Below, one piece after another: positions 1 through 64,000 of a stretch of 64,000 nucleotides of DNA. The translations under genes were made by a program, and so were the position numbers. Origin of the DNA: an uncultured Prevotellaceae bacterium (GTDB lineage Bacteria; Bacteroidota; Bacteroidia; Bacteroidales; Bacteroidaceae). Below the pieces are notes generated by a model, which saw only the letters and a program-made list of their open reading frames with translations, was not told the origin of the DNA and did not search any database. The number at the start of each line of letters is the position of its first letter. Positions within the stretch are counted from its first letter, which is position 1. Where the stretch lies: contig CACZBS010000003.1 in NCBI GenBank assembly GCA_902779455.1, positions 1 through 64,000 on the forward strand, given 5' to 3'.

Positions 1-43
1 GGGGGCGGGGTCTGTAATTATCCACACCGATCCTTGTAGGAAT

Positions 44-116
44 AATTCGTAAAATCAGAGCTAATTCGTGAAATCAATATTAATTCGTATAATTCGTGTA
101 ATTTGTCTTAATTCGT
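44..116. repeat. AATTCGT direct repeats
   Basis: Five or more copies of the heptamer AATTCGT, spaced by 4 to 20 bases, sit in an AT-rich stretch at the left edge. No gene was seen in bases 1-299. The first 20 bases are the end of a copy of the GGGGTCT repeat family that recurs through the window. Confidence 0.6.
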
Positions 117-177
117 TGTTTTTAAAAAACAGAGTTAGTAATATGCAAAAAATAAAATGGTACAATTCGGCTACCCT

Positions 178-243
178 GTAGGAGGCGACGTGTCCCCACG
201 TCGCAGTTGCCGCAGGTGTCACGTGAGGACACGTGACCTCCTA
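178..243. repeat. Compound palindrome downstream of the RING/TerD gene
   Basis: An outer inverted repeat (GTAGGAGGCGACGTG at the left against CACGTGACCTCCTA at the right) encloses two smaller hairpins, one of GCGACGTG with its complement around CCC, the other of GTCACGTG with its complement around AGG. It lies 57 bases past the stop codon of the minus-strand gene and could act as a terminator or be another dispersed element. Confidence 0.55.
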
Positions 244-299
244 AATCGTACCAAGTTATTTTTTTACGGTCACTTAATTCGTAGTTCAAAAAGTCTCTG

Positions 300-2543
300 C
301 TACAGCAGGCGGTTCACCTCGGCAGCATCCTGGGCCCAGAGGAGGTCGAAGGCGCGGTCGGCCTGGGCGGGCTGGTCGACGATGGTCAGGTGCTGGGCGT
401 CGGCCATGATGCGGAGCACCTGTCCGATGGTGGGCTTGCGCTCCAGACGGCGCAGGTAGGTATCGATCGTTTCGGGCGAGATGCTGAGGACAGTCTGGCC
501 GTCGAAGGGCATCTCGAGCCACGTGATGTAGCGTCCCGGCACGTCGAGGACGCCGAAGATGAGGCCCTTCGATAGGTTCGACTCCGTGATGCGCACCATG
601 TGGTCGACGGTCGACGGGTCGTAGGCCACGCCCGTCTCGTTGCTGACGCTCATGGGCTGTTCGGCCGACATCCACCCGACCATCAGGTTGGGCTGCAGGG
701 CGCCGGCGGTGTAGGCATTGCAGGTGAAGACGACGCGTCGTGCGCCGCGCTCGATGAGCTCCGGCAGCGACAGCTCGATATACTCGGCCGTGCCGACGAG
801 GTCGGGAATCTGCTGGATGTCGCCCGAGTGCTTAGCCCCCTTGACATTGAGGCTGAAGTAGGCGCAGACCTCGCTGAAGTCGTCGCCCAGGATGTGGCAG
901 CTGAGGTCCATGTCGAGGTGCTGTGCGGGCAGGTCGCGCCCCCACTGGAGGAACAGTCGGACGCTGTCGCCGCTGACGGGGAAGCGTTGTCCCTGGAGGG
1001 CGGCCGAGATGTCCTGGACAGTGGCCGAGCGGTCGCCGATGCTGACGGGGATATGGTCGAGTTCGGGGGCGATATAGATGCGGCGGCCCACGGGCTCAGC
1101 CTGCTGGAAATGGCGGCGCATGGCCTCGAGATAAAGCTCGCTGACGAGCCGCTTCATGCGGTCGAGCTCGTCGTCGGTGTAGTGGACGAGCAGGGGGTGA
1201 GGCGCGATGGGGTGCATGACGCCCGACAGCGGTCGGGCCACGCGCTCCTGATGGCGGTCGAAGTAGAGGTCGGCCGTCGTGGCCAGCGAGACGAGCAGCC
1301 GCGGCTGGACCTGGCCGACGACGTCGCGGAAGGCCGCTATGACGCGGTCGGGCCCGAAGGTGAGCATCGTCGAGAAGAGGCAGCGGGCGAAGAGCCCGGG
1401 GCGCTGGCTGAGCAGCGCGAGCACGGCGTCGGCATCGCCGGCGCGCCGATGCCCGTCGACACGTCCCTGGAAGACGCGATAGTCCTGACGATAGAAGCGG
1501 TCGAGGAGCGTGCGCAGCTGCTCGTAGCCCGGCTTGCGGGCGAACTCGGCCAGGCGCAGGGCGCGGACGAAGCGCACCCACATCTCGCGCTGGGGGTGCA
1601 TCGCCTCGAGCTGGGCGTCGAGCGGCATCGTGAGCCCATTGAGCCATCGGGCCACGCGGCGGCACCACGGACGCCCATAGCTGAGGCGCAGCTGGCGGCG
1701 GCGCTCGCCGACCTTCTGCTCGATGTCCTCCGCCTTATGGCCGCCGTAGCGCTGGTTCTTGCGCTCAATATGAAGTAAGGTGGCAGGGCGCAGCAGCTGC
1801 AGCTTGCCCGTATGGCGGAACCACAGATAGCGCAGCACGTCGGCGGGCGAGGCGAACAGCCGGGCGGCATCGTCGTCGCGCTGCAGGCCGACGAGGGCGT
1901 CGACGACGAGCATGCGCGTCTCCTTCATCGCAATGTCCGGGCCGACGGTGGGCATGTGGCCCAGCAGCGTGACGAGCGAGGCGCGCTGCGTGGCGTCGAG
2001 GGGCGTCTTCGAAGCCAGCAGGGCCTGATAGTGGCGCTCCAGGTCATGGTCGTCCCAGAGCGAGAGCAGGCGCAGCTTCGAGCCCTGCCCGCGATAGACC
2101 TCGCCCGGAGCCGTCTGGAAGGGCGTGCCGCAGAAGGGGCAGCCCGTGTAGCGCTCCAGCTGGAAGGTGCCCTCGGGGATGAGGTGGCCGCAGGGCAGCG
2201 TCGTGCCCGGGATCTGCATCTCCGACTTCAGCACGTTGGCCACGAGCGTCAGGAAGTGGTCCCAGACGGTCTCGCCCGTCGGCACGAGCCATCCGCGCAC
2301 GAGCGAGGCCCAGTTCAGCCGTGTGCCCATCACGTCGTTGAGGGCATCGACGACCGTCTGTCCGTCCTCGTCGCTGAGGCCGTTGAGGGCATGGAGTAAG
2401 GGTTCGGAGACACTGAAGCCCAGTTGCCGGAGTTCGACGACCAGCTGGAGCGTGCGTGGCCGGGCTTCACGTTGGGGCTCGACGCCGGGCAGATAGAGAG
2501 CCCGCTGGCGGAGCGATACGATGAGTAGGTCCTTGTTAACCAT
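300..2543 (-). CDS. RING-like and TerD-like domain protein (MXAN_6230/SCO0854-like)
   Basis: A 747-residue soluble protein with no signal peptide. A RING-like zinc cluster is visible at residues 118-138: C118, H120 and a CPFC pair (C135, C138). The C-terminal third carries a TerD-like beta-sandwich signature: an acidic LDMDLSCHILG stretch near residue 545, then AKHSGD, then an IELSLPEL strand and a VVFTCNAYT strand. This arrangement matches my memory of the MXAN_6230/SCO0854 RING family, placed in Ter-type stress systems; the role is unknown. I chose the ATG at 2543 over an upstream TTG at 2549. The gene stands alone with its own promoter at 2639-2670. Family call is moderate because no search could be run. 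Confidence 0.75.
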   Translation of the reverse strand: MVNKDLLIVSLRQRALYLPGVEPQREARPRTLQLVVELRQLGFSVSEPLLHALNGLSDEDGQTVVDALNDVMGTRLNWASLVRGWLVPTGETVWDHFLTLVANVLKSEMQIPGTTLPCGHLIPEGTFQLERYTGCPFCGTPFQTAPGEVYRGQGSKLRLLSLWDDHDLERHYQALLASKTPLDATQRASLVTLLGHMPTVGPDIAMKETRMLVVDALVGLQRDDDAARLFASPADVLRYLWFRHTGKLQLLRPATLLHIERKNQRYGGHKAEDIEQKVGERRRQLRLSYGRPWCRRVARWLNGLTMPLDAQLEAMHPQREMWVRFVRALRLAEFARKPGYEQLRTLLDRFYRQDYRVFQGRVDGHRRAGDADAVLALLSQRPGLFARCLFSTMLTFGPDRVIAAFRDVVGQVQPRLLVSLATTADLYFDRHQERVARPLSGVMHPIAPHPLLVHYTDDELDRMKRLVSELYLEAMRRHFQQAEPVGRRIYIAPELDHIPVSIGDRSATVQDISAALQGQRFPVSGDSVRLFLQWGRDLPAQHLDMDLSCHILGDDFSEVCAYFSLNVKGAKHSGDIQQIPDLVGTAEYIELSLPELIERGARRVVFTCNAYTAGALQPNLMVGWMSAEQPMSVSNETGVAYDPSTVDHMVRITESNLSKGLIFGVLDVPGRYITWLEMPFDGQTVLSISPETIDTYLRRLERKPTIGQVLRIMADAQHLTIVDQPAQADRAFDLLWAQDAAEVNRLL

Positions 2544-2638
2544 AGACAAAAACGAAAGGTAATCGGGGGACTAAAACTACGCCCCCGAAAGGGCATGATC
2601 AGCAAGAGAAGTAAGTCCCCCTTGACCTTTCTTGCCGA

Positions 2639-2670
2639 CAAAGATAGTCATTTCTGACGACCCGGCCAAA
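2639..2670 (-). promoter_or_regulatory. Bacteroidota promoter of the RING/TerD gene
   Basis: On the minus strand TTTG (2667-2670) is followed after exactly 20 bases by TATCTTTG (2639-2646), matching the Bacteroidota sigma consensus TTTG-N19/20-TAnnTTTG. It lies 96 bases upstream of the start codon. Confidence 0.8.
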
Positions 2671-2710
2671 CTTTTTTGCGAAAAACACGCCCCGAATCGA
2701 TAAATCTTTG

Positions 2711-2718
2711 TAACTTTG
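2711..2718 (+). promoter_or_regulatory. -7 box of the B12 riboswitch transcript
   Basis: TAACTTTG matches the TAnnTTTG -7 box and ends 10 bases before the first conserved riboswitch bases. I see no good TTTG -33 element at the usual 19-20 base spacing, so upstream limits are uncertain. Confidence 0.6.
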
Positions 2719-2727
2719 CACCCGAAA

Positions 2728-2890
2728 AGCGTGGTTCGACGACCGATTAAAATGGGAACGGGGTGAAAGGCCCCGACTGTCCCGCAGCTGTGAGTCGCTC
2801 TTTTTACTGAGCAAGCAACCATGTCACTGAGATTATCGGGAAGACGCTTGCGAAGCTGAGCAACAAGTCAGAAGACCTGCCACGACTTGA
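2728..2890 (+). ncRNA. Cobalamin riboswitch
   Basis: The conserved cobalamin aptamer landmarks occur in order: GGGAACGGGGTGAAAGGCC near 2754, CTGTCCCGCAGCTGTGAGT near 2778, a TGTCACTGA element near 2823, and the B12 box AAGTCAGAAGACCTGCC at about 2865-2881. It sits directly ahead of a btuB-type receptor gene. By analogy with the family, adenosylcobalamin binding would lower expression of the downstream uptake genes. The 3' end and the expression platform were not resolved; the ATG of btuB lies 60 bases after the aptamer, which fits translational control. Confidence 0.93.
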
Positions 2891-2950
2891 CGATTGCCCG
2901 ACGGTCGCTCTGGGGTTAGTGACGTCTGGACGTGTAATATAAAGACATCG

Positions 2951-4963
2951 ATGACCAAGCGCTTACTGCTACTGGTGCTGATGATTGTGCTGAGCTTAGG
3001 GCTGACGGCACAGCAACGGCTGACGGGCCGCATGGACAGCATGCAGCACGTCAGCGAGGTCGTCGTCACGTCGAAGCTCGTGTTCCGCGAGGTCATCCCC
3101 TCGCAGAAGCTGAACGGCGAGGAGCTGGAGCGACTGTCGGCCCAGTCGGTGGCCGACGCGCTGCGCTACTTCTCGGGCGTGCAGCTGAAGGACTACGGCG
3201 GCGTGGGCGGCGTGAAGACGGTCGACGTGCGCTCGATGGGCACCAACCACCTGGCCGTCAGCTACGACGGCATCGTGCTGGGCAACGCGCAGAACGGCCA
3301 GATCGACCTGGGGCAGTTCTCGCTCGACAACGTCGAGGAGGTGACGCTCTACAACGGACAGAAGAGCGCCATCTTCCAGCCGGCCAGCGACTTCGCCTCG
3401 GCCTCGTCCGTCTATATCCGCACGCGCACACCCCGCTTCGAGGTGGGCAAGAACCAGAATCTCAAGGCAAAGCTGAAATACGGCGCCAGCGACCTGCTGC
3501 GCGTCTCGGCGCTCTATGAGCAGCGTTTCAGTCCCGACCTCAGCCTGGGCGTCAACGGCGAATGGCTGACGGCCAGCGGCAAGTATCACTTCCGCTACCG
3601 CCGCAAGAACCTCGACGGCACCACCGCCTGGGACACGACGGCCGTCCGCCAGAACGGCGACATCCACGCCGAGCGCCTCGAGGCCAACCTCCACGGACTG
3701 CTCACGCAGGGGGCCTGGCAGCTGAAGGGCTACGTCTACAACTCGGCCCGCGGCATTCCCGGCGCCATCGTCAACAACGTCTGGAGCCGCGGCGAGCGCC
3801 AGCAGGACCTGAACACCTTCATCCAGGGACACCTGCAGAAATCCATCGGCGAGCGTTTCAGCACGCAGTGGCTCATGAAGTATGCCTACTATGACACCCA
3901 CTACGTCAACCGCGACACCACCCGACTGCCCGTCGACAACCGCTATAAGCAGCAGGAGGCCTACCTCTCGACGTCGAATGTCGTGGAGCTGCTGCCCGGA
4001 TGGAGCGCCTCGGTGAGCTACGACCTCAGGTGGAACTACCTGTCGGCCGACACCTACCGCTTCGCCTTCCCGACGCGCTGGACCCACATGCTCTCGGCCG
4101 CCACGGCCGTCGACTACCGCCACGTGAAGGTGCAGGGCTCCGTCGTCGGCACCTGGATCAACGACCACCGGCGCGACCGGCAGGACACGAAGCACGTCTC
4201 GCGACTGACGCCTGCCCTCTTCGCCAACATCTATCCGCTGCGGCGGGGCCGCTGGCTCTCCTTCAGGGCCTACGTGAAGCAGAGCTTCCGCATGCCGACG
4301 TTTAATGACCTCTACTACACCGAGATCGGCAATGCCAACCTGCGGCCGGAGCGCGCCACGCAGTGGGACGTGGGGCTCGTCCTCAGCCGCCACTTCACCC
4401 GCGGCCGCATCACCGAGGTCAGCCTGCATGCCGATGCTTATTATAATAAGGTGACGGACAAGATCATCGCCTACCCCAAGGGCCAGCAGTTCCGCTGGAC
4501 GATGCTCAACCTCGGCAAGGTCGACATCCGTGGCGTCGACGTCGTCGCCTCCGTCAGCGGTCGAGTCTGTCGCGATGTCATCGCGACCCTCCGCGCACAG
4601 TACACCTTCCAGCGCGCCATCGACGTCACCGACAGCCGCAAGCCCTACTACCGCGACCAGATTCCCTACATCCCCCGCCACTCGGGCTCGCTCATCGTGG
4701 GCCTCGACTGGCGCGGCCTCAGCCTGAACTACAGTTTCCTCTACACCGGCGAACGCTGGAACGAGCAGGAGAACACGGCCTACAACCACATGCAGCCGTG
4801 GTACACGAGCGACCTGGCCGCCAACTACCGGTGGCAGTGGCGCGGCCACACCGTGGGCCTCACCGCCGAGCTAAACAACCTGCTCAACCAGCAGTACGAC
4901 GTCATCCTGAACTACCCCATGCCCGGCCGCAATGCCGCCGTGGGCCTGACCTTCGAACTATGA
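2951..4963 (+). CDS. btuB: TonB-dependent outer-membrane cobalamin receptor
   Basis: A 670-residue beta-barrel receptor that should import vitamin B12 across the outer membrane with TonB energy. After a signal peptide (cut near TAQQ) comes a plug domain beginning at SEVVVTSKLVF, with the SVADALRYFSGVQLKDYGG segment typical of plugs. The end LLNQQYDVILNYPMPGR resembles the last strands of BtuB-like barrels and the final residue region is aromatic-poor (TFEL). I start it at the ATG at 2951, which follows the riboswitch and opens with MTKRLLLLVL; an upstream in-frame ATG at 2894 falls at the edge of the aptamer. The riboswitch and the BtuG-like gene that overlaps its stop by ATGA support B12 as substrate. 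Confidence 0.9.
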   Translation: MTKRLLLLVLMIVLSLGLTAQQRLTGRMDSMQHVSEVVVTSKLVFREVIPSQKLNGEELERLSAQSVADALRYFSGVQLKDYGGVGGVKTVDVRSMGTNHLAVSYDGIVLGNAQNGQIDLGQFSLDNVEEVTLYNGQKSAIFQPASDFASASSVYIRTRTPRFEVGKNQNLKAKLKYGASDLLRVSALYEQRFSPDLSLGVNGEWLTASGKYHFRYRRKNLDGTTAWDTTAVRQNGDIHAERLEANLHGLLTQGAWQLKGYVYNSARGIPGAIVNNVWSRGERQQDLNTFIQGHLQKSIGERFSTQWLMKYAYYDTHYVNRDTTRLPVDNRYKQQEAYLSTSNVVELLPGWSASVSYDLRWNYLSADTYRFAFPTRWTHMLSAATAVDYRHVKVQGSVVGTWINDHRRDRQDTKHVSRLTPALFANIYPLRRGRWLSFRAYVKQSFRMPTFNDLYYTEIGNANLRPERATQWDVGLVLSRHFTRGRITEVSLHADAYYNKVTDKIIAYPKGQQFRWTMLNLGKVDIRGVDVVASVSGRVCRDVIATLRAQYTFQRAIDVTDSRKPYYRDQIPYIPRHSGSLIVGLDWRGLSLNYSFLYTGERWNEQENTAYNHMQPWYTSDLAANYRWQWRGHTVGLTAELNNLLNQQYDVILNYPMPGRNAAVGLTFEL

Positions 4964-6099
4964 ACCGACTGCTCATACCCCTACTCATCTGCCTCGTCTT
5001 TCAGCTGACGGGCTGTCGCGAGGACGACGACGTCGTCGCGCCCACCATCAGCATGACGGGCATGGCCATCCCGTCGGCCTACGCAGGGCTCTACGTGCTC
5101 TGCGAGGGCAACATGGGCTCGAACAAGGCGACGCTCGACTACCTGGACCTCGCGTCGGGCGAATACCACAAGAACATCTTCCCCTCGCGCAACCCTGGTC
5201 AGGTGATGCAGCTGGGCGACGTGGGCAACGACGCCAAGATCTACGGCGGCAGCCTCTGGCTCGTCATCAACTGCTCGAACAAGGTGGAGGTGTGCGACGC
5301 CCGGACGGCCGTCAGCCGCGGCCACGTCGACATCCCCAACTGCCGCTTCGTCTGCTTCGACGAGGGCTATGCCTACGTCAGCAGCTACGTCGGCGGCGGA
5401 CTGCGCGAGTGGGACCGCCTGGGCTCGGTCTATAAGGTCGACACGGCCTCGCTCCAGGTCGTCGGCCGCATCGACGTGGGCTATCAGCCCGACGAGCTGT
5501 GCGTCAGCGACGGCCGCCTCTACGTGGCCAACAGCGGCGGCTACAAGGGTGGCGTCGGCCGGGGCTACGACTCGACGGTCAGCGTCGTCGACCTGCAGAC
5601 GTTCACCGTCGTCGGCACGATCAGCGTGGCGCCCAACCTCTTCCGCATCCGTGCCGACCGCTACGGCCAGCTGTGGGTGGCCAGCCGTGGCATCGAGGAG
5701 GACCCGCAGTGGCCTTCGCGCCTCTACGTCATCGACGGCCGGCAGGTCATTGACTCCATCGACGTGCCCGTCAGCGACATCTGCCTGCTGGGCGACTCGC
5801 TCTGCTACATGGGCACCACCACCGACGCCGACTTCCGCCCGCAGGGCCACTTCGGACTCATCGACATCCGCACCCACCGCATCGTCAACCCACAGCTCAT
5901 CCGCCCCTCGGCCGACTATGAGCTGGAGACACCCTACGGCCTGACGGTCCACCCCCTGACGGGCCACATCTTCGTCATGGACGCCACCAACTACGTCTCC
6001 TCCGGCTGGATATTCTGCTTCGACCGCGACGGCAACTACTGCTGGCGCACGTCGACGGGCGACATTCCCGGCCACACGTGCTGGCTGACTGACTTTTGA
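4960..6099 (+). CDS. btuG: BtuG-like surface beta-propeller lipoprotein (YncE/DUF5074 type)
   Basis: A 379-residue lipoprotein: lipobox LTGC with C19, followed by the acidic run REDDD that resembles Bacteroidota surface-export signals. The body is a YncE-like propeller with repeated blades such as VYKVDTASLQVVGRIDVG, DSTVSVVDLQTFTVVGTISV and RLYVIDGRQVIDSIDV. In gut Bacteroides, BtuG is a propeller lipoprotein that caps BtuB and captures B12 with very high affinity; position after btuB and the riboswitch makes that the best assignment here. The start overlaps the btuB stop (ATGA), implying translational coupling. Confidence 0.87.
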   Translation: MNRLLIPLLICLVFQLTGCREDDDVVAPTISMTGMAIPSAYAGLYVLCEGNMGSNKATLDYLDLASGEYHKNIFPSRNPGQVMQLGDVGNDAKIYGGSLWLVINCSNKVEVCDARTAVSRGHVDIPNCRFVCFDEGYAYVSSYVGGGLREWDRLGSVYKVDTASLQVVGRIDVGYQPDELCVSDGRLYVANSGGYKGGVGRGYDSTVSVVDLQTFTVVGTISVAPNLFRIRADRYGQLWVASRGIEEDPQWPSRLYVIDGRQVIDSIDVPVSDICLLGDSLCYMGTTTDADFRPQGHFGLIDIRTHRIVNPQLIRPSADYELETPYGLTVHPLTGHIFVMDATNYVSSGWIFCFDRDGNYCWRTSTGDIPGHTCWLTDF

Positions 6100-6133
6100 G
6101 CAATAGTAATAAAAGGTATGAAAAAAAAGTTAC

Positions 6134-6207
6134 AGACCCCACCCCCGACTCCTCCCCTTCTTGCGTCCCTTCGGTAGCAAGAAGGGGAGGAGTCGGGGGT
6201 GGGGTCT
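6134..6207. repeat. GGGGTCT-family long hairpin
   Basis: An inverted repeat of about 31 bp: AGACCCCACCCCCGACTCC... at the left and its complement ending GGGGTGGGGTCT at the right, with a short loop GTCCCTTCGGTA. It fills the gap between btuG and the next gene. Similar arms recur at eight or more sites in this window. Confidence 0.85.
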
Positions 6208-6258
6208 CTAAATAAAAACATCCTTTGTCCTTCTCATATCAATATTAAATAGCTATAT

Positions 6259-7275
6259 ATGAAACAACTGACTATCCTCCTGACGATGCTCCTTAGTGCC
6301 GGACAGGCCGCAGCCCAGAGCAAATACATCGAGGCCGTCGACGAATACTGCCCGGCCCCGGGACAGTTTGTCAACACGCTGCCAAAGGCCACGGCCGACG
6401 ACACGCCTGAGACGATGGCGCACAAGTGCACCGAGGCACTGGCGGGCGGCGCCGGCGGCATGATCACCCTCGGCGCCTGGGGCGGCTACGTCGTCTTCCA
6501 CTTCGACCACCCCGTGGCCAACATCCCCGGGCAGCGCGACTTCGCCGTCTGGGGCAACGCCTTCGACTATGCCGCCGAGCCGGCCGTCGTCATGGTGTCC
6601 GTCGACACCAACGGCAACCATCAGCCCGACGACCCGTGGTATGAGCTGCGGGGCAGCGAATACGACAACCCGCTGACCACGCACGACTACCGTCTGACCT
6701 ACACCTACACGCCACTGCAGGACACCCCCTGGACCGACAACCAGGGCCATGAGGGCAGCGTGCCCCGCAACACGTTCCACGCCCAGGAGTACTTCCCCCT
6801 GTGGCTCGCATCCGAGGGAACTATCAGCTTCAGCGGCTGCCGGCTGCCCGACAATGCCGAGCTCGTCGGCAAGAAATACCTTCTCGACGCCTATGCCTAC
6901 GGCTATGCCGACAACCTGCCCAACAGCGACGCCGAGGGCTGCTCGATGGACATCGGCTGGGCCGTCGACGCCGAGGGCCGGCCGGTCAGCCTCAGCCACA
7001 TCGACTTCGTGAAGTGCTACAACGCCATGAATCAGGTGTGCGGCGACATCGGCGAGACGTCGACGGAGATCACCGGCGCCGAGGACCTCCACCTGGAGGC
7101 CTCGCTGGAGCATGCCGCGAGCGTCATGACGATTAAAAATTCAATATTGAAGATTGAACATTATTTCGACCTGCAGGGGCGCCGCCTGGCCCCTTCTTCC
7201 CACTTCTCACTTCCCACTTCTCACTTAAAGAAGGGCCTCTACATCAAGAACGGAAAGAAAACCTATATTCACTAA
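6259..7275 (+). CDS. Secreted protein of B12 locus, function unknown
   Basis: A 338-residue exported protein: signal peptide through about residue 19 (cut near AAAQS), then a domain with GGMITLGAWGGYVVFHFDHP and DFAVWGNAF motifs that I recall from 'cell surface protein' genes in Bacteroidota B12 loci. No enzyme motif is visible. The C-terminus has a short sorting-like tail (HYFDLQGRRL ... KKGLYIKNGKK) which is split by an in-frame low-complexity insertion encoding PSSHFSLPTSHL (about 7193-7228). It lies between btuG and the DUF4465 gene on the same strand, so a role in surface B12 capture is plausible but inferred. Confidence 0.75.
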   Translation: MKQLTILLTMLLSAGQAAAQSKYIEAVDEYCPAPGQFVNTLPKATADDTPETMAHKCTEALAGGAGGMITLGAWGGYVVFHFDHPVANIPGQRDFAVWGNAFDYAAEPAVVMVSVDTNGNHQPDDPWYELRGSEYDNPLTTHDYRLTYTYTPLQDTPWTDNQGHEGSVPRNTFHAQEYFPLWLASEGTISFSGCRLPDNAELVGKKYLLDAYAYGYADNLPNSDAEGCSMDIGWAVDAEGRPVSLSHIDFVKCYNAMNQVCGDIGETSTEITGAEDLHLEASLEHAASVMTIKNSILKIEHYFDLQGRRLAPSSHFSLPTSHLKKGLYIKNGKKTYIH

Positions 7276-7290
7276 CAAACAAAAACAAAG

Positions 7291-8859
7291 ATGCGTATGA
7301 AAAAGTGTTTTTACTCTTTCGCTGCCCTCTGCCTGGCCATGAGCGTACAGGCACAGGTCGTCGACTTCGAGAACGTCGAGACCATCGAGGGCGACCTCGT
7401 GCTCAACGAGCAGAACTTCCAGAACAACTTCTACGACGCTGAAGAGAAGGAAGGTCTCTTCATGTCGGGCAAGTTCGTGTTCAGCAATTCATGGGCCGAC
7501 TATGGCGCCTACGAATACTGGTACGGATTCGCCATCTCGGCCCGCACGGAGACCACCTACGAGGAGCTGACGCCCGACCAGTTCAACAGCTGCGTGGGCC
7601 ACGGCGTCAACGGATCGAAGAACTATGCCGTCTTCTTCTTCGACGCCTACAACAACCCCATGCCCATTGAGACCGTCACGTCAGGCGAGACCGTCAGCGG
7701 CTTCTACATCACCAACACGGCATGGGTCGTCAAATCGATTCTCGAAGGCGACAGCATGAGCGGCGCTTTCGAGAAGGGCGACTACCTGAAACTCACCATC
7801 ACCGGCAAGAACGACGCCCCGGGCTCAGCCAAGACCGTCGAGGTCATGCTGGCCGACTACACCTCGGAGAACGAGGCCGACCACTACTACCTAAAGGACT
7901 GGACGTGGGTGGACCTCACCTCGCTGGGCAAGGTCAACAACATCACCTTCAGCATCGACGGCACGAAGAAGAACGAATGGGGTCTGACCACTCCCACCTA
8001 CTTCTGCATGGACGACTTCAACGGCACGGCCCCGCTCCGTGTGGCCACGTTTGAGGACATCGCCATCGGCGAGGAGGGCCACATGAGCGTCTCGACCGAG
8101 GAGGACGACGAGCGCACCTCATTCCGCAGCGGCGACTATGAGTTTGCCACGGGCTGCATGAGCGACTACGACTACTGGTACTGGTTCGGCTATGCCAACG
8201 AGACCGACAACACCTACACCAAGCTCGCCGACCAGTGGAAGAACGTCGTCGGCGGCGGCTACAATGGCTCGAAGAACTACGGCGTGGCCTATGCCGCTGC
8301 CTTCAACGGCCCCTGCTACGTCACGCTCCTGAGCGACGAGGCCGCCGTGGTGCCCGGCTTCTACATCACCAACTCGGCCTACACCTACAGCTCGCTGACC
8401 CAGGGCGACGGCTATGCCAAGAAATTCGAACTGGGCGACTGGTACCTGCTGACCGTCACGGGCTACGACGCCGACGACAACGTCACGGGCACGAAGGACT
8501 ACTACCTGGCCGACCTGCGCGAGGCCGCCAGCGCCTACATCATCGACGACTGGCGCTACGTCGACCTGAGCACGCTGGGCAAGGTGAAGCGCCTGAAGTT
8601 TGAGCTCAGCAGCTCCGACGGCGAGGGCTTCAACATCAACACGCCGACCTACTTCTGCTTCGACGACTTCGGCGCCCAGGGCACCGAGGTGCTGCCCGAG
8701 AGCAACGTCACCACGGGCATCAGCCTGACGACGACCGTCAATGGCGCCGCCGTGCAGGGTCGCTTCGACCTGGGCGGCCGTCGGCTCATGGCTCCCGTCA
8801 AGGGTCTGAACATCGTCCGCACGGAGGACGGAAGCGTCCGTAAGGTCATCGTAAAGTAA
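7291..8859 (+). CDS. Secreted protein with two DUF4465 units
   Basis: A 522-residue exported protein starting 15 bases after the previous stop. After a signal peptide (ending SVQAQ) it contains two homologous halves, about residues 25-245 and 250-470. Paired motifs show the duplication: VGHGVNGSKNYAVFF against VGGGYNGSKNYGVAY, GFYITNTAWV against GFYITNSAYT, and TPTYFCMDDF against TPTYFCFDDF. These match DUF4465 as I know it. The C-terminus (RFDLGGRRLMAP ... KGLNIVRTEDG) is a sorting-like tail. DUF4465 genes are common beside btuB/btuG in Bacteroidota, so a cobalamin-related surface role is likely; no direct evidence of ligand is present. Confidence 0.82.
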   Translation: MRMKKCFYSFAALCLAMSVQAQVVDFENVETIEGDLVLNEQNFQNNFYDAEEKEGLFMSGKFVFSNSWADYGAYEYWYGFAISARTETTYEELTPDQFNSCVGHGVNGSKNYAVFFFDAYNNPMPIETVTSGETVSGFYITNTAWVVKSILEGDSMSGAFEKGDYLKLTITGKNDAPGSAKTVEVMLADYTSENEADHYYLKDWTWVDLTSLGKVNNITFSIDGTKKNEWGLTTPTYFCMDDFNGTAPLRVATFEDIAIGEEGHMSVSTEEDDERTSFRSGDYEFATGCMSDYDYWYWFGYANETDNTYTKLADQWKNVVGGGYNGSKNYGVAYAAAFNGPCYVTLLSDEAAVVPGFYITNSAYTYSSLTQGDGYAKKFELGDWYLLTVTGYDADDNVTGTKDYYLADLREAASAYIIDDWRYVDLSTLGKVKRLKFELSSSDGEGFNINTPTYFCFDDFGAQGTEVLPESNVTTGISLTTTVNGAAVQGRFDLGGRRLMAPVKGLNIVRTEDGSVRKVIVK

Positions 8860-8874
8860 ACGACAAAAAATGCA

Positions 8875-8932
8875 GAAACGGCGCTTTTCGGAAGTAATAT
8901 AGGGGTATATTACCTTCAAAAAGCGCCGTTTC
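8875..8932. terminator. Palindrome with conserved core, terminator-like
   Basis: The stem GAAACGGCGCTTTT pairs with AAAAGCGCCGTTTC; inside is a second palindrome GTAATATAGGGGTATATTAC. It follows the DUF4465 gene by 15 bases and is followed by CTGTTTTT, so it can end transcription. The inner core recurs in reverse orientation at 17205-17264 with different outer arms. Confidence 0.8.
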
Positions 8933-8952
8933 CTGTTTTTCAGACAGCCAAC

Positions 8953-10173
8953 ATGAAGAAAGCATTATTGCCTTTCCTCCTGACCGCAGTGCTCATGTCA
9001 TGCACCAGCCGACCGCCGGCGGGGCAGGACGAGGGCACTGCTGTTTCGTTCAAGTACGCCCGCCTCATCCACGTCACCGAGCGCGACGGCTGCCGACTGG
9101 TCACCGTCGACAATCCCTGGAAGGCGGGGAAGGTGCTCCATCGCTATCTGCTCGTGGCGGATGACGCGGCAATGCCGCGCCACACCGGACAGGAGGGGAC
9201 GACCGCGGCGCGCGAGGAGGGGGCGACCGCGGCGCGCGAAGAGATGGCGACCGCGGCGCGCGAAGAGATGGCGACCGCGGCGCGCGAGGAGGGCGTCACC
9301 GTGGTGCGGGTGCCGCTGCGGCGGTCGGTCGTCTTCACCAGCGTCCATGCCGCCCTCATCGGCGAGCTGGGGGCTGAGGGACAAGTGGCCGGCGTGGCCG
9401 ACGCGAAGTATATGAAGGTGCCCTACGTCAGCGAGGGGCTCGCCTCGGGCCGCCTCACGGACTGCGGCGACGGCATGAGCCCCCTGGTCGAGAAGATCAT
9501 CGACGCCGAGGCCGACGCCCTGCTGCTCTCGCCCTTCGAGAACTCGGGCGGCTACGGCCGGCTGGAGGAGGTCGACATCCCCATCATCGAGTGCGCCGAG
9601 TATATGGAGCAGTCGCCGCTGGCCCGCGCCGAGTGGATCCGCTTCTACGGCATGCTCTACGGCGAGGAGCGGCGCGCCGACTCGCTCTTCCATGTCGTCG
9701 ACAGCTGCTATGCGGCCCTCTGCCGGCAGGCCGGCGAGGCCAGCGGGCAGCCCTCGGTGCTGATGGACAAACAGACGGGCTCCGTCTGGTACGTGCCCGG
9801 CGGCCGCAGCACCATCGGCCACATGCTGCAGGACGCCCATTGCCGCTATCCATGGGCCCACGACGACCACAGCGGGTCGCTGGCCCTGCCCTTCGAGGCG
9901 GTGCTCGAGCAGGCCGGCGAGGCCGACGTATGGCTGCTGCGCTACGACGCCGCCCAGCCCCTCAGCATGGCTCAGCTGCTCAGCGAGCAGCCCGGCTACG
10001 GCCAGCTGCGGCCCGTGCGACAGGGGCAGGTCTATGCCTGCAACGTCGCCACGTCGATGTTCTACGAGGAGACGCCCTTCCGCCCCGACCTGCTGCTCCG
10101 CGATTTCATCAGCATTCTCCATCCTGACACAACAAACGCGACCCCGCTGCGTTATTATCATAGAGTGGAGTGA
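8953..10173 (+). CDS. btuF: Cobalamin ABC transporter substrate-binding lipoprotein
   Basis: A 406-residue periplasmic lipoprotein (lipobox VLMSC, C17). The second half follows the BtuF/FecB-type fold: VVFTSVHAALIGELGAEGQV, a GDGMSPLVEKIIDAEADALL helix region, and GQVYACNVATSMFYEETPF near the end. It should deliver B12 to the BtuC permease encoded downstream. An unusual stretch near residues 83-116 encodes repeated TAAREE(G/M) units from a 24-bp tandem repeat, absent from ordinary binding proteins. Placement behind a terminator-like palindrome suggests lower or separate expression than btuB/btuG. Confidence 0.87.
   Translation: MKKALLPFLLTAVLMSCTSRPPAGQDEGTAVSFKYARLIHVTERDGCRLVTVDNPWKAGKVLHRYLLVADDAAMPRHTGQEGTTAAREEGATAAREEMATAAREEMATAAREEGVTVVRVPLRRSVVFTSVHAALIGELGAEGQVAGVADAKYMKVPYVSEGLASGRLTDCGDGMSPLVEKIIDAEADALLLSPFENSGGYGRLEEVDIPIIECAEYMEQSPLARAEWIRFYGMLYGEERRADSLFHVVDSCYAALCRQAGEASGQPSVLMDKQTGSVWYVPGGRSTIGHMLQDAHCRYPWAHDDHSGSLALPFEAVLEQAGEADVWLLRYDAAQPLSMAQLLSEQPGYGQLRPVRQGQVYACNVATSMFYEETPFRPDLLLRDFISILHPDTTNATPLRYYHRVE
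9199..9294 (+). repeat. 24-bp tandem repeat inside btuF
   Basis: Four copies of a 24-bp unit containing GACCGCGGCGCGCGA start at 9201, 9225, 9249 and 9273. The unit length is a multiple of three, so copy-number change would alter only the length of a charged TAAREE linker in the protein. Confidence 0.9.
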
Positions 10174-10180
10174 TATATAG

Positions 10181-10305
10181 TTACAGACCCCACCCCCGAC
10201 CCCTCCCCTTGAAGGGAGGGGAGTGGCTACCGCACTGCTCGCCGCGAATGACGGCGCAGCTGCTCCCCTCCCTTCAAGGGGAGGGGTTGGGGGTGGGGTC
10301 TGTAA
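10181..10305. repeat. GGGGTCT-family long inverted repeat
   Basis: The left arm TTACAGACCCCACCCCC... and right arm ...GGGGGTGGGGTCTGTAA enclose a centre with GTGGCTACCGCACTGC and AATGACGGCGCAGCTGC. It occupies nearly the whole gap between btuF and btuC and overlaps an apparent upstream extension of the btuC frame, which I reject. Confidence 0.85.
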
Positions 10306-10339
10306 TTACTCAACACGCCATCTCGGAGAACCGGAAATA

Positions 10340-11350
10340 ATGAGTAGACTGAAGATCATATTGCTGGTGGTGCTCATCGTGGTGCTGTTCATGCTCAATC
10401 TGTTTGAGGGCAGCATCCGCATCCCTGCGTCCGACGTGATAGACATCCTCGTCGGGCGGGGCGACGCGCTGAAGCCATCATGGCGCTACATCGTGCTCGA
10501 GAGCCGACTGCCGCAGGCCATCACGGCGCTGCTGGCCGGCGGCTCGCTGGCCGTCAGCGGACTGATGCTGCAGACGGCCTTCCGCAACCCCCTGGCCGAC
10601 CCCTCCATCTTCGGCATCTCCAGCGGCGCCGGACTGGGCGTGGCCCTGACGATGCTGCTGCTGGGCGGCTCGCTCTCGCTGGGGTCGCTGCAGGTGGGCG
10701 GCTTCGTGGCCGTCATCGTGGCCGCCTTCATCGGCGCCATGGCCGTGACGGCCGTCATCTTCGCCTTCTCAACCATTGTGCGCAACAACGTCATGCTGCT
10801 CATCATCGGCATCATGATCGGCTACCTGTCGTCGTCGGCCATCGCACTGCTCAACTTCTTCGCCACCGACGAGGGCGTCAAGTCGTACATGGTCTGGGGC
10901 ATGGGCTCCTTCGGCGGCGTCACCATGCGCCACATGCCCATCTTCGCCTCGGCCTCGCTGCTCGGCATCATGGCCGCCATGCTGCTCATCAAGCCGCTCA
11001 ACGCCCTCATGCTGGGCGACCGCTACGCCGAGAACCTCGGCATCAGCATCCGCCGCGTGCGCAATCTGCTGCTGGCGGCCACGGGGCTGCTCACCGCCAT
11101 CACCACCGCCTTCTGCGGCCCGATAGCCTTCATCGGACTGGCCGTGCCCCACGTGGCGCGCCTCATCTTCCGCACCGACAACCATCGCCTGCTGCTGCCC
11201 GCCACGCTGCTCTGCGGCTCGGCCGTGGCCCTGCTCTGCAACGCCGTCTGCTTCCTGCCCGGCGAGCGCGGCGTCATCCCTCTCGGCGCCGTCACCCCGC
11301 TGATGGGCGCCCCCGTCATCATCTACGTCATCCTGAAAGGCCGCACATGA
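10340..11350 (+). CDS. btuC: Cobalamin ABC transporter permease
   Basis: A 336-residue inner-membrane permease of the FecCD/BtuC family with about ten hydrophobic segments. Signatures include ESRLPQAITALLAGGSLAVSG near the start, NPLADPSIFGISSGAGLG, and FIGLAVPHVARLI before GALVTP-like GAVTPLMGAPVIIYV at the end. I use the ATG at 10340 (MSRLKIIL); the open frame extends back to 10223 but that part is repeat sequence. The cognate ATPase gene (btuD) is not next to it and not in this window. Confidence 0.92.
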   Translation: MSRLKIILLVVLIVVLFMLNLFEGSIRIPASDVIDILVGRGDALKPSWRYIVLESRLPQAITALLAGGSLAVSGLMLQTAFRNPLADPSIFGISSGAGLGVALTMLLLGGSLSLGSLQVGGFVAVIVAAFIGAMAVTAVIFAFSTIVRNNVMLLIIGIMIGYLSSSAIALLNFFATDEGVKSYMVWGMGSFGGVTMRHMPIFASASLLGIMAAMLLIKPLNALMLGDRYAENLGISIRRVRNLLLAATGLLTAITTAFCGPIAFIGLAVPHVARLIFRTDNHRLLLPATLLCGSAVALLCNAVCFLPGERGVIPLGAVTPLMGAPVIIYVILKGRT

Positions 11351-11985
11351 ACGACCGTCAATACCTCATGAGCCTCATCCGCGAGGGCGAGCATCAGCAG
11401 CAGGACTTCAAGTACCGGGTGGCTGATGCGGTCAAGCTGGCACGCAGCGTGTCGGCATTTGCCAACACCGACGGCGGCCGACTGCTCATCGGCGTGCGCG
11501 ACGACGGCCACCTCTCGGGCGTGCGCTCCGAGGAGGAGATCTTCATGATGCACCAGGCCGCCTGGCGCTACTGCCGCCCACAGGCCTCCATCCGCTTCGA
11601 CACCTATCATGCTGACGGCCGCACCATCGTCGTCAGCACCGTCCCGCGCGCCGAGCGGCGACCCGTCTGCGCCCTCGACGAGGAGGGCCATGCCCGCGCC
11701 TATATCCGCATCAAGGACGAGAACATCGTCGCCTCGCCCGTCCATCTGGCCATCTGGCGACAGGAGCAGGCCCCGTCAGGCCAGACCTTCACCTACGGCG
11801 AGGCCGAGCGCCAGCTGATGGCGGCCATGGGCGACGCCGGCCAATGGCAGAAGCTGAATCCGCTGGTGCGGCGCGCCCAGCTGCCACGGCCGCGGGTCAT
11901 CAACCTCCTGGCCCGCCTCTGCCGCTACGGACTGGCCGCATGGCGTCTCAGCGACGACCACCAGTTCGAGTTCTCGCTGACTTAA
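11347..11985 (+). CDS. AlbA_2 (Schlafen-like) domain protein
   Basis: A 212-residue cytoplasmic protein. The N-terminal half has the AlbA_2 signature HQQQDFKYRV ... ARSVSAFANTDGGRLLIGV ... DDG, with a later AYIRIKDENIVA strand. The C-terminal part looks like a small winged-helix (PRVINLLARLCRYGLAAW). AlbA_2 domains occur in regulators and in Schlafen-type nucleases; which applies here is unknown. Its ATG overlaps the btuC stop (ATGA), so it is translated with the transporter although no link to B12 transport is known to me. Confidence 0.82.
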   Translation: MNDRQYLMSLIREGEHQQQDFKYRVADAVKLARSVSAFANTDGGRLLIGVRDDGHLSGVRSEEEIFMMHQAAWRYCRPQASIRFDTYHADGRTIVVSTVPRAERRPVCALDEEGHARAYIRIKDENIVASPVHLAIWRQEQAPSGQTFTYGEAERQLMAAMGDAGQWQKLNPLVRRAQLPRPRVINLLARLCRYGLAAWRLSDDHQFEFSLT

Positions 11986-12057
11986 GCCCATCCCTTATTT
12001 AGACAACGCTCACGCCGCCACGCAGAAAAGGCCGCTTTGCATTTTTCGGGCAAAAAA

Positions 12058-12089
12058 TTTGGTTGGTTCCGAAAAAATGCCTACCTTTG
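12058..12089 (+). promoter_or_regulatory. Promoter of greA
   Basis: TTTG at 12058-12061 and TACCTTTG at 12082-12089 are separated by exactly 20 bases, a full match to the Bacteroidota consensus. The leader to the greA start is about 120 bases. Confidence 0.85.
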
Positions 12090-12136
12090 CAGGCGGATAA
12101 AGCAAAAAGACATAGAGGTAGAACATAAACCTACGG

Positions 12137-12178
12137 GGATTCCGACTCAACGAAATAAGTCGGGATTCTTTCTTTTTT
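12137..12178 (+). terminator. Terminator-like hairpin in the greA leader
   Basis: GGATTCCGACT (12137-12147) pairs with AGTCGGGATTC (12158-12168) around a ten-base loop and is followed by TTTCTTTTTT. It lies between the promoter and the greA start, so it may attenuate greA or release a short leader RNA. Confidence 0.7.
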
Positions 12179-12215
12179 ACTAACCAGAAAAATAAACAAA
12201 TACAAATAAGTAATT

Positions 12216-12683
12216 ATGGCATACATGTCACAAGAAGGCTATGACAAGCTCATAGCCGAACTGAAACGCCTGGAAGGCATTGAGCGCCCAAAGGCATCGG
12301 CCGCCATCGCCGAAGCACGCGACAAGGGCGACCTTAGCGAGAACTCCGAATATGAAGCCGCCAAGGAGGCACAGGCCCACCTGGAGGACAAGATCAACCA
12401 GCTGAAGAAGGCCATCACCGAGGCCAAGATCGTCGACACGTCGCGTCTGTCGACCGACTCCGTGCAGATCCTGTCGAAGGTGGAGATGACCAACCTGGCC
12501 AACAAGGCCCACATGACTTACACCATCGTCTCGGAGAGCGAGGCCAACCTGCGCGAGGGCAAGATCTCGATCACGACGCCCATTGCCCAGGGTCTGCTCA
12601 ACCACAAGGTGGGCGACGAGGTGGAGATCAAAATTCCCCGCGGCACCATCAAGCTCCGCATCGACAAGATTACCGTCGGATAA
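12216..12683 (+). CDS. greA: Transcription elongation factor GreA
   Basis: A 155-residue protein of normal GreA length. The N-terminal coiled coil carries the acidic tip GDLSENSEYEAAKEAQ, which enters the RNA polymerase secondary channel and stimulates cleavage of backtracked transcripts. The C-terminal domain ends with ITTPIAQGLLNHKVGDEV and a KIPRGTIKLRIDKI strand, both typical. It has its own promoter and leader hairpin and is followed by a HIT-family gene on the same strand. Confidence 0.97.
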   Translation: MAYMSQEGYDKLIAELKRLEGIERPKASAAIAEARDKGDLSENSEYEAAKEAQAHLEDKINQLKKAITEAKIVDTSRLSTDSVQILSKVEMTNLANKAHMTYTIVSESEANLREGKISITTPIAQGLLNHKVGDEVEIKIPRGTIKLRIDKITVG

Positions 12684-12696
12684 AAAAGCTTTTTCG

Positions 12697-12742
12697 AAAT
12701 AACGATATAACGATATAACGAGATTCCGATATAACGAAACAA
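12697..12742. repeat. ATAACG short tandem repeats
   Basis: Between greA and the HIT gene the spacer is made of ACGATATA/ATAACG units: AATAACGATATAACGATATA followed by variants. This is a low-complexity dispersed element and no regulatory signal is visible in it. Confidence 0.6.
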
Positions 12743-12760
12743 CGTAATCCCCCCAAGAAC

Positions 12761-13156
12761 ATGGACATTTTCAGCAAGATCGCCGCTGGACAGATTCCCA
12801 GCTACAAGTGCGCCGAGAACGAAGAGTTCTACGCATTCCTCGACATCAATCCCCTGGCCGAGGGCCATACGCTCGTCATCCCAAGACGTGAGGTGGACTA
12901 CATCTTCGACATGGACGACGATGAAATCGGACGTTTTGAGCAGTTTGCCAAGCGCGTGGCCGTCGCACTGAAGAAAGCCTTCCCCTGCCGCAAAGTGGCT
13001 CAGGTGGTGCTCGGACTCGAGGTGCCCCACGCCCACATCCATCTCATCCCGATGAACTCGGAGCAGGACGTCGACTTCCGTCGCGAGAAGCTGCAGCTCT
13101 CGCCAGAGCAGATGCAGCAGGCCGCCCAGAAGATTCTGGCCGCCTTCGAGGGTTAA
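12761..13156 (+). CDS. HIT family protein (histidine triad hydrolase)
   Basis: A 131-residue protein with the diagnostic triad VPHAHIHLIP (H90, H92, H94) and the N-terminal MDIFSKIAAGQIPSYK opening common to Hint-type HIT proteins. Members hydrolyse nucleotide phosphoramidates or dinucleoside polyphosphates. It follows greA by 77 bases without a clear promoter and ends at a strong terminator, so the two genes probably share a transcript. Confidence 0.93.
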   Translation: MDIFSKIAAGQIPSYKCAENEEFYAFLDINPLAEGHTLVIPRREVDYIFDMDDDEIGRFEQFAKRVAVALKKAFPCRKVAQVVLGLEVPHAHIHLIPMNSEQDVDFRREKLQLSPEQMQQAAQKILAAFEG

Positions 13157-13193
13157 GCCGTCGAATCGTCGCCCCGACACATCGACGCGAATG

Positions 13194-13224
13194 TGCACCA
13201 AACGCGTTTTGGTGCATTTTCTTT
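13194..13224 (+). terminator. Intrinsic terminator after the HIT gene
   Basis: TGCACCAAA pairs with TTTGGTGCA around CGCGT, followed by TTTTCTTT. It lies 38 bases after the HIT stop codon. Confidence 0.85.
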
Positions 13225-13295
13225 AGTCATCGCACAAGACCGGACTAACGATTATCTTGCATTATTTTGCGGACAAATCAATCAACCAGAAACCA

Positions 13296-15032
13296 ATGAA
13301 GAAACTATTCTCCCTGTTGCTACTCACGTTAGCCGTCACCAGCATGCAGGCACAGCAGACCATTAACCTGGGCTACTGCGGAGGCGAAGCGACGACCAAG
13401 GGCTCCGTCTCCACGCCGGGCAAGGCATGGGTCAGCGCCGCCATCTATCTGCCAGCCGACCTGCTGGCCAGCTTCGACGGCAGCAGCATCACCGCCCTGC
13501 GTGGCGCACTGGCCTCGAAGATCAATGTCGACACGCTGCGCCTCTGGGTGCGCTCCAGCCTGAAGGGCGAGAACCTGGCCGAAGCCACTGTCACGAGCAA
13601 GACCGATCCCAAGCTGGCCCGCGGATGGAACGAGGTGGCGCTTGACAAGCCCTACGTCATCGACGGCAGCCAGGGCCTCTACGTCGGCCTGTCCTACCGA
13701 CAGAAAGCCGAGGTGCAGGCCCTCAGCATCGTCGGCGCCGAACTGGCTAACGCCTGCTTCGTGCAGCTGGGCGACGACGCCCCGTGGCAGGACATGAGCT
13801 CGGCCGGCATCCTGAGCGTCGAGGCGGTGGTCGACGGCAGCAACATGCCCGACTACGACCTGGGGCTCACCTCAGCCGTGGCCAACCCCTATCTCGACGC
13901 CTCCAACTATCAGCTCACGGTAGGCGTCGTCAACAACGGCCAGCAGCACGCCAGCGGATTCACGCTCGAGACCCGCTACGAGCAGTCCGACGAGGTCTAC
14001 ACCCAGCACTTCAGCACCGACCTCGCCACTGGCCAGAAGACGACCGTCGACTATCAGATCCCGGCCCGCTCGACCGTCAGCAACGGCGACATCATCGTCA
14101 GCCTCACGGCGATGGACGGCGCTGCCGACGAGGTCAGCGGCAACAACACCATCAAGGCCAAGTTCACCCTGAAGAAGAAGGTGCTCATCGAGGAATACAC
14201 CACCGAGCCCTGCGGCAACTGTCCGCGCGTGGCCGGCTATCTGCACAACGTGCTCGCCATGCCGCAATATGAGGACAAGGCCATCGCCGTCTGCCACCAC
14301 AGCGGCTACAAGACCGACTGGCTCACCAAGTCGTGCGACGAGACGCTGGCCAGCTTCTTCGGCGTCGGCTATGCCCCGGCCGTGATGTACGACCGCAGCC
14401 CCGTGCTCGTCGACGGCGCCCTCCACGACTGCCCTGAGCAGATGACCATCGAGCAGGCCGTCGCCTATCTCTCGGCCCAGCCCGCCCACGTCACCATCGC
14501 CTTCAGCGCCGCCTACGACGCCACGGCGAAGCAGCTCAGCGTCACCGTCAGCGGCAAGCGCGACGAGCTGAACCTGACCAACCCGCTGCTGACCGTCTAT
14601 CTCGTCGAGAACGACATCCGTGCCGTCAACCAGGCCAGCGGCGGCAGCAATTTCCGCCACCAGCACGTCATCCGCGCCTACAACAGCAACTTTGGCGACG
14701 CGATGCAGTGGGACGGCAATCAATACGAGAACCACTTCACCTTCGACGTGAAGGACGAGTGGGTCAAGGAGAACATGCAGATCGTGGCCTTCGTCGCCAA
14801 CTATGACTCGAAGAACAACAAGAACTGCGTCGTCGACAACGTCGAGCTGACGGGATTCCCCACGGGCAGCACGCAGGGCATCGCCACGACGGCCAATGCC
14901 GCCGACGGCGCCACGGCTGACTATTTCACGCTCGACGGCCGGCGTGCCGATGCGGCCCCTCGCGGACTGCTCATCGTGCGCCAGCAGGATGGTCAGGGCC
15001 ATGTCCACACCTATAAAACCATTAGGAATTAA
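13296..15032 (+). CDS. Omp28-related thioredoxin-fold exported protein
   Basis: A 578-residue exported protein (signal peptide ending SMQAQ). The middle holds a thioredoxin-like region: KKVLIEEYTTEPCGNCPR with a CxxC at C306/C309, then IAVCHHSGYKTDWL and a GVGYAPAVMYDRS loop. This is how Omp28-related outer-membrane proteins of Bacteroidota look. Upstream is a CARDB-like beta domain (YDLGLTSAVANPYLD...). The C-terminus has a degenerate sorting-like tail (YFTLDGRRADAAPRGLLIV). I use the ATG at 13296. The next gene begins three bases after its stop, so the two are co-transcribed; a shared role in redox or proteolysis at the surface is only a guess. Confidence 0.85.
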   Translation: MKKLFSLLLLTLAVTSMQAQQTINLGYCGGEATTKGSVSTPGKAWVSAAIYLPADLLASFDGSSITALRGALASKINVDTLRLWVRSSLKGENLAEATVTSKTDPKLARGWNEVALDKPYVIDGSQGLYVGLSYRQKAEVQALSIVGAELANACFVQLGDDAPWQDMSSAGILSVEAVVDGSNMPDYDLGLTSAVANPYLDASNYQLTVGVVNNGQQHASGFTLETRYEQSDEVYTQHFSTDLATGQKTTVDYQIPARSTVSNGDIIVSLTAMDGAADEVSGNNTIKAKFTLKKKVLIEEYTTEPCGNCPRVAGYLHNVLAMPQYEDKAIAVCHHSGYKTDWLTKSCDETLASFFGVGYAPAVMYDRSPVLVDGALHDCPEQMTIEQAVAYLSAQPAHVTIAFSAAYDATAKQLSVTVSGKRDELNLTNPLLTVYLVENDIRAVNQASGGSNFRHQHVIRAYNSNFGDAMQWDGNQYENHFTFDVKDEWVKENMQIVAFVANYDSKNNKNCVVDNVELTGFPTGSTQGIATTANAADGATADYFTLDGRRADAAPRGLLIVRQQDGQGHVHTYKTIRN

Positions 15033-15035
15033 GCC

Positions 15036-17189
15036 ATGCGCAACAAGATTCTTCTCATCCTATCACTCCTGTGTTGTGTCCCCGCGTGGGCACAGCGCAG
15101 GAGTTTTTCTTTGCCACAGCACGGGAGCCTTTCTTTGCCACAGCGCAGGAGTTTTTCTTTGATGCAACAGACGGCCCGGCAGGCGCTCCGCACCGACCAG
15201 CCCCTCAAGACCCTCGACGCCACCGACGCCTACACCGTCATGGGCACCGCCGACGCCTTCGTCGTCATGGGCACCACCGAGCAGTTGCCCGCCGTCATCG
15301 GCATCTCGCGGACGCCCTACGCCCCCGATAACGAGAACCTCCAGTGGTATCTGCGCGCCCTGGCAACCGTCGCCTCCTCTGCCGCCCCCATCCAGCCCGC
15401 GGCTGTCGGTTTCCCCGACAGCATCGCCCCCATGCTGACCACCCTCTGGCAGCAAGAGCACCCCTACAACCTGCTCTGCCCCACGTCCGGCGGCGGGCGC
15501 TGCCTGACGGGCTGCGTCGCCACCGCCATGGCCCAGATCCTGGCCTTCCATCAGGCGCCGCGCCATGGCCGCGGCGTGCGCACCATCTATTATCCCAGCG
15601 GCAACACCAACGGCCAGCCCGTCCGGGCCCCCTTCGAGGACGACTACTACGACTGGTCGCTCATGCCCGACGACCCCACCCTGCCCGCCACCGGCCAGGC
15701 CCAGCAGCTGGCCGTGGCCACGCTGATGCGCGACTGCGGCGTAGCGGCCAACATGAAGTACGGCCCGGCGTCGAGCGGCGCCACCCTCTATGAGGCCGCC
15801 GAAGGCTTGCGTCAATACTTCGGCATCGACAGCGCCAGCCACATGCTGCGCAGCGACTTCACCCAGGAGGAATGGATGCACGCCGTCTACGACGAGCTCG
15901 CCCACGGCAGGCCCATCCTCTACGGCGGCATGGACCCCAACCCGCTGGCCGGCATCAGCGGCCATGCCTTCGTCCTCCACGGCTACAACGCCGAGGGCCT
16001 CGTCTACGTCAACTGGGGCTGGGGCGGCCTCAGCGACGGCTACTACGACATCGCCCTGCTCAACCCGCAGAACATGTCGTTCGCGACCACGCAGGACATG
16101 GTCGTCGGCATCAGCCCCAAGCCCTTCGTCGCCAAGGAGCAGACCATCGGCGACGTCCAGCCCGGCACGCTCGCCGAGCTGACGGCCGAAGGCGTCACCG
16201 CCCTCACCCTCACGGGCGAGCTCGACGCCCACGACCTCGACCACCTGCGCCGCCTGGCAGGCCCCGACGGCCGCCTGGAGACGCTCGACCTCAGCGGCGT
16301 CCGACTGGCCGGCGACGCCCTGCCCGAGCGCGCCCTCTACGGCTGCAGCGCGCTCCGCCGGCTCGTACTGCCCGCACGTCTCATCCAGTGGGGCGACGGT
16401 GCCCTCGCCGGATGCCGCCAGCTGCGGACGGTCGAGCTGCCCGAGGCCGACGTCGACCGCCAGTTCGTCGTCGACGGCGACCTCGTCCTGACGCCCGACC
16501 GCACGGAGCTCATCGCCCTGCTGCCCTCAGCCCAGGGTCAGGTCGACCTGCCGCGAGGGCTCACGACGATGCACGCCGATGCTCAAAATGGCTGTGTCAG
16601 GGTCGAAAAAATCACGATTCCATCGAGTTTAGGACATATCGGCACCCGTGCCCTCAGCCACCTGCGCGACCTCACCGAACTGCGCACCGCACAGCGCCAG
16701 CTGCCCCAGATGGAGGCCGACGCCATCGCCGACCTCGACTTCGAGCACTGCCGTCTCTACGTCGTCCGCGGACTGAAGGACACGTTCGCCGCGGCCGACG
16801 GCTGGAGCCAGTTCCGCAGCCCGACGTTCGACAACATCCTCGAGTGGGGCACCACCATCAAGGCCCGCAACGCCATCCGCGAGCAAGGCCAGGCAAACCC
16901 CGAGTTCGGCTATCAGATCATCGGCGACTACGTCGAGGGCACGCCCGAGCTGCAGTGCGACGCCACGCCGCAGTCGCCGCCCGGACGCTACACCATCCGC
17001 GTGCTGCCAGGCACCATCACGAGCGAGGCCGTCGACTACGTGGACGGCTACCTCATCGTCACCGAGGCCTCCGCCGTCCGCTCCGTGCGCCTCACCACGT
17101 CACCCGCCCCCGCCTATTCGCCCGACGGCCGTCCCGCCAAAAGCCGGCGCGGCCTCCGCATCATCGGTCGACGGAAGCAGCTCTTCTGA
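15036..17189 (+). CDS. C10 family cysteine protease (streptopain/interpain-like) with LRR
   Basis: A 717-residue secreted protease. After a signal peptide (ending PAWAQ) and a prodomain (DAFVVMGTTEQLPAVIGIS is the SpeB-type prosegment end), the catalytic Cys is C160 in LTGCVATAMAQIL, the catalytic His is H310 in SGHAFVLHGY, and the supporting residues are in VNWGWGG (326-331). Residues about 380-600 form a leucine-rich region (LEGT-type LRR_5 units such as GCSALRRLVLPARL). The end (YSPDGRPAKSRRGLRII) is a weak sorting-like tail. The N-terminus contains a tandem RRSFSLPQ repeat from 24-bp units. All catalytic residues are present, so it is likely active. Confidence 0.92.
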   Translation: MRNKILLILSLLCCVPAWAQRRSFSLPQHGSLSLPQRRSFSLMQQTARQALRTDQPLKTLDATDAYTVMGTADAFVVMGTTEQLPAVIGISRTPYAPDNENLQWYLRALATVASSAAPIQPAAVGFPDSIAPMLTTLWQQEHPYNLLCPTSGGGRCLTGCVATAMAQILAFHQAPRHGRGVRTIYYPSGNTNGQPVRAPFEDDYYDWSLMPDDPTLPATGQAQQLAVATLMRDCGVAANMKYGPASSGATLYEAAEGLRQYFGIDSASHMLRSDFTQEEWMHAVYDELAHGRPILYGGMDPNPLAGISGHAFVLHGYNAEGLVYVNWGWGGLSDGYYDIALLNPQNMSFATTQDMVVGISPKPFVAKEQTIGDVQPGTLAELTAEGVTALTLTGELDAHDLDHLRRLAGPDGRLETLDLSGVRLAGDALPERALYGCSALRRLVLPARLIQWGDGALAGCRQLRTVELPEADVDRQFVVDGDLVLTPDRTELIALLPSAQGQVDLPRGLTTMHADAQNGCVRVEKITIPSSLGHIGTRALSHLRDLTELRTAQRQLPQMEADAIADLDFEHCRLYVVRGLKDTFAAADGWSQFRSPTFDNILEWGTTIKARNAIREQGQANPEFGYQIIGDYVEGTPELQCDATPQSPPGRYTIRVLPGTITSEAVDYVDGYLIVTEASAVRSVRLTTSPAPAYSPDGRPAKSRRGLRIIGRRKQLF
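15101..15163 (+). repeat. 24-bp tandem repeat in the C10 protease prosegment
   Basis: Three units of about 24 bp based on GGAGTTTTTCTTTGCCACAG, with the last one diverging after CTTTG. In protein they encode repeats of RRSFSLPQ directly after the signal peptide. The unit preserves the frame. Confidence 0.85.
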
Positions 17190-17204
17190 GCCTCCAAAAA
17201 TAAG

Positions 17205-17264
17205 AAAGTGGCCCTTTTCGACAGTAATATACCCCTATATTACCTTCGAAAAGGGCCACTTCTT
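17205..17264. terminator. Palindrome with conserved core, terminator-like
   Basis: GAAAGTGGCCCTTTT pairs with AAAAGGGCCACTTC; the inner palindrome GTAATATACCCCTATATTAC is the exact reverse complement of the core at 8885-8915. It begins 15 bases after the C10 protease stop, like its sibling. Confidence 0.8.
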
Positions 17265-17339
17265 CATTTGCCGAGCGGCCCTTCTGACCATCCGAAGGGC
17301 CGCTTCGTCATCATCAAAGCGGCTATGTCCGAACTATTA

Positions 17340-17460
17340 AGTGAAGGCTTGCAGGCCTGCCCTTACTCCCCTCCTTGCCTGCAGGTCTGACTTGACTCCC
17401 CTCCTTGCCTGCCTGCAGGACAGACAAGGAGGGGAGTAAGGTTAGACTTATAAGCCTATG
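17340..17460. repeat. CCTGCAGG/GGAGGGGAGTAAG repeats
   Basis: Segments such as CTTACTCCCCTCCTTGCCTG and their inverse GACAAGGAGGGGAGTAAG form nested inverted repeats here and again at about 17650-17715. No coding signal is seen from 17265 to 17761; this stretch is a mosaic of repeats. Confidence 0.7.
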
Positions 17461-17530
17461 AGTAAGATCAGACCCGTTATCAGAGGGAAGGGGAATGACT
17501 GCGTATCTCATGCGGCGGGCAGGGCGCCAG

Positions 17531-17642
17531 CCGCTCCCCTCCCTTCAAGGGGAGGGGTTGGGGGTGGGGTCTGTATATTCTTTACGCGGAGATAGTTAGA
17601 GACCCCACCCCCGGCCCCTCCCCTTGAAGGGAGGGGAGCGGC
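17531..17642. repeat. GGGGTCT-family inverted repeat with fixed loop
   Basis: Arms CCGCTCCCCTCCCTTCAAGG... and the complementary ...GAAGGGAGGGGAGCGGC surround the loop GTATATTCTTTACGCGGA. The same loop, differing by one base, occurs in the copy at 56588-56719, so this is a distinct, recently copied subtype. Confidence 0.85.
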
Positions 17643-17761
17643 TGCGCACTCCTTGCCTGCAGGTAGTCAAGGAGGCGAGTAAGATAAGACAAGGAGGGGA
17701 GTAAGGGCAGATCTGCAAGATTAGGAAGGGCTGCAGAGACGGCCCTGCAGACCTCCGTCGG

Positions 17762-18314
17762 TCAGCGGCGGAAGGTGACGTCGCGGATGCCGCGGCCCGG
17801 GGCGTGGCAGTACTTGCGGTTCCAGCAGACGCGCAGGTTGAAGAGCATGCCGCCGTCGCGGAGGGCCTCGATGCGTATGTTCTGGAAGGTGACGTCGCTG
17901 ACGAGGATGTTGTCGCCGTTGTTGATGCCGAAGCATCCCTTGTAGTCGATCTGCGGCTCGGGGTTCTCGAGGATGTCGATGTTGTCGTAGACGACGTGCT
18001 CGATCGTCTCGCCGCGGTCGATGTCGCCGTGCAGGCCGATCATGATGGGATGGGCCACGTCGGCCCAGTAGACGGCGTCGCTGACGCGGATGTGGCGGCA
18101 CGAGCCGCGGTAGCCCTTGCGGGTGCAGTAGATCGTGGAGCAGTCGTCGCTGGTGCGGCAGAAGACATGCTCATACGTGACGTTGCTGCTGGCGAAGACG
18201 TTCATGCCGTCGCCCCAGCCCGACGCCCTCAGGCGCAGGCCACGTCTTCAGCTGCCCGGCCGACATGGGGGCAGCAGCCATGAGTAAGAGTAGAATCAGA
18301 ATGTTTAGTTTTAT
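17762..18314 (-). pseudogene. Decayed beta-helix glycosidase (GH49/endo-polygalacturonase-like)
   Basis: The open frame 18205-17762 encodes SSNVTYEHVFCRTSDDC ... YWADVAHPIMIGLHGD ... NILENPEPQIDYKG-like segments and ends GRGIRDVTFRR. This is the C-terminal part of a right-handed beta-helix enzyme, typical of Bacteroidota endo-polygalacturonase or GH49-type genes. Upstream, a signal peptide (NILILLLLMAAAPMSAG then QLKTWPAPEG, the usual start of such proteins) is in a different frame, and its expected ATG reads ATA at 18314-18312. Thus the gene has lost its start and most of its interior and is cut short at the end. It lies beside an intact hybrid regulator, which may once have controlled it. 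Confidence 0.78.
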
Positions 18315-18419
18315 ATACTATTAACGCGTCGCCCCGCGGTTTTATTTTCCTGACACTGGCATAAAAGCGCTTCAAGGGCCGCCCGCCGCCGAGCAGTTCT
18401 TACGATTTTTCCGTATCTT

Positions 18420-18451
18420 TTTGGCGGTTCGCGCGAAAAGAATTATCTTTG
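18420..18451 (+). promoter_or_regulatory. Promoter of the hybrid sensor gene
   Basis: TTTG at 18420-18423 and TATCTTTG at 18444-18451 with exactly 20 bases between them. A GGGGTCT-family repeat separates it from the start codon at 18726. Confidence 0.82.
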
Positions 18452-18487
18452 CAGGGAATTAGCGGAGACTTGCTTGAGTGAATTATA

Positions 18488-18651
18488 AGTTAGAGACCCC
18501 ACCCCCAACCCCTCCCCTTGAAGGGAGGGGAGAAAGCCTCCCCCGACCCCTCCGAGGGAGGGGGGTGGCTGCCGCACTGCCCGACGGGTAATGACGGCGC
18601 AGCTGCTCCCCTCCCTTCAAGGGGAGGGGTTGGGGGTGGGGTCTCTAACTT
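18488..18651. repeat. GGGGTCT-family inverted repeat in a 5' leader
   Basis: AGTTAGAGACCCCACCCCC... at the left matches ...GGGGTGGGGTCTCTAACT at the right; the centre has CTGCCGCACTGCCCGACGGG and AATGACGGCGCAGCTGC. It lies in the presumed 5' leader of the hybrid sensor transcript, where a hairpin this long could affect expression. Confidence 0.85.
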
Positions 18652-18725
18652 ATCTAAATAGAAGACACCATTACAACAGAAGACACCAAATACAATAGAA
18701 GACACCATAATAAAAATAGCGACAC

Positions 18726-21700
18726 ATGAGCATATTTCAACGGATACTGATGACGCTCACGGCGGCCTGCTGCCTCAGCCTGGCGGGCAGCCATGCGGCC
18801 ACGACGGGTGCGCACTGCCGGCGCATCACGATGGACGACGGACTGCCGTCGAACACGGTGCGCAACATCGTGCAGGACCGCTTCGGGTTCCTCTGGTTCG
18901 GCACCGACAACGGCCTGTGCCGCTACGACGGCACGCAGGTGCAGACCTTCCGCATCGCCGAGCTGGAGACGAGCCAGTACGTCTCGGCCCTGACGTCGAC
19001 CGACGAGGGCCTCTACATCGGCACGGAGCGCGGCGTCTACTTCTACGACTTCGCCCAGCAGCACATCAGCCGCCTGCCGATGACGATCAGCACGGCCGTG
19101 ACCAGCCTGACCGTCGACCGCGACGGCCAGCTGTGGGTCGGCACGCTGGGTCAGGGTGCCTGGCGCCACGACCCGCGCAGCGGCCGCAGCAAGCACTTTG
19201 CCTTCAGCGAGATACGCGGCAACGTCAACTGCCTCTTCGTCGACCGCGACAACCGCGTCTGGGCGCTGACCAACTGGGGCGCCCCGGCCGTACAGCGCCT
19301 CAACAAGGTGAGCGATGCGTTCGAGCCCGTCAGCCTCCGCTACGACGGTCCCTACCAGTCGCTCTGCATGCTCCAGACCGCCGACGGCACCCTCTGGCTC
19401 GGCTCATGGGAGGAGGGCCTGCTGCGCATCGCTGACGACGGCCGCCTCGAGGCCGTGCTCTCGCCCGAGACCGACAGGGTGGGCCATCACATCCACACGC
19501 TCTATGAGCTCTCGGCCGACTGCATCGCCATCGGCTGCGACGACGGACCCCTCAGCCTCAACATCCGCACGGGCGAGTGGCACAGGCTGCTGCCGGCCGA
19601 CGGCGGCACGCCCCACTCCGAGCGCTTCGCCTATGCCTTCCGCCAGGACACCGAGGGCGGCCTCTGGATCGGCATGTTCTATGGCGGCGTCAACTACCTC
19701 TCGCCCGTGGCAGGGCGCTTCGAGCCCATGCCCGGCAACGTCATCGCCCGCTTCTGCGAGGACCGCCAGGGGCGCGTCTGGGTGGCCAGCGACGACGGCG
19801 GACTGGGCTGCTACCTGCCTGCCGAGCATCGCTTCACCGACTTCCAGCACCACGACGAGCTCAGCCGGCTCAACGTCCACGCCCTCTGCATCGACGGCGA
19901 CGACCTGTGGATCGGCACCTACACCGACGGCGTCTACGTGCTCAACACCACGACGGGCCGGCTGCGCCACTACGGCCCGACGGGCGACGACCGCGGGCTG
20001 AACGACTACAGCTCGTATGCCATCATGCGCGACCATGAGGGCACCGTCTGGGTGGCCACGATCAATGCCCTGCTGCGCTATGACGCCGCGGCCGACCGCT
20101 TCCGGATGGTGCGCCAGATAGGCGCCCTGACCATCGACATCGACGAGGACCGCCAGGGCCGCCTGTGGCTCTCGACGCAGGGCGGCGGACTGTGGCGCTT
20201 CACCCCGCGCACCGGCCAGTGGCAGCACTATCAGCACCAGGCGGGCCAGGACGACCATCTGCCCGACACGCAGGTGAACGGCACGCTCGTCGACGCCGAG
20301 GGGCGCCTCTGGGTGGCCACGCAGGACGGTCTGCTGCAGTGGGACGAGCCGTCCGCGAGCTTCACCCGCGTCCACATGGACATCCCCTCGCAGGCCGTCA
20401 TGTGCGTCGTCGAGGGCCAGGACGGCCTGTGGCTCTCGACCGACCGCGGCATCGTCAAGTACGTGCCTGGCGACGGCATCCTGCGGTTCACGCGCCAGGA
20501 CGGCCTCGTCAGCGAGCAGTTCCAGCCCAACGCGGGCCTGATGACCGCCGACGGCCGCATCTTCTTCGGCTCGACCAGCGGCTTCAACACGTTCTATCCG
20601 CACAGCATCAAGACCAACAGCGTCATGGCGCCCGTCTACATCACGTCGCTCGAGATTCTCAACCGCGAGGAGAAGACGCCCGACGGACTGCCGCTGAGCG
20701 TCGGCCAGCAGCGCGAGCTCGTCATGGACTATGGCGACGGCAAGATGTTCTCGCTCGCCTTCGCCGCACTGAGCTATTGCTCGCCCGACAAGAACCAGTA
20801 TGCCTACCGCCTGGAGGGATTCGACAAGGAGTGGAACTACGTCGGCAACCAGCATAAGGCGACCTACACCAACATCCCGCCGGGCACCTACACCTTCCGC
20901 GTCAAGGCCACCAACAACGACGGCATCTGGACGCCCGACGAGGCCACGCTGCGCATCGTCGTCAGCCCCCCGTTCTGGTGGACGTGGTGGGCCCGCACGC
21001 TCTATCTGCTGCTGGCCGTGGCCGCCCTCTGGTGGTTCGTGCGCTCACGGCTGAAGCGCACCGAGCGGCGCCATCAGCAGGAGCTGCAGCGCCTCAGCGA
21101 GGCCAAGGAGCGCGAGGTGCGCGAGGCCCGACTCAACTTCTTCACCATGATTGCCCACGAGATCCGCACGCCCGTCTCGCTCATCATCGGCCCCCTGGAA
21201 AAGCTGAAGGGCCGCCTGACGGACGAGAGCATGGCGGGCCAGTTCGACATCATCGACCGCAACGCCCACCGCCTGCTCGAGCTCGTCGGCCAGCTGCTCG
21301 ACTTCCGCAAGGTGGAGCAGCAGAGCCTCGTTATGCACATGGCGCCCCACAACATCCACGACCTCGTGCGGGCCGTCAGCGAGCGCTTCGCCCCGACCTT
21401 CGAGCAGGGCGGCAAGCACTTCGAGGTCACCCTGCCCGACCGCCGCTTCACGGCCATCGTCGACCACGAGGGCCTCACCAAGGTGGTGAGCAACCTGCTG
21501 ACCAATGCCAACAAATACACGCGCGACGACGTGCGCCTGGCCTGCTCCGTCGAGCCCGACGGCGACCACTTCCGCATCGTCGTCGCCGACAACGGCGTGG
21601 GCATCCGCGAGGCCGACCGAGAGCGCATCTTCGAGCCCTTTTTCCAGGCACAGGACAACAAGCCCGGCACGGGCATCGGCCTGAGCATCGTCAAGAACAT

Positions 21701-22631
21701 CGTCGACCAGCACCACGGCACCATCAGCGTCAGCTCCGAGCCCGGCCAGGGCTCCACGTTCACCGTCGTCCTGCCCGTAGGACAAGCGACAGAAAACGCA
21801 GCCACCCCTCAACCTTCCACCCTCACCCCTCCACCCTCCCCCATCCACCCTCAACCCTCCACCCTCAACCCTCAACCTTCGTCCCTCCCCACGATGCTCA
21901 TCGTCGACGACAGCGACGACATGCTCAGCTTCCTGGCCGGCAACTTCCAGACCACCTACAACGTGCTGACGGCGGCCGACGGCATCGAGGCGCTCGACGT
22001 GCTCAGCCGCCAGGGCGCCGACGTGCAGCTGATCATCAGCGACTGGATGATGCCCCGCATGGACGGCGCCGAGCTGTGCCGCCGCGTGCGCCAGGACCCC
22101 GCCACGAGCCACATCAGCTTCATCATGCTCACGGCCAAGACCGACCACATGTCGCGCGTGGAGAGCATGGAGGTGGGCGCCGACGTCTACATCGAGAAGC
22201 CCTTCTCCGTGGAGTTCCTCGAGGGCTGCATCCGCAACATGCTCGACATGCGGCAGCGACTGCTGAAGCGCTTCACGACGAAGCCCGACGTGCCCGTCAC
22301 GCAGATTGCCAGCAACCCCACGGACAACGAGTTCCTCGAGCGCATGAACCGCATCATCGAGGCCAACTTCGCCAACCCCGACCTCAACGTCAACTTCCTG
22401 GCCGAGGAGATGGCCATCAGCCGCAGCGGACTCTTCGCCAAGATCAAGACCCTGGCCGACATGACGCCCAACGAGATGATCCAGGTCGTGCGCCTCAAGC
22501 GGGCCTACGCCCTGCTCGCCGAGGGCCGCTATCTGGTCAACGAGGTGTGCTACAAGGTGGGATTCAACAATCCCTCCTACTTCACCAAGTGCTTCCAGAA
22601 GCAGTTCGGCATCCGTCCCAGCGAGGTTTGA
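18726..22631 (+). CDS. Hybrid two-component system sensor/regulator
   Basis: A 1301-residue single-protein signalling system. Order: signal peptide; two-component propeller repeats (RFGFLWFGTDNGLCRYDG and similar, to about 640); Y_Y_Y domain (AYRLEGFDKEWNYVG, about 680-745); one membrane segment (about 753-775); HisKA with H811 in IAHEIRTPVSLI; HATPase (NLLTNANKY, DNGVGI, GTGIGLSIV); receiver with DDSDDM and phospho-acceptor D1106 in SDWMMPRMD; AraC-type helix-turn-helix to the end. Such proteins sense glycan breakdown products in the periplasm and switch on a utilisation locus. The linker before the receiver is an in-frame PQPSTL repeat. The only glycosidase nearby is the pseudogene upstream. 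Confidence 0.95.
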   Translation: MSIFQRILMTLTAACCLSLAGSHAATTGAHCRRITMDDGLPSNTVRNIVQDRFGFLWFGTDNGLCRYDGTQVQTFRIAELETSQYVSALTSTDEGLYIGTERGVYFYDFAQQHISRLPMTISTAVTSLTVDRDGQLWVGTLGQGAWRHDPRSGRSKHFAFSEIRGNVNCLFVDRDNRVWALTNWGAPAVQRLNKVSDAFEPVSLRYDGPYQSLCMLQTADGTLWLGSWEEGLLRIADDGRLEAVLSPETDRVGHHIHTLYELSADCIAIGCDDGPLSLNIRTGEWHRLLPADGGTPHSERFAYAFRQDTEGGLWIGMFYGGVNYLSPVAGRFEPMPGNVIARFCEDRQGRVWVASDDGGLGCYLPAEHRFTDFQHHDELSRLNVHALCIDGDDLWIGTYTDGVYVLNTTTGRLRHYGPTGDDRGLNDYSSYAIMRDHEGTVWVATINALLRYDAAADRFRMVRQIGALTIDIDEDRQGRLWLSTQGGGLWRFTPRTGQWQHYQHQAGQDDHLPDTQVNGTLVDAEGRLWVATQDGLLQWDEPSASFTRVHMDIPSQAVMCVVEGQDGLWLSTDRGIVKYVPGDGILRFTRQDGLVSEQFQPNAGLMTADGRIFFGSTSGFNTFYPHSIKTNSVMAPVYITSLEILNREEKTPDGLPLSVGQQRELVMDYGDGKMFSLAFAALSYCSPDKNQYAYRLEGFDKEWNYVGNQHKATYTNIPPGTYTFRVKATNNDGIWTPDEATLRIVVSPPFWWTWWARTLYLLLAVAALWWFVRSRLKRTERRHQQELQRLSEAKEREVREARLNFFTMIAHEIRTPVSLIIGPLEKLKGRLTDESMAGQFDIIDRNAHRLLELVGQLLDFRKVEQQSLVMHMAPHNIHDLVRAVSERFAPTFEQGGKHFEVTLPDRRFTAIVDHEGLTKVVSNLLTNANKYTRDDVRLACSVEPDGDHFRIVVADNGVGIREADRERIFEPFFQAQDNKPGTGIGLSIVKNIVDQHHGTISVSSEPGQGSTFTVVLPVGQATENAATPQPSTLTPPPSPIHPQPSTLNPQPSSLPTMLIVDDSDDMLSFLAGNFQTTYNVLTAADGIEALDVLSRQGADVQLIISDWMMPRMDGAELCRRVRQDPATSHISFIMLTAKTDHMSRVESMEVGADVYIEKPFSVEFLEGCIRNMLDMRQRLLKRFTTKPDVPVTQIASNPTDNEFLERMNRIIEANFANPDLNVNFLAEEMAISRSGLFAKIKTLADMTPNEMIQVVRLKRAYALLAEGRYLVNEVCYKVGFNNPSYFTKCFQKQFGIRPSEV
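21789..21893 (+). repeat. Low-complexity CCCTCAACCCT repeat in the kinase-receiver linker
   Basis: Pyrimidine-rich units (CCACCCTCAACCCTCAACC and variants) encode a PQPSTLNPQPSS-like linker between the HATPase and receiver domains. It resembles intergenic repeats elsewhere in the window and keeps the reading frame. Confidence 0.8.
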
Positions 22632-22716
22632 CAGCGACTTTTGTCTATTTTGAGTTAAAAAACATTAACGCGTCGTTTCTTGACATTCATTCTTGATAAG
22701 TTATGAAGATTCTTCG

Positions 22717-22724
22717 TAACTTTG
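22717..22724 (+). promoter_or_regulatory. -7 box ahead of the BspA-like gene
   Basis: TAACTTTG matches TAnnTTTG; upstream at about the right spacing there is only TTGA, so the -33 element is weak. It lies 76 bases before the start codon. Confidence 0.55.
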
Positions 22725-22800
22725 TCTTCGTAGGCACTCATTTATATCTCGGTATATGTGCATTGCGGACGACGATCATGTTTAATCCCTATTAATATAA

Positions 22801-25800
22801 ATGAATGTTATGAAACAGTTGAGGATTCTTCTGGCCACGCTGATGGCCGTCGCGTTCATGCCGGGGGCATGGGCTGAGGTGACTTGGACGAACACGCATG
22901 TCGAGACCAAGGATGTCACTGTCAACAACGTCTCTTACCAAATTTGTCATGTTTATACCCAACAGGCAAGGATTGTAGAACAAGCTTCTATTTGGGGTGG
23001 AGGCTATCAGGAGTCTCCGGCGATTCTTACGGAGGAGTACTATGCTTCTGTTACCGAGATCAGCGCCTCGGGAGAAGTGCAGATTCCTGAGGCCATTTAT
23101 GACGGTGACAAAAAATATGACGTGCTCTATATCGGTCTGCTCACTGAGCAAACATATCGCACCGAAAGCAAACAATATACTTATGAATTTTTAGGTAGTA
23201 CGACAACAGGGAATACCACTTGTAAGTATTACAATAAAAACGAATCGACCTGCAGTGTCAATGCCGCTAACGTCACCAAACTGACATTTTTGTGCGACGC
23301 CACTTTCAAGGGAAGTTTCACCGCGCCGTCATGCACAAGTATAGAGTTCAAGAAGTATGCCACTATTGAGTCGAAGGCGGTCCTGACTTGCAACCAACTC
23401 ACAAAGTTTGTCTTTGCGACTGTATTCGTTTACACGAAAAGCGACAGTCCGCGTCTGCTCTGCCCGAATCTCAAGGGAATCTATTTCAACAGCTTGACGC
23501 CCACGCTCTCGGGCAGTTGGAGCGATTACTCCACGGCGTCGGCGAGCGGCATCACCGTCTACCTGAACGAGAGTCAGGATGTGTGCGTCCACCTGCACAC
23601 GTATTCCACGGTATGGAACGAGTTCAAGACTGTCTCTCCATTGCCCGAGCAGACCAACCCGACCCGCAACATATCGTTCACCATCAAAGGCGGGCGCGTG
23701 AAAGTGGGCAACAGCAGCACTTATATCCTCAGCGACGCCAACTATCAGGTGGAGCAATTCTCCGACTTCACGTTCCAGGTGACCAAGCTTTACGGCAGCG
23801 ACTACCTGGTGAAGAGCGTCAAGATCAACGGAGACGAAATGCTCGACGCGATGACCCTGACGCAGGGCGCGACCGATGCCTGGAGTTACTATTCCTACAC
23901 CATTTCGCCGGTCATCAACGATGTTCACATCGCAGTCGAAGGTGAGAGCATCTACGACAATGCATACGCTATCTGCAGCGCCGGTGGCACCTGCAAGTGG
24001 AGCAACCAGAGTCTGAGCACGATCATTCCTAATCAGAATGCATCCGTCCGCTGGCTCAAGAGCAGCGAGAATCCCCCCAGCCTGATTATCATGCCCAACG
24101 AGGGCTATACGCTCGACCGTCTCTACCACAACAGTTATGACAACACCTACCGCGTCACCGACAAAGGGGATGGCACCTTTGAATATCCGTTGACAGCCGA
24201 TGTCAAGGTGTCGGTGGTGTTCAAGGAGATACCGCCAATGACGACCTGGAATGTCTCGTTGCCGAACAACGAGATCGCCGTATCGGCCACCATGACCGAC
24301 AAGCGCGACGACGAATATCGCTACACCCTCACGGATGGCGAGAACACCGTGCTGGCCAAGCCGGAGAGCATCACCATGAGAATCGACGGCCCAGGCACGC
24401 CGCTGGTGCAGGCCGACGGCGCAGACCTGAGCTCATGCTTCACACTGACCTCTGAGTGGTATGGGGAATATGATGAATATGGAAACATGATTTCGGAGGA
24501 CTATTATTCCGGCACGATTCCCGCCGAGAGTCTGGAGGCCACGAACTGGTTCATCGGAATCAGGAATGAAAGCCAACACCTCTGGACCTCAATCCTGAAG
24601 GGCGACGCCGAGGGGGGCTCCTTCACCCTGTCGGGAGGGAGCCTGGCGGACGAACTGGATCTCAGCGCTGACCACCGCAACGGCTTCTTCGCAGACAATG
24701 CCTCCGATCCGACCATCGCCGCCGGCTTCAACCTCACGAGCACCCTGGCCGTCCCCAAGGGCTACGCCTTCACGGTGAAGTTTAACGACACCGACCTCAC
24801 GGGCTATTATGCCTACGACGGCGCGACGGAATCTGCTGTCAACTATCATGCCGCGTTCGATGGCAGCCTGTCGGCTCTCGCGGCTCTGGTCAGCGACGGC
24901 GCATGGGTCGTAGAGTTCACCAAGAGCACGGCCGACATCATCGAGTTTGCCGATGCCAACGTCAAGGCCATCTGCGTACAGAACTGGGACACCGACCGCG
25001 ACGGCGAGCTCTCGAAGGCCGAGGCCGCAGCGGTGACGACGCTCATCGTCAATGGCACACCCGCATTCAAGGGCAACATTAATATCACCTCGTTCGACGA
25101 GCTGCAGCACTTCACCGGCCTGGAGGCCCTGCCCGACTCAGCCTTCTGGGGCTGTTCGAAGTTGAAGTCCATCCACGTGCCCGACAATGCCGACACATGG
25201 GGGTTGGGCGCATTCTATGGTGGCGGACTTGAACAAATCGTATTCCCCAAGGGGTTGAAGACCATCCCCCGCCAGTGTTTCATGTTTTGCAAATTCGTTT
25301 CGCTGGTCATCCCTGAAGGCGTTGAGTCCATTGAGGCCTTTGCATTACGCTACTGTTCTTCGCTGAAGAGCGTTCATTTGCCACAGTCATTGAAAAACAT
25401 TGGCCCTTACCAATTTGACTCTGGCAACCAGCCCATCAAGACATTGGTCATCCCTGCTGGCGTGACAAGTATCAACAGCAACGTCGCACAGAATTTTGAC
25501 GACCTCGTCGTTGAAGTTGGCAACACCACCTACGACTCCCGCGAGGGATGCGGCTGTATCATCCGGACCAGAGACAACACCATTCTCTATGCAAGCAATC
25601 ATGCCTGGATACCAGAATCAGTGACGGCCATCGGTTCTTCTGCTTTCTATAAATTGAAAATGCTGACGGCCATTGAGATTCCTGCCGGCATAACGTCTAT
25701 CGCCTCCTACGCGTTCTATGGATGTGAGCAGCTGAAGACGATCGTGTCAAAGATTCAGACGCCGTTTGCATTCGGAAAGCAAGCATTCGACTTACTGCCT

Positions 25801-26013
25801 TCCGACTGCGTGCTGACCGTACCGAAGGGCACCCGCGATGCCTACATCGCTGCCGGATGGACCACGAAGGAGACCGATCCGAGCGGCATCTTCCTGAGAA
25901 TCGAGGAGGCCAAGCCGACAGCCTCAGGCACCCTCGGCGACATCGACGGCGACGAAAAGGTAGACGTCACCGACGTCACCAAGCTCGTCGACATCATCCT
26001 CGGAAAAGACTAA
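22801..26013 (+). CDS. BspA-like LRR_5 exported protein with dockerin-like tail
   Basis: A 1070-residue exported protein (signal peptide ending GAWAE). The first 600 residues are beta-rich and unrecognised. An EF-hand-like loop DTDRDGELSKAEA occurs near residue 725, followed by LRR_5/BspA-type units (GLKTIPRQCFMFC, VIPEGVESIEAFALRYCSSL, PAGITSIASYAFYGCEQL). The C-terminus GDIDGDEKVDVTDVTKLVDI is one dockerin/EF-type repeat. BspA-like proteins mediate binding to host matrix or to other cells, so a surface adhesion role is plausible. The first 700 bases are less GC-rich than neighbours, which may indicate a mosaic origin. Confidence 0.8.
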   Translation: MNVMKQLRILLATLMAVAFMPGAWAEVTWTNTHVETKDVTVNNVSYQICHVYTQQARIVEQASIWGGGYQESPAILTEEYYASVTEISASGEVQIPEAIYDGDKKYDVLYIGLLTEQTYRTESKQYTYEFLGSTTTGNTTCKYYNKNESTCSVNAANVTKLTFLCDATFKGSFTAPSCTSIEFKKYATIESKAVLTCNQLTKFVFATVFVYTKSDSPRLLCPNLKGIYFNSLTPTLSGSWSDYSTASASGITVYLNESQDVCVHLHTYSTVWNEFKTVSPLPEQTNPTRNISFTIKGGRVKVGNSSTYILSDANYQVEQFSDFTFQVTKLYGSDYLVKSVKINGDEMLDAMTLTQGATDAWSYYSYTISPVINDVHIAVEGESIYDNAYAICSAGGTCKWSNQSLSTIIPNQNASVRWLKSSENPPSLIIMPNEGYTLDRLYHNSYDNTYRVTDKGDGTFEYPLTADVKVSVVFKEIPPMTTWNVSLPNNEIAVSATMTDKRDDEYRYTLTDGENTVLAKPESITMRIDGPGTPLVQADGADLSSCFTLTSEWYGEYDEYGNMISEDYYSGTIPAESLEATNWFIGIRNESQHLWTSILKGDAEGGSFTLSGGSLADELDLSADHRNGFFADNASDPTIAAGFNLTSTLAVPKGYAFTVKFNDTDLTGYYAYDGATESAVNYHAAFDGSLSALAALVSDGAWVVEFTKSTADIIEFADANVKAICVQNWDTDRDGELSKAEAAAVTTLIVNGTPAFKGNINITSFDELQHFTGLEALPDSAFWGCSKLKSIHVPDNADTWGLGAFYGGGLEQIVFPKGLKTIPRQCFMFCKFVSLVIPEGVESIEAFALRYCSSLKSVHLPQSLKNIGPYQFDSGNQPIKTLVIPAGVTSINSNVAQNFDDLVVEVGNTTYDSREGCGCIIRTRDNTILYASNHAWIPESVTAIGSSAFYKLKMLTAIEIPAGITSIASYAFYGCEQLKTIVSKIQTPFAFGKQAFDLLPSDCVLTVPKGTRDAYIAAGWTTKETDPSGIFLRIEEAKPTASGTLGDIDGDEKVDVTDVTKLVDIILGKD

Positions 26014-26014
26014 G

Positions 26015-26080
26015 GCCTCCCCCAACCCCTCCCAGCCTCCCCGAAGGGGGAGGAGGGGGGAGGTCGGGTGGGGTTTGGGT
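26015..26080. repeat. Diverged GGGGTCT-family element
   Basis: CCTCCCCCAACCCCTCCCAG and GGGGGAGGAGGGGGGAGGTC form an imperfect inverted repeat immediately past the stop codon. It may serve as terminator. Confidence 0.6.
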
Positions 26081-26158
26081 TTGTCTTGTCTTCAGGAATC
26101 GCCAGAGGGGGCCAGTCCAAAGTGTCACTTTTATTGACAAAATGCGGACGACGGAAGG

Positions 26159-26243
26159 AAAAGCACCGCTTCTCGACTCAAAAAGCACCGCTTCTCGACT
26201 CGAAAAGCGCCGCTTCTCTGGTCGGAAAGCACCGTTTCTCTTT
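26159..26243. repeat. 21-bp AAAAGCACCGCTTCTCGACTC tandem repeat
   Basis: Four copies with a 21-base period; the core is AAAGCACCGCTTCTCGACT, the third copy reads AAAAGCGCCGCTTCTC and the last is diverged. The inverse of the unit recurs at 57545-57645. The rest of 26244-26417 holds no gene that I can support. Confidence 0.8.
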
Positions 26244-26417
26244 CACAGAACGTCTATATGGTTGATTACCAAGAGCTTAAAAAAGTCGTTCGATATTATT
26301 AGAATTTATTTTACAAATCAGAGCCATCTCCCCCCTGATCTGCCAACCGCGAAGCGGTCTTGAAAAAAACAAGAAAAAACAAAAGAAAACAAAAGAAAAC
26401 ATTTTTGAACGGGTGGA

Positions 26418-26506
26418 ATCGGCTCTTTGCCGAAGCAAAGCGAGCGGAGTCCCGAGCGCCCCTGTGATTTCCGCTAAGCGGATCAATAGAACCGTCCCCC
26501 CGATCC
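26418..26506. repeat. GATCGGGGGGACGG-family repeat, copy 1
   Basis: GGCTCTTTGCCGAAGCAAAG ... GCGGATCAATAGAACCGTCC...CGATC. It is a variant of the copies at 27224 and 28163. The stop codon and last residues (GGRFY) of the minus-strand gene ending at 26483 are encoded inside it. Confidence 0.82.
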
Positions 26507-27316
26507 AGAAGAGTCCAAATCCTCGGGTTTCTTCCAACGGATCGGCAACCACAGCCATTGATCATCATTGTATTTCCAGCAGAATTTTTTAGACTCAGCA
26601 TCTAAGAACTTTAACAAAGATTCAGGCAGAATATCACTTCCATACATATTGCGGCCCACAATAATACTATCAGCCATACACTCCTGACCTATTCTTACAC
26701 GTAACATAAACAATAAACTATCATCACAGACATCACATCTATTGATAGCTTCTTGTATCATATTCACAAAGTCTTTTCTTTCCGCATCGCTATTTTTTAC
26801 ATATAATTCGTTAAACAATGATTTTTGTTGAACACCATGGTGTCCGATCGAGTCTAACAATGACTTAAAAGGCATATCAAGAAAGAAACACCGATGCTTG
26901 TAATATGCACAACTGTTTGTTATGTTTATGATTTCGGGAATTGAATCAGATTCAGAAGCAAAAAGATAAAGTTTTGCCTGTATATCTGTAACAGGACAAA
27001 CTGTATCTATTGGATGCATTCTTTGTATGAAACTGCTTATTATGTCTATATCCGCGCTATCTTTATATTTCTTTGAGAATATTTCTGCATGCTCAAAATC
27101 AATACTCGTCAAGGGTGGACAATACAGTTTCCCATCTGGTATACGAGATATGATGACATAGCCATCCCCCAAAGGAGCCACATTACACCCGTAAACATAA
27201 CCTGCATATAGCAGTAACAGTAGGATCGGGGGGACGGTTCTTTGCCGAAGCAAAGCGAGCAGAGCTCGAGCGCTCCTGATCCGTTTTGTGATGATGGTAA
27301 TAGTTTCCATATTCAT
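26483..27316 (-). CDS. Unrecognised secreted or lipoprotein, ends fused to repeats
   Basis: A 277-residue product I do not recognise. The hydrophobic run ILLLLLYAGYVYGC looks like a lipoprotein signal, but it is preceded by METITIITKRIRSAR ... RQRTVPPI, which is encoded by the upstream repeat (27224-27392); the same leader peptide is encoded by the second repeat copy at 28163. The last residues and stop codon come from the repeat at 26418-26506. The interior is AT-rich unlike flanking genes, with VCPVTDIQ and IGHHGVQQ segments of no known meaning. An alternative true start within the hydrophobic run cannot be excluded. Confidence 0.65.
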   Translation of the reverse strand: MNMETITIITKRIRSARALLALLRQRTVPPILLLLLYAGYVYGCNVAPLGDGYVIISRIPDGKLYCPPLTSIDFEHAEIFSKKYKDSADIDIISSFIQRMHPIDTVCPVTDIQAKLYLFASESDSIPEIINITNSCAYYKHRCFFLDMPFKSLLDSIGHHGVQQKSLFNELYVKNSDAERKDFVNMIQEAINRCDVCDDSLLFMLRVRIGQECMADSIIVGRNMYGSDILPESLLKFLDAESKKFCWKYNDDQWLWLPIRWKKPEDLDSSGSGGRFY

Positions 27317-27392
27317 TTCTTTTTTCTGTTTATTCGGAGATCGGGGGGACGGCGCTTTGCCGAAGCGGATCAAAAGAACCGTCCCCCTGATC
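27224..27392. repeat. GATCGGGGGGACGG-family repeat, copy 2
   Basis: About 170 bp: an extended form (GATCGGGGGGACGGTTCTTTG ... GAGCGCTCCTGATCCG), an AT-rich linker TTTCCATATTCATTTC, and a compact hairpin (GGGGGGACGGCGCTTTGCCG ... AGAACCGTCCCCCTGATC). It is nearly identical to 28163-28336 in the same orientation. Confidence 0.88.
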
Positions 27393-27426
27393 CTAGACGG
27401 TCTTCCCGCTGCGGATATAGCATTCC

Positions 27427-28146
27427 TTAAATGTTGTCGTAAACATAAACATACTTATCAGATAATTTTTCACCATCCTGATAATCAACCACAACTTGTA
27501 CTCCTTTTAAGCACTTCTTCTTCCGTTCAAAAATGCACCGGAGAATACCTGTCTTAAAGGAGATAGTGAAATCTTGTAAGAATCCACTTGAAAATACGAC
27601 AGTCATACACATAATTGGTTGATTATAGAAATACCCTTCTATGAATAACGGAAGATGTCTATACGTTAAGTTTATATCCGTGAGCGAGCATACAGTCTTA
27701 TGATGTCCGATATTCTTTATTATAGTAGAATAACTGTCTGCCGACATTAGAATCGTCTCAACTATATTCAAGTAAAAAGTGCTTAACACATCTTGCTTAA
27801 GATCTACCCCAAAATGTTTTATCCGACAAAACGGATTTGGAAGGTAATATCTTATCCAAGGATATGACTGAAGCGACAATAGTGTGTTAATCCTTGGACG
27901 ACCATATTCGTCTAAAGTGTATATGGTATATTTGTCAGGACCGTCAATGACGACAGAATCACGCATATTTGCCCCCTCGTCATAACTCACGACAGATTTT
28001 ATAATTCCTTTCCTCACAATATATTTTTCTATAGTGATGCCATTCTTCTTCAAGTAGGAACAATATTCATCCTGACGACTTTTATTACCTGCCATAAGAT
28101 TAGCATAAACGATAAAAATAGCAAAAAGTGCACAATATCTATTCAT
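27427..28146 (-). CDS. Unrecognised exported protein
   Basis: A 239-residue protein with a signal-peptide-like start (YCALFAIFIVYANLMAG). The rest is AT-rich and beta-like, with no motif that I recognise. It shares short segments with the neighbour (IGHHKTVCSLTDI against SIGHHGVQ and VCPVTDI), which hints at common ancestry but is too little to claim. Its ATG overlaps the stop of the short leader frame in the repeat copy at 28163 (GAAATGAATAG), so the repeat leader could couple to it. Confidence 0.65.
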   Translation of the reverse strand: MNRYCALFAIFIVYANLMAGNKSRQDEYCSYLKKNGITIEKYIVRKGIIKSVVSYDEGANMRDSVVIDGPDKYTIYTLDEYGRPRINTLLSLQSYPWIRYYLPNPFCRIKHFGVDLKQDVLSTFYLNIVETILMSADSYSTIIKNIGHHKTVCSLTDINLTYRHLPLFIEGYFYNQPIMCMTVVFSSGFLQDFTISFKTGILRCIFERKKKCLKGVQVVVDYQDGEKLSDKYVYVYDNI

Positions 28147-28162
28147 TTCGTAGTCCTCCGAG

Positions 28163-28336
28163 GATCGGGGGGACGGTTCTTTGCTGAAGCAAAGCGAGCA
28201 AAGCTCGAGCGCTCCTGATCCGTTTTTTGATGATAGTTATAGTTTCCATATTCATTTCTTTTTTCTGTTTATTCGGAGATCGGGGGGGGGACGGTTCTTT
28301 GCCGAAGCGGATCAATAGAACCGTCTCCCTCAGATC
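28163..28336. repeat. GATCGGGGGGACGG-family repeat, copy 3
   Basis: The same layout as the copy at 27224: extended form, linker TTTCCATATTCATTTC, then compact hairpin with GGGGGGGGACGGTTC. On the minus strand it encodes a leader of about 38 residues starting MNMETITIIKKR and ending GGLRNE. It abuts the stop codon of the gene ending at 28337. Confidence 0.88.
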
Positions 28337-28963
28337 CTAATCCGCAGGATTCATCAGAGCTTCCCTCAACTTCTTAAGAGAGTCTTTAGAAATTGTTCTC
28401 GGACTATGAGAATAACTGCTATCTTCAGGAATAATAACACCGCCAGAACCTGCAAATCCATGACATTCTATTTTGTATGATTTCTTCGTGGCAAATACGA
28501 CTTTTGTTAATAAATAATAAGGGCCATCAAGGATACAATATCCAATATGCATATTTTGCAATTCGTCAATTCGCCATTCATCACACATATTAATCAATCC
28601 GTCTCGTTTAACTTCCTGAGAAAAAAGAGGGCTTAATTGTAATGAATCCTTGTCATGATCATAATAGAAATCAACATAAGTATCATGTATTTTTCCTTTA
28701 ATCCACAATCGACTGTGTCTAAATCCCTCAGCAACCTCCAATAAAATGAGAGTATCACCGATGTTTACAATGTTGCTTATATGCTTTGCAATCTGTACGT
28801 CATCCCTCAACATTTTGTTAAGGTATGCGTCGTTTTCAAATATTCCTTTCCTGTAAACAGACTGCACTTTAGCTATTGAATCAGAGATTTCTTGCCAAGT
28901 AAATGCGTTCACATTCTGCTGCACAGAAAACAGGAATAATAATAATATTAATACTAATCTCAT
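28337..28963 (-). CDS. Unrecognised exported protein
   Basis: A 208-residue protein with a signal peptide (MRLVLILLLFLFSVQQNVNA). No known domain is visible; the C-terminus is GIIPEDSS-like then SKDSLKKLREALMNPAD. Base composition is AT-rich like the two neighbours to the left. I start it at the ATG at 28963; the frame runs upstream to 29185 but there overlaps a repeat and the barrel gene. The stop codon touches the repeat copy at 28163-28336. Confidence 0.68.
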   Translation of the reverse strand: MRLVLILLLFLFSVQQNVNAFTWQEISDSIAKVQSVYRKGIFENDAYLNKMLRDDVQIAKHISNIVNIGDTLILLEVAEGFRHSRLWIKGKIHDTYVDFYYDHDKDSLQLSPLFSQEVKRDGLINMCDEWRIDELQNMHIGYCILDGPYYLLTKVVFATKKSYKIECHGFAGSGGVIIPEDSSYSHSPRTISKDSLKKLREALMNPAD

Positions 28964-29002
28964 TTCTTTATCTAATTGAAGGTGGTAAGATAGTTGGTAA
29001 AG

Positions 29003-29058
29003 GGATCGGGGGGACGGTTCTTTGCCGAAACGAATCAATAGAACCGTCCCCCCCTGAT
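29003..29058. repeat. GATCGGGGGGACGG-family compact hairpin
   Basis: GGGGGGACGGTTCTTTGCCG and the complementary AATAGAACCGTCCCCCC form a hairpin. It touches the stop codon of the barrel gene (29059), where it could end transcription. Confidence 0.85.
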
Positions 29059-29592
29059 CTACAGGAAGGTGAAGGTGATGCCGATGGCAAAGCCGAACTT
29101 CTTGTAGTATGGTGAGTGTTTGCCATTGTCCTGGTTGTCGAATACGGGCACCAGGTTTTTCTGAGCATAGCCGTAGAAGCCCCACTCCTCACTGAAGTTG
29201 ATGCGCAGACCGGCACCCAGACCGGCACTGGCGAACGACACTTTCGGTCCGGCATAGATGTCGAGCCACGACGGCAGGTTCAGCAAGTAAGCCCCGTGGA
29301 CATCAAACTGGGCACCGAGATCGTAGCCCCGTAGCGCCCCGAAGTCACTCTCCCACTTGTCCGTCTTGGGCAGCATTGACACGTAGGTCGAGATTGAGAA
29401 CTGGTCACTCAAGCCCCTCATACATCCAATCTCGAAGCCCTGTATGCCTTCGAAGTTGACGTAGCCACCATAGATTTTCCTGTCACCATCGCCGCCATAG
29501 GCTTGCGCTGCAGCCGTTAGGGGAAATAGCAGTGCTGTGGCATAAACCAGCGCTGCTCTCTGCCAGAATTTTCTGATTTTGTCTTTCATCAT
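29059..29592 (-). CDS. Outer-membrane beta-barrel protein
   Basis: A 177-residue exported protein (signal peptide ending LTAAAQA). Alternating strands with glycine and aromatic residues (GYVNFEGIQGFEIGCMRGL, DIYAGPKVSFASAGLGAGL, KFGFAIGITFTFL) and a terminal phenylalanine-rich strand indicate a small eight-stranded barrel. Its ATG overlaps the stop of the upstream gene (ATGA at 29592-29589), so the two are translationally coupled. Function is unknown. Confidence 0.8.
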   Translation of the reverse strand: MMKDKIRKFWQRAALVYATALLFPLTAAAQAYGGDGDRKIYGGYVNFEGIQGFEIGCMRGLSDQFSISTYVSMLPKTDKWESDFGALRGYDLGAQFDVHGAYLLNLPSWLDIYAGPKVSFASAGLGAGLRINFSEEWGFYGYAQKNLVPVFDNQDNGKHSPYYKKFGFAIGITFTFL

Positions 29593-31079
29593 TCCATTGT
29601 GTATTTGTTGATATAGATAACCCGCCGGCGCTCGCCCGTGGCGTGGTTTTTCACTACTTGGTTGCCGAACACCATGAAGTTATTGTCATACCAGTGGAGG
29701 GTGTTGGTCAGCCCGGCTTTCTTCACGTCTTCACGGTCGTCGTCGGTCTCCAGAAGCTCCTTCTGGCGATCTTTAACCACGGAACCGTCGCTGTCGCTGA
29801 AGATTTTCGACACCAGCTGCTTACCGTCGCCATAGAGACACAAGATTTGTCCCGAGGGCGAGAGGCTCATCGTGACGAAGTGCTTGACGTAGTACGGCTT
29901 TTCAGAGGGTTTCATGGGGAAACAACAGTCCCACAGCCGGTTGCCCTGGCGGTCGAACTTCACGATTACGGCATGTGTATAGGCATATCCGCTGAATACG
30001 GTGTAGGCCGAACGGCCGTTGTTCATCGTGCTGTAAGTTGGATAGTAGGCTTCGCCCAGATAGTAGTAGCAGTCGCCCTGCTCGATGATGTCGTGGCTGG
30101 TCAGCAGATAGTCGAGAAACATCTCCTTGTCGTTCTTCTCCGCCTTGGCTTTGCGACGCTCCACCTTCGCCTTCTTCCGGTCGCTCATGTAGCCAGTGAA
30201 GTTCGTCAGGTCGAGGAAGTTGTAAAATCTGATGAAGTCGAAGTGCTCCCTGCCCAGTCTGGCAAAGAAGATGCCGTTAGCCGCCCCGCGCCGTTCGCGC
30301 TTGGCATAGGTGCCAGTGACAAAGAGGGCGCTGCCGGCCTTTGATACCGAAGCCGTGAGGATATGTTCGTCCAGGTTCTCCGTCAGGCAGAGCCGCTCCA
30401 GCTCACGGCCATCCATGTCGAGCCGCACCAGATAGATGTCTTCCTTGGCTTTCACCATCACCTGAATCTTGCCGTCGATGATGGTGCTCTCCAGCAGTTC
30501 TACGTCGTGGGGGCGCAACCCCTTGAAGCGGATGTCCACCATGCGGCCCTCACCTGTCAGCAGGTTGATGATGCCCACGTGGTCCTTGCCGCGTCCGCGC
30601 TTGCCTTCAGTGGAACAGAACACCAGCCGGTCCTCGTCTACCTTGGGGTATTCCAGCGACCAGTTCTTCACCTTGAACTGTCCGCTCACCATGCGCGACT
30701 GGCGGCTTCGCGTGTCGAACGCCACCACGCCGTAAGCCCCCCGCTTGCTGGTGAGCAGCGAGTAGTTCACGCCGTCCTTCAGCACATTGTCATAATAGCC
30801 CAGCTGCCGGTCTACGGCCAACGAGTCGGTTTTCAGCAGTTTCAGGTCAGTGCTGTAGAAGTCCTCCATGAAGATGTTTTTACCGCCTTTGGAGTGCTTA
30901 CTGAAAGCCACGGACATGGCCCCGATGTCGTCCAGCGGTATCATGTACCGTCCGGTGTAGTCACCGTCGTAGGGATATTCCACACGAGCAGTCACCTGCG
31001 CCCCCGCCTTGCTCCATGCCAGCGACAAAATGAGGCTGACAGCTACAATAACATTACCAAAGTTTCTTTTCATTATCAT
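29589..31079 (-). CDS. Exported propeller-like protein, function unknown
   Basis: A 496-residue exported protein (signal peptide ending SKAGAQV). Repeated beta segments (GVVAFDTRSRQSRMVSGQ, HVGIINLLTGEGRMVDI, AVIVKFDRQGNRLWDC) look like propeller blades, though I cannot name the family. A basic insertion DRKKAKVERRKAKAEKNDKE lies near residue 305. It is the first gene of a two-gene unit with the barrel protein; its promoter is at 31168-31198. A second ATG at 31073 is an equally possible start. Confidence 0.75.
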   Translation of the reverse strand: MIMKRNFGNVIVAVSLILSLAWSKAGAQVTARVEYPYDGDYTGRYMIPLDDIGAMSVAFSKHSKGGKNIFMEDFYSTDLKLLKTDSLAVDRQLGYYDNVLKDGVNYSLLTSKRGAYGVVAFDTRSRQSRMVSGQFKVKNWSLEYPKVDEDRLVFCSTEGKRGRGKDHVGIINLLTGEGRMVDIRFKGLRPHDVELLESTIIDGKIQVMVKAKEDIYLVRLDMDGRELERLCLTENLDEHILTASVSKAGSALFVTGTYAKRERRGAANGIFFARLGREHFDFIRFYNFLDLTNFTGYMSDRKKAKVERRKAKAEKNDKEMFLDYLLTSHDIIEQGDCYYYLGEAYYPTYSTMNNGRSAYTVFSGYAYTHAVIVKFDRQGNRLWDCCFPMKPSEKPYYVKHFVTMSLSPSGQILCLYGDGKQLVSKIFSDSDGSVVKDRQKELLETDDDREDVKKAGLTNTLHWYDNNFMVFGNQVVKNHATGERRRVIYINKYTME

Positions 31080-31139
31080 TCATTTTTAGATTAATATAGT
31101 ATTGTCCTTCTCATCAGGGTATGGGTCAAAAGCCCAGGA

Positions 31140-31160
31140 GATCGGGGGGACGGTTCTTTT
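31140..31160. repeat. Half copy of the GATCGGGGGGACGG repeat
   Basis: GATCGGGGGGACGGTTCTTT occurs without its partner arm, between the promoter at 31168 and the start of the propeller-like gene, inside the presumed 5' leader. Confidence 0.75.
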
Positions 31161-31167
31161 TCAGCTG

Positions 31168-31198
31168 CAAAGATATGCTGATTTTTTTAAAGAACAAA
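31168..31198 (-). promoter_or_regulatory. Promoter of the propeller-like/barrel gene pair
   Basis: On the minus strand TTTG (31195-31198) and TATCTTTG (31168-31175) are 19 bases apart, a full Bacteroidota consensus match. Confidence 0.82.
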
Positions 31199-31283
31199 GA
31201 AAAACCGTTGACAAATATTGACAATTGCAATGGTCAACGTCTGCCAACGGGTAATGACGGATGCGATGGAATGGGCGTTTTTC

Positions 31284-32903
31284 TCAGAATGAACGTATAA
31301 AATCGTCCATTTCATCGGCAGAGCCGTTCCTGCCGGAAATTTTCTTCCACATGCGGCCCCGGGCATGCGAGATGGCACTGACGGTCTTGTTGAGCAAGAG
31401 GGCGATATCCCTGACAGGAATGTTCAGCTTCATTAGGTAGCAGATGTGGAGCTCGTCGGCCGAAAGCCTGGACAGCGAGAGCAGTCGGCTGGTGAAGTGG
31501 GGGCAGATGTCGTCAATGCTTTGGGCCAGCTCGTCCCAGTCGCCGGCGCTGAGCTTGTAGGGGGAATCGGGGATGCGGCGGGTCAGCAGATTGTAGATGC
31601 GGGTGGTGCGGAACTGCTCGAACTTCTGCGATTCCTGCTGATGGAGCATCTCTAACTCTTGCTGGCTGAGACGCAGTTTTTTCTCCATCTCCTGACGCAG
31701 GATCCGTTCGTGGATGAGTTCCTGGTCCTTGCGCTGGCGGTAGCTGCGATGAAAGAACATGAGAAGCGGGATGGCAGCTGTGAGAATGACGGCAAGAAGG
31801 ATTGAGAGAGCCATGGCGCGCCGTTGGCTTCTTGCAAGAGTATCGCGTTCCTTTTTTATTGAATTGACATTGAACTGCGCATTGACTCGCCTGATGTCTT
31901 CGGCTTGTGATGTAGCTTTCTGTTCTTGCTCTTTATCTTGAAGTGCAAGGGCGTAGACAGCAGCTTGTTTGTAGTCTTTTTTTTGGTTCGCAAGCTTGAC
32001 AAGCATCCGTAAATAGTCAATATCAGCATAAGTGCCGTAAACACCTAACATGTCGCGGAAATAAATGATTGCAGAGTCAGTGTTGCCACAGGCAGCATGG
32101 TAATAAGCCCAGTTTTCATTGTTGAGAGTGTCATGCGGCATGATTGCCAAAGCCTTATCGAATTGTTCGGTCTGAATGTATATGTCGCAAAGGATATATC
32201 TCGTTGATGGAACGATTTTATCTTCGAATGGCTTATTATTGGAAAGCTTTATGGCCTTCTGAAAATAGTAAATGATACTATCAATTTGATTATTGATAAT
32301 ACATGTGCGCCCCATTCTGAAAGCTGCATAGGCCATGCGCAGGGTATCACGGCGAGATTGGGCGGCAGTATAGAATTGGCGATAATAAGGAATGCACTCG
32401 TCAAGCATGCGTTGGTCGAAATAGATGTCGCCAAGGCCCTGGTTGGCCCAGCAGACAAGGAGCAGGTCGCCGGTCTGGTTGGCTTTGTCGAGGGCTTCCT
32501 TGAAGCTGTGCAGTGCGCTGGGATTGTCGCCGCTGCTCTTATAGATGTCGCCCATGCAGAGCTGAGTGAGGACGTAGTGGCGGGTGGCGGCGGCATGGCC
32601 TTCGTAGTAGCGGCTGAGGCTGTCGGCCATGGAGAAGTCGGCGTCGGTGAGGGCATCGTCGACATAGCGTCGGGTGAGGGCGAGCAGCTGGCGGCGCATG
32701 GCGACGGGACGGTCGGGGGCGGCGGTCGCTGCCTCGGCGTCGAAGCGGGCGAGGAGCGAGTCGGCGGCCCGGTAGTCGGAGGCGACGATGGCGCTGTCGG
32801 CGGCGACGAGCAGGGGGTGGTCGCCCTCACGGCTGGTGCAGGCGCAGAGGAGGGTCAGCAGAAGGCCGACGGCGAAGGTTAGCAGAATCGGTGTTTGTCT
32901 CAT
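31284..32903 (-). CDS. TPR membrane regulator with C-terminal helix-turn-helix
   Basis: A 539-residue protein. Residues 1-22 form a lipoprotein-like or membrane signal (LLLTLLCACTS). Then come tetratricopeptide repeats (YVLTQLCMGDIYKSSGDNPS, ANQGLGDIYFDQRMLDECIP, AYAAFRMGRTCIINNQ), one membrane helix (ALSILLAVILTAAIPLLMFF, about 365-385), a coiled coil (EKKLRLSQQELEMLHQQE) and a LuxR-like helix-turn-helix end (LSADELHICYLMKLNIPVRD ... LLNKTVSAISHARGRMWKK). This family is common in Bacteroidota; the DNA-binding region would lie in the cytoplasm. Start at 32903; its promoter is at 32912-32943. Targets are unknown. Confidence 0.88.
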   Translation of the reverse strand: MRQTPILLTFAVGLLLTLLCACTSREGDHPLLVAADSAIVASDYRAADSLLARFDAEAATAAPDRPVAMRRQLLALTRRYVDDALTDADFSMADSLSRYYEGHAAATRHYVLTQLCMGDIYKSSGDNPSALHSFKEALDKANQTGDLLLVCWANQGLGDIYFDQRMLDECIPYYRQFYTAAQSRRDTLRMAYAAFRMGRTCIINNQIDSIIYYFQKAIKLSNNKPFEDKIVPSTRYILCDIYIQTEQFDKALAIMPHDTLNNENWAYYHAACGNTDSAIIYFRDMLGVYGTYADIDYLRMLVKLANQKKDYKQAAVYALALQDKEQEQKATSQAEDIRRVNAQFNVNSIKKERDTLARSQRRAMALSILLAVILTAAIPLLMFFHRSYRQRKDQELIHERILRQEMEKKLRLSQQELEMLHQQESQKFEQFRTTRIYNLLTRRIPDSPYKLSAGDWDELAQSIDDICPHFTSRLLSLSRLSADELHICYLMKLNIPVRDIALLLNKTVSAISHARGRMWKKISGRNGSADEMDDFIRSF

Positions 32904-32911
32904 TCTGCCTG

Positions 32912-32943
32912 CAAAGATATGCTTTTTCGGCGAAACGGCCAAA
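32912..32943 (-). promoter_or_regulatory. Promoter of the TPR regulator
   Basis: On the minus strand TTTG (32940-32943) and TATCTTTG (32912-32919) are 20 bases apart. It ends nine bases before the start codon, so the transcript is nearly leaderless. Confidence 0.82.
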
Positions 32944-33003
32944 GGATGAAGGCGGAAAAGAGGGGGCATGAGCGGGTCTCGCCCCACGTCTCGCCTGTGG
33001 GGG

Positions 33004-33035
33004 TTTGAAATGGGCGGAAAAATGTCGTACCTTTG
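33004..33035 (+). promoter_or_regulatory. Orphan plus-strand promoter facing an antisense gene
   Basis: TTTG at 33004-33007 and TACCTTTG at 33028-33035 are 20 bases apart, a perfect consensus. No plus-strand gene follows; the next gene (33071-34393) is on the minus strand, so this would make antisense RNA. Confidence 0.7.
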
Positions 33036-33070
33036 CCGACGCAAAAAAAAGTGAAAAGTGAAAAATCTCT

Positions 33071-34393
33071 TTAATGTCTGATGCGGAAGGTATAGGGGAA
33101 GAGCTCGGGGGCGTCCGACGGGTCGGGCTGATGCTCGGTGGGCATGCGGAGCTGGCGGTGACGGGTGGGGGCGCCCATGACGACGAGGAAGAGGCGGGAG
33201 AGAGGTTCCTTCGACTGGAGGCGCGCATCCTGCGGCTGGCCGTAGACGGAGCGGCCGTCGGGGGTGATGCCGACGAGGGCCCAGCGGAGATTCTCACCCT
33301 TCACCTGGACGCTCAGGCGGCGGTCGGCGGGCAGGGGGATGATGTTGAAGCCGTAGGCCTCGGGGACGTTCTTGGGTCGCAGCCATCCGCCGCGGAGGGT
33401 GTCGAGGGGCGTCTGCCAGGTGCAGGCGTAGGGCCGCGTCTCCTGCTGGGCATGCCGGAAATCGAAGTTGACGAGGTGCTGATAGCCCTGCAACATCTCG
33501 TCGCAGAACTGGCTCTGCGTGAGGCCGTGCATGCGCTGGTAGGTCATGACGGGGTCCTCGCCGCGGCGTCCCTGACGGAAGAGCTCGGCGATGACGCCAC
33601 GGCCGTGGAGGTCGGCCCACCACTGGAGGACGTAGGGCGAGTGGTAGATATTCTCAAGATGGAGGAAGGCCTTGTGGGTGAGCTGGCGGAAGGCCTCGAA
33701 GTGATAGTTCTCGTCGCGGAGCCACCAGGGGTTGACCTGCCACAGCATCCACTGCGAGGCCATCTCGAAGAAGCCGGTGCCGCCCCAAGCCTCGCCCTGT
33801 CCGTCGGCGACGATCTGCGACTGGAACGAGTGGCCCAGCTCGTGGGCCATGCAGTTCATCGTGCGGTCCTGGATGCGGTTGGGGGCCACCCAGAGGGCGC
33901 CGATGGTGTCGTCGTAGGTGCCGCCGTAGGCTGTGCCGTCGAGGGAGTACATGACCATGACCATCATCTTGTAGCGGTCGGAGAGGCTATTAAATGAAGA
34001 GTGAAGAGTGAAGAGTGAAGAATTAGCTGCCGCCGTAGTATCTGAGGAAGTAAATTCTTCACTCTTAACTCTTAACTCTTCACTTTTTACGAACTCGAGG
34101 GAGTCGCGGAAGAAGTCGTAGAAGCGCTGAACGCGGTCGGTGAGCACAGAGAGGTTGAAGGCCATGGGGTGGCCGTCGAGCTGTGGCGGGCTCTGCAGGT
34201 CGTTGCCGAATCCGCGCTCCCACATGAAGATGAGGTCGCGGGTCTCGACGCTGCGACGGAAGGACCACTGCGAGGTGTCGCTCTCGAGGTTCATGCCCCG
34301 CAGGTCTTCGGGGATGTAGATCTGCTTCTGCGCTGCCGCCTGGAAGCTATAGCCGATGGTCAGTGCCAGTAAAAAGAATAGTCGTTTCATCAA
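33071..34393 (-). CDS. DUF6055-like secreted metallopeptidase-like protein
   Basis: A 440-residue exported protein (signal peptide ending QAAAQK). A zinc-peptidase motif HELGH lies at residues 184-188 (AHELGHSFQ), followed by an FEMASQWMLW segment and a beta C-terminal domain (YGFNIIPLPAD ... WALVGITPDGRSVYG). The layout resembles the protein at 51361-53676, and I assign both to DUF6055. Residues about 102-139 are an in-frame palindromic repeat insertion (VKSEELRVKSEEF ... SSLFTLHSSF) which the second copy lacks. It may be the last gene of the fasciclin/SusCD locus, separated from it by a 358-base repeat region. Whether it is proteolytically active cannot be told from sequence alone. Confidence 0.8.
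   Translation of the reverse strand: MMKRLFFLLALTIGYSFQAAAQKQIYIPEDLRGMNLESDTSQWSFRRSVETRDLIFMWERGFGNDLQSPPQLDGHPMAFNLSVLTDRVQRFYDFFRDSLEFVKSEELRVKSEEFTSSDTTAAANSSLFTLHSSFNSLSDRYKMMVMVMYSLDGTAYGGTYDDTIGALWVAPNRIQDRTMNCMAHELGHSFQSQIVADGQGEAWGGTGFFEMASQWMLWQVNPWWLRDENYHFEAFRQLTHKAFLHLENIYHSPYVLQWWADLHGRGVIAELFRQGRRGEDPVMTYQRMHGLTQSQFCDEMLQGYQHLVNFDFRHAQQETRPYACTWQTPLDTLRGGWLRPKNVPEAYGFNIIPLPADRRLSVQVKGENLRWALVGITPDGRSVYGQPQDARLQSKEPLSRLFLVVMGAPTRHRQLRMPTEHQPDPSDAPELFPYTFRIRH
33992..34088. repeat. In-frame palindromic GAAGAGTGAAGA repeat
   Basis: AAATGAAGAGTGAAGAGTGA at the left and its inverse TTAACTCTTAACTCTTCACT at the right flank a GC-rich centre (CTGCCGCCGTAGTATC). It is inside a coding sequence and does not break the frame. 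Confidence 0.85.
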
Positions 34394-34433
34394 TTTGTCA
34401 ATTAGGAAGAATAATTTGCTGTACGTTTATTTA

Positions 34434-34683
34434 AAGTTAGAGACCCCTTCCCTTCTTGCGTCCCTTCGATAGCATGCGTCCTTCGGCCGAGCGGAAGGGA
34501 GGGATGTTGTACGTTTATTTGAAGTTAGAGACCCCACCCCCAACCCCTCCCCTTGAAGGGAGGGGAGCAGCTGCGCCGTCATCCCCGTCGGGCAGTGCGG
34601 CAGCCTCTCCCCTCCTTGGGAGGGGTCGGGGGAGGCTACTCCCCGCCCCTCAAGGGGAGGGGTTGGGGGTGGGGTCTGTAACT
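34434..34683. repeat. Compound GGGGTCT-family repeat block
   Basis: Two nested elements: an initial arm AGAGACCCCTTCCCTTCTTG with GGAAGGGAGGGATG, then a full copy from about 34523 (GTTAGAGACCCCACCCCC) to GGGGTGGGGTCTGTAAC. It fills most of the gap between the SusD gene and the DUF6055-like gene and may separate their expression. Confidence 0.82.
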
Positions 34684-34705
34684 TCATTACGCATAACATA
34701 ACCAG

Positions 34706-34767
34706 ACGCTCAACTCTCAGTTCTCAACTCCCAGTTCTCAGTTCTCAACTCTCAGTTCTCAATTCCC
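34706..34767. repeat. TTCTCAACTCTCAG tandem repeats
   Basis: Units such as CAGTTCTCAACTCCCAGTTC are tandem here and again at 36489-36520 and, weakly, at 41460-41485. The last residues (GIEN) and the stop codon of the SusD gene are encoded by this repeat. Confidence 0.8.
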
Positions 34768-36488
34768 AAGTACCAGTTCTTCGTATCGCTAAGTTTCTGG
34801 AGTAGCGCAGCGTCGAGAGAGCCCTTGCGGCGGGCCACACGGCGGGCCAGATAGGAGGGGTCGGCCCGGTGCAGGGCCACACGCATGAGGTCGTAGAAGC
34901 GATAGCCCTCGAAAGCCAGCTCGAGCGCCTCCTCGTCGACGATGAGGTCCTCGACCTGCTCTATCTGGCTGGTCAGGTCGCCGTCGGCCTCGGGGAAGAG
35001 GTAAGCGGGGTTCTGGGCCGAGAAGCCGCTGCCGCGCGAATGGATGCCCATGGTGTTCTCGGTGGCCTGTCCGGCGCTGGTCTCGAGGATATACTGCGTG
35101 TTAGGGAAGTTGAACGTGCGGAGCCATGCCTCGTCGGCAGGATAGTAGGGCAGCACCTCGGTCTCCATGACGCTGTTGTTGACGCCCTGCTTGAGGATCT
35201 GGAAGGCGAAGCGTGGGAATCCGGCGCGGTTGAGGGCCTCGGCGAACCGCAGATAGACGGCGGCGCGGCGGAGGATATGGACGTTGCGCGTCTGATACTT
35301 AGAGAAGACGGCGTAGTGATCGATGCGCTTTCCGTCCTGGCGGATGAGCAGGTCAGAGCCGGTGGCCTCGGCATAAGCGGCTTGCAGCCGCAGGTCGCCC
35401 GTCAGCTCCGCCTTGAGTCCTTCGGGGGCGAGGATGTATTCGCCGCCGCTGGTGAACTGGCAATACTTCTGGGCAGCGGAGAGGCTTCGGATGGCCTGCG
35501 AGGGCTGGAGGCTGGACTGATACTCATTGTTCTCGGTGGTGTTGAACAGGTCGCGCAGCTGGCTGTAGTTGCCCTCCGAGGGGATGCTGTCGCCGGGAAT
35601 CATGGTGATGAGCTCGCCGTTCTGCATGTTGACCTCGCTTTGGAACATGACGCTCCATGAGTCGGACGTCGACATCCATCGCGAGTCGTTGTTCATGAAG
35701 CGGACGGCGTTGGTGGTGAGCGGATAGGCCGAGTTGGTGCCGCCGCGCGTGGCGATGTAGCGGTAGTAGCTCTCGGCTGCCTGGCGATACTGTCCTGACC
35801 AGAGGTAGAGGTCGCCCAGGAGGACATAGACGGGATAGTAGAACAGCTTGGAGTCGGTGTTGCGGATGGAGGCATAGCCAGGCGTCTCGACGGTGGCGTA
35901 GGGCGTGAGGTCGGCTATGAAGTAGCGGCACACCTCGCTGAGGTCAGCCATGAGGAAGTCGCGCTCGGAGTCGGCCTGGCTGAGGATGGGCTCGGTGATG
36001 AAGGGCACGCGGCCGTAGTTGAGCACCAGCTGCAGATAGGTCCAGGCGCGGAAGGCCTTGACGGCCGCATACTCCTTGCGGAAGATGAGCTCATGGCGGT
36101 TATCGCGCAGCGCGGTGTCGGCACGGGCGATGAAGAAGTTGCAGTTGTTGATGACGGCGTAGTAGTCGCGCGGCCGGTTATACTGGTTGTCGGCCGTGAC
36201 GCTGAAGTTGGCCATCTGGCGCAGGTCGGCCGACGCGTGGTCGGTCAGGTCGACGAGGTCGGCGCGCACCTCGCCGAGCAGGATGGTGCGGTCGGCCAGC
36301 ACCTGCATCTTGTTCATGATGCCGGCCATGGTCCATAGCGTGTCGGCATCGCTGTCGAGGGCGTGGTCCTCGGCGTAGATGTACTGGTCGGACTCCTCGT
36401 AGAGGAAGTCGCTGCAGGCGGTCAGCACCGACCCCATGACACAGGAGGCGAGTCCGGCAAAAAGATATTGATATGCTTTGGTAATCAT
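34752..36488 (-). CDS. SusD/RagB-family lipoprotein (second pair)
   Basis: A 578-residue surface lipoprotein (lipobox VLTAC, C25). SusD features: AFRAWTYLQLVLNYGRVPFI, YYPVYVLLGDLYLWSGQY TPR-like helices, RFAEALNRAGFPRFAF, and LELAFEGYRFYDLMRVALHR before the end. It would bind substrate at the mouth of the SusC partner encoded just upstream (37 bases). Start at the ATG at 36488 rather than the TTG nine bases upstream. The C-terminus runs into a TTCTCAACTC repeat, so a few residues may be replaced. It is the last gene of the eight-gene run. Confidence 0.93.
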   Translation of the reverse strand: MITKAYQYLFAGLASCVMGSVLTACSDFLYEESDQYIYAEDHALDSDADTLWTMAGIMNKMQVLADRTILLGEVRADLVDLTDHASADLRQMANFSVTADNQYNRPRDYYAVINNCNFFIARADTALRDNRHELIFRKEYAAVKAFRAWTYLQLVLNYGRVPFITEPILSQADSERDFLMADLSEVCRYFIADLTPYATVETPGYASIRNTDSKLFYYPVYVLLGDLYLWSGQYRQAAESYYRYIATRGGTNSAYPLTTNAVRFMNNDSRWMSTSDSWSVMFQSEVNMQNGELITMIPGDSIPSEGNYSQLRDLFNTTENNEYQSSLQPSQAIRSLSAAQKYCQFTSGGEYILAPEGLKAELTGDLRLQAAYAEATGSDLLIRQDGKRIDHYAVFSKYQTRNVHILRRAAVYLRFAEALNRAGFPRFAFQILKQGVNNSVMETEVLPYYPADEAWLRTFNFPNTQYILETSAGQATENTMGIHSRGSGFSAQNPAYLFPEADGDLTSQIEQVEDLIVDEEALELAFEGYRFYDLMRVALHRADPSYLARRVARRKGSLDAALLQKLSDTKNWYLGIEN

Positions 36489-36524
36489 AATTCTCAATTC
36501 TCAGTTCTCAATTCTCAATTTAGA

Positions 36525-39500
36525 CTACAGGTTGATCTTCACGCCGGCCACGAGCGAGCGGCTCTGACCGAGACGGCCCAGGTCGATGCCCTGGCCGATG
36601 ACGCTGCCGGTCATGGCGAACTCAGGATCGCTGCCCAGATAGCGCGAGAAGGTCAGCAGGTTGTTGGCCTGCACCCAGAACTGGAAGCCCTGCAGGAAGG
36701 TGGTGTGGAGGGGCAGCGTGTAGGAGAGGGTGACGGTCTTGAGCCTCAGGTAGGAGCCGTCCTCGATCCATCGGTCGCTGAAGCGGGCGTTGCCCATGGG
36801 GTCCTGGAAGGTGGCGCGTGGCACGTCGGTCAGCTGTCCCTCGGTCTGCCAGCGGCGGGTGAGCGTCGTGGTCTGGTTCATGAAGCGGCTGCCGCCCTCG
36901 AGCTGCGAGCGCAGATAGTTGTAGACGTCGTTGCCCAGCGAGTAGTTCAGGTTGACGTCGAGCCGGAAGCGCTTGTAGGCCATCGTGGTGAAGATGTTGC
37001 CATAGATGTCGGGGTTGGGGTTGCCGATCTCTACGCGGTCGGCGGCGGTGATCTCGTGGTCGCCGTCGAGGTCGGCAAAGTGGACGTCGCCGGCCGAGAA
37101 GCTGAGGTGGTCGATGCCATTGGCCGCGAGGAGATAGAGCCCGGCGTCGGCGGCTTCCTCCGACGTGGCGAAGACGCCGAGCGAGCGGTAGCCATAGAAC
37201 ATGTTGGCGGGCTGGCCGACAGCGGTGCGGATGGTGGCGCCGTAGAGGGTGTTCTCGATGGCCTGCTGGCCGCCGGAGAGCTTGGTGACGCGGTTGACGT
37301 AGTGGCCCACGCTGGCGCCCAGCTCCCACTGGAAGTCCTTCAGGGCGAGCACCTTGGCCGTGGCGCTGACGTCGAAGCCCTCGTTGCGCATGGCACCGCC
37401 GTTGGCCCAGTTGCGCTCCAGTCCGGTGACGTAGCGGAGCGACTGATACATGAGCAGGTTGTCGGTGGTGCTGCGGAAGTAGTTGAAGCGTACGTTGAGC
37501 CGGTTTTGGACGAAATTGCCTTCGAAGCCGGCGCTGAGTCGGCGCGTCGTCTCCCACTTCAGGCGGGTGTTGCCGATGTTGGCGAACGAGAGTCCCGAGA
37601 CGTCCTCGAGGAAGTTGTTGGAGCTGAAGTAGCTGCGGGCGGCGTTGTAGTCGAGGTCGTCGTTGCCGCTGACGTCATAACCGGCATTCAGCCGCAGGTA
37701 GTCGATGCCGCGGACGTCGGCAAACCAGGGCTCATTGGTCACGACCCATGCGGCCTGGACGCCGCCGAAGATGCCCCAGGGCACCTCGAAGAGCTTCACG
37801 GCGCCCGAAGCATCGGGTCCGAAGCGCGACGAGGTCTCGGCGGTCAGGTTGGCCTGCAGGTAGTAGCGCTGCAGATAGTCGTAGCTGGCCTGGGCGTACC
37901 AGGCGATGTTCTTCCACTTGTCGCTGTTGCCCGAAGTCTGGGCATGGTCGAGGCTGGAGCTGATGGCCGGCATCTTGTCGCTGCTGGTGTTGTAGCCCAG
38001 CTGCGAGCTGAGGGTGTAGCTCTCCCAGTTGAAACGGGCACCGCCGAAGACGCGGACGGCGTGGCCGGCGTAGCGGTTCTGCCAGTCGAGGCGCGTGTCG
38101 CTCATGACGGAGTTCTGCTTGCCGGCCATGGAGCGCACCTCGTTCTCGCAGTAGGCATTGACGCTGGAGACATAGTAGGCGGGTACGCCGTTCAGGGGGA
38201 TGTAGAACTTCTCGTTGGTGTTGACGAGGTTGTAGCTGAAGTGCTCAGAGAGCGTGAGGTGGGGATTGAACCGATACTTCGGGATGACGGTGAGGTTGAT
38301 CATCGAGTTCTCAAAGCGGTTCTTGTTCTCGGCGTCGCCATACTCATTGACGGCCAAGGGGTTGGCCAGCTTGTAGTTGTAGTTGGTGTAGTCGGCCAGG
38401 GCCTCGTTGAGATAGCTCTCGTCGCTGACGTCGATGTAGTTGTCGGAGATGCGGCCGCCGGCAAAGGTGTAGGGGCTGAGCATGGGGCTCTTGGCGTAGG
38501 CCAGGAAGGCGGCAGAGGTGGGCGTGCCCTCGGTATAGTCGGCCGGGGCTCCGTCGTTGCGCAGGTTGCGCTTCTGGTTGGCAAAGGAGGCGTCGAACCG
38601 CATGAGGAAGCGCTGCGTCAGGCGGATGTCGGAGTTGAAGCGGATGTTGAGCCGGTTCATGCTGTTCTGGCGCAGCGTGCTCTGGTTGGTGACGTAGCCG
38701 AGCGACAGGTTGTAGTCGGCCACGTCGTCGCCGCCCTCCACGTTGATGTTGTAGTTCTGGGTGACGGCCGTGCGGTAGACGTGGTCCTTCCAGTCGGTGT
38801 CGTTGTGATACTGAGGATAGTAATAGTAGCCGGGATCCTCATTGAGGAACTTGAAGTCCTTGATGGTGGTGCGGGTGGTCTGCAGCAGGTCGGAGGCATA
38901 GCTCTTGTATTGCGTGGCATCCATGACGTCGAGGAATTTAGGCTCGAGCGTAACGCCGGCCGAGAGGCTGGCGGTGATGCGGGTGGCCATGCTGTGGTTG
39001 CGGCGGGTGTTGATGAGGATGACACCGTTGGCACCGCGGGCGCCGTAGAGGGCTGTGCCGTTGCGGAGGACGTCGACGCTCTCGATGTCGGCCGGGCTGA
39101 TGTTGCTCAGGATGTCGTTGTAGAAGCCATCGTGGAGCGTCGAGCGGCCATACTGCTGGTCGAAGATGACGCCATCGACGACGATGAGGGGCTGGGCGTT
39201 GGCATAGAGCGAGCCCAGTCCGTTCATGAACATCACGCTGCCCACGCCGGGCGTGCCGTTGCGACTGACGGTGTGGACGCTGGCGCCGAGACGCTTCTGG
39301 ATCTCCTCCTCGATGGTCACGGCATTGGAGAAGCGGAAGTCGGAGGCCGACTCGCTGGCCGACACATTGGTCGTCGCGTCGTAGTCGGGGGTGAAGGCGG
39401 CAGGATAGAGCACGATGTCGGGCTGCTGCTCATGGGCCGACAGTCCGGTCCGGGTCAGGTTGAACTCAGGAGCGGAGACCTGGAGCGACGTGGCGAAGAG

Positions 39501-39770
39501 GGGCACGCGCAGCTCGTAGCTGCCGTCGTCCTCCGACAGGGTGCTGTAGCCGTCGACCTCGGCCACGCGGACCATGACGCCCGAGAGCGGCGCCTTGGTC
39601 GTGGCATCGAGCACGCGGCCACTGACCGTCCGGGTGGGATATTGCTTGCGGGGCTTCTCGGCCCGCTCGCGCTTGGGAGCTTCTGACAGTTCGCCGTCCT
39701 CGTCCTGGGCTGACAGGGGGGCAGCCTGGAACATGAGTGAGACAAGTGCGAAGATGAAATATCTGTTCAT
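36525..39770 (-). CDS. SusC/RagA TonB-linked outer-membrane protein (second pair)
   Basis: A 1081-residue receptor. A charged spacer (ERAEKPRKQYP) is followed by the carboxypeptidase-like domain TVSGRVLDATTKAPLSGVMV, the plug, and the SusC signature ESVDVLRNGTALYGARGANG. The barrel ends QSRSLVAGVKINL. It pairs with the SusD gene 36 bases downstream. The substrate cannot be inferred; no sugar-degrading enzymes are encoded in the unit. Confidence 0.93.
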   Translation of the reverse strand: MNRYFIFALVSLMFQAAPLSAQDEDGELSEAPKRERAEKPRKQYPTRTVSGRVLDATTKAPLSGVMVRVAEVDGYSTLSEDDGSYELRVPLFATSLQVSAPEFNLTRTGLSAHEQQPDIVLYPAAFTPDYDATTNVSASESASDFRFSNAVTIEEEIQKRLGASVHTVSRNGTPGVGSVMFMNGLGSLYANAQPLIVVDGVIFDQQYGRSTLHDGFYNDILSNISPADIESVDVLRNGTALYGARGANGVILINTRRNHSMATRITASLSAGVTLEPKFLDVMDATQYKSYASDLLQTTRTTIKDFKFLNEDPGYYYYPQYHNDTDWKDHVYRTAVTQNYNINVEGGDDVADYNLSLGYVTNQSTLRQNSMNRLNIRFNSDIRLTQRFLMRFDASFANQKRNLRNDGAPADYTEGTPTSAAFLAYAKSPMLSPYTFAGGRISDNYIDVSDESYLNEALADYTNYNYKLANPLAVNEYGDAENKNRFENSMINLTVIPKYRFNPHLTLSEHFSYNLVNTNEKFYIPLNGVPAYYVSSVNAYCENEVRSMAGKQNSVMSDTRLDWQNRYAGHAVRVFGGARFNWESYTLSSQLGYNTSSDKMPAISSSLDHAQTSGNSDKWKNIAWYAQASYDYLQRYYLQANLTAETSSRFGPDASGAVKLFEVPWGIFGGVQAAWVVTNEPWFADVRGIDYLRLNAGYDVSGNDDLDYNAARSYFSSNNFLEDVSGLSFANIGNTRLKWETTRRLSAGFEGNFVQNRLNVRFNYFRSTTDNLLMYQSLRYVTGLERNWANGGAMRNEGFDVSATAKVLALKDFQWELGASVGHYVNRVTKLSGGQQAIENTLYGATIRTAVGQPANMFYGYRSLGVFATSEEAADAGLYLLAANGIDHLSFSAGDVHFADLDGDHEITAADRVEIGNPNPDIYGNIFTTMAYKRFRLDVNLNYSLGNDVYNYLRSQLEGGSRFMNQTTTLTRRWQTEGQLTDVPRATFQDPMGNARFSDRWIEDGSYLRLKTVTLSYTLPLHTTFLQGFQFWVQANNLLTFSRYLGSDPEFAMTGSVIGQGIDLGRLGQSRSLVAGVKINL

Positions 39771-39803
39771 AATTGCTTGCAGTGGTTATCTTGAGATGAC
39801 ATG

Positions 39804-41456
39804 TTATTCGGCTTCTCTGTGGGGCCTGACGATGAGGCAGTCGAGACGCAGGGTGCTGGAGTGGGTCGACGTCTGGTTGGTCCGAACGTTAGAGCGGATG
39901 GCCACCTTGACGGCAGCGTCGGCCAGACCGTAGGAGCAGGTCGGGAAGGTGTAGTTGCTGACCAGCTGGACGGTGTCGACGACGTCAGGACGGGTCGTGA
40001 GGTCCTTGTTGTAGATGCGGCGGGCCTCGCGGCCGTTCTGGTCGCTCCAGTAGAGGGTGGTGCGGACGATGTTGGGCCGGGTGGTCTCGGCCACGGCGAG
40101 CGTGTCGTAGGCCGTGGCGGGGACGAAGACGGCATAGATGTCATAGCCGACGTTCGACAGGATGCCGGGAATCTTGTACTGCACGGTCACCTGGGCCGTG
40201 GCGGGGTCGGGCTGCACCTCGACAAACGTGTTGCCGGAGATCTTGCCGTAGAACGGATTGGTCGAGACGACCTCGCGCACCACCAAGGGCTCGACGGCAT
40301 TGATGACGGTGTCCTGCGACTGGATGGCCTCGGCCTCGACCTTCACCGTCTGCAGGAAGGTCTCATACTTCGAGATGCGGAAATCGTTGGCCTTGAGCAC
40401 GTGGCCGTTGCTGCACAGGATGTCGTCGGCACCATGGAACACGCCGCCGGCGTCGAAGGGCCGGAAATAAGTGTAATAGGGATAGTCGTTGCCCATCAGG
40501 GCGCGCACCAGCGACGAGGGGGCACTGGTCGACACGGCGGAGTCGCGGAAGGCTACGTCGGGATTGACGGTGCGGCTGAAGATGGTGCCGCTGATGATGG
40601 CCTGACGGGTGCCGACGCGGAACATGGAGTCGCGCCGCGCCACGTTGTTAGGATAATTGAAGTAGGGCTCATACTCCGCCAGCAGCCTGCTCCACTCGGC
40701 GTTGGTGGGGCAGACCATCCAGTAGGTGCTGTCCTCGGAATTGATCAGGCCCAACGCATTGAGCAGGGGGTTCACCAGGACTGACACCGAGTCGAGATAG
40801 ACGGTCTGGCCGTCGACGATCTCGCCCGGCACACTCTTCGTCTCGTCGAACTCATAGACGGTATAGCTGTTGAGGAACTGATAGACGCTGTCGAGCTCGC
40901 TGTCGTGGCCCAGGTATTCGAAAACGTTGGGGAAATAGTCGAGCTTGCGGTCGATGGTGAACAGAAGGCCATTGTCGCAGAGGGCATTCGAAGCCAGCAA
41001 CTGCCGATTGCCCATGTGGGTGTGGGTGAGCACCTCGTACTTGCTGTTCATCATCACGACGGAGTCCTGGGTGAGCGACGACACGGGGTGGCGATAGAGC
41101 GCGATGTGGTTCTGCAGGAACTGGCGCACGACGGTGTTGTCGTTCGGACGGGTGCCGGCGGCCTGCTGACGGCGGAACTCGGCTATCAGGCTGTCGGCCT
41201 CGGCAGCAGTGAAGGTGGCGTCGGTGGGGGCAAAGACGGAATAGGTCTGACTGCCGTCCAGCACGACGTCGTAGCCACAGGCCTCGACGACGCGAGCAAA
41301 CTGAGTCAGGTCGCCGTGGGTGGAGATGGTCTGCCAGAGCGTGCCGTCGCCGGCGGCCATCGGTTCGTAGTGGTCGTTCCACTCTTCGGAACATCCGGCG
41401 AAGGCTATGCCTGCCAGAAGGGCTGCGCAGATATGTCTGATATATTTGTATTTCAT
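39804..41456 (-). CDS. Fasciclin-domain lipoprotein
   Basis: A 550-residue lipoprotein (lipobox AFAGC, C22, then acidic SEEW). An N-terminal fasciclin (FAS1) domain shows TYSVFAPTDATFTAAEADSL and VVRQFLQNHIALYRHPV. A second, diverged copy may start near TYWMVCPTNAEWSRLL. The C-terminal third (VQPDPATAQVTVQYKIPGI ... STLRLDCLIVRP) is a beta domain seen at the end of other proteins in this unit. FAS1 domains mediate adhesion or ligand binding; surface placement fits the acidic signal after the lipid-anchored cysteine. Confidence 0.85.
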   Translation of the reverse strand: MKYKYIRHICAALLAGIAFAGCSEEWNDHYEPMAAGDGTLWQTISTHGDLTQFARVVEACGYDVVLDGSQTYSVFAPTDATFTAAEADSLIAEFRRQQAAGTRPNDNTVVRQFLQNHIALYRHPVSSLTQDSVVMMNSKYEVLTHTHMGNRQLLASNALCDNGLLFTIDRKLDYFPNVFEYLGHDSELDSVYQFLNSYTVYEFDETKSVPGEIVDGQTVYLDSVSVLVNPLLNALGLINSEDSTYWMVCPTNAEWSRLLAEYEPYFNYPNNVARRDSMFRVGTRQAIISGTIFSRTVNPDVAFRDSAVSTSAPSSLVRALMGNDYPYYTYFRPFDAGGVFHGADDILCSNGHVLKANDFRISKYETFLQTVKVEAEAIQSQDTVINAVEPLVVREVVSTNPFYGKISGNTFVEVQPDPATAQVTVQYKIPGILSNVGYDIYAVFVPATAYDTLAVAETTRPNIVRTTLYWSDQNGREARRIYNKDLTTRPDVVDTVQLVSNYTFPTCSYGLADAAVKVAIRSNVRTNQTSTHSSTLRLDCLIVRPHREAE

Positions 41457-41494
41457 ATAAAACTATGAACTAAAAACTTTGAACTAAGAACTGT

Positions 41495-43537
41495 TTACAG
41501 CATACTCTCCATCTTGCCCTCGTCGGTCACACCGTAGACGCTCTTGGGCACCAGCTCCAGATAGTCAAGCATGAACTCATTGTCGTTGCCCTGCTTGGTG
41601 GAGACGCAGCGGATGCGCAGGTAGTGGTCCTCGTCGGGATTGATGTGGGTGGTGCAGATGACCATGCGGATGGTGTGAGGCTGGGTGGCAAAGACGACCT
41701 GGGTCGTGCCGCCCTGCGGGGCATAGTGATAGCCGCCGGCCGCACCGCGATAGTAGCCCTTGTTCTTCAGAACCTTCTGGTCGGTGGCCAGGTCGGTGAG
41801 CGACATGCTGTTGTAGTCGGCCTTCCAGTCGGCACCGAGGATGGAGGCGTCGCTGAGCTGCTTGGTCATGTCGAGCGGGATGCCCTGCGGCTTGTCGTCG
41901 AAATAGAACTGGGCGACGCCGCGGGTGCCCTCGGCAGCGAAGCCTAAGCGGATCTGCCATTCGCCCTCATAGGGCACGGGGGGCAGCTTGAACGTGGCGT
42001 CGAAGTCGCCGAAGAGGTTCATCTCGTCGCCCTCGTAGCTGTCGTACCAGTCGTGGGGCCGGCGATAGACGAAGTGGCAGCCCTCGTTGAGCGTGACGCC
42101 CTTCAGATAGCCGTTGGGGAAGTAGTAGTTGCGGCCGTACTTGCCCGTCTCGTCGTACTCGGGGTCCTGCTGCTTCATGCCTCCGTTGCGCTCGTTGAGG
42201 CGGATGTCGTTGGTCATCAGCTCAGGGAAGATGGTGGAGAAGTCCATGCGGATGCGGTCGTTGTCGACGATGTCGCGGGTGGTGAGGTCGAAGGCCAGGA
42301 TGTCGTCGACGTAGAAGTAGCGTCCGTTCAGGGCGTCCTGCTTGTAGTCGGTCTCGACGTTGGCAAAGATGCGAGTGCCGACGACGTTGAAGTCATCGTC
42401 GTAGCGGCGGTTGATGTAGCGCTGTCCGATGACGCTTGGGCCGGCCCACTTGCGGACGGTCAGTCGCTCGAACTTCATCATCGTGTGGGGCAGCATCGTC
42501 TCGTACCAGTCGACGGGGTTCATCACCGTGGTCAGGATGCCCACGTCCTTGTAGGGCGTCAGGTAGTTCCATCCCTTGACGTCGCGCGTCAGCACATGGT
42601 AGGCGAGGAATCGGAAGAGCGGATTCTTCGGATGCTTGATGTGGGCAAAGTCGTGATACTCGGCATCCTTGTCCTCGGGATAGACGGCATCGTAGATCTC
42701 GCAGGCCTTGTCGTAGAGCCCGCGGACGGTCGTGATGCCATACTTCTCGCGCAGCAGCGAGTCGGTGGGTACGAAGAGGGTGTAGCCGTAGCGCTTCTCG
42801 TCGGGGGGCGAGGCCGTCTCACGGTTTACGTGCGAGATGTACTTCCAGTGCTGCTCATAGGCCGTGGGGTCCCAGGTGGGGTCCTTATACTGATAGAACG
42901 AGTCGGCCAGCCCCGTCTGCTCGTAGGCATCGACATAGAGCGAGATGTTTGGGTTCTGCTTCATCACGTCGAGAATCATGCGGTTGCTGCTCTCGAGCAC
43001 CTCGGTGATGGGTTGCATGATGCCGTTCTCGACGGAGTCGTCCTGCAGGGCGAAGATGATGTGTGAGGTGCCGTTGAGGTAGACCACGGCGTTCTGCTCC
43101 TCGTCGACGCCATGGCTGACCTCGATGTAGCGGCGGTTCATGTTGGCCGTCGAGAGCACGCCGTCGTCCATGTCGGCCGTGGTGTACATGTTCTTGACCA
43201 GATGTGTGCGGGCCAGGGTGTCGCAGTCGGCGACGCTCAGTTCGCTGACTGACGACAGGCCGCGCTTGGCCAGGTAGTTGCGTACGGCCTCGTTGGTCGG
43301 CGGGAAACAGGTGTAGGCTCCGTAGGCGGCGAGCAGCTCCATCATCCCGGCCCGCTCGAGGATGGCCGTAAACTCGCTGAACTGCTCGTGTCCGTAGAGG
43401 TATTCACTCATCATCTGCCCCTTGAACGTATAGAAGTTCGAGGAGTCGGGCTCGTCAGAGCAGGAAGAAAGGGCCATGACGAAACCATAGCACACGGAGA
43501 GTGCCAGGAGGAAATATTTCATCGGCTTGGTATTCAT
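41495..43537 (-). CDS. Fasciclin-domain lipoprotein
   Basis: A 680-residue lipoprotein (ALSSC, C26, then SDEPD). Two FAS1-like units are visible: FSEFTAILERAGMMELLAAY with YTCFPPTNEAVRNYLA, and YGYTLFVPTDSLLREKYGI with LFRFLAYHVLTRDVKGW. The C-terminal region (WQIRLGFAAEGTRGVAQFYF ... NEFMLDYLELVPK) resembles a ligand-binding beta-sandwich. It lies between SusD (20 bases) and the next fasciclin gene (38 bases), so it is part of the same transcript. Confidence 0.85.
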   Translation of the reverse strand: MNTKPMKYFLLALSVCYGFVMALSSCSDEPDSSNFYTFKGQMMSEYLYGHEQFSEFTAILERAGMMELLAAYGAYTCFPPTNEAVRNYLAKRGLSSVSELSVADCDTLARTHLVKNMYTTADMDDGVLSTANMNRRYIEVSHGVDEEQNAVVYLNGTSHIIFALQDDSVENGIMQPITEVLESSNRMILDVMKQNPNISLYVDAYEQTGLADSFYQYKDPTWDPTAYEQHWKYISHVNRETASPPDEKRYGYTLFVPTDSLLREKYGITTVRGLYDKACEIYDAVYPEDKDAEYHDFAHIKHPKNPLFRFLAYHVLTRDVKGWNYLTPYKDVGILTTVMNPVDWYETMLPHTMMKFERLTVRKWAGPSVIGQRYINRRYDDDFNVVGTRIFANVETDYKQDALNGRYFYVDDILAFDLTTRDIVDNDRIRMDFSTIFPELMTNDIRLNERNGGMKQQDPEYDETGKYGRNYYFPNGYLKGVTLNEGCHFVYRRPHDWYDSYEGDEMNLFGDFDATFKLPPVPYEGEWQIRLGFAAEGTRGVAQFYFDDKPQGIPLDMTKQLSDASILGADWKADYNSMSLTDLATDQKVLKNKGYYRGAAGGYHYAPQGGTTQVVFATQPHTIRMVICTTHINPDEDHYLRIRCVSTKQGNDNEFMLDYLELVPKSVYGVTDEGKMESML

Positions 43538-43557
43538 AGATAGTTGTCTCCTTATAG

Positions 43558-45327
43558 TTATTTTGTTCGTTCTATGCTACTGTTCTCGCCGCTGCCGAAG
43601 GCCGGGTTCTGAACAAGGTTCTTATTCACCTTCACCTCATCGTTGTGGTAAGGCCAGAAGATGGACTCCATGCGCGAGAGCTTGCTCGAGAGGGCACCGC
43701 TGCCGCTGGAGCCCTTGCGCGCCACCATGCCCACCAGGTAGTTGGTGTTGCCGTCGCGGAGCGAGCGACGCACCAGGTCGTACCATCGCTTGCCCTCGAA
43801 CATCAGTTCGCGCTGGCGCTCCTCCATGACGAGGGCCTGCATGAGCGGCTTGGTGGCATAGTTGGCGGCATCCAGGTCCTTGCTGCCCGACGAGCAGTTG
43901 GAGCGCTTGCTGACGGTGTTGACGATGGCAAAGGCCTGATGGAGCAGCGAGTCGGACAGCTCGCGTCCCGTCGCGGTCGTGTCGGCGTCGTTGACCAGCT
44001 CGACCAGTGCCTCGGCCTTCATCAGCATGATGTCGGTCAGGCGGTAGAGGATCCAGTTGGCGTGACAATAGTCCTTGGTGTAGAATCCGCCGTAAGCAGC
44101 CATGATGTCAGCCTTCGACAAGTCGACCATCGCAGACTGGCAGGCATATTTGTTGATGCCCGACAGGGTCTTCGAGCCGTTGACGGGCTGCAGGTTCTCA
44201 TAGTAGCGGGTGTCGTATTTGCTGAGGAAGACGCTGTAGACTTCGTCAGTGACGTCGGTGCAGAGGAAGTCGGCCGGGCGGGCCAGCCCGGGGAAGGTCT
44301 CGTCGTTGCCATACCTGGCGCTGACGGCACCGTTGGCCAGCATCTGGTCGTTGTCCTGATAGATGAGTTCGAAGATGCTCTCGCGGCTGTCGCCTTCGCC
44401 GAAGATCTCGCCGAAGGCGTTGCCGTAGTAGTTGCCCGACACCATGGCATCGCCGATGAGCGGATAGCCGTCGATCATCTGGTCGTTGCTGCTGATGACA
44501 CCCGACATCTTGTCGAGCGTCTGCTGATAGTCGGCCGTCTTGGCATCGATGACCATGTCGGCATAGCGGATGGCGTTGGCATAGTCCTGCTTCCACAAGT
44601 ACATATCGGCCAGCATGGCGTGGATGGCGTCCTGGGTGATGCGGCCGTGCTGATAGCCCGTCTTGGTGAGGGGATACTTCCTGACGGCCTGGCCCTGGAT
44701 GTTCTCCAAGTCAAGGATCAGACTGTCGAGGACGTCCTTGAAGGGCGTGGCGGGCAGGTCCAGCTGCTGGTTGTCGTCGAGGTAGGGCTGCGTGGTGTAG
44801 GGCACGTCGCGGAACGTACGTATCAGGTAGAAGTACATCAGGTCGCGGATGGCCGACACCTCGGCCACGGTGGCCTTCAGCTCGCTCTGCGTGTAGTTGG
44901 GGTCCTTGGCGGCCACGGTGGGGGCATAGTACAGGACGGTGTTGCAGCGATTAATGATATTATAGAACTCGCCCCACTTGGTGAAGCCGTTGCTGGCGTT
45001 GAGATTCTCCTTGAAGATGTTCGACAGGTCGATCTCGTTCTCCACGCCCGTGCCGCCGACGATATTGTCGGAGCGGAACTCGCCCCACACCATCATGCGC
45101 TCGACGACGGCCTGCGCCTGCATGCTGGAATAGCATCCGGCGACGATGTTCTCCACGTCGGCCTCCTCGTTCCAGAACTTGTCCAGCACGATGGTCTCCT
45201 GCGGGGTGATCTCCAGGAAGTCGGAGCATGAGCAAAGCGTGCCGATGCCGCTGACGAATAATAAACCATGAATAAGGGACAAGCCGTTTATCCACGTCTT
45301 ACTTCTCTTTATCATCTTAGTAATCAT
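43558..45327 (-). CDS. SusD/RagB-family lipoprotein (first pair)
   Basis: A 589-residue surface lipoprotein (LCSCSDFLEI; C34 probable anchor). SusD landmarks: DKFWNEEADVENIVAGCYSS, AIRDLMYFYLIRTFRDVPY, DAIHAMLADMYLWKQDYANA, and ERQRELMFEGKRWYDLVRRS. It follows the first SusC by 28 bases. Start at the ATG at 45327 (MITKMIKRSK); an upstream in-frame codon overlaps the SusC end and is rejected. Confidence 0.93.
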   Translation of the reverse strand: MITKMIKRSKTWINGLSLIHGLLFVSGIGTLCSCSDFLEITPQETIVLDKFWNEEADVENIVAGCYSSMQAQAVVERMMVWGEFRSDNIVGGTGVENEIDLSNIFKENLNASNGFTKWGEFYNIINRCNTVLYYAPTVAAKDPNYTQSELKATVAEVSAIRDLMYFYLIRTFRDVPYTTQPYLDDNQQLDLPATPFKDVLDSLILDLENIQGQAVRKYPLTKTGYQHGRITQDAIHAMLADMYLWKQDYANAIRYADMVIDAKTADYQQTLDKMSGVISSNDQMIDGYPLIGDAMVSGNYYGNAFGEIFGEGDSRESIFELIYQDNDQMLANGAVSARYGNDETFPGLARPADFLCTDVTDEVYSVFLSKYDTRYYENLQPVNGSKTLSGINKYACQSAMVDLSKADIMAAYGGFYTKDYCHANWILYRLTDIMLMKAEALVELVNDADTTATGRELSDSLLHQAFAIVNTVSKRSNCSSGSKDLDAANYATKPLMQALVMEERQRELMFEGKRWYDLVRRSLRDGNTNYLVGMVARKGSSGSGALSSKLSRMESIFWPYHNDEVKVNKNLVQNPAFGSGENSSIERTK

Positions 45328-45355
45328 AGTTACTCTTTCTTCAAAAACAGTCTGA

Positions 45356-48300
45356 TTAGAAGTCAACACTCACGCCCAGCGTATAGGACTTGGCACGGGG
45401 GGTCTGGCCACCGTCGACAGCAGCCCCATAGCCGCCGTAGGACACCTCCGGGTCGACACCCTTGTACTTGGTCAGGATGAAGAGGTTGTTGGCACTGGCA
45501 TAGAAGCTCAGACGGCTGATGCCCAGCGCCTTCTTGATGACCTTCGGGTCGAACGAGTAGGACAGCTGCATGTAGTTCAGGCGGAGGAACGAGCCGTCCT
45601 CGACGAAGCGGTCGCTGATGAGCGTGTTGTAGTTGGTCGAGCTGCCGTACATGGCGCGGGGGATGCTGGTCTGGTCGCCCTCTTTGCGCCAGCGGTAGTT
45701 GACGGCCTTCGTCTGGTTGTTGTTGCTGATCATGGCCTCGCCGTCGAGCCGTGCCAGGTTCAGGATCTTGTTGCCCACGCGGTAGTTGAACTGCGTGTTG
45801 AGCTTCCATCGGGCGTAGTTCAGGGTGAAGCCGAAGCCACCCGTCAGCTTGGGCAGCGAACTGCCTAGGTAGACGATGTCGAGGGCGTTGATGTCGCCGT
45901 CGTTGTTGATGTCCTCATAGATGGCGTCGCCACCGTTGAAGAGGTAGTTCTTGCCGACGCCGTCGTGGGTGTAGTTGTACATCATGTGGACGGGATTGCC
46001 CTCGTCGTCGATGATGACGTTGCCGTTCTTGTCGAAGGCAATAGGGGCCGTATGGCCGGCGGCAAGGAAGGCCTCGCGCTCCTGCGGCGTCATGTCCTGG
46101 AAGGTCTCATACTGGTATTCGTAGACGCCCTTGTAGCGGAATCCGTAGATGGCGCCGAAGGGATTGTGGAGCTGCACGCGCTGCAGCACCTCGCGGTTGC
46201 CGAAGTAGAACTCCGAGTTGAGGGCCGAGAGGACGGTCTCGTCCATCGAGAGGATCTCGTTCTGGTTGTTGCCGAACGTCATGTTGATGTCAGCGTAGAA
46301 CTTGCCCTTCTGGAAGATGCGGTTGGTGTTCAGGTTCAGCTCCCAGCCGATGTTGCGCATGGAGCCGACGTTGCGATAGGCCAGTGTGTAGTAGCCCGTG
46401 CTCGAGGGGATGCTCACGTCGCGCATCAGCATGTCGCGGCGCGTGGAGTGATACCACTCGGCCTGCAGCGTCAGTTTGTCGTCGAACAGACCCAGGTCGA
46501 CACCGATGTCGTAGGTCGACGTCGTCTCCCAGCGCAGGTCGGTCAGGCGGATGTTGTCGGGCTGCATGGCGCCCATGTCGAGATAGCGCGTACCCTGGCT
46601 GTAGATGCTCTCATAGAGATAGTCGCGGTCGGGCTGGTTGCCCACGCGGCCCCAGCTGGGACGCAGGGACAGCATCGAGAGCCACTTCTCCGTGCCCTTC
46701 ATCCAGGGCTCGTCGACGATGTTCCAGCGCAGCGACACGGCGGGGAAGTAGCCCCAGCGGCGCTCGGGTCCGAACTTCGTGGTGCCGTCGGCACGCACGG
46801 AGAAGTCGAGCATGTAGCGGCTCTTGTAGGCGTAGTGCGTCGAGAAGGTGTAGTACATCGACCGCCACTGGCTGAAGTTGGAGCTCATGCCCGTCACCTT
46901 GCCGCCGGCAAAGGGTGTGGTGATGCCGCCTGATGGCAGCTTGGTGGCGTCGGTGCCCTGTCCGTTGGAGCTGCCCGACGTCAGTTCGAAGCGTCCCATG
47001 GCCATGAGCGAGTGGTCCTTGTTGGCGAAGTGGGGGATGAACGTCAGCGTCTGCTTGGTGTTGAAGGCGACGCTCTTCGTCGAACCCGTATAGGCATTGT
47101 TCACGCCGTTGTTCCACGACACGGTGACCAGCTCCTTGGGATAGAACTTGTCGATATACTCGTTGAAGATGTTCATGTAGACGCGGCCCTGCCAGTTCAG
47201 CTGGTGGTGCTCCTCGTCCATGCCCAGCAGGCGGTAGTTCAGCTCGAACTCGGGCGTGATGTCGTAGGTGCGGTCGTCGAACTTGGCCAGATGGGCCGAG
47301 GCCACCGGGTTGACGTAGACGCGCTGGTCGTCCTTGAACACGTCGGGGGCCGACTGCAGCATCGTGTAGTACTTATAGGTGTTCTCGCCCGTCACGGGGT
47401 CCTGCTCGTAGATGCTCATGTTGGGCATCTTGTGGTAGGCGATGGCCAGCAGGTCGTCGTAGTTCTTGTTGTTCTTCGTGTAGGTCATCGAGAAGTTGGT
47501 CGAGATCTTGATGCGGTCGCTGACGTAGTAGTCGAGGGCCACACGGGTGGAGAATCGGTTGAGCTTCTGCTTGATGACCGAACCCGTCTCGTGGTCGAAA
47601 CCGCCCGAGATGCGGAAGGTGGCCTTCTCGCCGCCGCCGGTCAGCGAGAGGTAGTGGTTCTGGCGCAGACCCCACTGCGTGACGGCGTCCACCCAGTCGG
47701 TGTTGTTGTTATACTGCTCGTATTCGGAGAACGTGGGGTCGTAGTTCAGCTCGCGGATGTTCGAGGCGTTGTCGTTCTGCTCGGGATTGAAGTAGGACTC
47801 CTTCAGCAGCATCGTGTAGTCATTGCCGTTGAGCATCTTGTAGCCCTCGGGCTGGTAGGTGCTGGTCAGTCGGAGCGAATAGGTCAACTTCGGCGTGCCG
47901 CGCGAGCCGCGCTTCGTCGTGATCTCGATCACGCCGTTAGCGCCCTGCGAACCGTAGATGGCCGTGGCGGCAGCATCCTTCAGCACCGTGATTGAGGCGA
48001 TGTCCTCGGGGTTGACGTTCAGCAGCTGTGCGAACTGCTCGTCGTTGGCATTGGTCAGGTCGAAGTTGGTCATGTCCACATTCCACGTGTTGCCGTTGAC
48101 GACGATGAGCGGGTTCGAGCTGGTCAGCGTGCTGATCGACGAGGCACCGCGCAGTCGCATGGTGGTGCCGGCGCCCAGGTTGCCCGAGATGGCCACGATG
48201 TCGAGGCCGGCGATGCGTCCCTGCAGGGCTTCGTCGACGGTGGTCAGTCCCAGGCCCTCAAACTCCTTCATGTCGATGGTCTGCGTGGCGAACGATATCT

Positions 48301-48703
48301 CGCGCTCCGGGATAGGCAGTCCGCCGCTGTTCAGCTTCTTCTTGGCCGTGACGGTGACCTCCTTGATCTGCGTCTGCGAGGCGAGCTTGACGTTGAACGT
48401 CTCGCGGTTAATGGGCAGCGTCTGCGTCCGGCAGCCCACATAGCTGAAGCGCACCTTGTCCTTCGGGTTGCGGATGGACATGGAGAAGTGGCCGTTGACG
48501 TCAGTGACGGTGGCCTCGATGATACGTCCGCTGGCGTCGATCTCGCAGACCGAGGCTCCCATCAGCTCGCCCATCTCGTCGGTGACGGTGCCGTGGATGG
48601 CTTTGATTTGTGCGCTTGCAGCGCTAATGAACAACGTAGAATGGATGATGAACAGACTGACGATCCTGATCCATCTGCCTTGTAATATTGCTTTTGTCTT
48701 CAT
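45356..48703 (-). CDS. SusC/RagA TonB-linked outer-membrane protein (first pair)
   Basis: A 1115-residue receptor. Signal peptide ending SAASAQ, carboxypeptidase-like domain (HGTVTDEMGELMGASVCEID), plug start (IKEVTVTAKKKL), and SusC signature ASITVLKDAAATAIYGSQGA. The end KSYTLGVSVDF is a normal last strand. The pair works with the SusD encoded 28 bases downstream. Confidence 0.94.
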   Translation of the reverse strand: MKTKAILQGRWIRIVSLFIIHSTLFISAASAQIKAIHGTVTDEMGELMGASVCEIDASGRIIEATVTDVNGHFSMSIRNPKDKVRFSYVGCRTQTLPINRETFNVKLASQTQIKEVTVTAKKKLNSGGLPIPEREISFATQTIDMKEFEGLGLTTVDEALQGRIAGLDIVAISGNLGAGTTMRLRGASSISTLTSSNPLIVVNGNTWNVDMTNFDLTNANDEQFAQLLNVNPEDIASITVLKDAAATAIYGSQGANGVIEITTKRGSRGTPKLTYSLRLTSTYQPEGYKMLNGNDYTMLLKESYFNPEQNDNASNIRELNYDPTFSEYEQYNNNTDWVDAVTQWGLRQNHYLSLTGGGEKATFRISGGFDHETGSVIKQKLNRFSTRVALDYYVSDRIKISTNFSMTYTKNNKNYDDLLAIAYHKMPNMSIYEQDPVTGENTYKYYTMLQSAPDVFKDDQRVYVNPVASAHLAKFDDRTYDITPEFELNYRLLGMDEEHHQLNWQGRVYMNIFNEYIDKFYPKELVTVSWNNGVNNAYTGSTKSVAFNTKQTLTFIPHFANKDHSLMAMGRFELTSGSSNGQGTDATKLPSGGITTPFAGGKVTGMSSNFSQWRSMYYTFSTHYAYKSRYMLDFSVRADGTTKFGPERRWGYFPAVSLRWNIVDEPWMKGTEKWLSMLSLRPSWGRVGNQPDRDYLYESIYSQGTRYLDMGAMQPDNIRLTDLRWETTSTYDIGVDLGLFDDKLTLQAEWYHSTRRDMLMRDVSIPSSTGYYTLAYRNVGSMRNIGWELNLNTNRIFQKGKFYADINMTFGNNQNEILSMDETVLSALNSEFYFGNREVLQRVQLHNPFGAIYGFRYKGVYEYQYETFQDMTPQEREAFLAAGHTAPIAFDKNGNVIIDDEGNPVHMMYNYTHDGVGKNYLFNGGDAIYEDINNDGDINALDIVYLGSSLPKLTGGFGFTLNYARWKLNTQFNYRVGNKILNLARLDGEAMISNNNQTKAVNYRWRKEGDQTSIPRAMYGSSTNYNTLISDRFVEDGSFLRLNYMQLSYSFDPKVIKKALGISRLSFYASANNLFILTKYKGVDPEVSYGGYGAAVDGGQTPRAKSYTLGVSVDF

Positions 48704-48718
48704 TGCGTAGCTCCTTTA

Positions 48719-51334
48719 TCATTCATTATTAGCGCGTAGCGCGTCGATCTCGTCCTGCCATTTGGTCAGCTGCGCCGACTCGTAGAACAGCGGGCCGTCG
48801 ATCTGGTGGACCACCAGGTCAGAAGCGTTGTAGAGCTGGGTGGAGTTGACGTTGTTGGCATTCTGGATCCAGTATTCGCGGCCGATGATGTTGTAGTTGT
48901 CGCCTTTGACGACCGTGCGGGTGTTGCCCAGCTGGTCGGTGACGGTGAGGCGGTCGTCGTCGGCATTGACGGTGACGCTGAAGAAGCGGTTGTTCAGCGG
49001 GTTGAGGGTCGACGTCTCATACTTGACGTTCGTGGTCGGCTCGCCGCCGATGAAGACCGAGTTGTCCTGGATGTGATACTTCATGAAGTTGAGGATGCGG
49101 TTGGCCACCAGCGTGCGGGCCTGCTTGAGCAGCGAGGCGTTGCCGCCGAACTGCTCGGCCGTCAGGTTCTCATAGTCGCTCCAGTCGGGCAGGATGCCCT
49201 CCGCGTGGAGCCGCTCGATCTCGGCATCCGTGGGGACGTAGACCGTGTAGTTGTAGGCATCGAAGAGGCTGCAGTTGTAGTCGGCGCAGGTGAAGCTGCT
49301 CATGCGGGCCTTCAGCAGCGTGTTGGCCGAGCCGCCGTTGTAGAGCAGGCTGAAGAACCGGTTGCAGTCGTCGCGGCCGTTGAGGATGGAGTAGAGCGAA
49401 CGGCGGCTGGTGAGCGGCATCGTCTCTTCGACGACGTATGACTTGCCGTTGCCCGTGCGGGTCTGGTCGTAGATATTGGCCACGGTGATGGGTCGCTCCG
49501 TCTCGATCTGATAGCCGCCGGCGAGGGTCATCGCGCCCTCCTGTCCGGCGTGCTCCACCTTGATGACGCTGCCGCCCTTGGTGCGGTAGTAGGTGTGTCC
49601 GTCCTCGATATTGCCGACGATGATGAGGTTGTCCATCAGGTCGCGCAGGCGGTTCTGCACCTGCGCGTCGCTGGCATCGTTGAGCTCGGTGGCTCCTTCG
49701 ATGATCTGATGGCTGTTCAGGTCGTAGTTGTAGCGGTGGGCGCGCACCGTCTTGTAGTCGGTGTCATAGTAGAACTCATAGAGGATGGCGGTCGAGTTGC
49801 CGTATGTGCAGGGGTCAATGTACTGCAGCATGGCCGTGTTCGTTGGGATGATGAAGCTGTAGTAGGAGTCCATGGAGTTGAGGTATGGCTCAAACTCCAG
49901 TTTCTCGATGGCCCAGTAGATGACGTTCATGGTCTGCTCGTTGACCAGTGCCGGGAACGACACGGAGGCATAGGCGGCCGGCGTGAAGACGCGGTTGAGC
50001 TGGTAGACCACGCCGTTGCAGCCCATGAAGCAGCTGTCGACGTGGGCCGTGGTAATGCCGATGGGCACCTTCGTGGTGTTGTCGACGATGTTCTTGAACT
50101 TCGAGGGCACGGTCTCGGTGAACGAGCGGATGAGATTGATGTCGAGCATCTTCACCAGCACCTTCATCGGCACGTTCTCCCACGCCCCGTACATGTCCTG
50201 CAGCACGCGGCCGTCGTGGTTCCACCAGTCGTCAAGTGCTGCGTTGCTCGGCACGAGCAGTGCGCCGGCGTCGTAGTGGAGGTCGCGTCCGGCCGTGTTG
50301 GTGTACATGTACTGGCTCCATCCCGGGTCGAAGCTGAGCGTGGCGTCGACGACGTTGCCATCGGGGTCGGTGTTCAGCTCGCCGCCCGATGATGCGCCGT
50401 ATTGGCCCGTATTGCTGGTCGACGAGAAATACTTCAGCGTGAAGACCGAGTCCTCATTATTATACAGTCGGTTGTATTCCTTCGTGGCGGCCTCGTCGTA
50501 GTAGGGGGCACAGAAGCGGTCGAGGAGCGAGGCGAAGAGCGACATGTCGGCATGGTTGTGGATGATCTCAGCCATGTTGTCGGCCGCCGTGGCCAGTCCG
50601 TCGACCTTGTGGATATAGCCGTTCTTGCAGGTAATGTCGGTCTCGATGAGCTTTCGACCGTTCACCCACGAGTCATTGATCGACTGCGAGGCGCCGTTGG
50701 TCAGGATGGCGAGGTCGCCGTCGGTGATATTGTTCTTGCGCATGAAGACGGGCAGGAAGTGGATCATCGGCTTCGACGTGTTGTCGCGCAGCAGCACGAG
50801 GCCCTCCCGGCGGTCACGATGCTTAGCCCAGAAGGGGGTGTTAGGCATCTCGTCAGGATAGATCCTCGAGATGGAGTCGAACACCGAGGCGGCCGTCTCG
50901 CGGCGCATGCACTGGCCCCTGAGTGGCGGGTTGCCGCTGACGTTGCTGAGCAGCTCCACCAGGTAGGCATTGTTGACCATGGCGCTGTTCAGGAGCAGCT
51001 TCTTCTGCGCCGCCGTCAGGTCGTCGTAGCGGCTGACGCCCCATGCGTTCGAGGCGAAGAAGTTGTCGTAGACGGCATCGTCGGCCGCAAAGAGCGTCTT
51101 GCTGCCCGTCTGGCTGAGCACTTCCTTCTGGCCCAGGTCGTCGATGAGCCGCAGGGTGTAGCTGAAGTGGCCGTCGTCCTGCAGCCGCTCATAGATGGAG
51201 TTGCCCAGCCACGAGGGGTCGTCCATGAGTTCGTCCTTGTCGCACGACGCCGTCATGGCCGACAGGGCGAGGAGACAGGCTGGCAGTAAGGCTCTGGTCC
51301 AGCCCTTGTCCCATTTCTGTTGTTTCGTCTTCAT
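48719..51334 (-). CDS. Large fasciclin-domain lipoprotein
   Basis: An 871-residue lipoprotein (MTASC, C31, then acidic DKDELMDD). Several FAS1-like segments occur: SKTLFAADDAVYDNFFASN near residue 80, YYSFIIPTNTAMLQYIDP in the middle, and YTVYVPTDAEIERLHAEG followed by NRILNFMKYHIQDNSVFIGG near the end. It precedes the first SusC by 15 bases and follows the DUF6055-like gene by 26 bases. Confidence 0.85.
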   Translation of the reverse strand: MKTKQQKWDKGWTRALLPACLLALSAMTASCDKDELMDDPSWLGNSIYERLQDDGHFSYTLRLIDDLGQKEVLSQTGSKTLFAADDAVYDNFFASNAWGVSRYDDLTAAQKKLLLNSAMVNNAYLVELLSNVSGNPPLRGQCMRRETAASVFDSISRIYPDEMPNTPFWAKHRDRREGLVLLRDNTSKPMIHFLPVFMRKNNITDGDLAILTNGASQSINDSWVNGRKLIETDITCKNGYIHKVDGLATAADNMAEIIHNHADMSLFASLLDRFCAPYYDEAATKEYNRLYNNEDSVFTLKYFSSTSNTGQYGASSGGELNTDPDGNVVDATLSFDPGWSQYMYTNTAGRDLHYDAGALLVPSNAALDDWWNHDGRVLQDMYGAWENVPMKVLVKMLDINLIRSFTETVPSKFKNIVDNTTKVPIGITTAHVDSCFMGCNGVVYQLNRVFTPAAYASVSFPALVNEQTMNVIYWAIEKLEFEPYLNSMDSYYSFIIPTNTAMLQYIDPCTYGNSTAILYEFYYDTDYKTVRAHRYNYDLNSHQIIEGATELNDASDAQVQNRLRDLMDNLIIVGNIEDGHTYYRTKGGSVIKVEHAGQEGAMTLAGGYQIETERPITVANIYDQTRTGNGKSYVVEETMPLTSRRSLYSILNGRDDCNRFFSLLYNGGSANTLLKARMSSFTCADYNCSLFDAYNYTVYVPTDAEIERLHAEGILPDWSDYENLTAEQFGGNASLLKQARTLVANRILNFMKYHIQDNSVFIGGEPTTNVKYETSTLNPLNNRFFSVTVNADDDRLTVTDQLGNTRTVVKGDNYNIIGREYWIQNANNVNSTQLYNASDLVVHQIDGPLFYESAQLTKWQDEIDALRANNE

Positions 51335-51360
51335 ATCTGACTTTGATGTTATGTGCTATT

Positions 51361-53676
51361 TTATCGTTTGACGGTTATTTTCACACTCGACGTCTCGCTG
51401 CCGTTGAGGCCCTGCAGGACGTAGATGCCGGGCGCGATGTCCGAAGGGATCAGGTAGTCGCCGTCGCGCATAAAACTCTGCTGGCTGACCAGCTGGCCGG
51501 CCTGGTTGTACAGGCGCACAGGCACCTGCAGCTGCGAGGCGGCGGCGATGTGCAGGGGCACGCGCTCGCCGCGCCTGACGACCATCCGTTCGGGCGTGAT
51601 GGTGAAGCGGGCCGACGGCTGGTCAGCCATGAGGGCCTCGTCGATGCCGTTGATGAACTCGGTGTCGCGGATCGTCGAGCGGTAGTTATACCACTTCAGC
51701 TGGGCCTTGGCGGGCTGATAGACGCCCTCGCCCATACGCAGCCGGTAGTCGAAGTGCTTCTTGCGCGTCTCCTCGCCCTTATATATATAATCGGTGTTGC
51801 AGACGACGGCAATCACGACGTTGTTGGCCGGCACGCCCTGCAGCTCCATCATGACGTCGCCCTCGCCCTCGACGGGCTGCGAGTAGAAGATCTTGCCCTG
51901 CTTGGTGCGATAGCAGAGCATGCACACCATGTTCTGCCCCAGCGGCTTGAAGTGCAGGCTGACCATCGTGCCGACGGCGCCCTTGACGTGCAGCGGCACC
52001 TGGTTGGCACCGCTCCATCCGGGCGTCGTGCGCCACTCGGGGCGCCACCAGCCGGCGCTGTCGACCTCGTCGCAGCGATACATATTGGCATAGGGCGTGG
52101 CCAGCCAGGGGGCGACCTTCTTCCAGTAGGGGGTCCACTCCTGCTCGACCCTCAGCAGCCAGTTGTCGTCGAGCAGCTTGCGGCAGGCCGTCGACCATTG
52201 GCCCACGTCGATCATGGCCTGGCGGGCGCGATATTCCAGGATGAGGCGGCGCATCTGGCTGTCGCCCAGCGAGTCGGCCATGCCGTCGAGCACGCGGTTC
52301 TTGCAGTAGCGCCATATCCAGGGGATGGAGCCGCGGCCCAGGATCTCGCTGACGAAGTGGGGGAAGAGCTCGCCATACTGCACGCCGCCGAGCATGTTGC
52401 GCCAGGTGCAGATCTGTCCGGAGGCGCCGTACATGTTGACGCCCTCGGCCGACGGACCGCCGAACGTGTCGTCGAGCAGCCACCCCGAGTAGCACTCGAT
52501 GGGCATGAACGGGGCAATCATGTTGCCGGCACTCAGGTAGCCCATGCTCGTGGGCGTCTTGCCGCTCTTGACGAGCTCGGCCTCGCCCTGCAGCCACGTG
52601 TTGCCGGCCTCCTGATACCAGGCGGAGTTCTTGCACCCCTCCAGGTCGGCAAAGATGGCGTGGATGCCCTCATGGACGCAGGCGTTCTGCTGGAACGTCT
52701 GGTCGGTGACGGCGTGTTTCCCGTTGGGATTCGTGTCGTAGGTGAAGTCGGGGTCGAAGCAGGCGATGGGGTAATAGCTGATGTTGACCATCGGCCACGA
52801 CGAGCCATTATACCACGTGGCACCCTGCCATCCGCCCGTGGCATACATGTCGGCATTGTCGCTGTAGAGACCGCTGCCGTAGACGTAGACCGTGCTGTAG
52901 TATCCGTTGCGGGCGCGCTTGTCGGGCGGCCACCCCATGACGTCGCGGAAGAAGGCGAAGTCCTCGTTCATCTTGTCGAGCAGGCCCTGCTTGGCCGTCT
53001 CGGTGACGTAGGGGTTGGTCTTCGGTCCCCATGCCACGGCCCACCAGCCGTCGGCCTTGTAGCCCTTGATGTTGTTGTTTTCGGGCAGCATCCGTGTGGG
53101 CGGATCGAGAGCGGGGTATTCGCTGCGATAGTCGTAGGAGAGTGTCGGCGAGTAGGCCGGCCACTTGTAGGGCACCGTCGGGTCGGCATAGCCGAAGATG
53201 CGCAGCTCGCGGATGCCGCAGGCCTTGTCGCTCCGCATGTAGATGCGCAGCCGCTCGGCCGAGAGGTCGACGTCGGTCTTCGACACCTGCTTGTCGTCGG
53301 CCGCATTGAGGCTGGGGCCCTGCTGCCACTCGCTGCCGTCCCACCAGGAGACGTAGGCATCGGTGGGCAGCGCCAGGCGGTCGTCGGCGGTGGCCCAATA
53401 GACGCGTATCTCGCGGTAGACGTTCTGCTGCGCCCACGTGAGCTCCACGTATTCGTATTGCCCCAGGTGGTCGTCGCCGTGATAGCTGCTCCAGTAGTTG
53501 CTCTCCGTCGTGCGGTTGTCGCTGACGAGGCTGACGGGGTGACCCTCGTCGCTGGCCGACGCCTCGATGCTGGCGGCCTTCACCGTAAGGTTGGTCAGCG
53601 TCTGCCCCACCGTCATGTGCGGCATGGCGAAGCACGCAATGATGGCCATCATGGCAGCAAGTGTAGTATGTCTCAT
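51361..53676 (-). CDS. DUF6055-like HExxH protein with discoidin-like domain and type IX tail
   Basis: A 771-residue exported protein, first gene of the eight-gene run. Signal peptide ending MTVGQT; an F5/8 discoidin-like domain (VSLVSDNRTTESNYWSS ... YVELTWAQQNVYREIRVYWA); a central region with HEGIH at residues 335-339 (CVHEGIHAIFADLEG); a beta domain (ANQVPLHVKGAVGTMVSL) resembling that of the gene at 33071-34393; and a C-terminal type IX-type sorting domain (VRLYNQAGQLVSQQSF ... PGIYVLQGLNG). It would be secreted by the type IX system to the surface. Start at the ATG at 53676; upstream in-frame ATGs overlap the promoter. Confidence 0.85.
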   Translation of the reverse strand: MRHTTLAAMMAIIACFAMPHMTVGQTLTNLTVKAASIEASASDEGHPVSLVSDNRTTESNYWSSYHGDDHLGQYEYVELTWAQQNVYREIRVYWATADDRLALPTDAYVSWWDGSEWQQGPSLNAADDKQVSKTDVDLSAERLRIYMRSDKACGIRELRIFGYADPTVPYKWPAYSPTLSYDYRSEYPALDPPTRMLPENNNIKGYKADGWWAVAWGPKTNPYVTETAKQGLLDKMNEDFAFFRDVMGWPPDKRARNGYYSTVYVYGSGLYSDNADMYATGGWQGATWYNGSSWPMVNISYYPIACFDPDFTYDTNPNGKHAVTDQTFQQNACVHEGIHAIFADLEGCKNSAWYQEAGNTWLQGEAELVKSGKTPTSMGYLSAGNMIAPFMPIECYSGWLLDDTFGGPSAEGVNMYGASGQICTWRNMLGGVQYGELFPHFVSEILGRGSIPWIWRYCKNRVLDGMADSLGDSQMRRLILEYRARQAMIDVGQWSTACRKLLDDNWLLRVEQEWTPYWKKVAPWLATPYANMYRCDEVDSAGWWRPEWRTTPGWSGANQVPLHVKGAVGTMVSLHFKPLGQNMVCMLCYRTKQGKIFYSQPVEGEGDVMMELQGVPANNVVIAVVCNTDYIYKGEETRKKHFDYRLRMGEGVYQPAKAQLKWYNYRSTIRDTEFINGIDEALMADQPSARFTITPERMVVRRGERVPLHIAAASQLQVPVRLYNQAGQLVSQQSFMRDGDYLIPSDIAPGIYVLQGLNGSETSSVKITVKR

Positions 53677-53736
53677 ATTGGTGGTTAGTTGTAAAATTCC
53701 TTGGTCAAAAAGCATCGAACCCTGTCGAAACCCTTG

Positions 53737-53768
53737 CAAAGATACATCTTTTTTTGAGTATCTGCAAG
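53737..53768 (-). promoter_or_regulatory. Promoter of the fasciclin/SusCD operon
   Basis: On the minus strand CTTG (53765-53768) precedes TATCTTTG (53737-53744) by 20 bases. It lies 60 bases upstream of the first gene. No operator or binding site for a regulator is recognisable. Confidence 0.72.
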
Positions 53769-53901
53769 ATAATCAAAGAAAAAATCGCAAGAAAAAGACG
53801 GCGGCTTGCAATATTGTCTAAAAGAATGGAAAAATCGTCTAAAACGCCCTGCCGGCTTAGATTTTCTCCTTATTTAATTGCCGGTTTTCAGAGATTATTC
53901 G

Positions 53902-53909
53902 TATCTTTG
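53902..53909 (+). promoter_or_regulatory. -7 box of the DUF4859 gene
   Basis: TATCTTTG with a weak TTGC at 53878-53881 (20 bases upstream). It is divergent from the operon promoter at 53737-53768, with 130 bases between, leaving room for shared regulation. Confidence 0.65.
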
Positions 53910-53983
53910 CCAAGTCTTGAGGACTAACCCCGAACGAAATTACTGCAATCATTTAAAACATTATTAACTAACATCCAAACAGT

Positions 53984-56416
53984 ATGATGAAAACTCTACT
54001 TAGAAATCTGCTGACCGCAGTGGTATGCCTGCTCGTCGGAACGACAGCACAGGCACAACAGTTCGAGGGCAGCGCTGAGCAGTATCCGACGACGGACTAC
54101 TCAGCATCGCCCATCGCATTCAACCTCACCGAGGTGGCCACGGCCCTCGGCTCTGACGCCGCCACGCTGGGCGCAGCCATCAGCGAGTACATCGCTGCCG
54201 AGGCACCCGCCACGAGCCTCTTCTTCGTGCAGCAGGCCGACGGCACTGAGAGCTCTGACCCCACGGCCGATGCCAACGGCTTCTGGATGGACGCTCAGGG
54301 CAACAACGTGGGTTATGGCGAGACCAGTGTCTTCTATGCCAGCCCCGACGTCGACATCGAGGCCGACGAGTTCGCCTTCTACGTGGGCCAGATGCCCGAA
54401 GTGATGCAGGCCGGCGACGCCGCCTCAGCCAAGATCGCCCTGAAGTTCAACGACAAGCAGGTCGTCTTCGCCATCACGCTCAACGTCATCGCCAAGCCCG
54501 TCTACGACATTCCCGAGCCGGCCACACTGATCGAGAAGGAGATCAACGTCGTGGGCGAGAAGGAAGTTGTCGTCGAGCAGTTCCCCCGCGGCGGCTATGA
54601 CAGCGACGCCGTGAAGGTGGTCCTCGACGATGTCATCGAGAAGCTCGGTCTGCCGGCTGTCGGCATCCTCGTCGACGCCATGGATCAGGTGCTCTATGCC
54701 CCCGAATACAACACGGCTGACGTCGAGGAAGGCGGCGGCCTGAAGAAGGACACGCTGAGCAACACCTTCACGGCCGGCGCTCCCGGATTCTGGATGCGCC
54801 CCGTGCAGAACGAGTTGGGCGAGGAGACGGGCGAATGCGCATCGGCCGAATGGGGCGACGCTGACAAGTTCTTCGCTGAGGCCTTCGGCTTCAATGCCGA
54901 GACGATGGAGCTGACGTTCAACCTGGGTCAGTATCCCGGCGGCTGCAAGTCGAACGACGAATGGTTCAGCTATGTCTATCTCGTCTATGGCGACAAGGCC
55001 TACCGCGTGAAGATCACCCTGAAGGTGCTCGAGGTGGAGCAGGGCACGGGCATGGACGCCTACACGAAGGTGGGCCAGGCTGCCGTCACCGTCAAGCAGG
55101 AGCCACGCACGTCGTGGGGCTCGGTGCAGGTCTATCCTGACCTCGAGACCATTGCCCAGGCACTGGGCTGCGAGGTGTCGGCCATCGGCATGAATGCCCT
55201 CGACAACAACGACAACTTCGGACAGACGACAGCCAACAACGGCGGATTCTGGTTCGACGAGGGCGGCCGCGTCGTGGCCTACGCCAACGGTGCCTTCTAC
55301 ATCGAGCCCGCCGCTGCCAACGACTATTCGACGCTCAACGTCGGACAGAAGCCCAACACCTACACCTACGGCGACCAGTTCACGGCCAGCCTCTACTTCA
55401 TGAACGGCGAGAACTACTATCAGTACGACGTCACCCTCCTCATCGACGATCCTGATGTTGTGGAACACGGATTCGAGAGCGTCGCCACACGCACCTTCGC
55501 ACTCCAGTCGCTGCTCTACAACGGCTATGAGGCTATGGACCTCTGCAACATCGCTATCGACGAGGTGGAGCAGCTCATCGGCACCGCATCGCCCGTGCTC
55601 TACGGTCTGACGCAGGACACCCTCGTGGCCAAGCGCGGCACCTACTCGAAGGACTGGAGCTGCGACCCCAACCCGGGCTTCTGGCTTAATGCCGACGGCC
55701 GCGTCAGCGACTGGTATGACGCTAACGCCCGCGTGGGCATCTGCTTCCTCAGCGACGGCACGTTCCGCTTCTTCCAGCACCCCAACCGCAACAGCGTCGG
55801 CGAGGTGTTCAGCACACAGCTCTTCCTCGTCAACGAGGCCACTGAGAAGATGGTGACCATCAACATCAACCTGCGCTTCGTCGACTCGGTCGTAGAGAAG
55901 GAGATCGTCGGCAACGAGAACCTCGGCATCCCCGTCTCGACGGATGAGATCGACGTCGTGCTCGACCTCAGCAAGCCTGCCGAGGCACTCGGCGTCACCG
56001 TCGACGACCTGCTCAGCCCCGACAGCTACTACCTGCGCGGACTCACCACCGACGGCGTCTACGGCGATGGCCAGAACGCTGAGAACGGCCTCAGCTTCGA
56101 CATGGACGGCGGCTACAACGGCTACGGCGACATGTACTTCACCATCGCCCGCAATGGCGACGACGTCGTGCTGACCATGTGCAGCAACAACGAGGTGGCC
56201 GACGACTACACGGCCAACGGACAGTTCTGCTTCGAGGTGGGCGACAAGCAGTACGTCTACTACGTGACGTTCATGGCTGAGCCCATCTACAACGGCATTA
56301 CCACCGTCAGCAACGACCTCAAGGCTAAGGAATGCTACGACCTGCAGGGCCGCCGCATCGCCCAGCCCACCCGCGGCCTCTACATCATGAACGGCCGTAA
56401 GTTCATCGTCAAGTAA
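53984..56416 (+). CDS. Exported protein with five DUF4859-like units
   Basis: An 810-residue exported protein (signal peptide ending TTAQAQQ). Five similar beta units start near residues 30, 195, 365, 515 and 660. Recurrent motifs are GFWMDAQGNNVGYGETSVFY, NNGGFWFDEGGRVVAYANGA, GFWLNADGRVSDWYDAN and FDMDGGYNGYGDMYF. This pattern is DUF4859 as I know it. The C-terminal tail (ECYDLQGRRIAQPTRGLYIM) is sorting-like. It is transcribed away from the fasciclin/SusCD operon and could be part of the same surface system; the function is unknown. Confidence 0.82.
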   Translation: MMKTLLRNLLTAVVCLLVGTTAQAQQFEGSAEQYPTTDYSASPIAFNLTEVATALGSDAATLGAAISEYIAAEAPATSLFFVQQADGTESSDPTADANGFWMDAQGNNVGYGETSVFYASPDVDIEADEFAFYVGQMPEVMQAGDAASAKIALKFNDKQVVFAITLNVIAKPVYDIPEPATLIEKEINVVGEKEVVVEQFPRGGYDSDAVKVVLDDVIEKLGLPAVGILVDAMDQVLYAPEYNTADVEEGGGLKKDTLSNTFTAGAPGFWMRPVQNELGEETGECASAEWGDADKFFAEAFGFNAETMELTFNLGQYPGGCKSNDEWFSYVYLVYGDKAYRVKITLKVLEVEQGTGMDAYTKVGQAAVTVKQEPRTSWGSVQVYPDLETIAQALGCEVSAIGMNALDNNDNFGQTTANNGGFWFDEGGRVVAYANGAFYIEPAAANDYSTLNVGQKPNTYTYGDQFTASLYFMNGENYYQYDVTLLIDDPDVVEHGFESVATRTFALQSLLYNGYEAMDLCNIAIDEVEQLIGTASPVLYGLTQDTLVAKRGTYSKDWSCDPNPGFWLNADGRVSDWYDANARVGICFLSDGTFRFFQHPNRNSVGEVFSTQLFLVNEATEKMVTININLRFVDSVVEKEIVGNENLGIPVSTDEIDVVLDLSKPAEALGVTVDDLLSPDSYYLRGLTTDGVYGDGQNAENGLSFDMDGGYNGYGDMYFTIARNGDDVVLTMCSNNEVADDYTANGQFCFEVGDKQYVYYVTFMAEPIYNGITTVSNDLKAKECYDLQGRRIAQPTRGLYIMNGRKFIVK

Positions 56417-56443
56417 GCAGCACGCTTCCTAAAAACATAATGA

Positions 56444-56483
56444 GGGCATGGCTTCACATCGAAGCCATGCCCCCTTTGTTCTT
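56444..56483 (+). terminator. Terminator of the DUF4859 gene
   Basis: GGGCATGGCTTC pairs with GAAGCCATGCCC around ACATC, followed by CCTTTGTTCTT. It starts 28 bases after the stop codon. Confidence 0.85.
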
Positions 56484-56587
56484 AAGAATCAATTGCAAAT
56501 GATAGTTCCTAATCATGCGCAGCCACTCCCCTTCGCTCGGCATCCCGAAGGGTGACGCTTGCTACCGAAGGGACACAAGAAGGGGAG

Positions 56588-56719
56588 ATTGTGCGCAGCC
56601 ACTCCCCTCCCCTCCAAGGGGAGGGGTCGGGGGTGGGGTCTGTATATTCTTTACGCGGAAATAGTTAGAGACCCCACCCCCTACCCCTCCCCTTGAAAGG
56701 GAGGGGAGCGGCTGCGCAT
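56588..56719. repeat. GGGGTCT-family inverted repeat with fixed loop
   Basis: GCGCAGCCACTCCCCTCCCC ... and the complement ending GGAGCGGCTGCGCA flank the loop GTATATTCTTTACGCGGA. The loop is the same as in 17531-17642. Together with smaller pieces to its left it fills 56490-56800, where no gene is seen. Confidence 0.85.
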
Positions 56720-56807
56720 ACTCTCAACTGGGTTTGCGGACTGATCCGTTTTAACAATGCGGCAGGGGCTGAAATAAAAAAAGCAGGAGGTATGTCCTGC
56801 TTTTCTG

Positions 56808-57083
56808 CTATTTATCGTTATAATGGCCTCCAACTTGGATGACCAAAACCGCCACAACATCGTCATATATATCATAGATGACTCTGTCATGCCCTGTCAG
56901 ACGTCTTGAATAGGTCACATTATTACCTCCTTTCAGTGGCTCAGGATGACCAGTGCCTGTTCGTGGGTGTTCTTCAAGTTCCGGCAACAAATCACGAAGC
57001 TTGTTGAAAGACCTGGGGTTAGATTTCTTCCATTTCTTCAATATCCTTTGAACCTCGGTTGAAAAATCAATCCTGTACTTCAT
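56808..57083 (-). CDS. YoeB-type toxin of a toxin-antitoxin pair
   Basis: A 91-residue RelE/ParE-fold protein. Conserved Txe/YoeB-like features: KYRIDFSTEVQRILKKWKKS, the HPRTGTGHPEPLKGG loop, YSRRLTGHDRVIYDIY strand, and the terminal HYNDK (usually HYGDK). YoeB-family toxins cleave mRNA at ribosomes. Its ATG overlaps the antitoxin stop (TGA at 57080-57082), giving tight co-translation. Confidence 0.9.
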   Translation of the reverse strand: MKYRIDFSTEVQRILKKWKKSNPRSFNKLRDLLPELEEHPRTGTGHPEPLKGGNNVTYSRRLTGHDRVIYDIYDDVVAVLVIQVGGHYNDK

Positions 57084-57358
57084 AGACTATCCATCCACTG
57101 TTGTGCCTCTGAGCCACTGCCAAAACTTCTGGTCTTACCATCCTGGAACTCCTGCCTGGCCTTTTCAGCAACAGACTGGAAGGACTTAGAGCCTACATAT
57201 TCCTGGAAAGACTTCTCCTCATCTTCAATATCATCAGCAACAGGAGTAAGGACAACGTTACCCCGTCGGGTTTTTATATAGACATTCTCACCTTGGTGCG
57301 CCATGTCGATATACTTGCCCTGATTAGCCCTGAACTGACTTCCTGTTATTATTGTCAT
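57080..57358 (-). CDS. YefM/Phd-type antitoxin
   Basis: A 92-residue protein beginning MTIITGSQFRANQGKYIDMA, a Phd/YefM-like N-terminal DNA-binding domain, with a charged C-terminus (GSGSEAQQWMDSL) likely to wrap the toxin. Start at the ATG at 57358; a longer frame to 57412 crosses the promoter. By family analogy it represses its own promoter at 57382-57413. Confidence 0.88.
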   Translation of the reverse strand: MTIITGSQFRANQGKYIDMAHQGENVYIKTRRGNVVLTPVADDIEDEEKSFQEYVGSKSFQSVAEKARQEFQDGKTRSFGSGSEAQQWMDSL

Positions 57359-57381
57359 AAATAAAAACTCTTTTGTTTCTG

Positions 57382-57413
57382 CAAAGATAATCCTTTTATC
57401 CCAATTCTCCAAA
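57382..57413 (-). promoter_or_regulatory. Promoter of the toxin-antitoxin pair
   Basis: On the minus strand TTTG (57410-57413) and TATCTTTG (57382-57389) are 20 bases apart. It lies 24 bases from the antitoxin start. Confidence 0.85.
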
Positions 57414-57544
57414 TCATTTATGGAATTTAACCTAAAGGAAGCTATCGGGAATCCCTATCTTGAGGGGATTATTTAGGCTGGTTTGTAAATAAATTTCTAA
57501 AGTATTCACCTATTCATTACAACTTGTTGATTTTCTGCAAGATA

Positions 57545-57645
57545 GCTACACGCCGAAAAAGAAGCGGTCCTTTTTGGGGCGAAAAGGGCCGCTTCTTGAG
57601 TCGAGAAGCGGTGCTTTTTTGACGAAAAAGGACCGCTTCGCTGTG
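57545..57645. repeat. GAAGCGGTCCTTTTT-type repeats
   Basis: Three units of about 30-35 bases, based on GAAGCGGTCCTTTTTGGGGC, GGGCCGCTTCTTGAGTCGAG and AAGCGGTGCTTTTTTGACG. They are the inverse of the 21-bp units at 26159-26243 and adjacent units can fold into hairpins. No gene is seen between 57414 and 57694. Confidence 0.75.
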
Positions 57646-57694
57646 CCGAGATCTTGATTTGTAAACAAAAAGGACAATGGAAAGATGCGCGGGG

Positions 57695-59791
57695 TCAGCG
57701 GAGGAGGAGGAGGTCGGCGAGGGCGCTGACGTCGGCGGCATTGACGGCGCCGTCGGCGTTGACGTCGGCCGGGGCGGCGTAACTGGACGGGAGGCCGAGG
57801 AGGACGCCGACGAGGGCACAGAGGTCAGCTATGGTGAGCGTGCCGTCGAGGTTGAGGTCGCCCGCCATGGGCGCGCCGAGGTAGGCCAGCCGGAAGTTGT
57901 CGAAGCAGACCCAGTCCTGACCGTTCTTCTGGTCGAGCCGCAGGCCGATGGTGAGTGTGCCGCCGGAGACGACGGTGCGGAGGGGGACGTTCTCGTAGTA
58001 GCCGTCGCGGAAGGCGACGGAGGCACGTGGCTTGCTGTTGGGATAGCGGTAGGTGGTGCCGTCGATGTCGACGCTGAAGTCGGCATAGTCGGCCGGCAGG
58101 TCGGCTGACAGCTGGTGCTGCAGCCAGGCCTCGGTGCTGTTGATATAATACTTTGCGCGGAGCACGTCGTTGCCGGCCCGCAGCTGGCTGATGAGATAGT
58201 CGCTCGTGTTGCCCTCGCTGATGCGGTAGTAGCCCTGCACGCGCAGCTCATAGACGCCGTCGGGCACGCCCGTGAAGGTCTGATGAATGTCGAAGTTGGC
58301 ATTCCACGCCTCGGCGCAGTTGTTGCTCGCGTCGGCATTGCGGCACCAGGCGTCGCCGGGCCGCCAGTTTGAGCCGTCAGCGTTCTTCCATGAGTTTTGT
58401 TCACCATTATAGCGGTCGAAGCCCTGATTCTCAATGAGATAGGTGGCGTCGACGGGATTGGCGGCAGTGGCTGTGCTGAGGTCCTCGCGCTCCTGTCGGG
58501 GGATGAGCTGCCACTGGGCGGACTGGCCCTCGGCTGACGGGGAGGCCACGAGGATGGTGCCGCCGGCCTTGGCCTGCAGATAGTCTGAGCCGTTGCGGAG
58601 CGTGTAGATGTGGTTGGCGGCGTCGATGCACTCGAAGGTCCACGGCGTGGGCGTGTTGTCGACGTAGACCGTCTCGCCATTGCCGTCGGCGATGAAGATG
58701 CCGCGGCCGATGCCGTTGACATTGGTGACGAGCGTCAGCGTGCCGTCGCCCGCGTTGCTGACGGCGATGGGCATGCCGCACAGGTCGAGCGAGGCGCGCG
58801 TGCCCCAGTCGTTAGCGCGGGTGACGTACATGCCACGCCCCACGTTGCGGACATAATACTGGCCCGTGGCGGGCGCGCTGGGCACCGACGTGGCGATGAG
58901 GCTGTTCTGCTCGATGATCTTGCTGCAGAGGGCGGCGCCGCTGTAGCTGCCGGAGCCGGCGAAGTCCATCAGCACCCAGCCCGTCGGACCGGGGTGGGCC
59001 GTGATCGTGCTGAGGGCCACCGCGTTGCTGGTCTCGGCATTGCTGTTGATGTTGGTGTTACTGCTACTGGTGCCCGTATAGCCCGACGTGTGGTTGATGA
59101 ACATGCGGCTGGCGCTGTTGTTCGTGCGGGCCTCGGCGAGGATGTTGGCGATGGCCGATGACTTCGTGGCGGTGGCATCCCCCAGCTCGTAGAAGTCCTG
59201 GACGACGAAGTCGACGCCGTTAGCCGAGCGGACGTCGCGCGTGGTGTTGTCGTTCCAGTAGTCGATCTTATACCCGTCGGCAAAGTAGTCGCGGCTGAGC
59301 ACGAGGATCTTGCCACGGACATCGCCCAGGCGGAGGTTCGGGCGGAAGGGCATCACGTTGGTGAAGCTGCCGACAATGGCGGCCACCTTCGTCTTCCACT
59401 CCTCGGCCTCGCCGTCCTCCTTGCGCATCAGCACGACGGCAAACTCGCTGGGATAGGTCGTCAGCCGGCCGCTGAGCGTGGTCAGCGCCTGGCGCAGCGT
59501 CAGCTTCGTCGACAGCGTCCCGTGGTTGATCGTGCAGTCGTCGCCGCTGGCCGACGGGCGGAGGTCGAAGACGCGCACGCCGGCATCCCACTGGCCCGCC
59601 AGGTCCTTGTCCTGACACTTGCCAAAAATGAGAAAGGAGCCATGCCCCGTGCCCGCATTATGCGCTCCCGGCAATGACATCTGCGCGACGTAGATATTGT
59701 CCTTCAGGGCGCCCATCCATTGCTTCGGGTCGGCGCCGGCATTCGCCACAAAGCTGGCGATGCAGAGGAGCAGGAAAGCGATTCTTTTCAT
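57695..59791 (-). CDS. Secreted PI-PLC X-domain protein with dockerin-like tail
   Basis: A 698-residue exported enzyme (signal peptide ending VANAGA). The N-terminal PI-PLC X domain has both catalytic histidines: H44 in LPGAHNAGTGH and H90 in CTINHGTLSTKL. Such enzymes cleave phosphatidylinositol or GPI-type anchors. A ricin-like or carbohydrate-binding region (about 330-450) and a CBM-like domain (NFDIHQTFTGVPDGVYELRV) follow, and the C-terminus is a two-part dockerin-like repeat (GDLNLDGTLTIADLCALV and ADVNADGAVNAADVSALADL). The combination points to a surface or secreted enzyme acting on eukaryotic membranes or glycolipids; substrate is inferred. Confidence 0.87.
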   Translation of the reverse strand: MKRIAFLLLCIASFVANAGADPKQWMGALKDNIYVAQMSLPGAHNAGTGHGSFLIFGKCQDKDLAGQWDAGVRVFDLRPSASGDDCTINHGTLSTKLTLRQALTTLSGRLTTYPSEFAVVLMRKEDGEAEEWKTKVAAIVGSFTNVMPFRPNLRLGDVRGKILVLSRDYFADGYKIDYWNDNTTRDVRSANGVDFVVQDFYELGDATATKSSAIANILAEARTNNSASRMFINHTSGYTGTSSSNTNINSNAETSNAVALSTITAHPGPTGWVLMDFAGSGSYSGAALCSKIIEQNSLIATSVPSAPATGQYYVRNVGRGMYVTRANDWGTRASLDLCGMPIAVSNAGDGTLTLVTNVNGIGRGIFIADGNGETVYVDNTPTPWTFECIDAANHIYTLRNGSDYLQAKAGGTILVASPSAEGQSAQWQLIPRQEREDLSTATAANPVDATYLIENQGFDRYNGEQNSWKNADGSNWRPGDAWCRNADASNNCAEAWNANFDIHQTFTGVPDGVYELRVQGYYRISEGNTSDYLISQLRAGNDVLRAKYYINSTEAWLQHQLSADLPADYADFSVDIDGTTYRYPNSKPRASVAFRDGYYENVPLRTVVSGGTLTIGLRLDQKNGQDWVCFDNFRLAYLGAPMAGDLNLDGTLTIADLCALVGVLLGLPSSYAAPADVNADGAVNAADVSALADLLLLR

Positions 59792-59859
59792 TGTTCTCTT
59801 TTTAGTTATTGGTCTTCAAATCCGTTAGTCCGACTGTGCATCACATCACAATCCGGATG

Positions 59860-59867
59860 CAAAGATA
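59860..59867 (-). promoter_or_regulatory. -7 box of the PI-PLC gene
   Basis: On the minus strand the sequence reads TATCTTTG, 68 bases upstream of the start; no good -33 element is visible. Confidence 0.55.
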
Positions 59868-59930
59868 CACATTTTATTTGAATTACCCCCACCGCCTGCC
59901 CACTTTTCTTCATCCATAAGAGAAATCCCC

Positions 59931-59978
59931 CCAAAAAAGAGAATCGCTAAGCCCCTTGTCAATAAGGGTTTAGCGATT
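59931..59978 (-). terminator. Terminator of tRNA-Leu
   Basis: AATCGCTAAACCCTT pairs with AAGGGGCTTAGCGATT on the minus strand, followed by CTCTTTTTTGG. It lies just downstream of the tRNA. Confidence 0.9.
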
Positions 59979-59996
59979 ACTGCCGAGCATTACTTG

Positions 59997-60078
59997 TACC
60001 CAGAGCCGGGGTCGAACCGGCACGGGTTGCCCCACTGGTGTTTGAGACCAGCGCGTCTACCGATTCCGCCATCTGGGC
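59997..60078 (-). tRNA. tRNA-Leu (anticodon CAA)
   Basis: The minus strand folds into a class II tRNA: acceptor GCCCAGA with TCTGGGT, D arm around GGTAGACGC, anticodon stem CTGGT/ACCAG with loop CTCAAAC (anticodon CAA, reading UUG), a long variable arm (TGGGGCAACCCGT), and a GGTTCGACCCC T arm. The discriminator is A; CCA is not encoded. Confidence 0.96.
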
Positions 60079-60092
60079 ATTCTAAGCGGTTG

Positions 60093-60124
60093 CAAAGTTA
60101 CGAAGTTTTTTTGAATTAGGCAAA
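60093..60124 (-). promoter_or_regulatory. Promoter of tRNA-Leu
   Basis: On the minus strand TTTG (60121-60124) and TAACTTTG (60093-60100) are exactly 20 bases apart, 14 bases upstream of the tRNA 5' end. Confidence 0.85.
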
Positions 60125-60150
60125 AGAATCTCCTAAAAATCTTAAAAATA

Positions 60151-60182
60151 CTTGGAAATATCAAAGATATTGTTTATCTTAG
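60151..60182 (+). promoter_or_regulatory. Probable promoter of manC
   Basis: CTTG (60151-60154) and TATCTTAG (60175-60182) are 20 bases apart; each differs by one base from the consensus. It lies 32 bases before the ATG. Confidence 0.6.
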
Positions 60183-60214
60183 CAGCCGAAATCTTTACAT
60201 CTGGACATATTAAC

Positions 60215-61306
60215 ATGGACCTATCGAACAAAAATTATTGTCTTATATTAGCTGGTGGACGGGGAAAACGCCTGTGGCCGTCGAGCCGTCGGGAGTGCCC
60301 AAAGCAGTTTGCTGACTTCTTCGGTACGGGGCGGACGCAGCTGCAGTCGACCTACGACCGCATGTCGACGGTCATTCCGGCTGAGAACATCCTTGTCTGC
60401 ACGAGTGCCGACCTGGAGGAGATGGCCCGGCAGCAACTTCCTGAACTGCCTGTAGAGAATCTGCTATTGGAGCCTGTCAACCGCAACACGGCGCCTGCCG
60501 TGGCGTGGGCGGGACGTCACATCGCCCAGCGCTGCGAGGACGCCCGCCTGGTGGTGGTGCCGAGCGACCAGCTGATCATCGGCGACGAGGCTTTCCGCCG
60601 CAACGTGCAGCAGGCTCTTGACTTCGTGGCGGATAACGACATCATGCTGACCATGGGCATCAGGCCGACGCGGCCGGAGCCTGGCTACGGCTATATTCAG
60701 ATTGGCGAGCCGACGCTGTCGACGGGCATCTTCAAGGTGAAGTCGTTCACGGAGAAGCCTGAGCGCGACTTTGCGAAGATGTTCATGGCCAGCGGTGAGT
60801 TCTTCTGGAACACGGGCATGTTCGTGGCCAACGTGCGCCATCTGCGCGATTTTTTCCTGAAGTCGTTCCCCGACATCCTGAACCGCTTCGACGCCATGCC
60901 TCAGGAGGCCACGCTCGAGGAGGCCGTTGACTACGTGAACGCCTACTATTCGTCGTATCCGAACATGTCGATGGACAAGGCCACGCTGGAGCTTTGGGAC
61001 GACACCTACGTGATGTGCTGCGACTTCGGCTGGGCCGACCTTGGCACGTGGCACTCCATCTATGAGTGCATGCAGAAGCAGGAGGGCGACAATGTGGTGC
61101 TCGACTCGGAGGTGATGCTTGAGGACTGCAAGGACAACATCATCAAGCTTCCGCACGGCCATGTGGGCGTCATCAACGGGCTCGAGGGCTACATCGTGGC
61201 CGAGGAGGGCGACGTGCTGCTCATCTGCAAGAAGGGCGACTCGTCGGCGCTCATCCGCAAGTATGTCAACGAGATTGGCATCAAGTACGGTGATAAGTAC
61301 ATCTGA
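60215..61306 (+). CDS. manC: Mannose-1-phosphate guanylyltransferase
   Basis: A 363-residue cytoplasmic nucleotidyltransferase making GDP-mannose from mannose-1-phosphate and GTP. The N-terminal signature LILAGGRGKRLWPSSRRECP with PKQF is diagnostic; later motifs are VNRNTAPAVAWA, VVPSDQLI, PGYGYIQIG, VKSFTEKP and FFWNTGMFV. There is no C-terminal isomerase domain, so this is the single-function form. GDP-mannose feeds capsule, LPS and glycoprotein synthesis. Start at the ATG at 60215. Confidence 0.95.
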   Translation: MDLSNKNYCLILAGGRGKRLWPSSRRECPKQFADFFGTGRTQLQSTYDRMSTVIPAENILVCTSADLEEMARQQLPELPVENLLLEPVNRNTAPAVAWAGRHIAQRCEDARLVVVPSDQLIIGDEAFRRNVQQALDFVADNDIMLTMGIRPTRPEPGYGYIQIGEPTLSTGIFKVKSFTEKPERDFAKMFMASGEFFWNTGMFVANVRHLRDFFLKSFPDILNRFDAMPQEATLEEAVDYVNAYYSSYPNMSMDKATLELWDDTYVMCCDFGWADLGTWHSIYECMQKQEGDNVVLDSEVMLEDCKDNIIKLPHGHVGVINGLEGYIVAEEGDVLLICKKGDSSALIRKYVNEIGIKYGDKYI

Positions 61307-61336
61307 GCTCCACCCCCCTACTCCACTTCCGATAAT

Positions 61337-61374
61337 AAAAAGCCTGCGCGATGGATTCGCGCAGGCTTTTTTTA
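61337..61374 (+). terminator. Intrinsic terminator of manC
   Basis: AAGCCTGCGCGA pairs with TCGCGCAGGCTT around TGGAT, followed by TTTTTT. It starts 30 bases after the stop codon. Confidence 0.93.
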
Positions 61375-61390
61375 TTCAATATGAAAGATA

Positions 61391-61540
61391 GAGACCCCAC
61401 CCCCAACCCCTCCCCTTGAAGGGAGGGGAGTGGCTACCGCCGTCATTACCGCCAGGAAGGGAGGGGAGTGGCTACCGCCGTCATTACCGCCGGGAAGGGA
61501 GGGGAGTGGCTACCGCCGTCATTACCGTTGGGTCGAGGGG
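61391..61540. repeat. GGGGTCT-family element with 38-bp tandem copies
   Basis: After GAGACCCCACCCCCAACCCC comes a unit GGGAGGGGAGTGGCTACCGC... repeated with a 38-base period starting at 61421, 61459 and 61497. Each unit contains CCGTCATTACCG, which also occurs in the centre of other family members. Confidence 0.88.
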
Positions 61541-61559
61541 CGGTAGCAACTCATTCTCA

Positions 61560-64000
61560 TTATTTCACAAACACGTTGGTTGTATGGCCATCGACGACGA
61601 CCAGATACTGGCCGGCGGCCACAGGGATGACGGCATCGCCCTTGCCTTTGAAGCAGAGCTGTCCGGAGAGGGTGTAGACGGCGACCGTCATGCCCTTGGC
61701 CCCGCTGACCTCGATGGCTCCCTGACGGGCGGCAATATGTACCTGGCGTCCGCTGACGTCCTTGATGGCGTTGACCACGGCGACGGGTGCGGCGTTGCTC
61801 AGTGCCGACTCGCCCTCGTCGTAGAGGGCCGTGACGTGATAGGTGTGCAGTCCTGTCGAGAGAGCGCCGACGTTGTGCTCATAGGTCTGTGCATCGGCCG
61901 GGGCCGTGGCGACGAGCTGTCCGTCGCAGTAGATGTTGTATCCGCGCAGGGTGAGCGCCTTGCCCTCATAGCTGATGTCGTCGAGCATGAAGACACCGCC
62001 GTTCTGCGAGTTGCAGTGGATGGCGAAATACTTGGCGCCGGCGGGCAGGTTGGCACGGAACCGACCGAAGTAGCTCTTCGGGGCCTCATACTCGTTGACG
62101 AGGTTGTCGGCCTTGAAGTCGCTGACCTGATTGCCCTCGGTGGAGTAGAGCACCTCGAAGGTCTCGTTCCATACGCCGGCGAGGCTCTGTGCGAAGATGG
62201 TGACGGTCTGCTCCTCGCCTGACAGCTCCGGCGAGACGAGCCAGTCGTTGTTCTTGTTGCCAGGGGCATTGTTAGCCTTGAAGCAGGCAAGGAACTGCGA
62301 GCCCGTGTTGGCCTCGAACTCAGGATGAGCCTTCATCTGAGCCTCAGTGACGCCAGCCTCGCGGAAATTGAAGGTCAGGAAGGCCTGCGGCTGGTTCATG
62401 CCGGGCCACCAGAGGCCGTTGATGCCGGCCGTGGCGGTGCGGTCCTGATCGTAGTTGCCCCACTGTCCGAAGGACGTCGAGAACGTCTCGTAGCCCTCGA
62501 AGCTCTCGGTGACCGAGTTCTTGCCCGTGACGGGCGTCCACTGCAGCAGCGACTTGCCGTCGGCCGATGCGGCGACGAGGTTCGTGACGGCCTCCAGCTG
62601 CGAGGCGACGATGCGGAGGGGCTGCTCGGCGGTGGTGTTGTCGTCCTCGTCGAGGTCATAGTCGTAGCTGACGACGGCCCACACGCGCGACTGCTCGGGG
62701 TCGGTGGCCACGGTCTGATAGTCGAAGGCATAGCGTGCGCGGTCGAAGGAGGCGAGAGCGCCGTCGGCCTCGAAGGACTTCACGTTCTGTCCGTTGACGA
62801 AGACGCTGACCTGATAGCCCTTGGCCTCGCGGTCGCCCACGTTGTGGACGGTGACGTCGACGTGAGCCTTCTGTCCGGCCGTGGTGCGGCTCTGCACGTC
62901 GGCATAGACGGCGAGGTCATACTGGTTGACATTGCGGAAGTTGACGTCGTCGATGGCGATGAGCCGCAGCTGCGGGTCGTTGAGCTCGGCGACGAACGAT
63001 GCCGTCACGTACTTGGCCTCCTTGTAGGCCGAGAGGTCGATGCTGCAGACGACGAAGGCCTCCTCCTTCTGCTCGGCGAAGTTGAGCGTCATGACGGTGT
63101 CGGCCTGGGCCTCGCCGTTCTTCTGGATGGCCACCTTCAGCACGTTCTTCGAGCCCGGGTCGCCGTAGGCAGCGAAGACGAGCTTCGGCGTGACGGCGCC
63201 GGCCAGCGAGACCTTGCCCGAGGTGAGCGTGGCCACGGCGCCAGCCCGCTCCGACTCGACCGCCGTGAGGCAGTTGTCGCCGTCGGACGACATGCCAGAG
63301 TACATGCGCCACGACGTGCTGGCGTCATTCGAGCGCGTAGCCCAGATGCCCTTGAGGCCGCTGCTGAGGAATCCCTCCATGAAGGGCAGGGTGTAGGGAG
63401 CGCCATGGATGAGCGGCGCAGCGAGTGCGGCGTTCGACTCGCCCAGCTCGTTGACGGCCGAGACGCCGTAGATGGTCTGTCCCTGAGCGCCCGTCTGGGG
63501 TACGCCGCTGACGGTGTAGGTCATGTCGGTGACGTCGCTCTTCACCTTCGTCAGCTGGTTGTTGATGACGCCATAGATGTTATAGGTCAGTTCCTCCGTG
63601 TCGACGTAGCCGCCGTTCTGGCCCTCCACAGGAGCCTGCCATGAGAGCGTGGCCGTGCCGTCGAGGTTGTCGGCCAGCGCCACCTGCTGAGGCACGGCGG
63701 GCGCATCGGTGCCGACGTAGACGGAAGCCGTGGCCGTCAGTCCGGCGCCAGCCTCGTTGTAGGCCGTGACGCCATAGACGACGTTGCCGTTGACGGCATC
63801 CTCGTCGACGAAGGTGTAGTGCTGTCCGGGCACGACGTCAGTCAGGGTCGTGACGAGATCCTGCTGCTCGCCGCGGGTGATGACGATGCGCGAGAGGCTC
63901 TCGAGCTGGGTGCCGTCGTTGGCCACGGTGGGCGCGTCGAAGTCGATGGTGACGATGAGGTCGCCGTCCTGAGCTGCCTTGAGCTGCAGGTTCTTCACGC
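61560..64000 (-). CDS. Large exported Fn3/adhesin-type protein (5' end outside window)
   Basis: The 3' part (over 812 residues) of a secreted protein cut by the right edge; the first codon in the window is internal. It shows fibronectin type III-like units (ATLSWQAPVEGQNGG, LLQWTPVTGKNSV), two choice-of-anchor/cleaved-adhesin-like modules (PFMEGFLSSGLKGIWATRS; VTESFEGYETFSTSFGQW with WLVSPELSG and FAIHCNSQNGGVFMLDDISY), a CARDB-like module (QYDLAVYADVQSRTT) and a C-terminal type IX-like tail (MTVAVYTLSGQLCFKG ... GQYLVVVDG). Such architecture is common in secreted peptidases or adhesins of Bacteroidota; any catalytic part would be outside the window. Confidence 0.85.
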   Translation of the reverse strand, partial: VKNLQLKAAQDGDLIVTIDFDAPTVANDGTQLESLSRIVITRGEQQDLVTTLTDVVPGQHYTFVDEDAVNGNVVYGVTAYNEAGAGLTATASVYVGTDAPAVPQQVALADNLDGTATLSWQAPVEGQNGGYVDTEELTYNIYGVINNQLTKVKSDVTDMTYTVSGVPQTGAQGQTIYGVSAVNELGESNAALAAPLIHGAPYTLPFMEGFLSSGLKGIWATRSNDASTSWRMYSGMSSDGDNCLTAVESERAGAVATLTSGKVSLAGAVTPKLVFAAYGDPGSKNVLKVAIQKNGEAQADTVMTLNFAEQKEEAFVVCSIDLSAYKEAKYVTASFVAELNDPQLRLIAIDDVNFRNVNQYDLAVYADVQSRTTAGQKAHVDVTVHNVGDREAKGYQVSVFVNGQNVKSFEADGALASFDRARYAFDYQTVATDPEQSRVWAVVSYDYDLDEDDNTTAEQPLRIVASQLEAVTNLVAASADGKSLLQWTPVTGKNSVTESFEGYETFSTSFGQWGNYDQDRTATAGINGLWWPGMNQPQAFLTFNFREAGVTEAQMKAHPEFEANTGSQFLACFKANNAPGNKNNDWLVSPELSGEEQTVTIFAQSLAGVWNETFEVLYSTEGNQVSDFKADNLVNEYEAPKSYFGRFRANLPAGAKYFAIHCNSQNGGVFMLDDISYEGKALTLRGYNIYCDGQLVATAPADAQTYEHNVGALSTGLHTYHVTALYDEGESALSNAAPVAVVNAIKDVSGRQVHIAARQGAIEVSGAKGMTVAVYTLSGQLCFKGKGDAVIPVAAGQYLVVVDGHTTNVFVK

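What the first reader, a model, noticed from the sequence alone, without database searches (positions are those of the whole stretch)
34752..53676. Eight-gene operon: DUF6055-like HExxH protein, three fasciclin lipoproteins and two SusCD pairs
Eight minus-strand genes with gaps of only 15-38 bases follow one promoter (53737-53768). The order is HExxH/type IX protein, fasciclin lipoprotein, SusC, SusD, fasciclin, fasciclin, SusC, SusD. No glycoside hydrolase, lyase or sulfatase is present, so it is not an ordinary polysaccharide locus. A second DUF6055-like HExxH gene (33071-34393) follows, and the DUF4859 protein diverges from the other end. Inference: a surface uptake or adhesion system for a proteinaceous or glycoprotein ligand, with fasciclin lipoproteins as accessory binding subunits of the SusCD transporters.
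Basis: partly seen in the sequence, partly recalled or inferred. Interest (0 to 1): 0.8.

Follow-up and report, generated by a model that had tools for sequence, protein, structure and literature searches.

The report
Fasciclin-bearing double SusCD uptake locus
A gut bacterium carries genes for two outer-membrane nutrient importers packed together with three adhesion-type surface proteins, in an order also found in distantly related bacteria, and in this copy the set is paired with likely protein-cutting enzymes instead of sugar-cutting ones.

Summary
The operon is real. Its core is a seven-gene module, Fas1-SusC1-SusD1-Fas2-Fas3-SusC2-SusD2. This genome holds five copies. The order through SusC2 is kept in 65 of 67 testable loci fetched by Fas1 similarity. 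All seven genes stand in order in 8 of 11 chosen stretches from other families of the class. My searches of an open-licence library found no paper describing it.

Several sister copies sit among pectin or arabinan enzymes. The window copy belongs to a Prevotella-type clade where two HExxH proteins are conserved with the module: HE (predicted CBM32-like domain, gluzincin-like motif, possible type IX tail) and DUF6055. DUF4859 and a hybrid two-component regulator are conserved too; the window's regulator ortholog lies at 18726-22631. HE, DUF6055 and DUF4859 recur together beside another SusCD without FAS1. Fas2 is predicted as two FAS1 domains plus a CBM35-like domain.

Best reading: a SusCD-type utilisation locus with FAS1 lipoproteins as surface-binding subunits, here probably specialised for a plant cell-wall glycoprotein or protein-linked glycan. 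Synteny is shown; ligand, complex and peptidase activity are inferred.

The parts
51361..53676 (-). HE: secreted HExxH protein; predicted N-terminal CBM32-like domain, HEGIH-x16-E motif, possible type IX C-terminal tail
48719..51334 (-). Fas1: 871-aa fasciclin lipoprotein, first gene of the seven-gene module
   Evidence: Pfam Fasciclin whole-protein 34.2 bits; alignment with four own-genome copies
45356..48703 (-). SusC1: TonB-dependent SusC-type transporter
   Evidence: Plug and carboxypeptidase-regulatory-like domains; similar to solved SusC homologs
43558..45327 (-). SusD1: SusD lid lipoprotein
   Evidence: SusD_RagB E 1.6e-23
41495..43537 (-). Fas2: lipoprotein predicted as two FAS1 domains plus a CBM35-like C-terminal beta-sandwich
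   Evidence: Pfam; model pLDDT 88.9; matches to solved structures
39804..41456 (-). Fas3: fasciclin lipoprotein with an additional C-terminal region
   Evidence: Fasciclin 30 bits; alignment
36525..39770 (-). SusC2: second, distinct SusC
   Evidence: Plug domain
34752..36488 (-). SusD2: second SusD lipoprotein
   Evidence: SusD_RagB E 7.9e-9; homologs in 22 of 22 related genomes searched
33071..34390 (-). Short DUF6055 protein (HELGH), conserved downstream gene of the locus
   Evidence: DUF6055 E 5.9e-101; close homolog downstream of SusD2 in 13 of 17 relatives
53984..56416 (+). DUF4859 protein, divergent from HE
   Evidence: DUF4859 E 4.2e-44, four stretches; divergent in 20 of 24 HE-bearing loci
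18726..22631 (+). Hybrid two-component system (Reg_prop, Y_Y_Y, histidine kinase, receiver, AraC-type HTH), ortholog of the regulator beside this locus in relatives
53737..53768 (-). Promoter region with a TAnnTTTG element at 53737-53744
   Evidence: sequence read; consensus recalled

Best explanation
This is a SusCD-type nutrient utilisation locus built on a conserved seven-gene outer-membrane module: two SusCD importers and three FAS1 lipoproteins. The FAS1 lipoproteins occupy the place of surface glycan-binding proteins; at least Fas2 is predicted to carry a carbohydrate-binding-module fold. They most likely capture a large plant-wall ligand and hand it to the two SusCD pairs. In sister copies that have CAZymes, these would cut a pectic or arabinan chain. 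In the window clade the cutting step is probably done by two metallopeptidase-like proteins: HE, predicted CBM32-like, secreted and possibly cell-attached through type IX secretion, and DUF6055. The imported product would then be a glycopeptide or a glycan freed from protein, for example from arabinogalactan-protein or extensin. A hybrid two-component regulator would sense the import product and switch the locus on. Shown: gene content, fixed order across taxa, clade-specific linkage of HE, DUF6055, DUF4859 and the regulator, and conservation of the HExxH motifs. Inferred: surface complex, peptidase activity, ligand, regulation.
For: Five copies in one genome. Order Fas1-SusC1-SusD1-Fas2-Fas3-SusC2 in 65 of 67 testable loci, with at most 270 bases between open frames of the module. 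Seven-gene order in 8 of 11 distant stretches, two more lacking Fas3. Pectin or arabinan enzymes beside sister copies. HE upstream of Fas1 in 23 of 70 loci with enough upstream DNA; the 22 HE rows of a 73-row tree all lie in one clade of 28, 6 changes against 19.0 in shuffles, 0 of 500 as low. Short DUF6055 downstream in 13 of 17 and the regulator in 12 of 17 relatives. HE, DUF6055 and DUF4859 adjacent to a SusCD pair without FAS1 in L227. HEGIH-x16-E in 23 of 23 aligned HE proteins and 12 of 12 further relatives. Fas2 model with CBM35-like C-terminus; HE N-terminus CBM32-like. T9SS sortase in the genome.
Against: The HE catalytic region is modelled poorly (block means of pLDDT 30-46 over residues 341-440), so its fold is unproved. 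The one DUF6055 paper seen calls the domain functionally uncharacterised. HE also occurs away from SusCD: 10 of 12 other stretches examined show none within the DNA fetched, so it is not exclusive to the system. Six of 28 clade members lack HE beside Fas1, three of them while keeping DUF4859. The regulator is of the glycan-PUL type; GH127 and GH97 lie about 17-20 kb from the operon's promoter end and a GH2 gene lies near one relative's copy (L057), which leaves a glycan ligand open. The window regulator is about 10 kb from the DUF6055 gene.
Confidence: 0.5

Rival explanations
1. It is simply a pectin, rhamnogalacturonan-I or arabinan PUL whose CAZymes are encoded elsewhere; HE and DUF6055 are ancillary enzymes and the ligand is protein-free glycan.
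For: Sister copies sit with GH28, GH106, GH115, PL11, PL4, GH51, GH43; hybrid two-component regulator; CBM-like folds in Fas2 and HE; GH127 and GH97 beyond the window end.
Against: In the HE loci the genes found repeatedly beside the module are HE, DUF6055, DUF4859 and the regulator; GH51 at 60% coverage is in 0 of 23 HE loci against 20 of 47 others. Only a few neighbours of the HE loci were scanned with Pfam.
Confidence: 0.3
2. It is a general peptide or protein importer like RagAB, with HE and DUF6055 as ordinary digestive peptidases and the FAS1 proteins binding protein.
For: Two HExxH families; an M61 peptidase gene downstream in L166 and an M16 peptidase gene beside an HE gene in L224; RagA is among the solved-structure matches of SusC1.
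Against: Carbohydrate-binding folds in Fas2 and HE, sister copies in glycan loci, glycan-type regulator.
Confidence: 0.13
3. An adhesion system: the FAS1 lipoproteins attach cells to plant fibre and SusCD is only linked by position.
For: FAS1 domains act in adhesion in other organisms (review PMC6032426, passages seen), and PMC10199937 reads a highly expressed FAS1 protein of a symbiont as adhesion (passage seen).
Against: Fixed order with two SusCD pairs across families argues for one uptake function.
Confidence: 0.07

Closest known systems
B. theta PUL BT4240-50: M60-like O-glycopeptidase BT4244 with SusCD BT4246-47 and SGBP BT4245 (PMC11992087, passages seen)
   Same: SusCD pair, surface peptidase with CBM32, surface binding lipoprotein, proposed glycopeptide import.
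   Different: One SusCD pair, no FAS1 named, DUF1735-CBM32 SGBP, GH2 and GH109 present, another peptidase family, mucin ligand.
Glycan PULs with SusCD, surface glycan-binding proteins and hybrid two-component regulators (Sus-like systems, utilisomes; PMC7618045, start of abstract in a search listing only; rest recalled)
   Same: SusC and SusD, extra surface lipoproteins, regulator type.
   Different: Three FAS1 lipoproteins and two different SusCD pairs in fixed order; no CAZyme in the window operon.
RagAB and BT2261-2264 peptide-type SusCD (recalled; RagA and BT2264 are structure matches of SusC1)
   Same: SusCD with possible peptide cargo and, for BT2261-2264, extra lipoproteins (recalled).
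   Different: No FAS1 and no CBM-bearing HExxH partner in what I recall.
DUF6055 (PF19527), linked with peptidase family M106 in PMC11241649 (passage seen)
   Same: 33071-34393 is a member; HE shares a distant post-catalytic segment.
   Different: HE itself does not reach the family in Pfam.

Membership tests
SusCD-type polysaccharide utilisation locus | adjacent susC and susD | tested here: met
   two pairs
SusCD-type polysaccharide utilisation locus | CAZymes in the locus | tested here: not met
   none among the ten window proteins scanned nor the six others (the rest of the window was not scanned); nearest seen are GH127 and GH97 beyond the window end. Sister copies do have them
SusCD-type polysaccharide utilisation locus | linked regulator (hybrid two-component system) | tested here: met
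   ortholog beside the locus in 12 of 17 relatives; in the window about 10 kb from the DUF6055 gene
SusCD-type polysaccharide utilisation locus | induction by and growth on a glycan | not testable with these tools
   no expression data
Fasciclin (PF02469) | score over the curated cut-off | tested here: met
   Fas1 34.2, Fas2 49.4, Fas3 30 bits against 22; Fas1 has no single stretch over threshold
Fasciclin (PF02469) | FAS1 fold | tested here: met
DUF6055 (PF19527) | 33071-34393 over the cut-off | tested here: met
   338.9 bits against 27
DUF6055 (PF19527) | HE over the cut-off | tested here: not met
   no match at E<=0.1; HE relative in L227 17.8 bits, below 27; profile comparison P 2.5e-5 over 90 columns after the catalytic part
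Gluzincin metallopeptidase | HExxH with a downstream Glu ligand | tested here: met
   HEGIH-x16-E in 23 of 23 and 12 of 12; the signature is recalled
Gluzincin metallopeptidase | catalytic fold | tested here: inconclusive
   low pLDDT in that region; structure rows cover mainly residues 25-168
Gluzincin metallopeptidase | metal-dependent proteolysis | not testable with these tools
   bench assay needed
Type IX secretion cargo | C-terminal sorting domain over cut-off | tested here: not met
   HE Por_Secre_tail 13.8 against 27 bits
Type IX secretion cargo | T9SS machinery in the genome | tested here: met
   sortase NF033707 over the cut-off; other components not searched

The most novel reading that the evidence does not exclude
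The seven genes encode a distinct compound outer-membrane machine of this bacterial class, in which two different SusCD importers and three FAS1 lipoproteins are obligate partners. In the Prevotella-type clade of the window it has been converted from a pectin importer into a glycopeptide importer by exchanging CAZymes for an undescribed CBM32-HExxH peptidase family together with DUF6055 and DUF4859.
Probability: 0.35. Interest if true: 0.8.

Novelty: new variant of a known kind. Interest (0 to 1): 0.62.

Why it matters
SusCD systems are a main way Bacteroidota feed. A fixed two-importer, three-FAS1 module that recurs several times in one genome and across families would be a new architecture of such systems. 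It would give bacterial FAS1 lipoproteins a concrete role in nutrient capture, help annotate rumen Prevotella loci whose FAS1, DUF6055 and DUF4859 genes are unassigned, and offer testable candidates for microbial attack on plant cell-wall glycoproteins.

Tried and rejected
Chance neighbourhood: rejected by conserved order. HE as a plain DUF6055: not supported at Pfam level; a global profile alignment with DUF6055 failed and only a local post-catalytic segment aligned, with shallow profiles, while comparisons of HE with the fasciclin profiles A2, A3 and A5 gave P 0.13 or worse. Solved relative of HE by sequence: one weak hit, E 0.53. HE catalytic fold by structure search: the Foldseek and VIA rows were filled by the N-terminal CBM32-like domain, so nothing is claimed for the catalytic part. 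A general FAS1 search of the phylum (112 of 247 genomes) listed many short FAS1 ORFs first and was not used for synteny. In one search, 10 of 19 distant loci taken by score were other FAS1 proteins without SusC or SusD within 1.5 kb; I count these against any claim that FAS1 in general goes with SusCD. A count of GH51 by any hit was inflated by a region shared with the 1200-aa protein and was replaced by a 60% coverage count. A lipoprotein-signal count over relatives depended on the start codons chosen and is not used.

Literature: searches showed no paper that describes FAS1 with SusCD. Searches returned no paper. Searches (175 papers; 539; 721, swamped by words such as 'susceptible') were seen only as capped lists. 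PMC10199937 reports a highly expressed FAS1 protein and SusCD pairs in one symbiont but, in the passages seen, does not link them. PMC2668756 mentions fasciclin among adhesion domains. One search gave one DUF6055 paper, none for DUF4859. The Flavobacterium pectin study PMC8056085 looked relevant, but the passages seen do not name fasciclin and its supplements could not be read. The library holds open-licence papers only.
Full report
1. The observation. Window 34752-53676 holds eight minus-strand genes with gaps of about 15-38 bases (likely ATG starts chosen by reading the translations). Pfam confirms SusC and SusD twice and Fasciclin three times. The first gene, HE, has HEGIH but no Pfam match except a sub-threshold type IX tail. 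The gene downstream, 33071-34393, is a true DUF6055 gene, and 53984-56416 is a divergent DUF4859 gene. Fas1, Fas2, Fas3, SusD1 and SusD2 each have a lipoprotein-type Cys near the N-terminus (read by eye).

2. A seven-gene module. A Fasciclin search of the window's own genome gave 12 matches. Reading the flanks showed Fas1-SusC1-SusD1-Fas2-Fas3-SusC2-SusD2 five times: C3 (the window), C1:36046-52085, C6:74103-91515, C35:16965-34014 and C25:28048-44023. Fas1 copies are 20-49% identical to the window's, Fas2 21-52%, Fas3 18-45%. In C25 the gene in Fas3 position was not hit by single-sequence search, so its assignment rests on position and on the alignment.

3. Conservation in relatives. A Fas1 profile found 355 relatives in named genome contigs; the best 80 were kept as L052-L131, mostly Prevotella or Prevotellaceae assemblies from ruminants, with isolates such as Hallella seregens, Prevotella sp. 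P3-122, Paraprevotella xylaniphila, Marseilla massiliensis and Xylanibacter rodentium. In a family sample 101 of 151 genomes carry Fas1 relatives. Order, counted on stop-to-stop frames in loci with enough DNA: to SusC1 75 of 75, to SusD1 71 of 71, to Fas2 71 of 71, to Fas3 69 of 69, to SusC2 65 of 67; the two deviations (L092, L096) carry Fas2 twice and the fetched stretch ends inside Fas3. Neighbouring copies of one name were merged in this count. Inside the module no gap between open frames exceeds 270 bases, so no extra gene is hidden (the one larger gap listed, in L116, lies before Fas1). The loci were chosen by Fas1 similarity, and the profiles had been enlarged with these loci, with profiles from the five own copies, shows the same orders.

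4. Distant families. A Fas2 profile over 395 Bacteroidota genomes matched 160, largely through FAS1 domains. Of 19 non-own loci returned in score order, 9 have SusD next to the Fas2-like gene, including the top 7; the other 10 have neither SusC nor SusD within 1.5 kb (its profiles included distant members, those did not). Eleven larger stretches were fetched, nine of them because two matches lay about 7 kb apart, so this is a selected set. In 8 of 11 stretches (7 genomes, families f3 and f5) the full seven-gene order is present; in 2 of 11 (f3 and f2) Fas3 is missing; in 1 of 11 there is no SusCD.

5. What the sister copies sit with. The C6 copy is followed by GH115, GH106, GH2, an esterase, GH28, GH97 and rhamnogalacturonan lyase PL11, with another PL11-type gene upstream. 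The C1 copy lies by GH95, GH43, GH3, FG-GAP and GDSL genes. Among the 47 named loci without HE, GH51 at 60% coverage or more is present in 20 and a roughly 1200-aa protein without Pfam match in 35. Distant copies have GH28, a SASA esterase and rhamnogalacturonate lyase (G007), a GDSL-SASA esterase (G150), GH2 and an FGGY kinase (G033), GH95 and GDSL (G423). By context the module is tied to pectic or arabinan ligands in several lineages. The C25 copy showed no CAZyme among the few neighbours scanned, and C35 has an M6 peptidase gene upstream.

6. The window clade. HE lies upstream of Fas1, within 430 bases, in 23 of 70 loci with at least 2.6 kb upstream and in 24 of 80 in all; DUF4859 diverges in 20 of those 24, and three loci (L054, L072, L073) have DUF4859 without HE. 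On a Fas1 tree of 73 rows (22 with HE) all HE rows fall in one clade of 28; 6 changes are needed against a shuffled mean of 19.0, 0 of 500 shuffles as low. It is a quick tree; own-genome copies C1, C6 and C25 have long branches, and two HE loci (L084, L091) were left out because their Fas1 is split or partial. Downstream DNA was fetched for 17 of the 24 HE loci: a short DUF6055 gene follows in 13 of 17 and a hybrid two-component regulator in 12 of 17. In one of the four without the short DUF6055 gene downstream, it lies on the other side of the locus (L062). The window's regulator at 18726-22631 is 48-60% identical over its length to those 12, so it belongs to the system although it is displaced. 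A long DUF6055 gene and a CotH gene occur on the DUF4859 side in 7 and 5 of 23 HE loci and in 0 of 47 others (limited by flank length); orthologs lie beyond the window at C3 66400-68529 and 69252-70643.

9. Mechanism and comparison. The best model is capture by FAS1 lipoproteins, cutting by HE and DUF6055, import by two SusCD pairs, and regulation by the hybrid system. The closest described precedent for the logic is BT4240-50, where a CBM32-bearing M60-like O-glycopeptidase is proposed to feed glycopeptides to SusCD (PMC11992087, passages seen). The window system differs in its FAS1 subunits, doubled SusCD and peptidase family. Ligand, activity and complex formation are inference. The literature searches showed no description of this module, within an open-licence library and partly capped lists.

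Noticed in passing
window 10200-10286, 17536-17636, 18509-18629, 34544-34662, 56605-56705, 61407-61428: Dispersed palindromic repeat CCCCTCCCCTTGAAGGGAGGGG, 11 matches with up to 3 mismatches against 0.00 expected; ten form five inverted pairs 65-99 bases apart. One pair lies just upstream of the regulator, one between SusD2 and DUF6055, one after DUF4859.
   Followed up: partly
window about 34001-34087, inside 33071-34393: In-frame insert of 29 residues, with inverted-repeat DNA, in the short DUF6055 gene; absent from the other 12 aligned sequences.
   Followed up: partly
window 26001-30000: Low-GC island (41-45% against about 60%) with small unknown ORFs between the displaced regulator and the operon; it may mark the insertion that separated them.
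   Followed up: no
window 31284-33044: TPR protein with a lipoprotein-like N-terminus, a membrane segment and a C-terminal HTH-like region, the last three read by eye.
   Followed up: no
window 57695-59791: Secreted protein with a sub-cut-off PI-PLC X match and a C-terminal dockerin domain.
   Followed up: no
C35:12990-16682 (L020 from 12990, continued in L012), L104:1972-5580: About 1200-aa secreted protein with no Pfam match, present in 35 of 47 loci without HE; shares a region with the C-terminus of the GH51 protein.
   Followed up: partly
L017 (C25:44287-52753): The divergent C25 copy is followed at once by a third SusCD pair and a DUF4959 protein.
   Followed up: no
L224:16082-17989, L014:12803-14743: CotH kinase domain fused to DUF4859; the L014 DUF4859 part is below its cut-off.
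   Followed up: no
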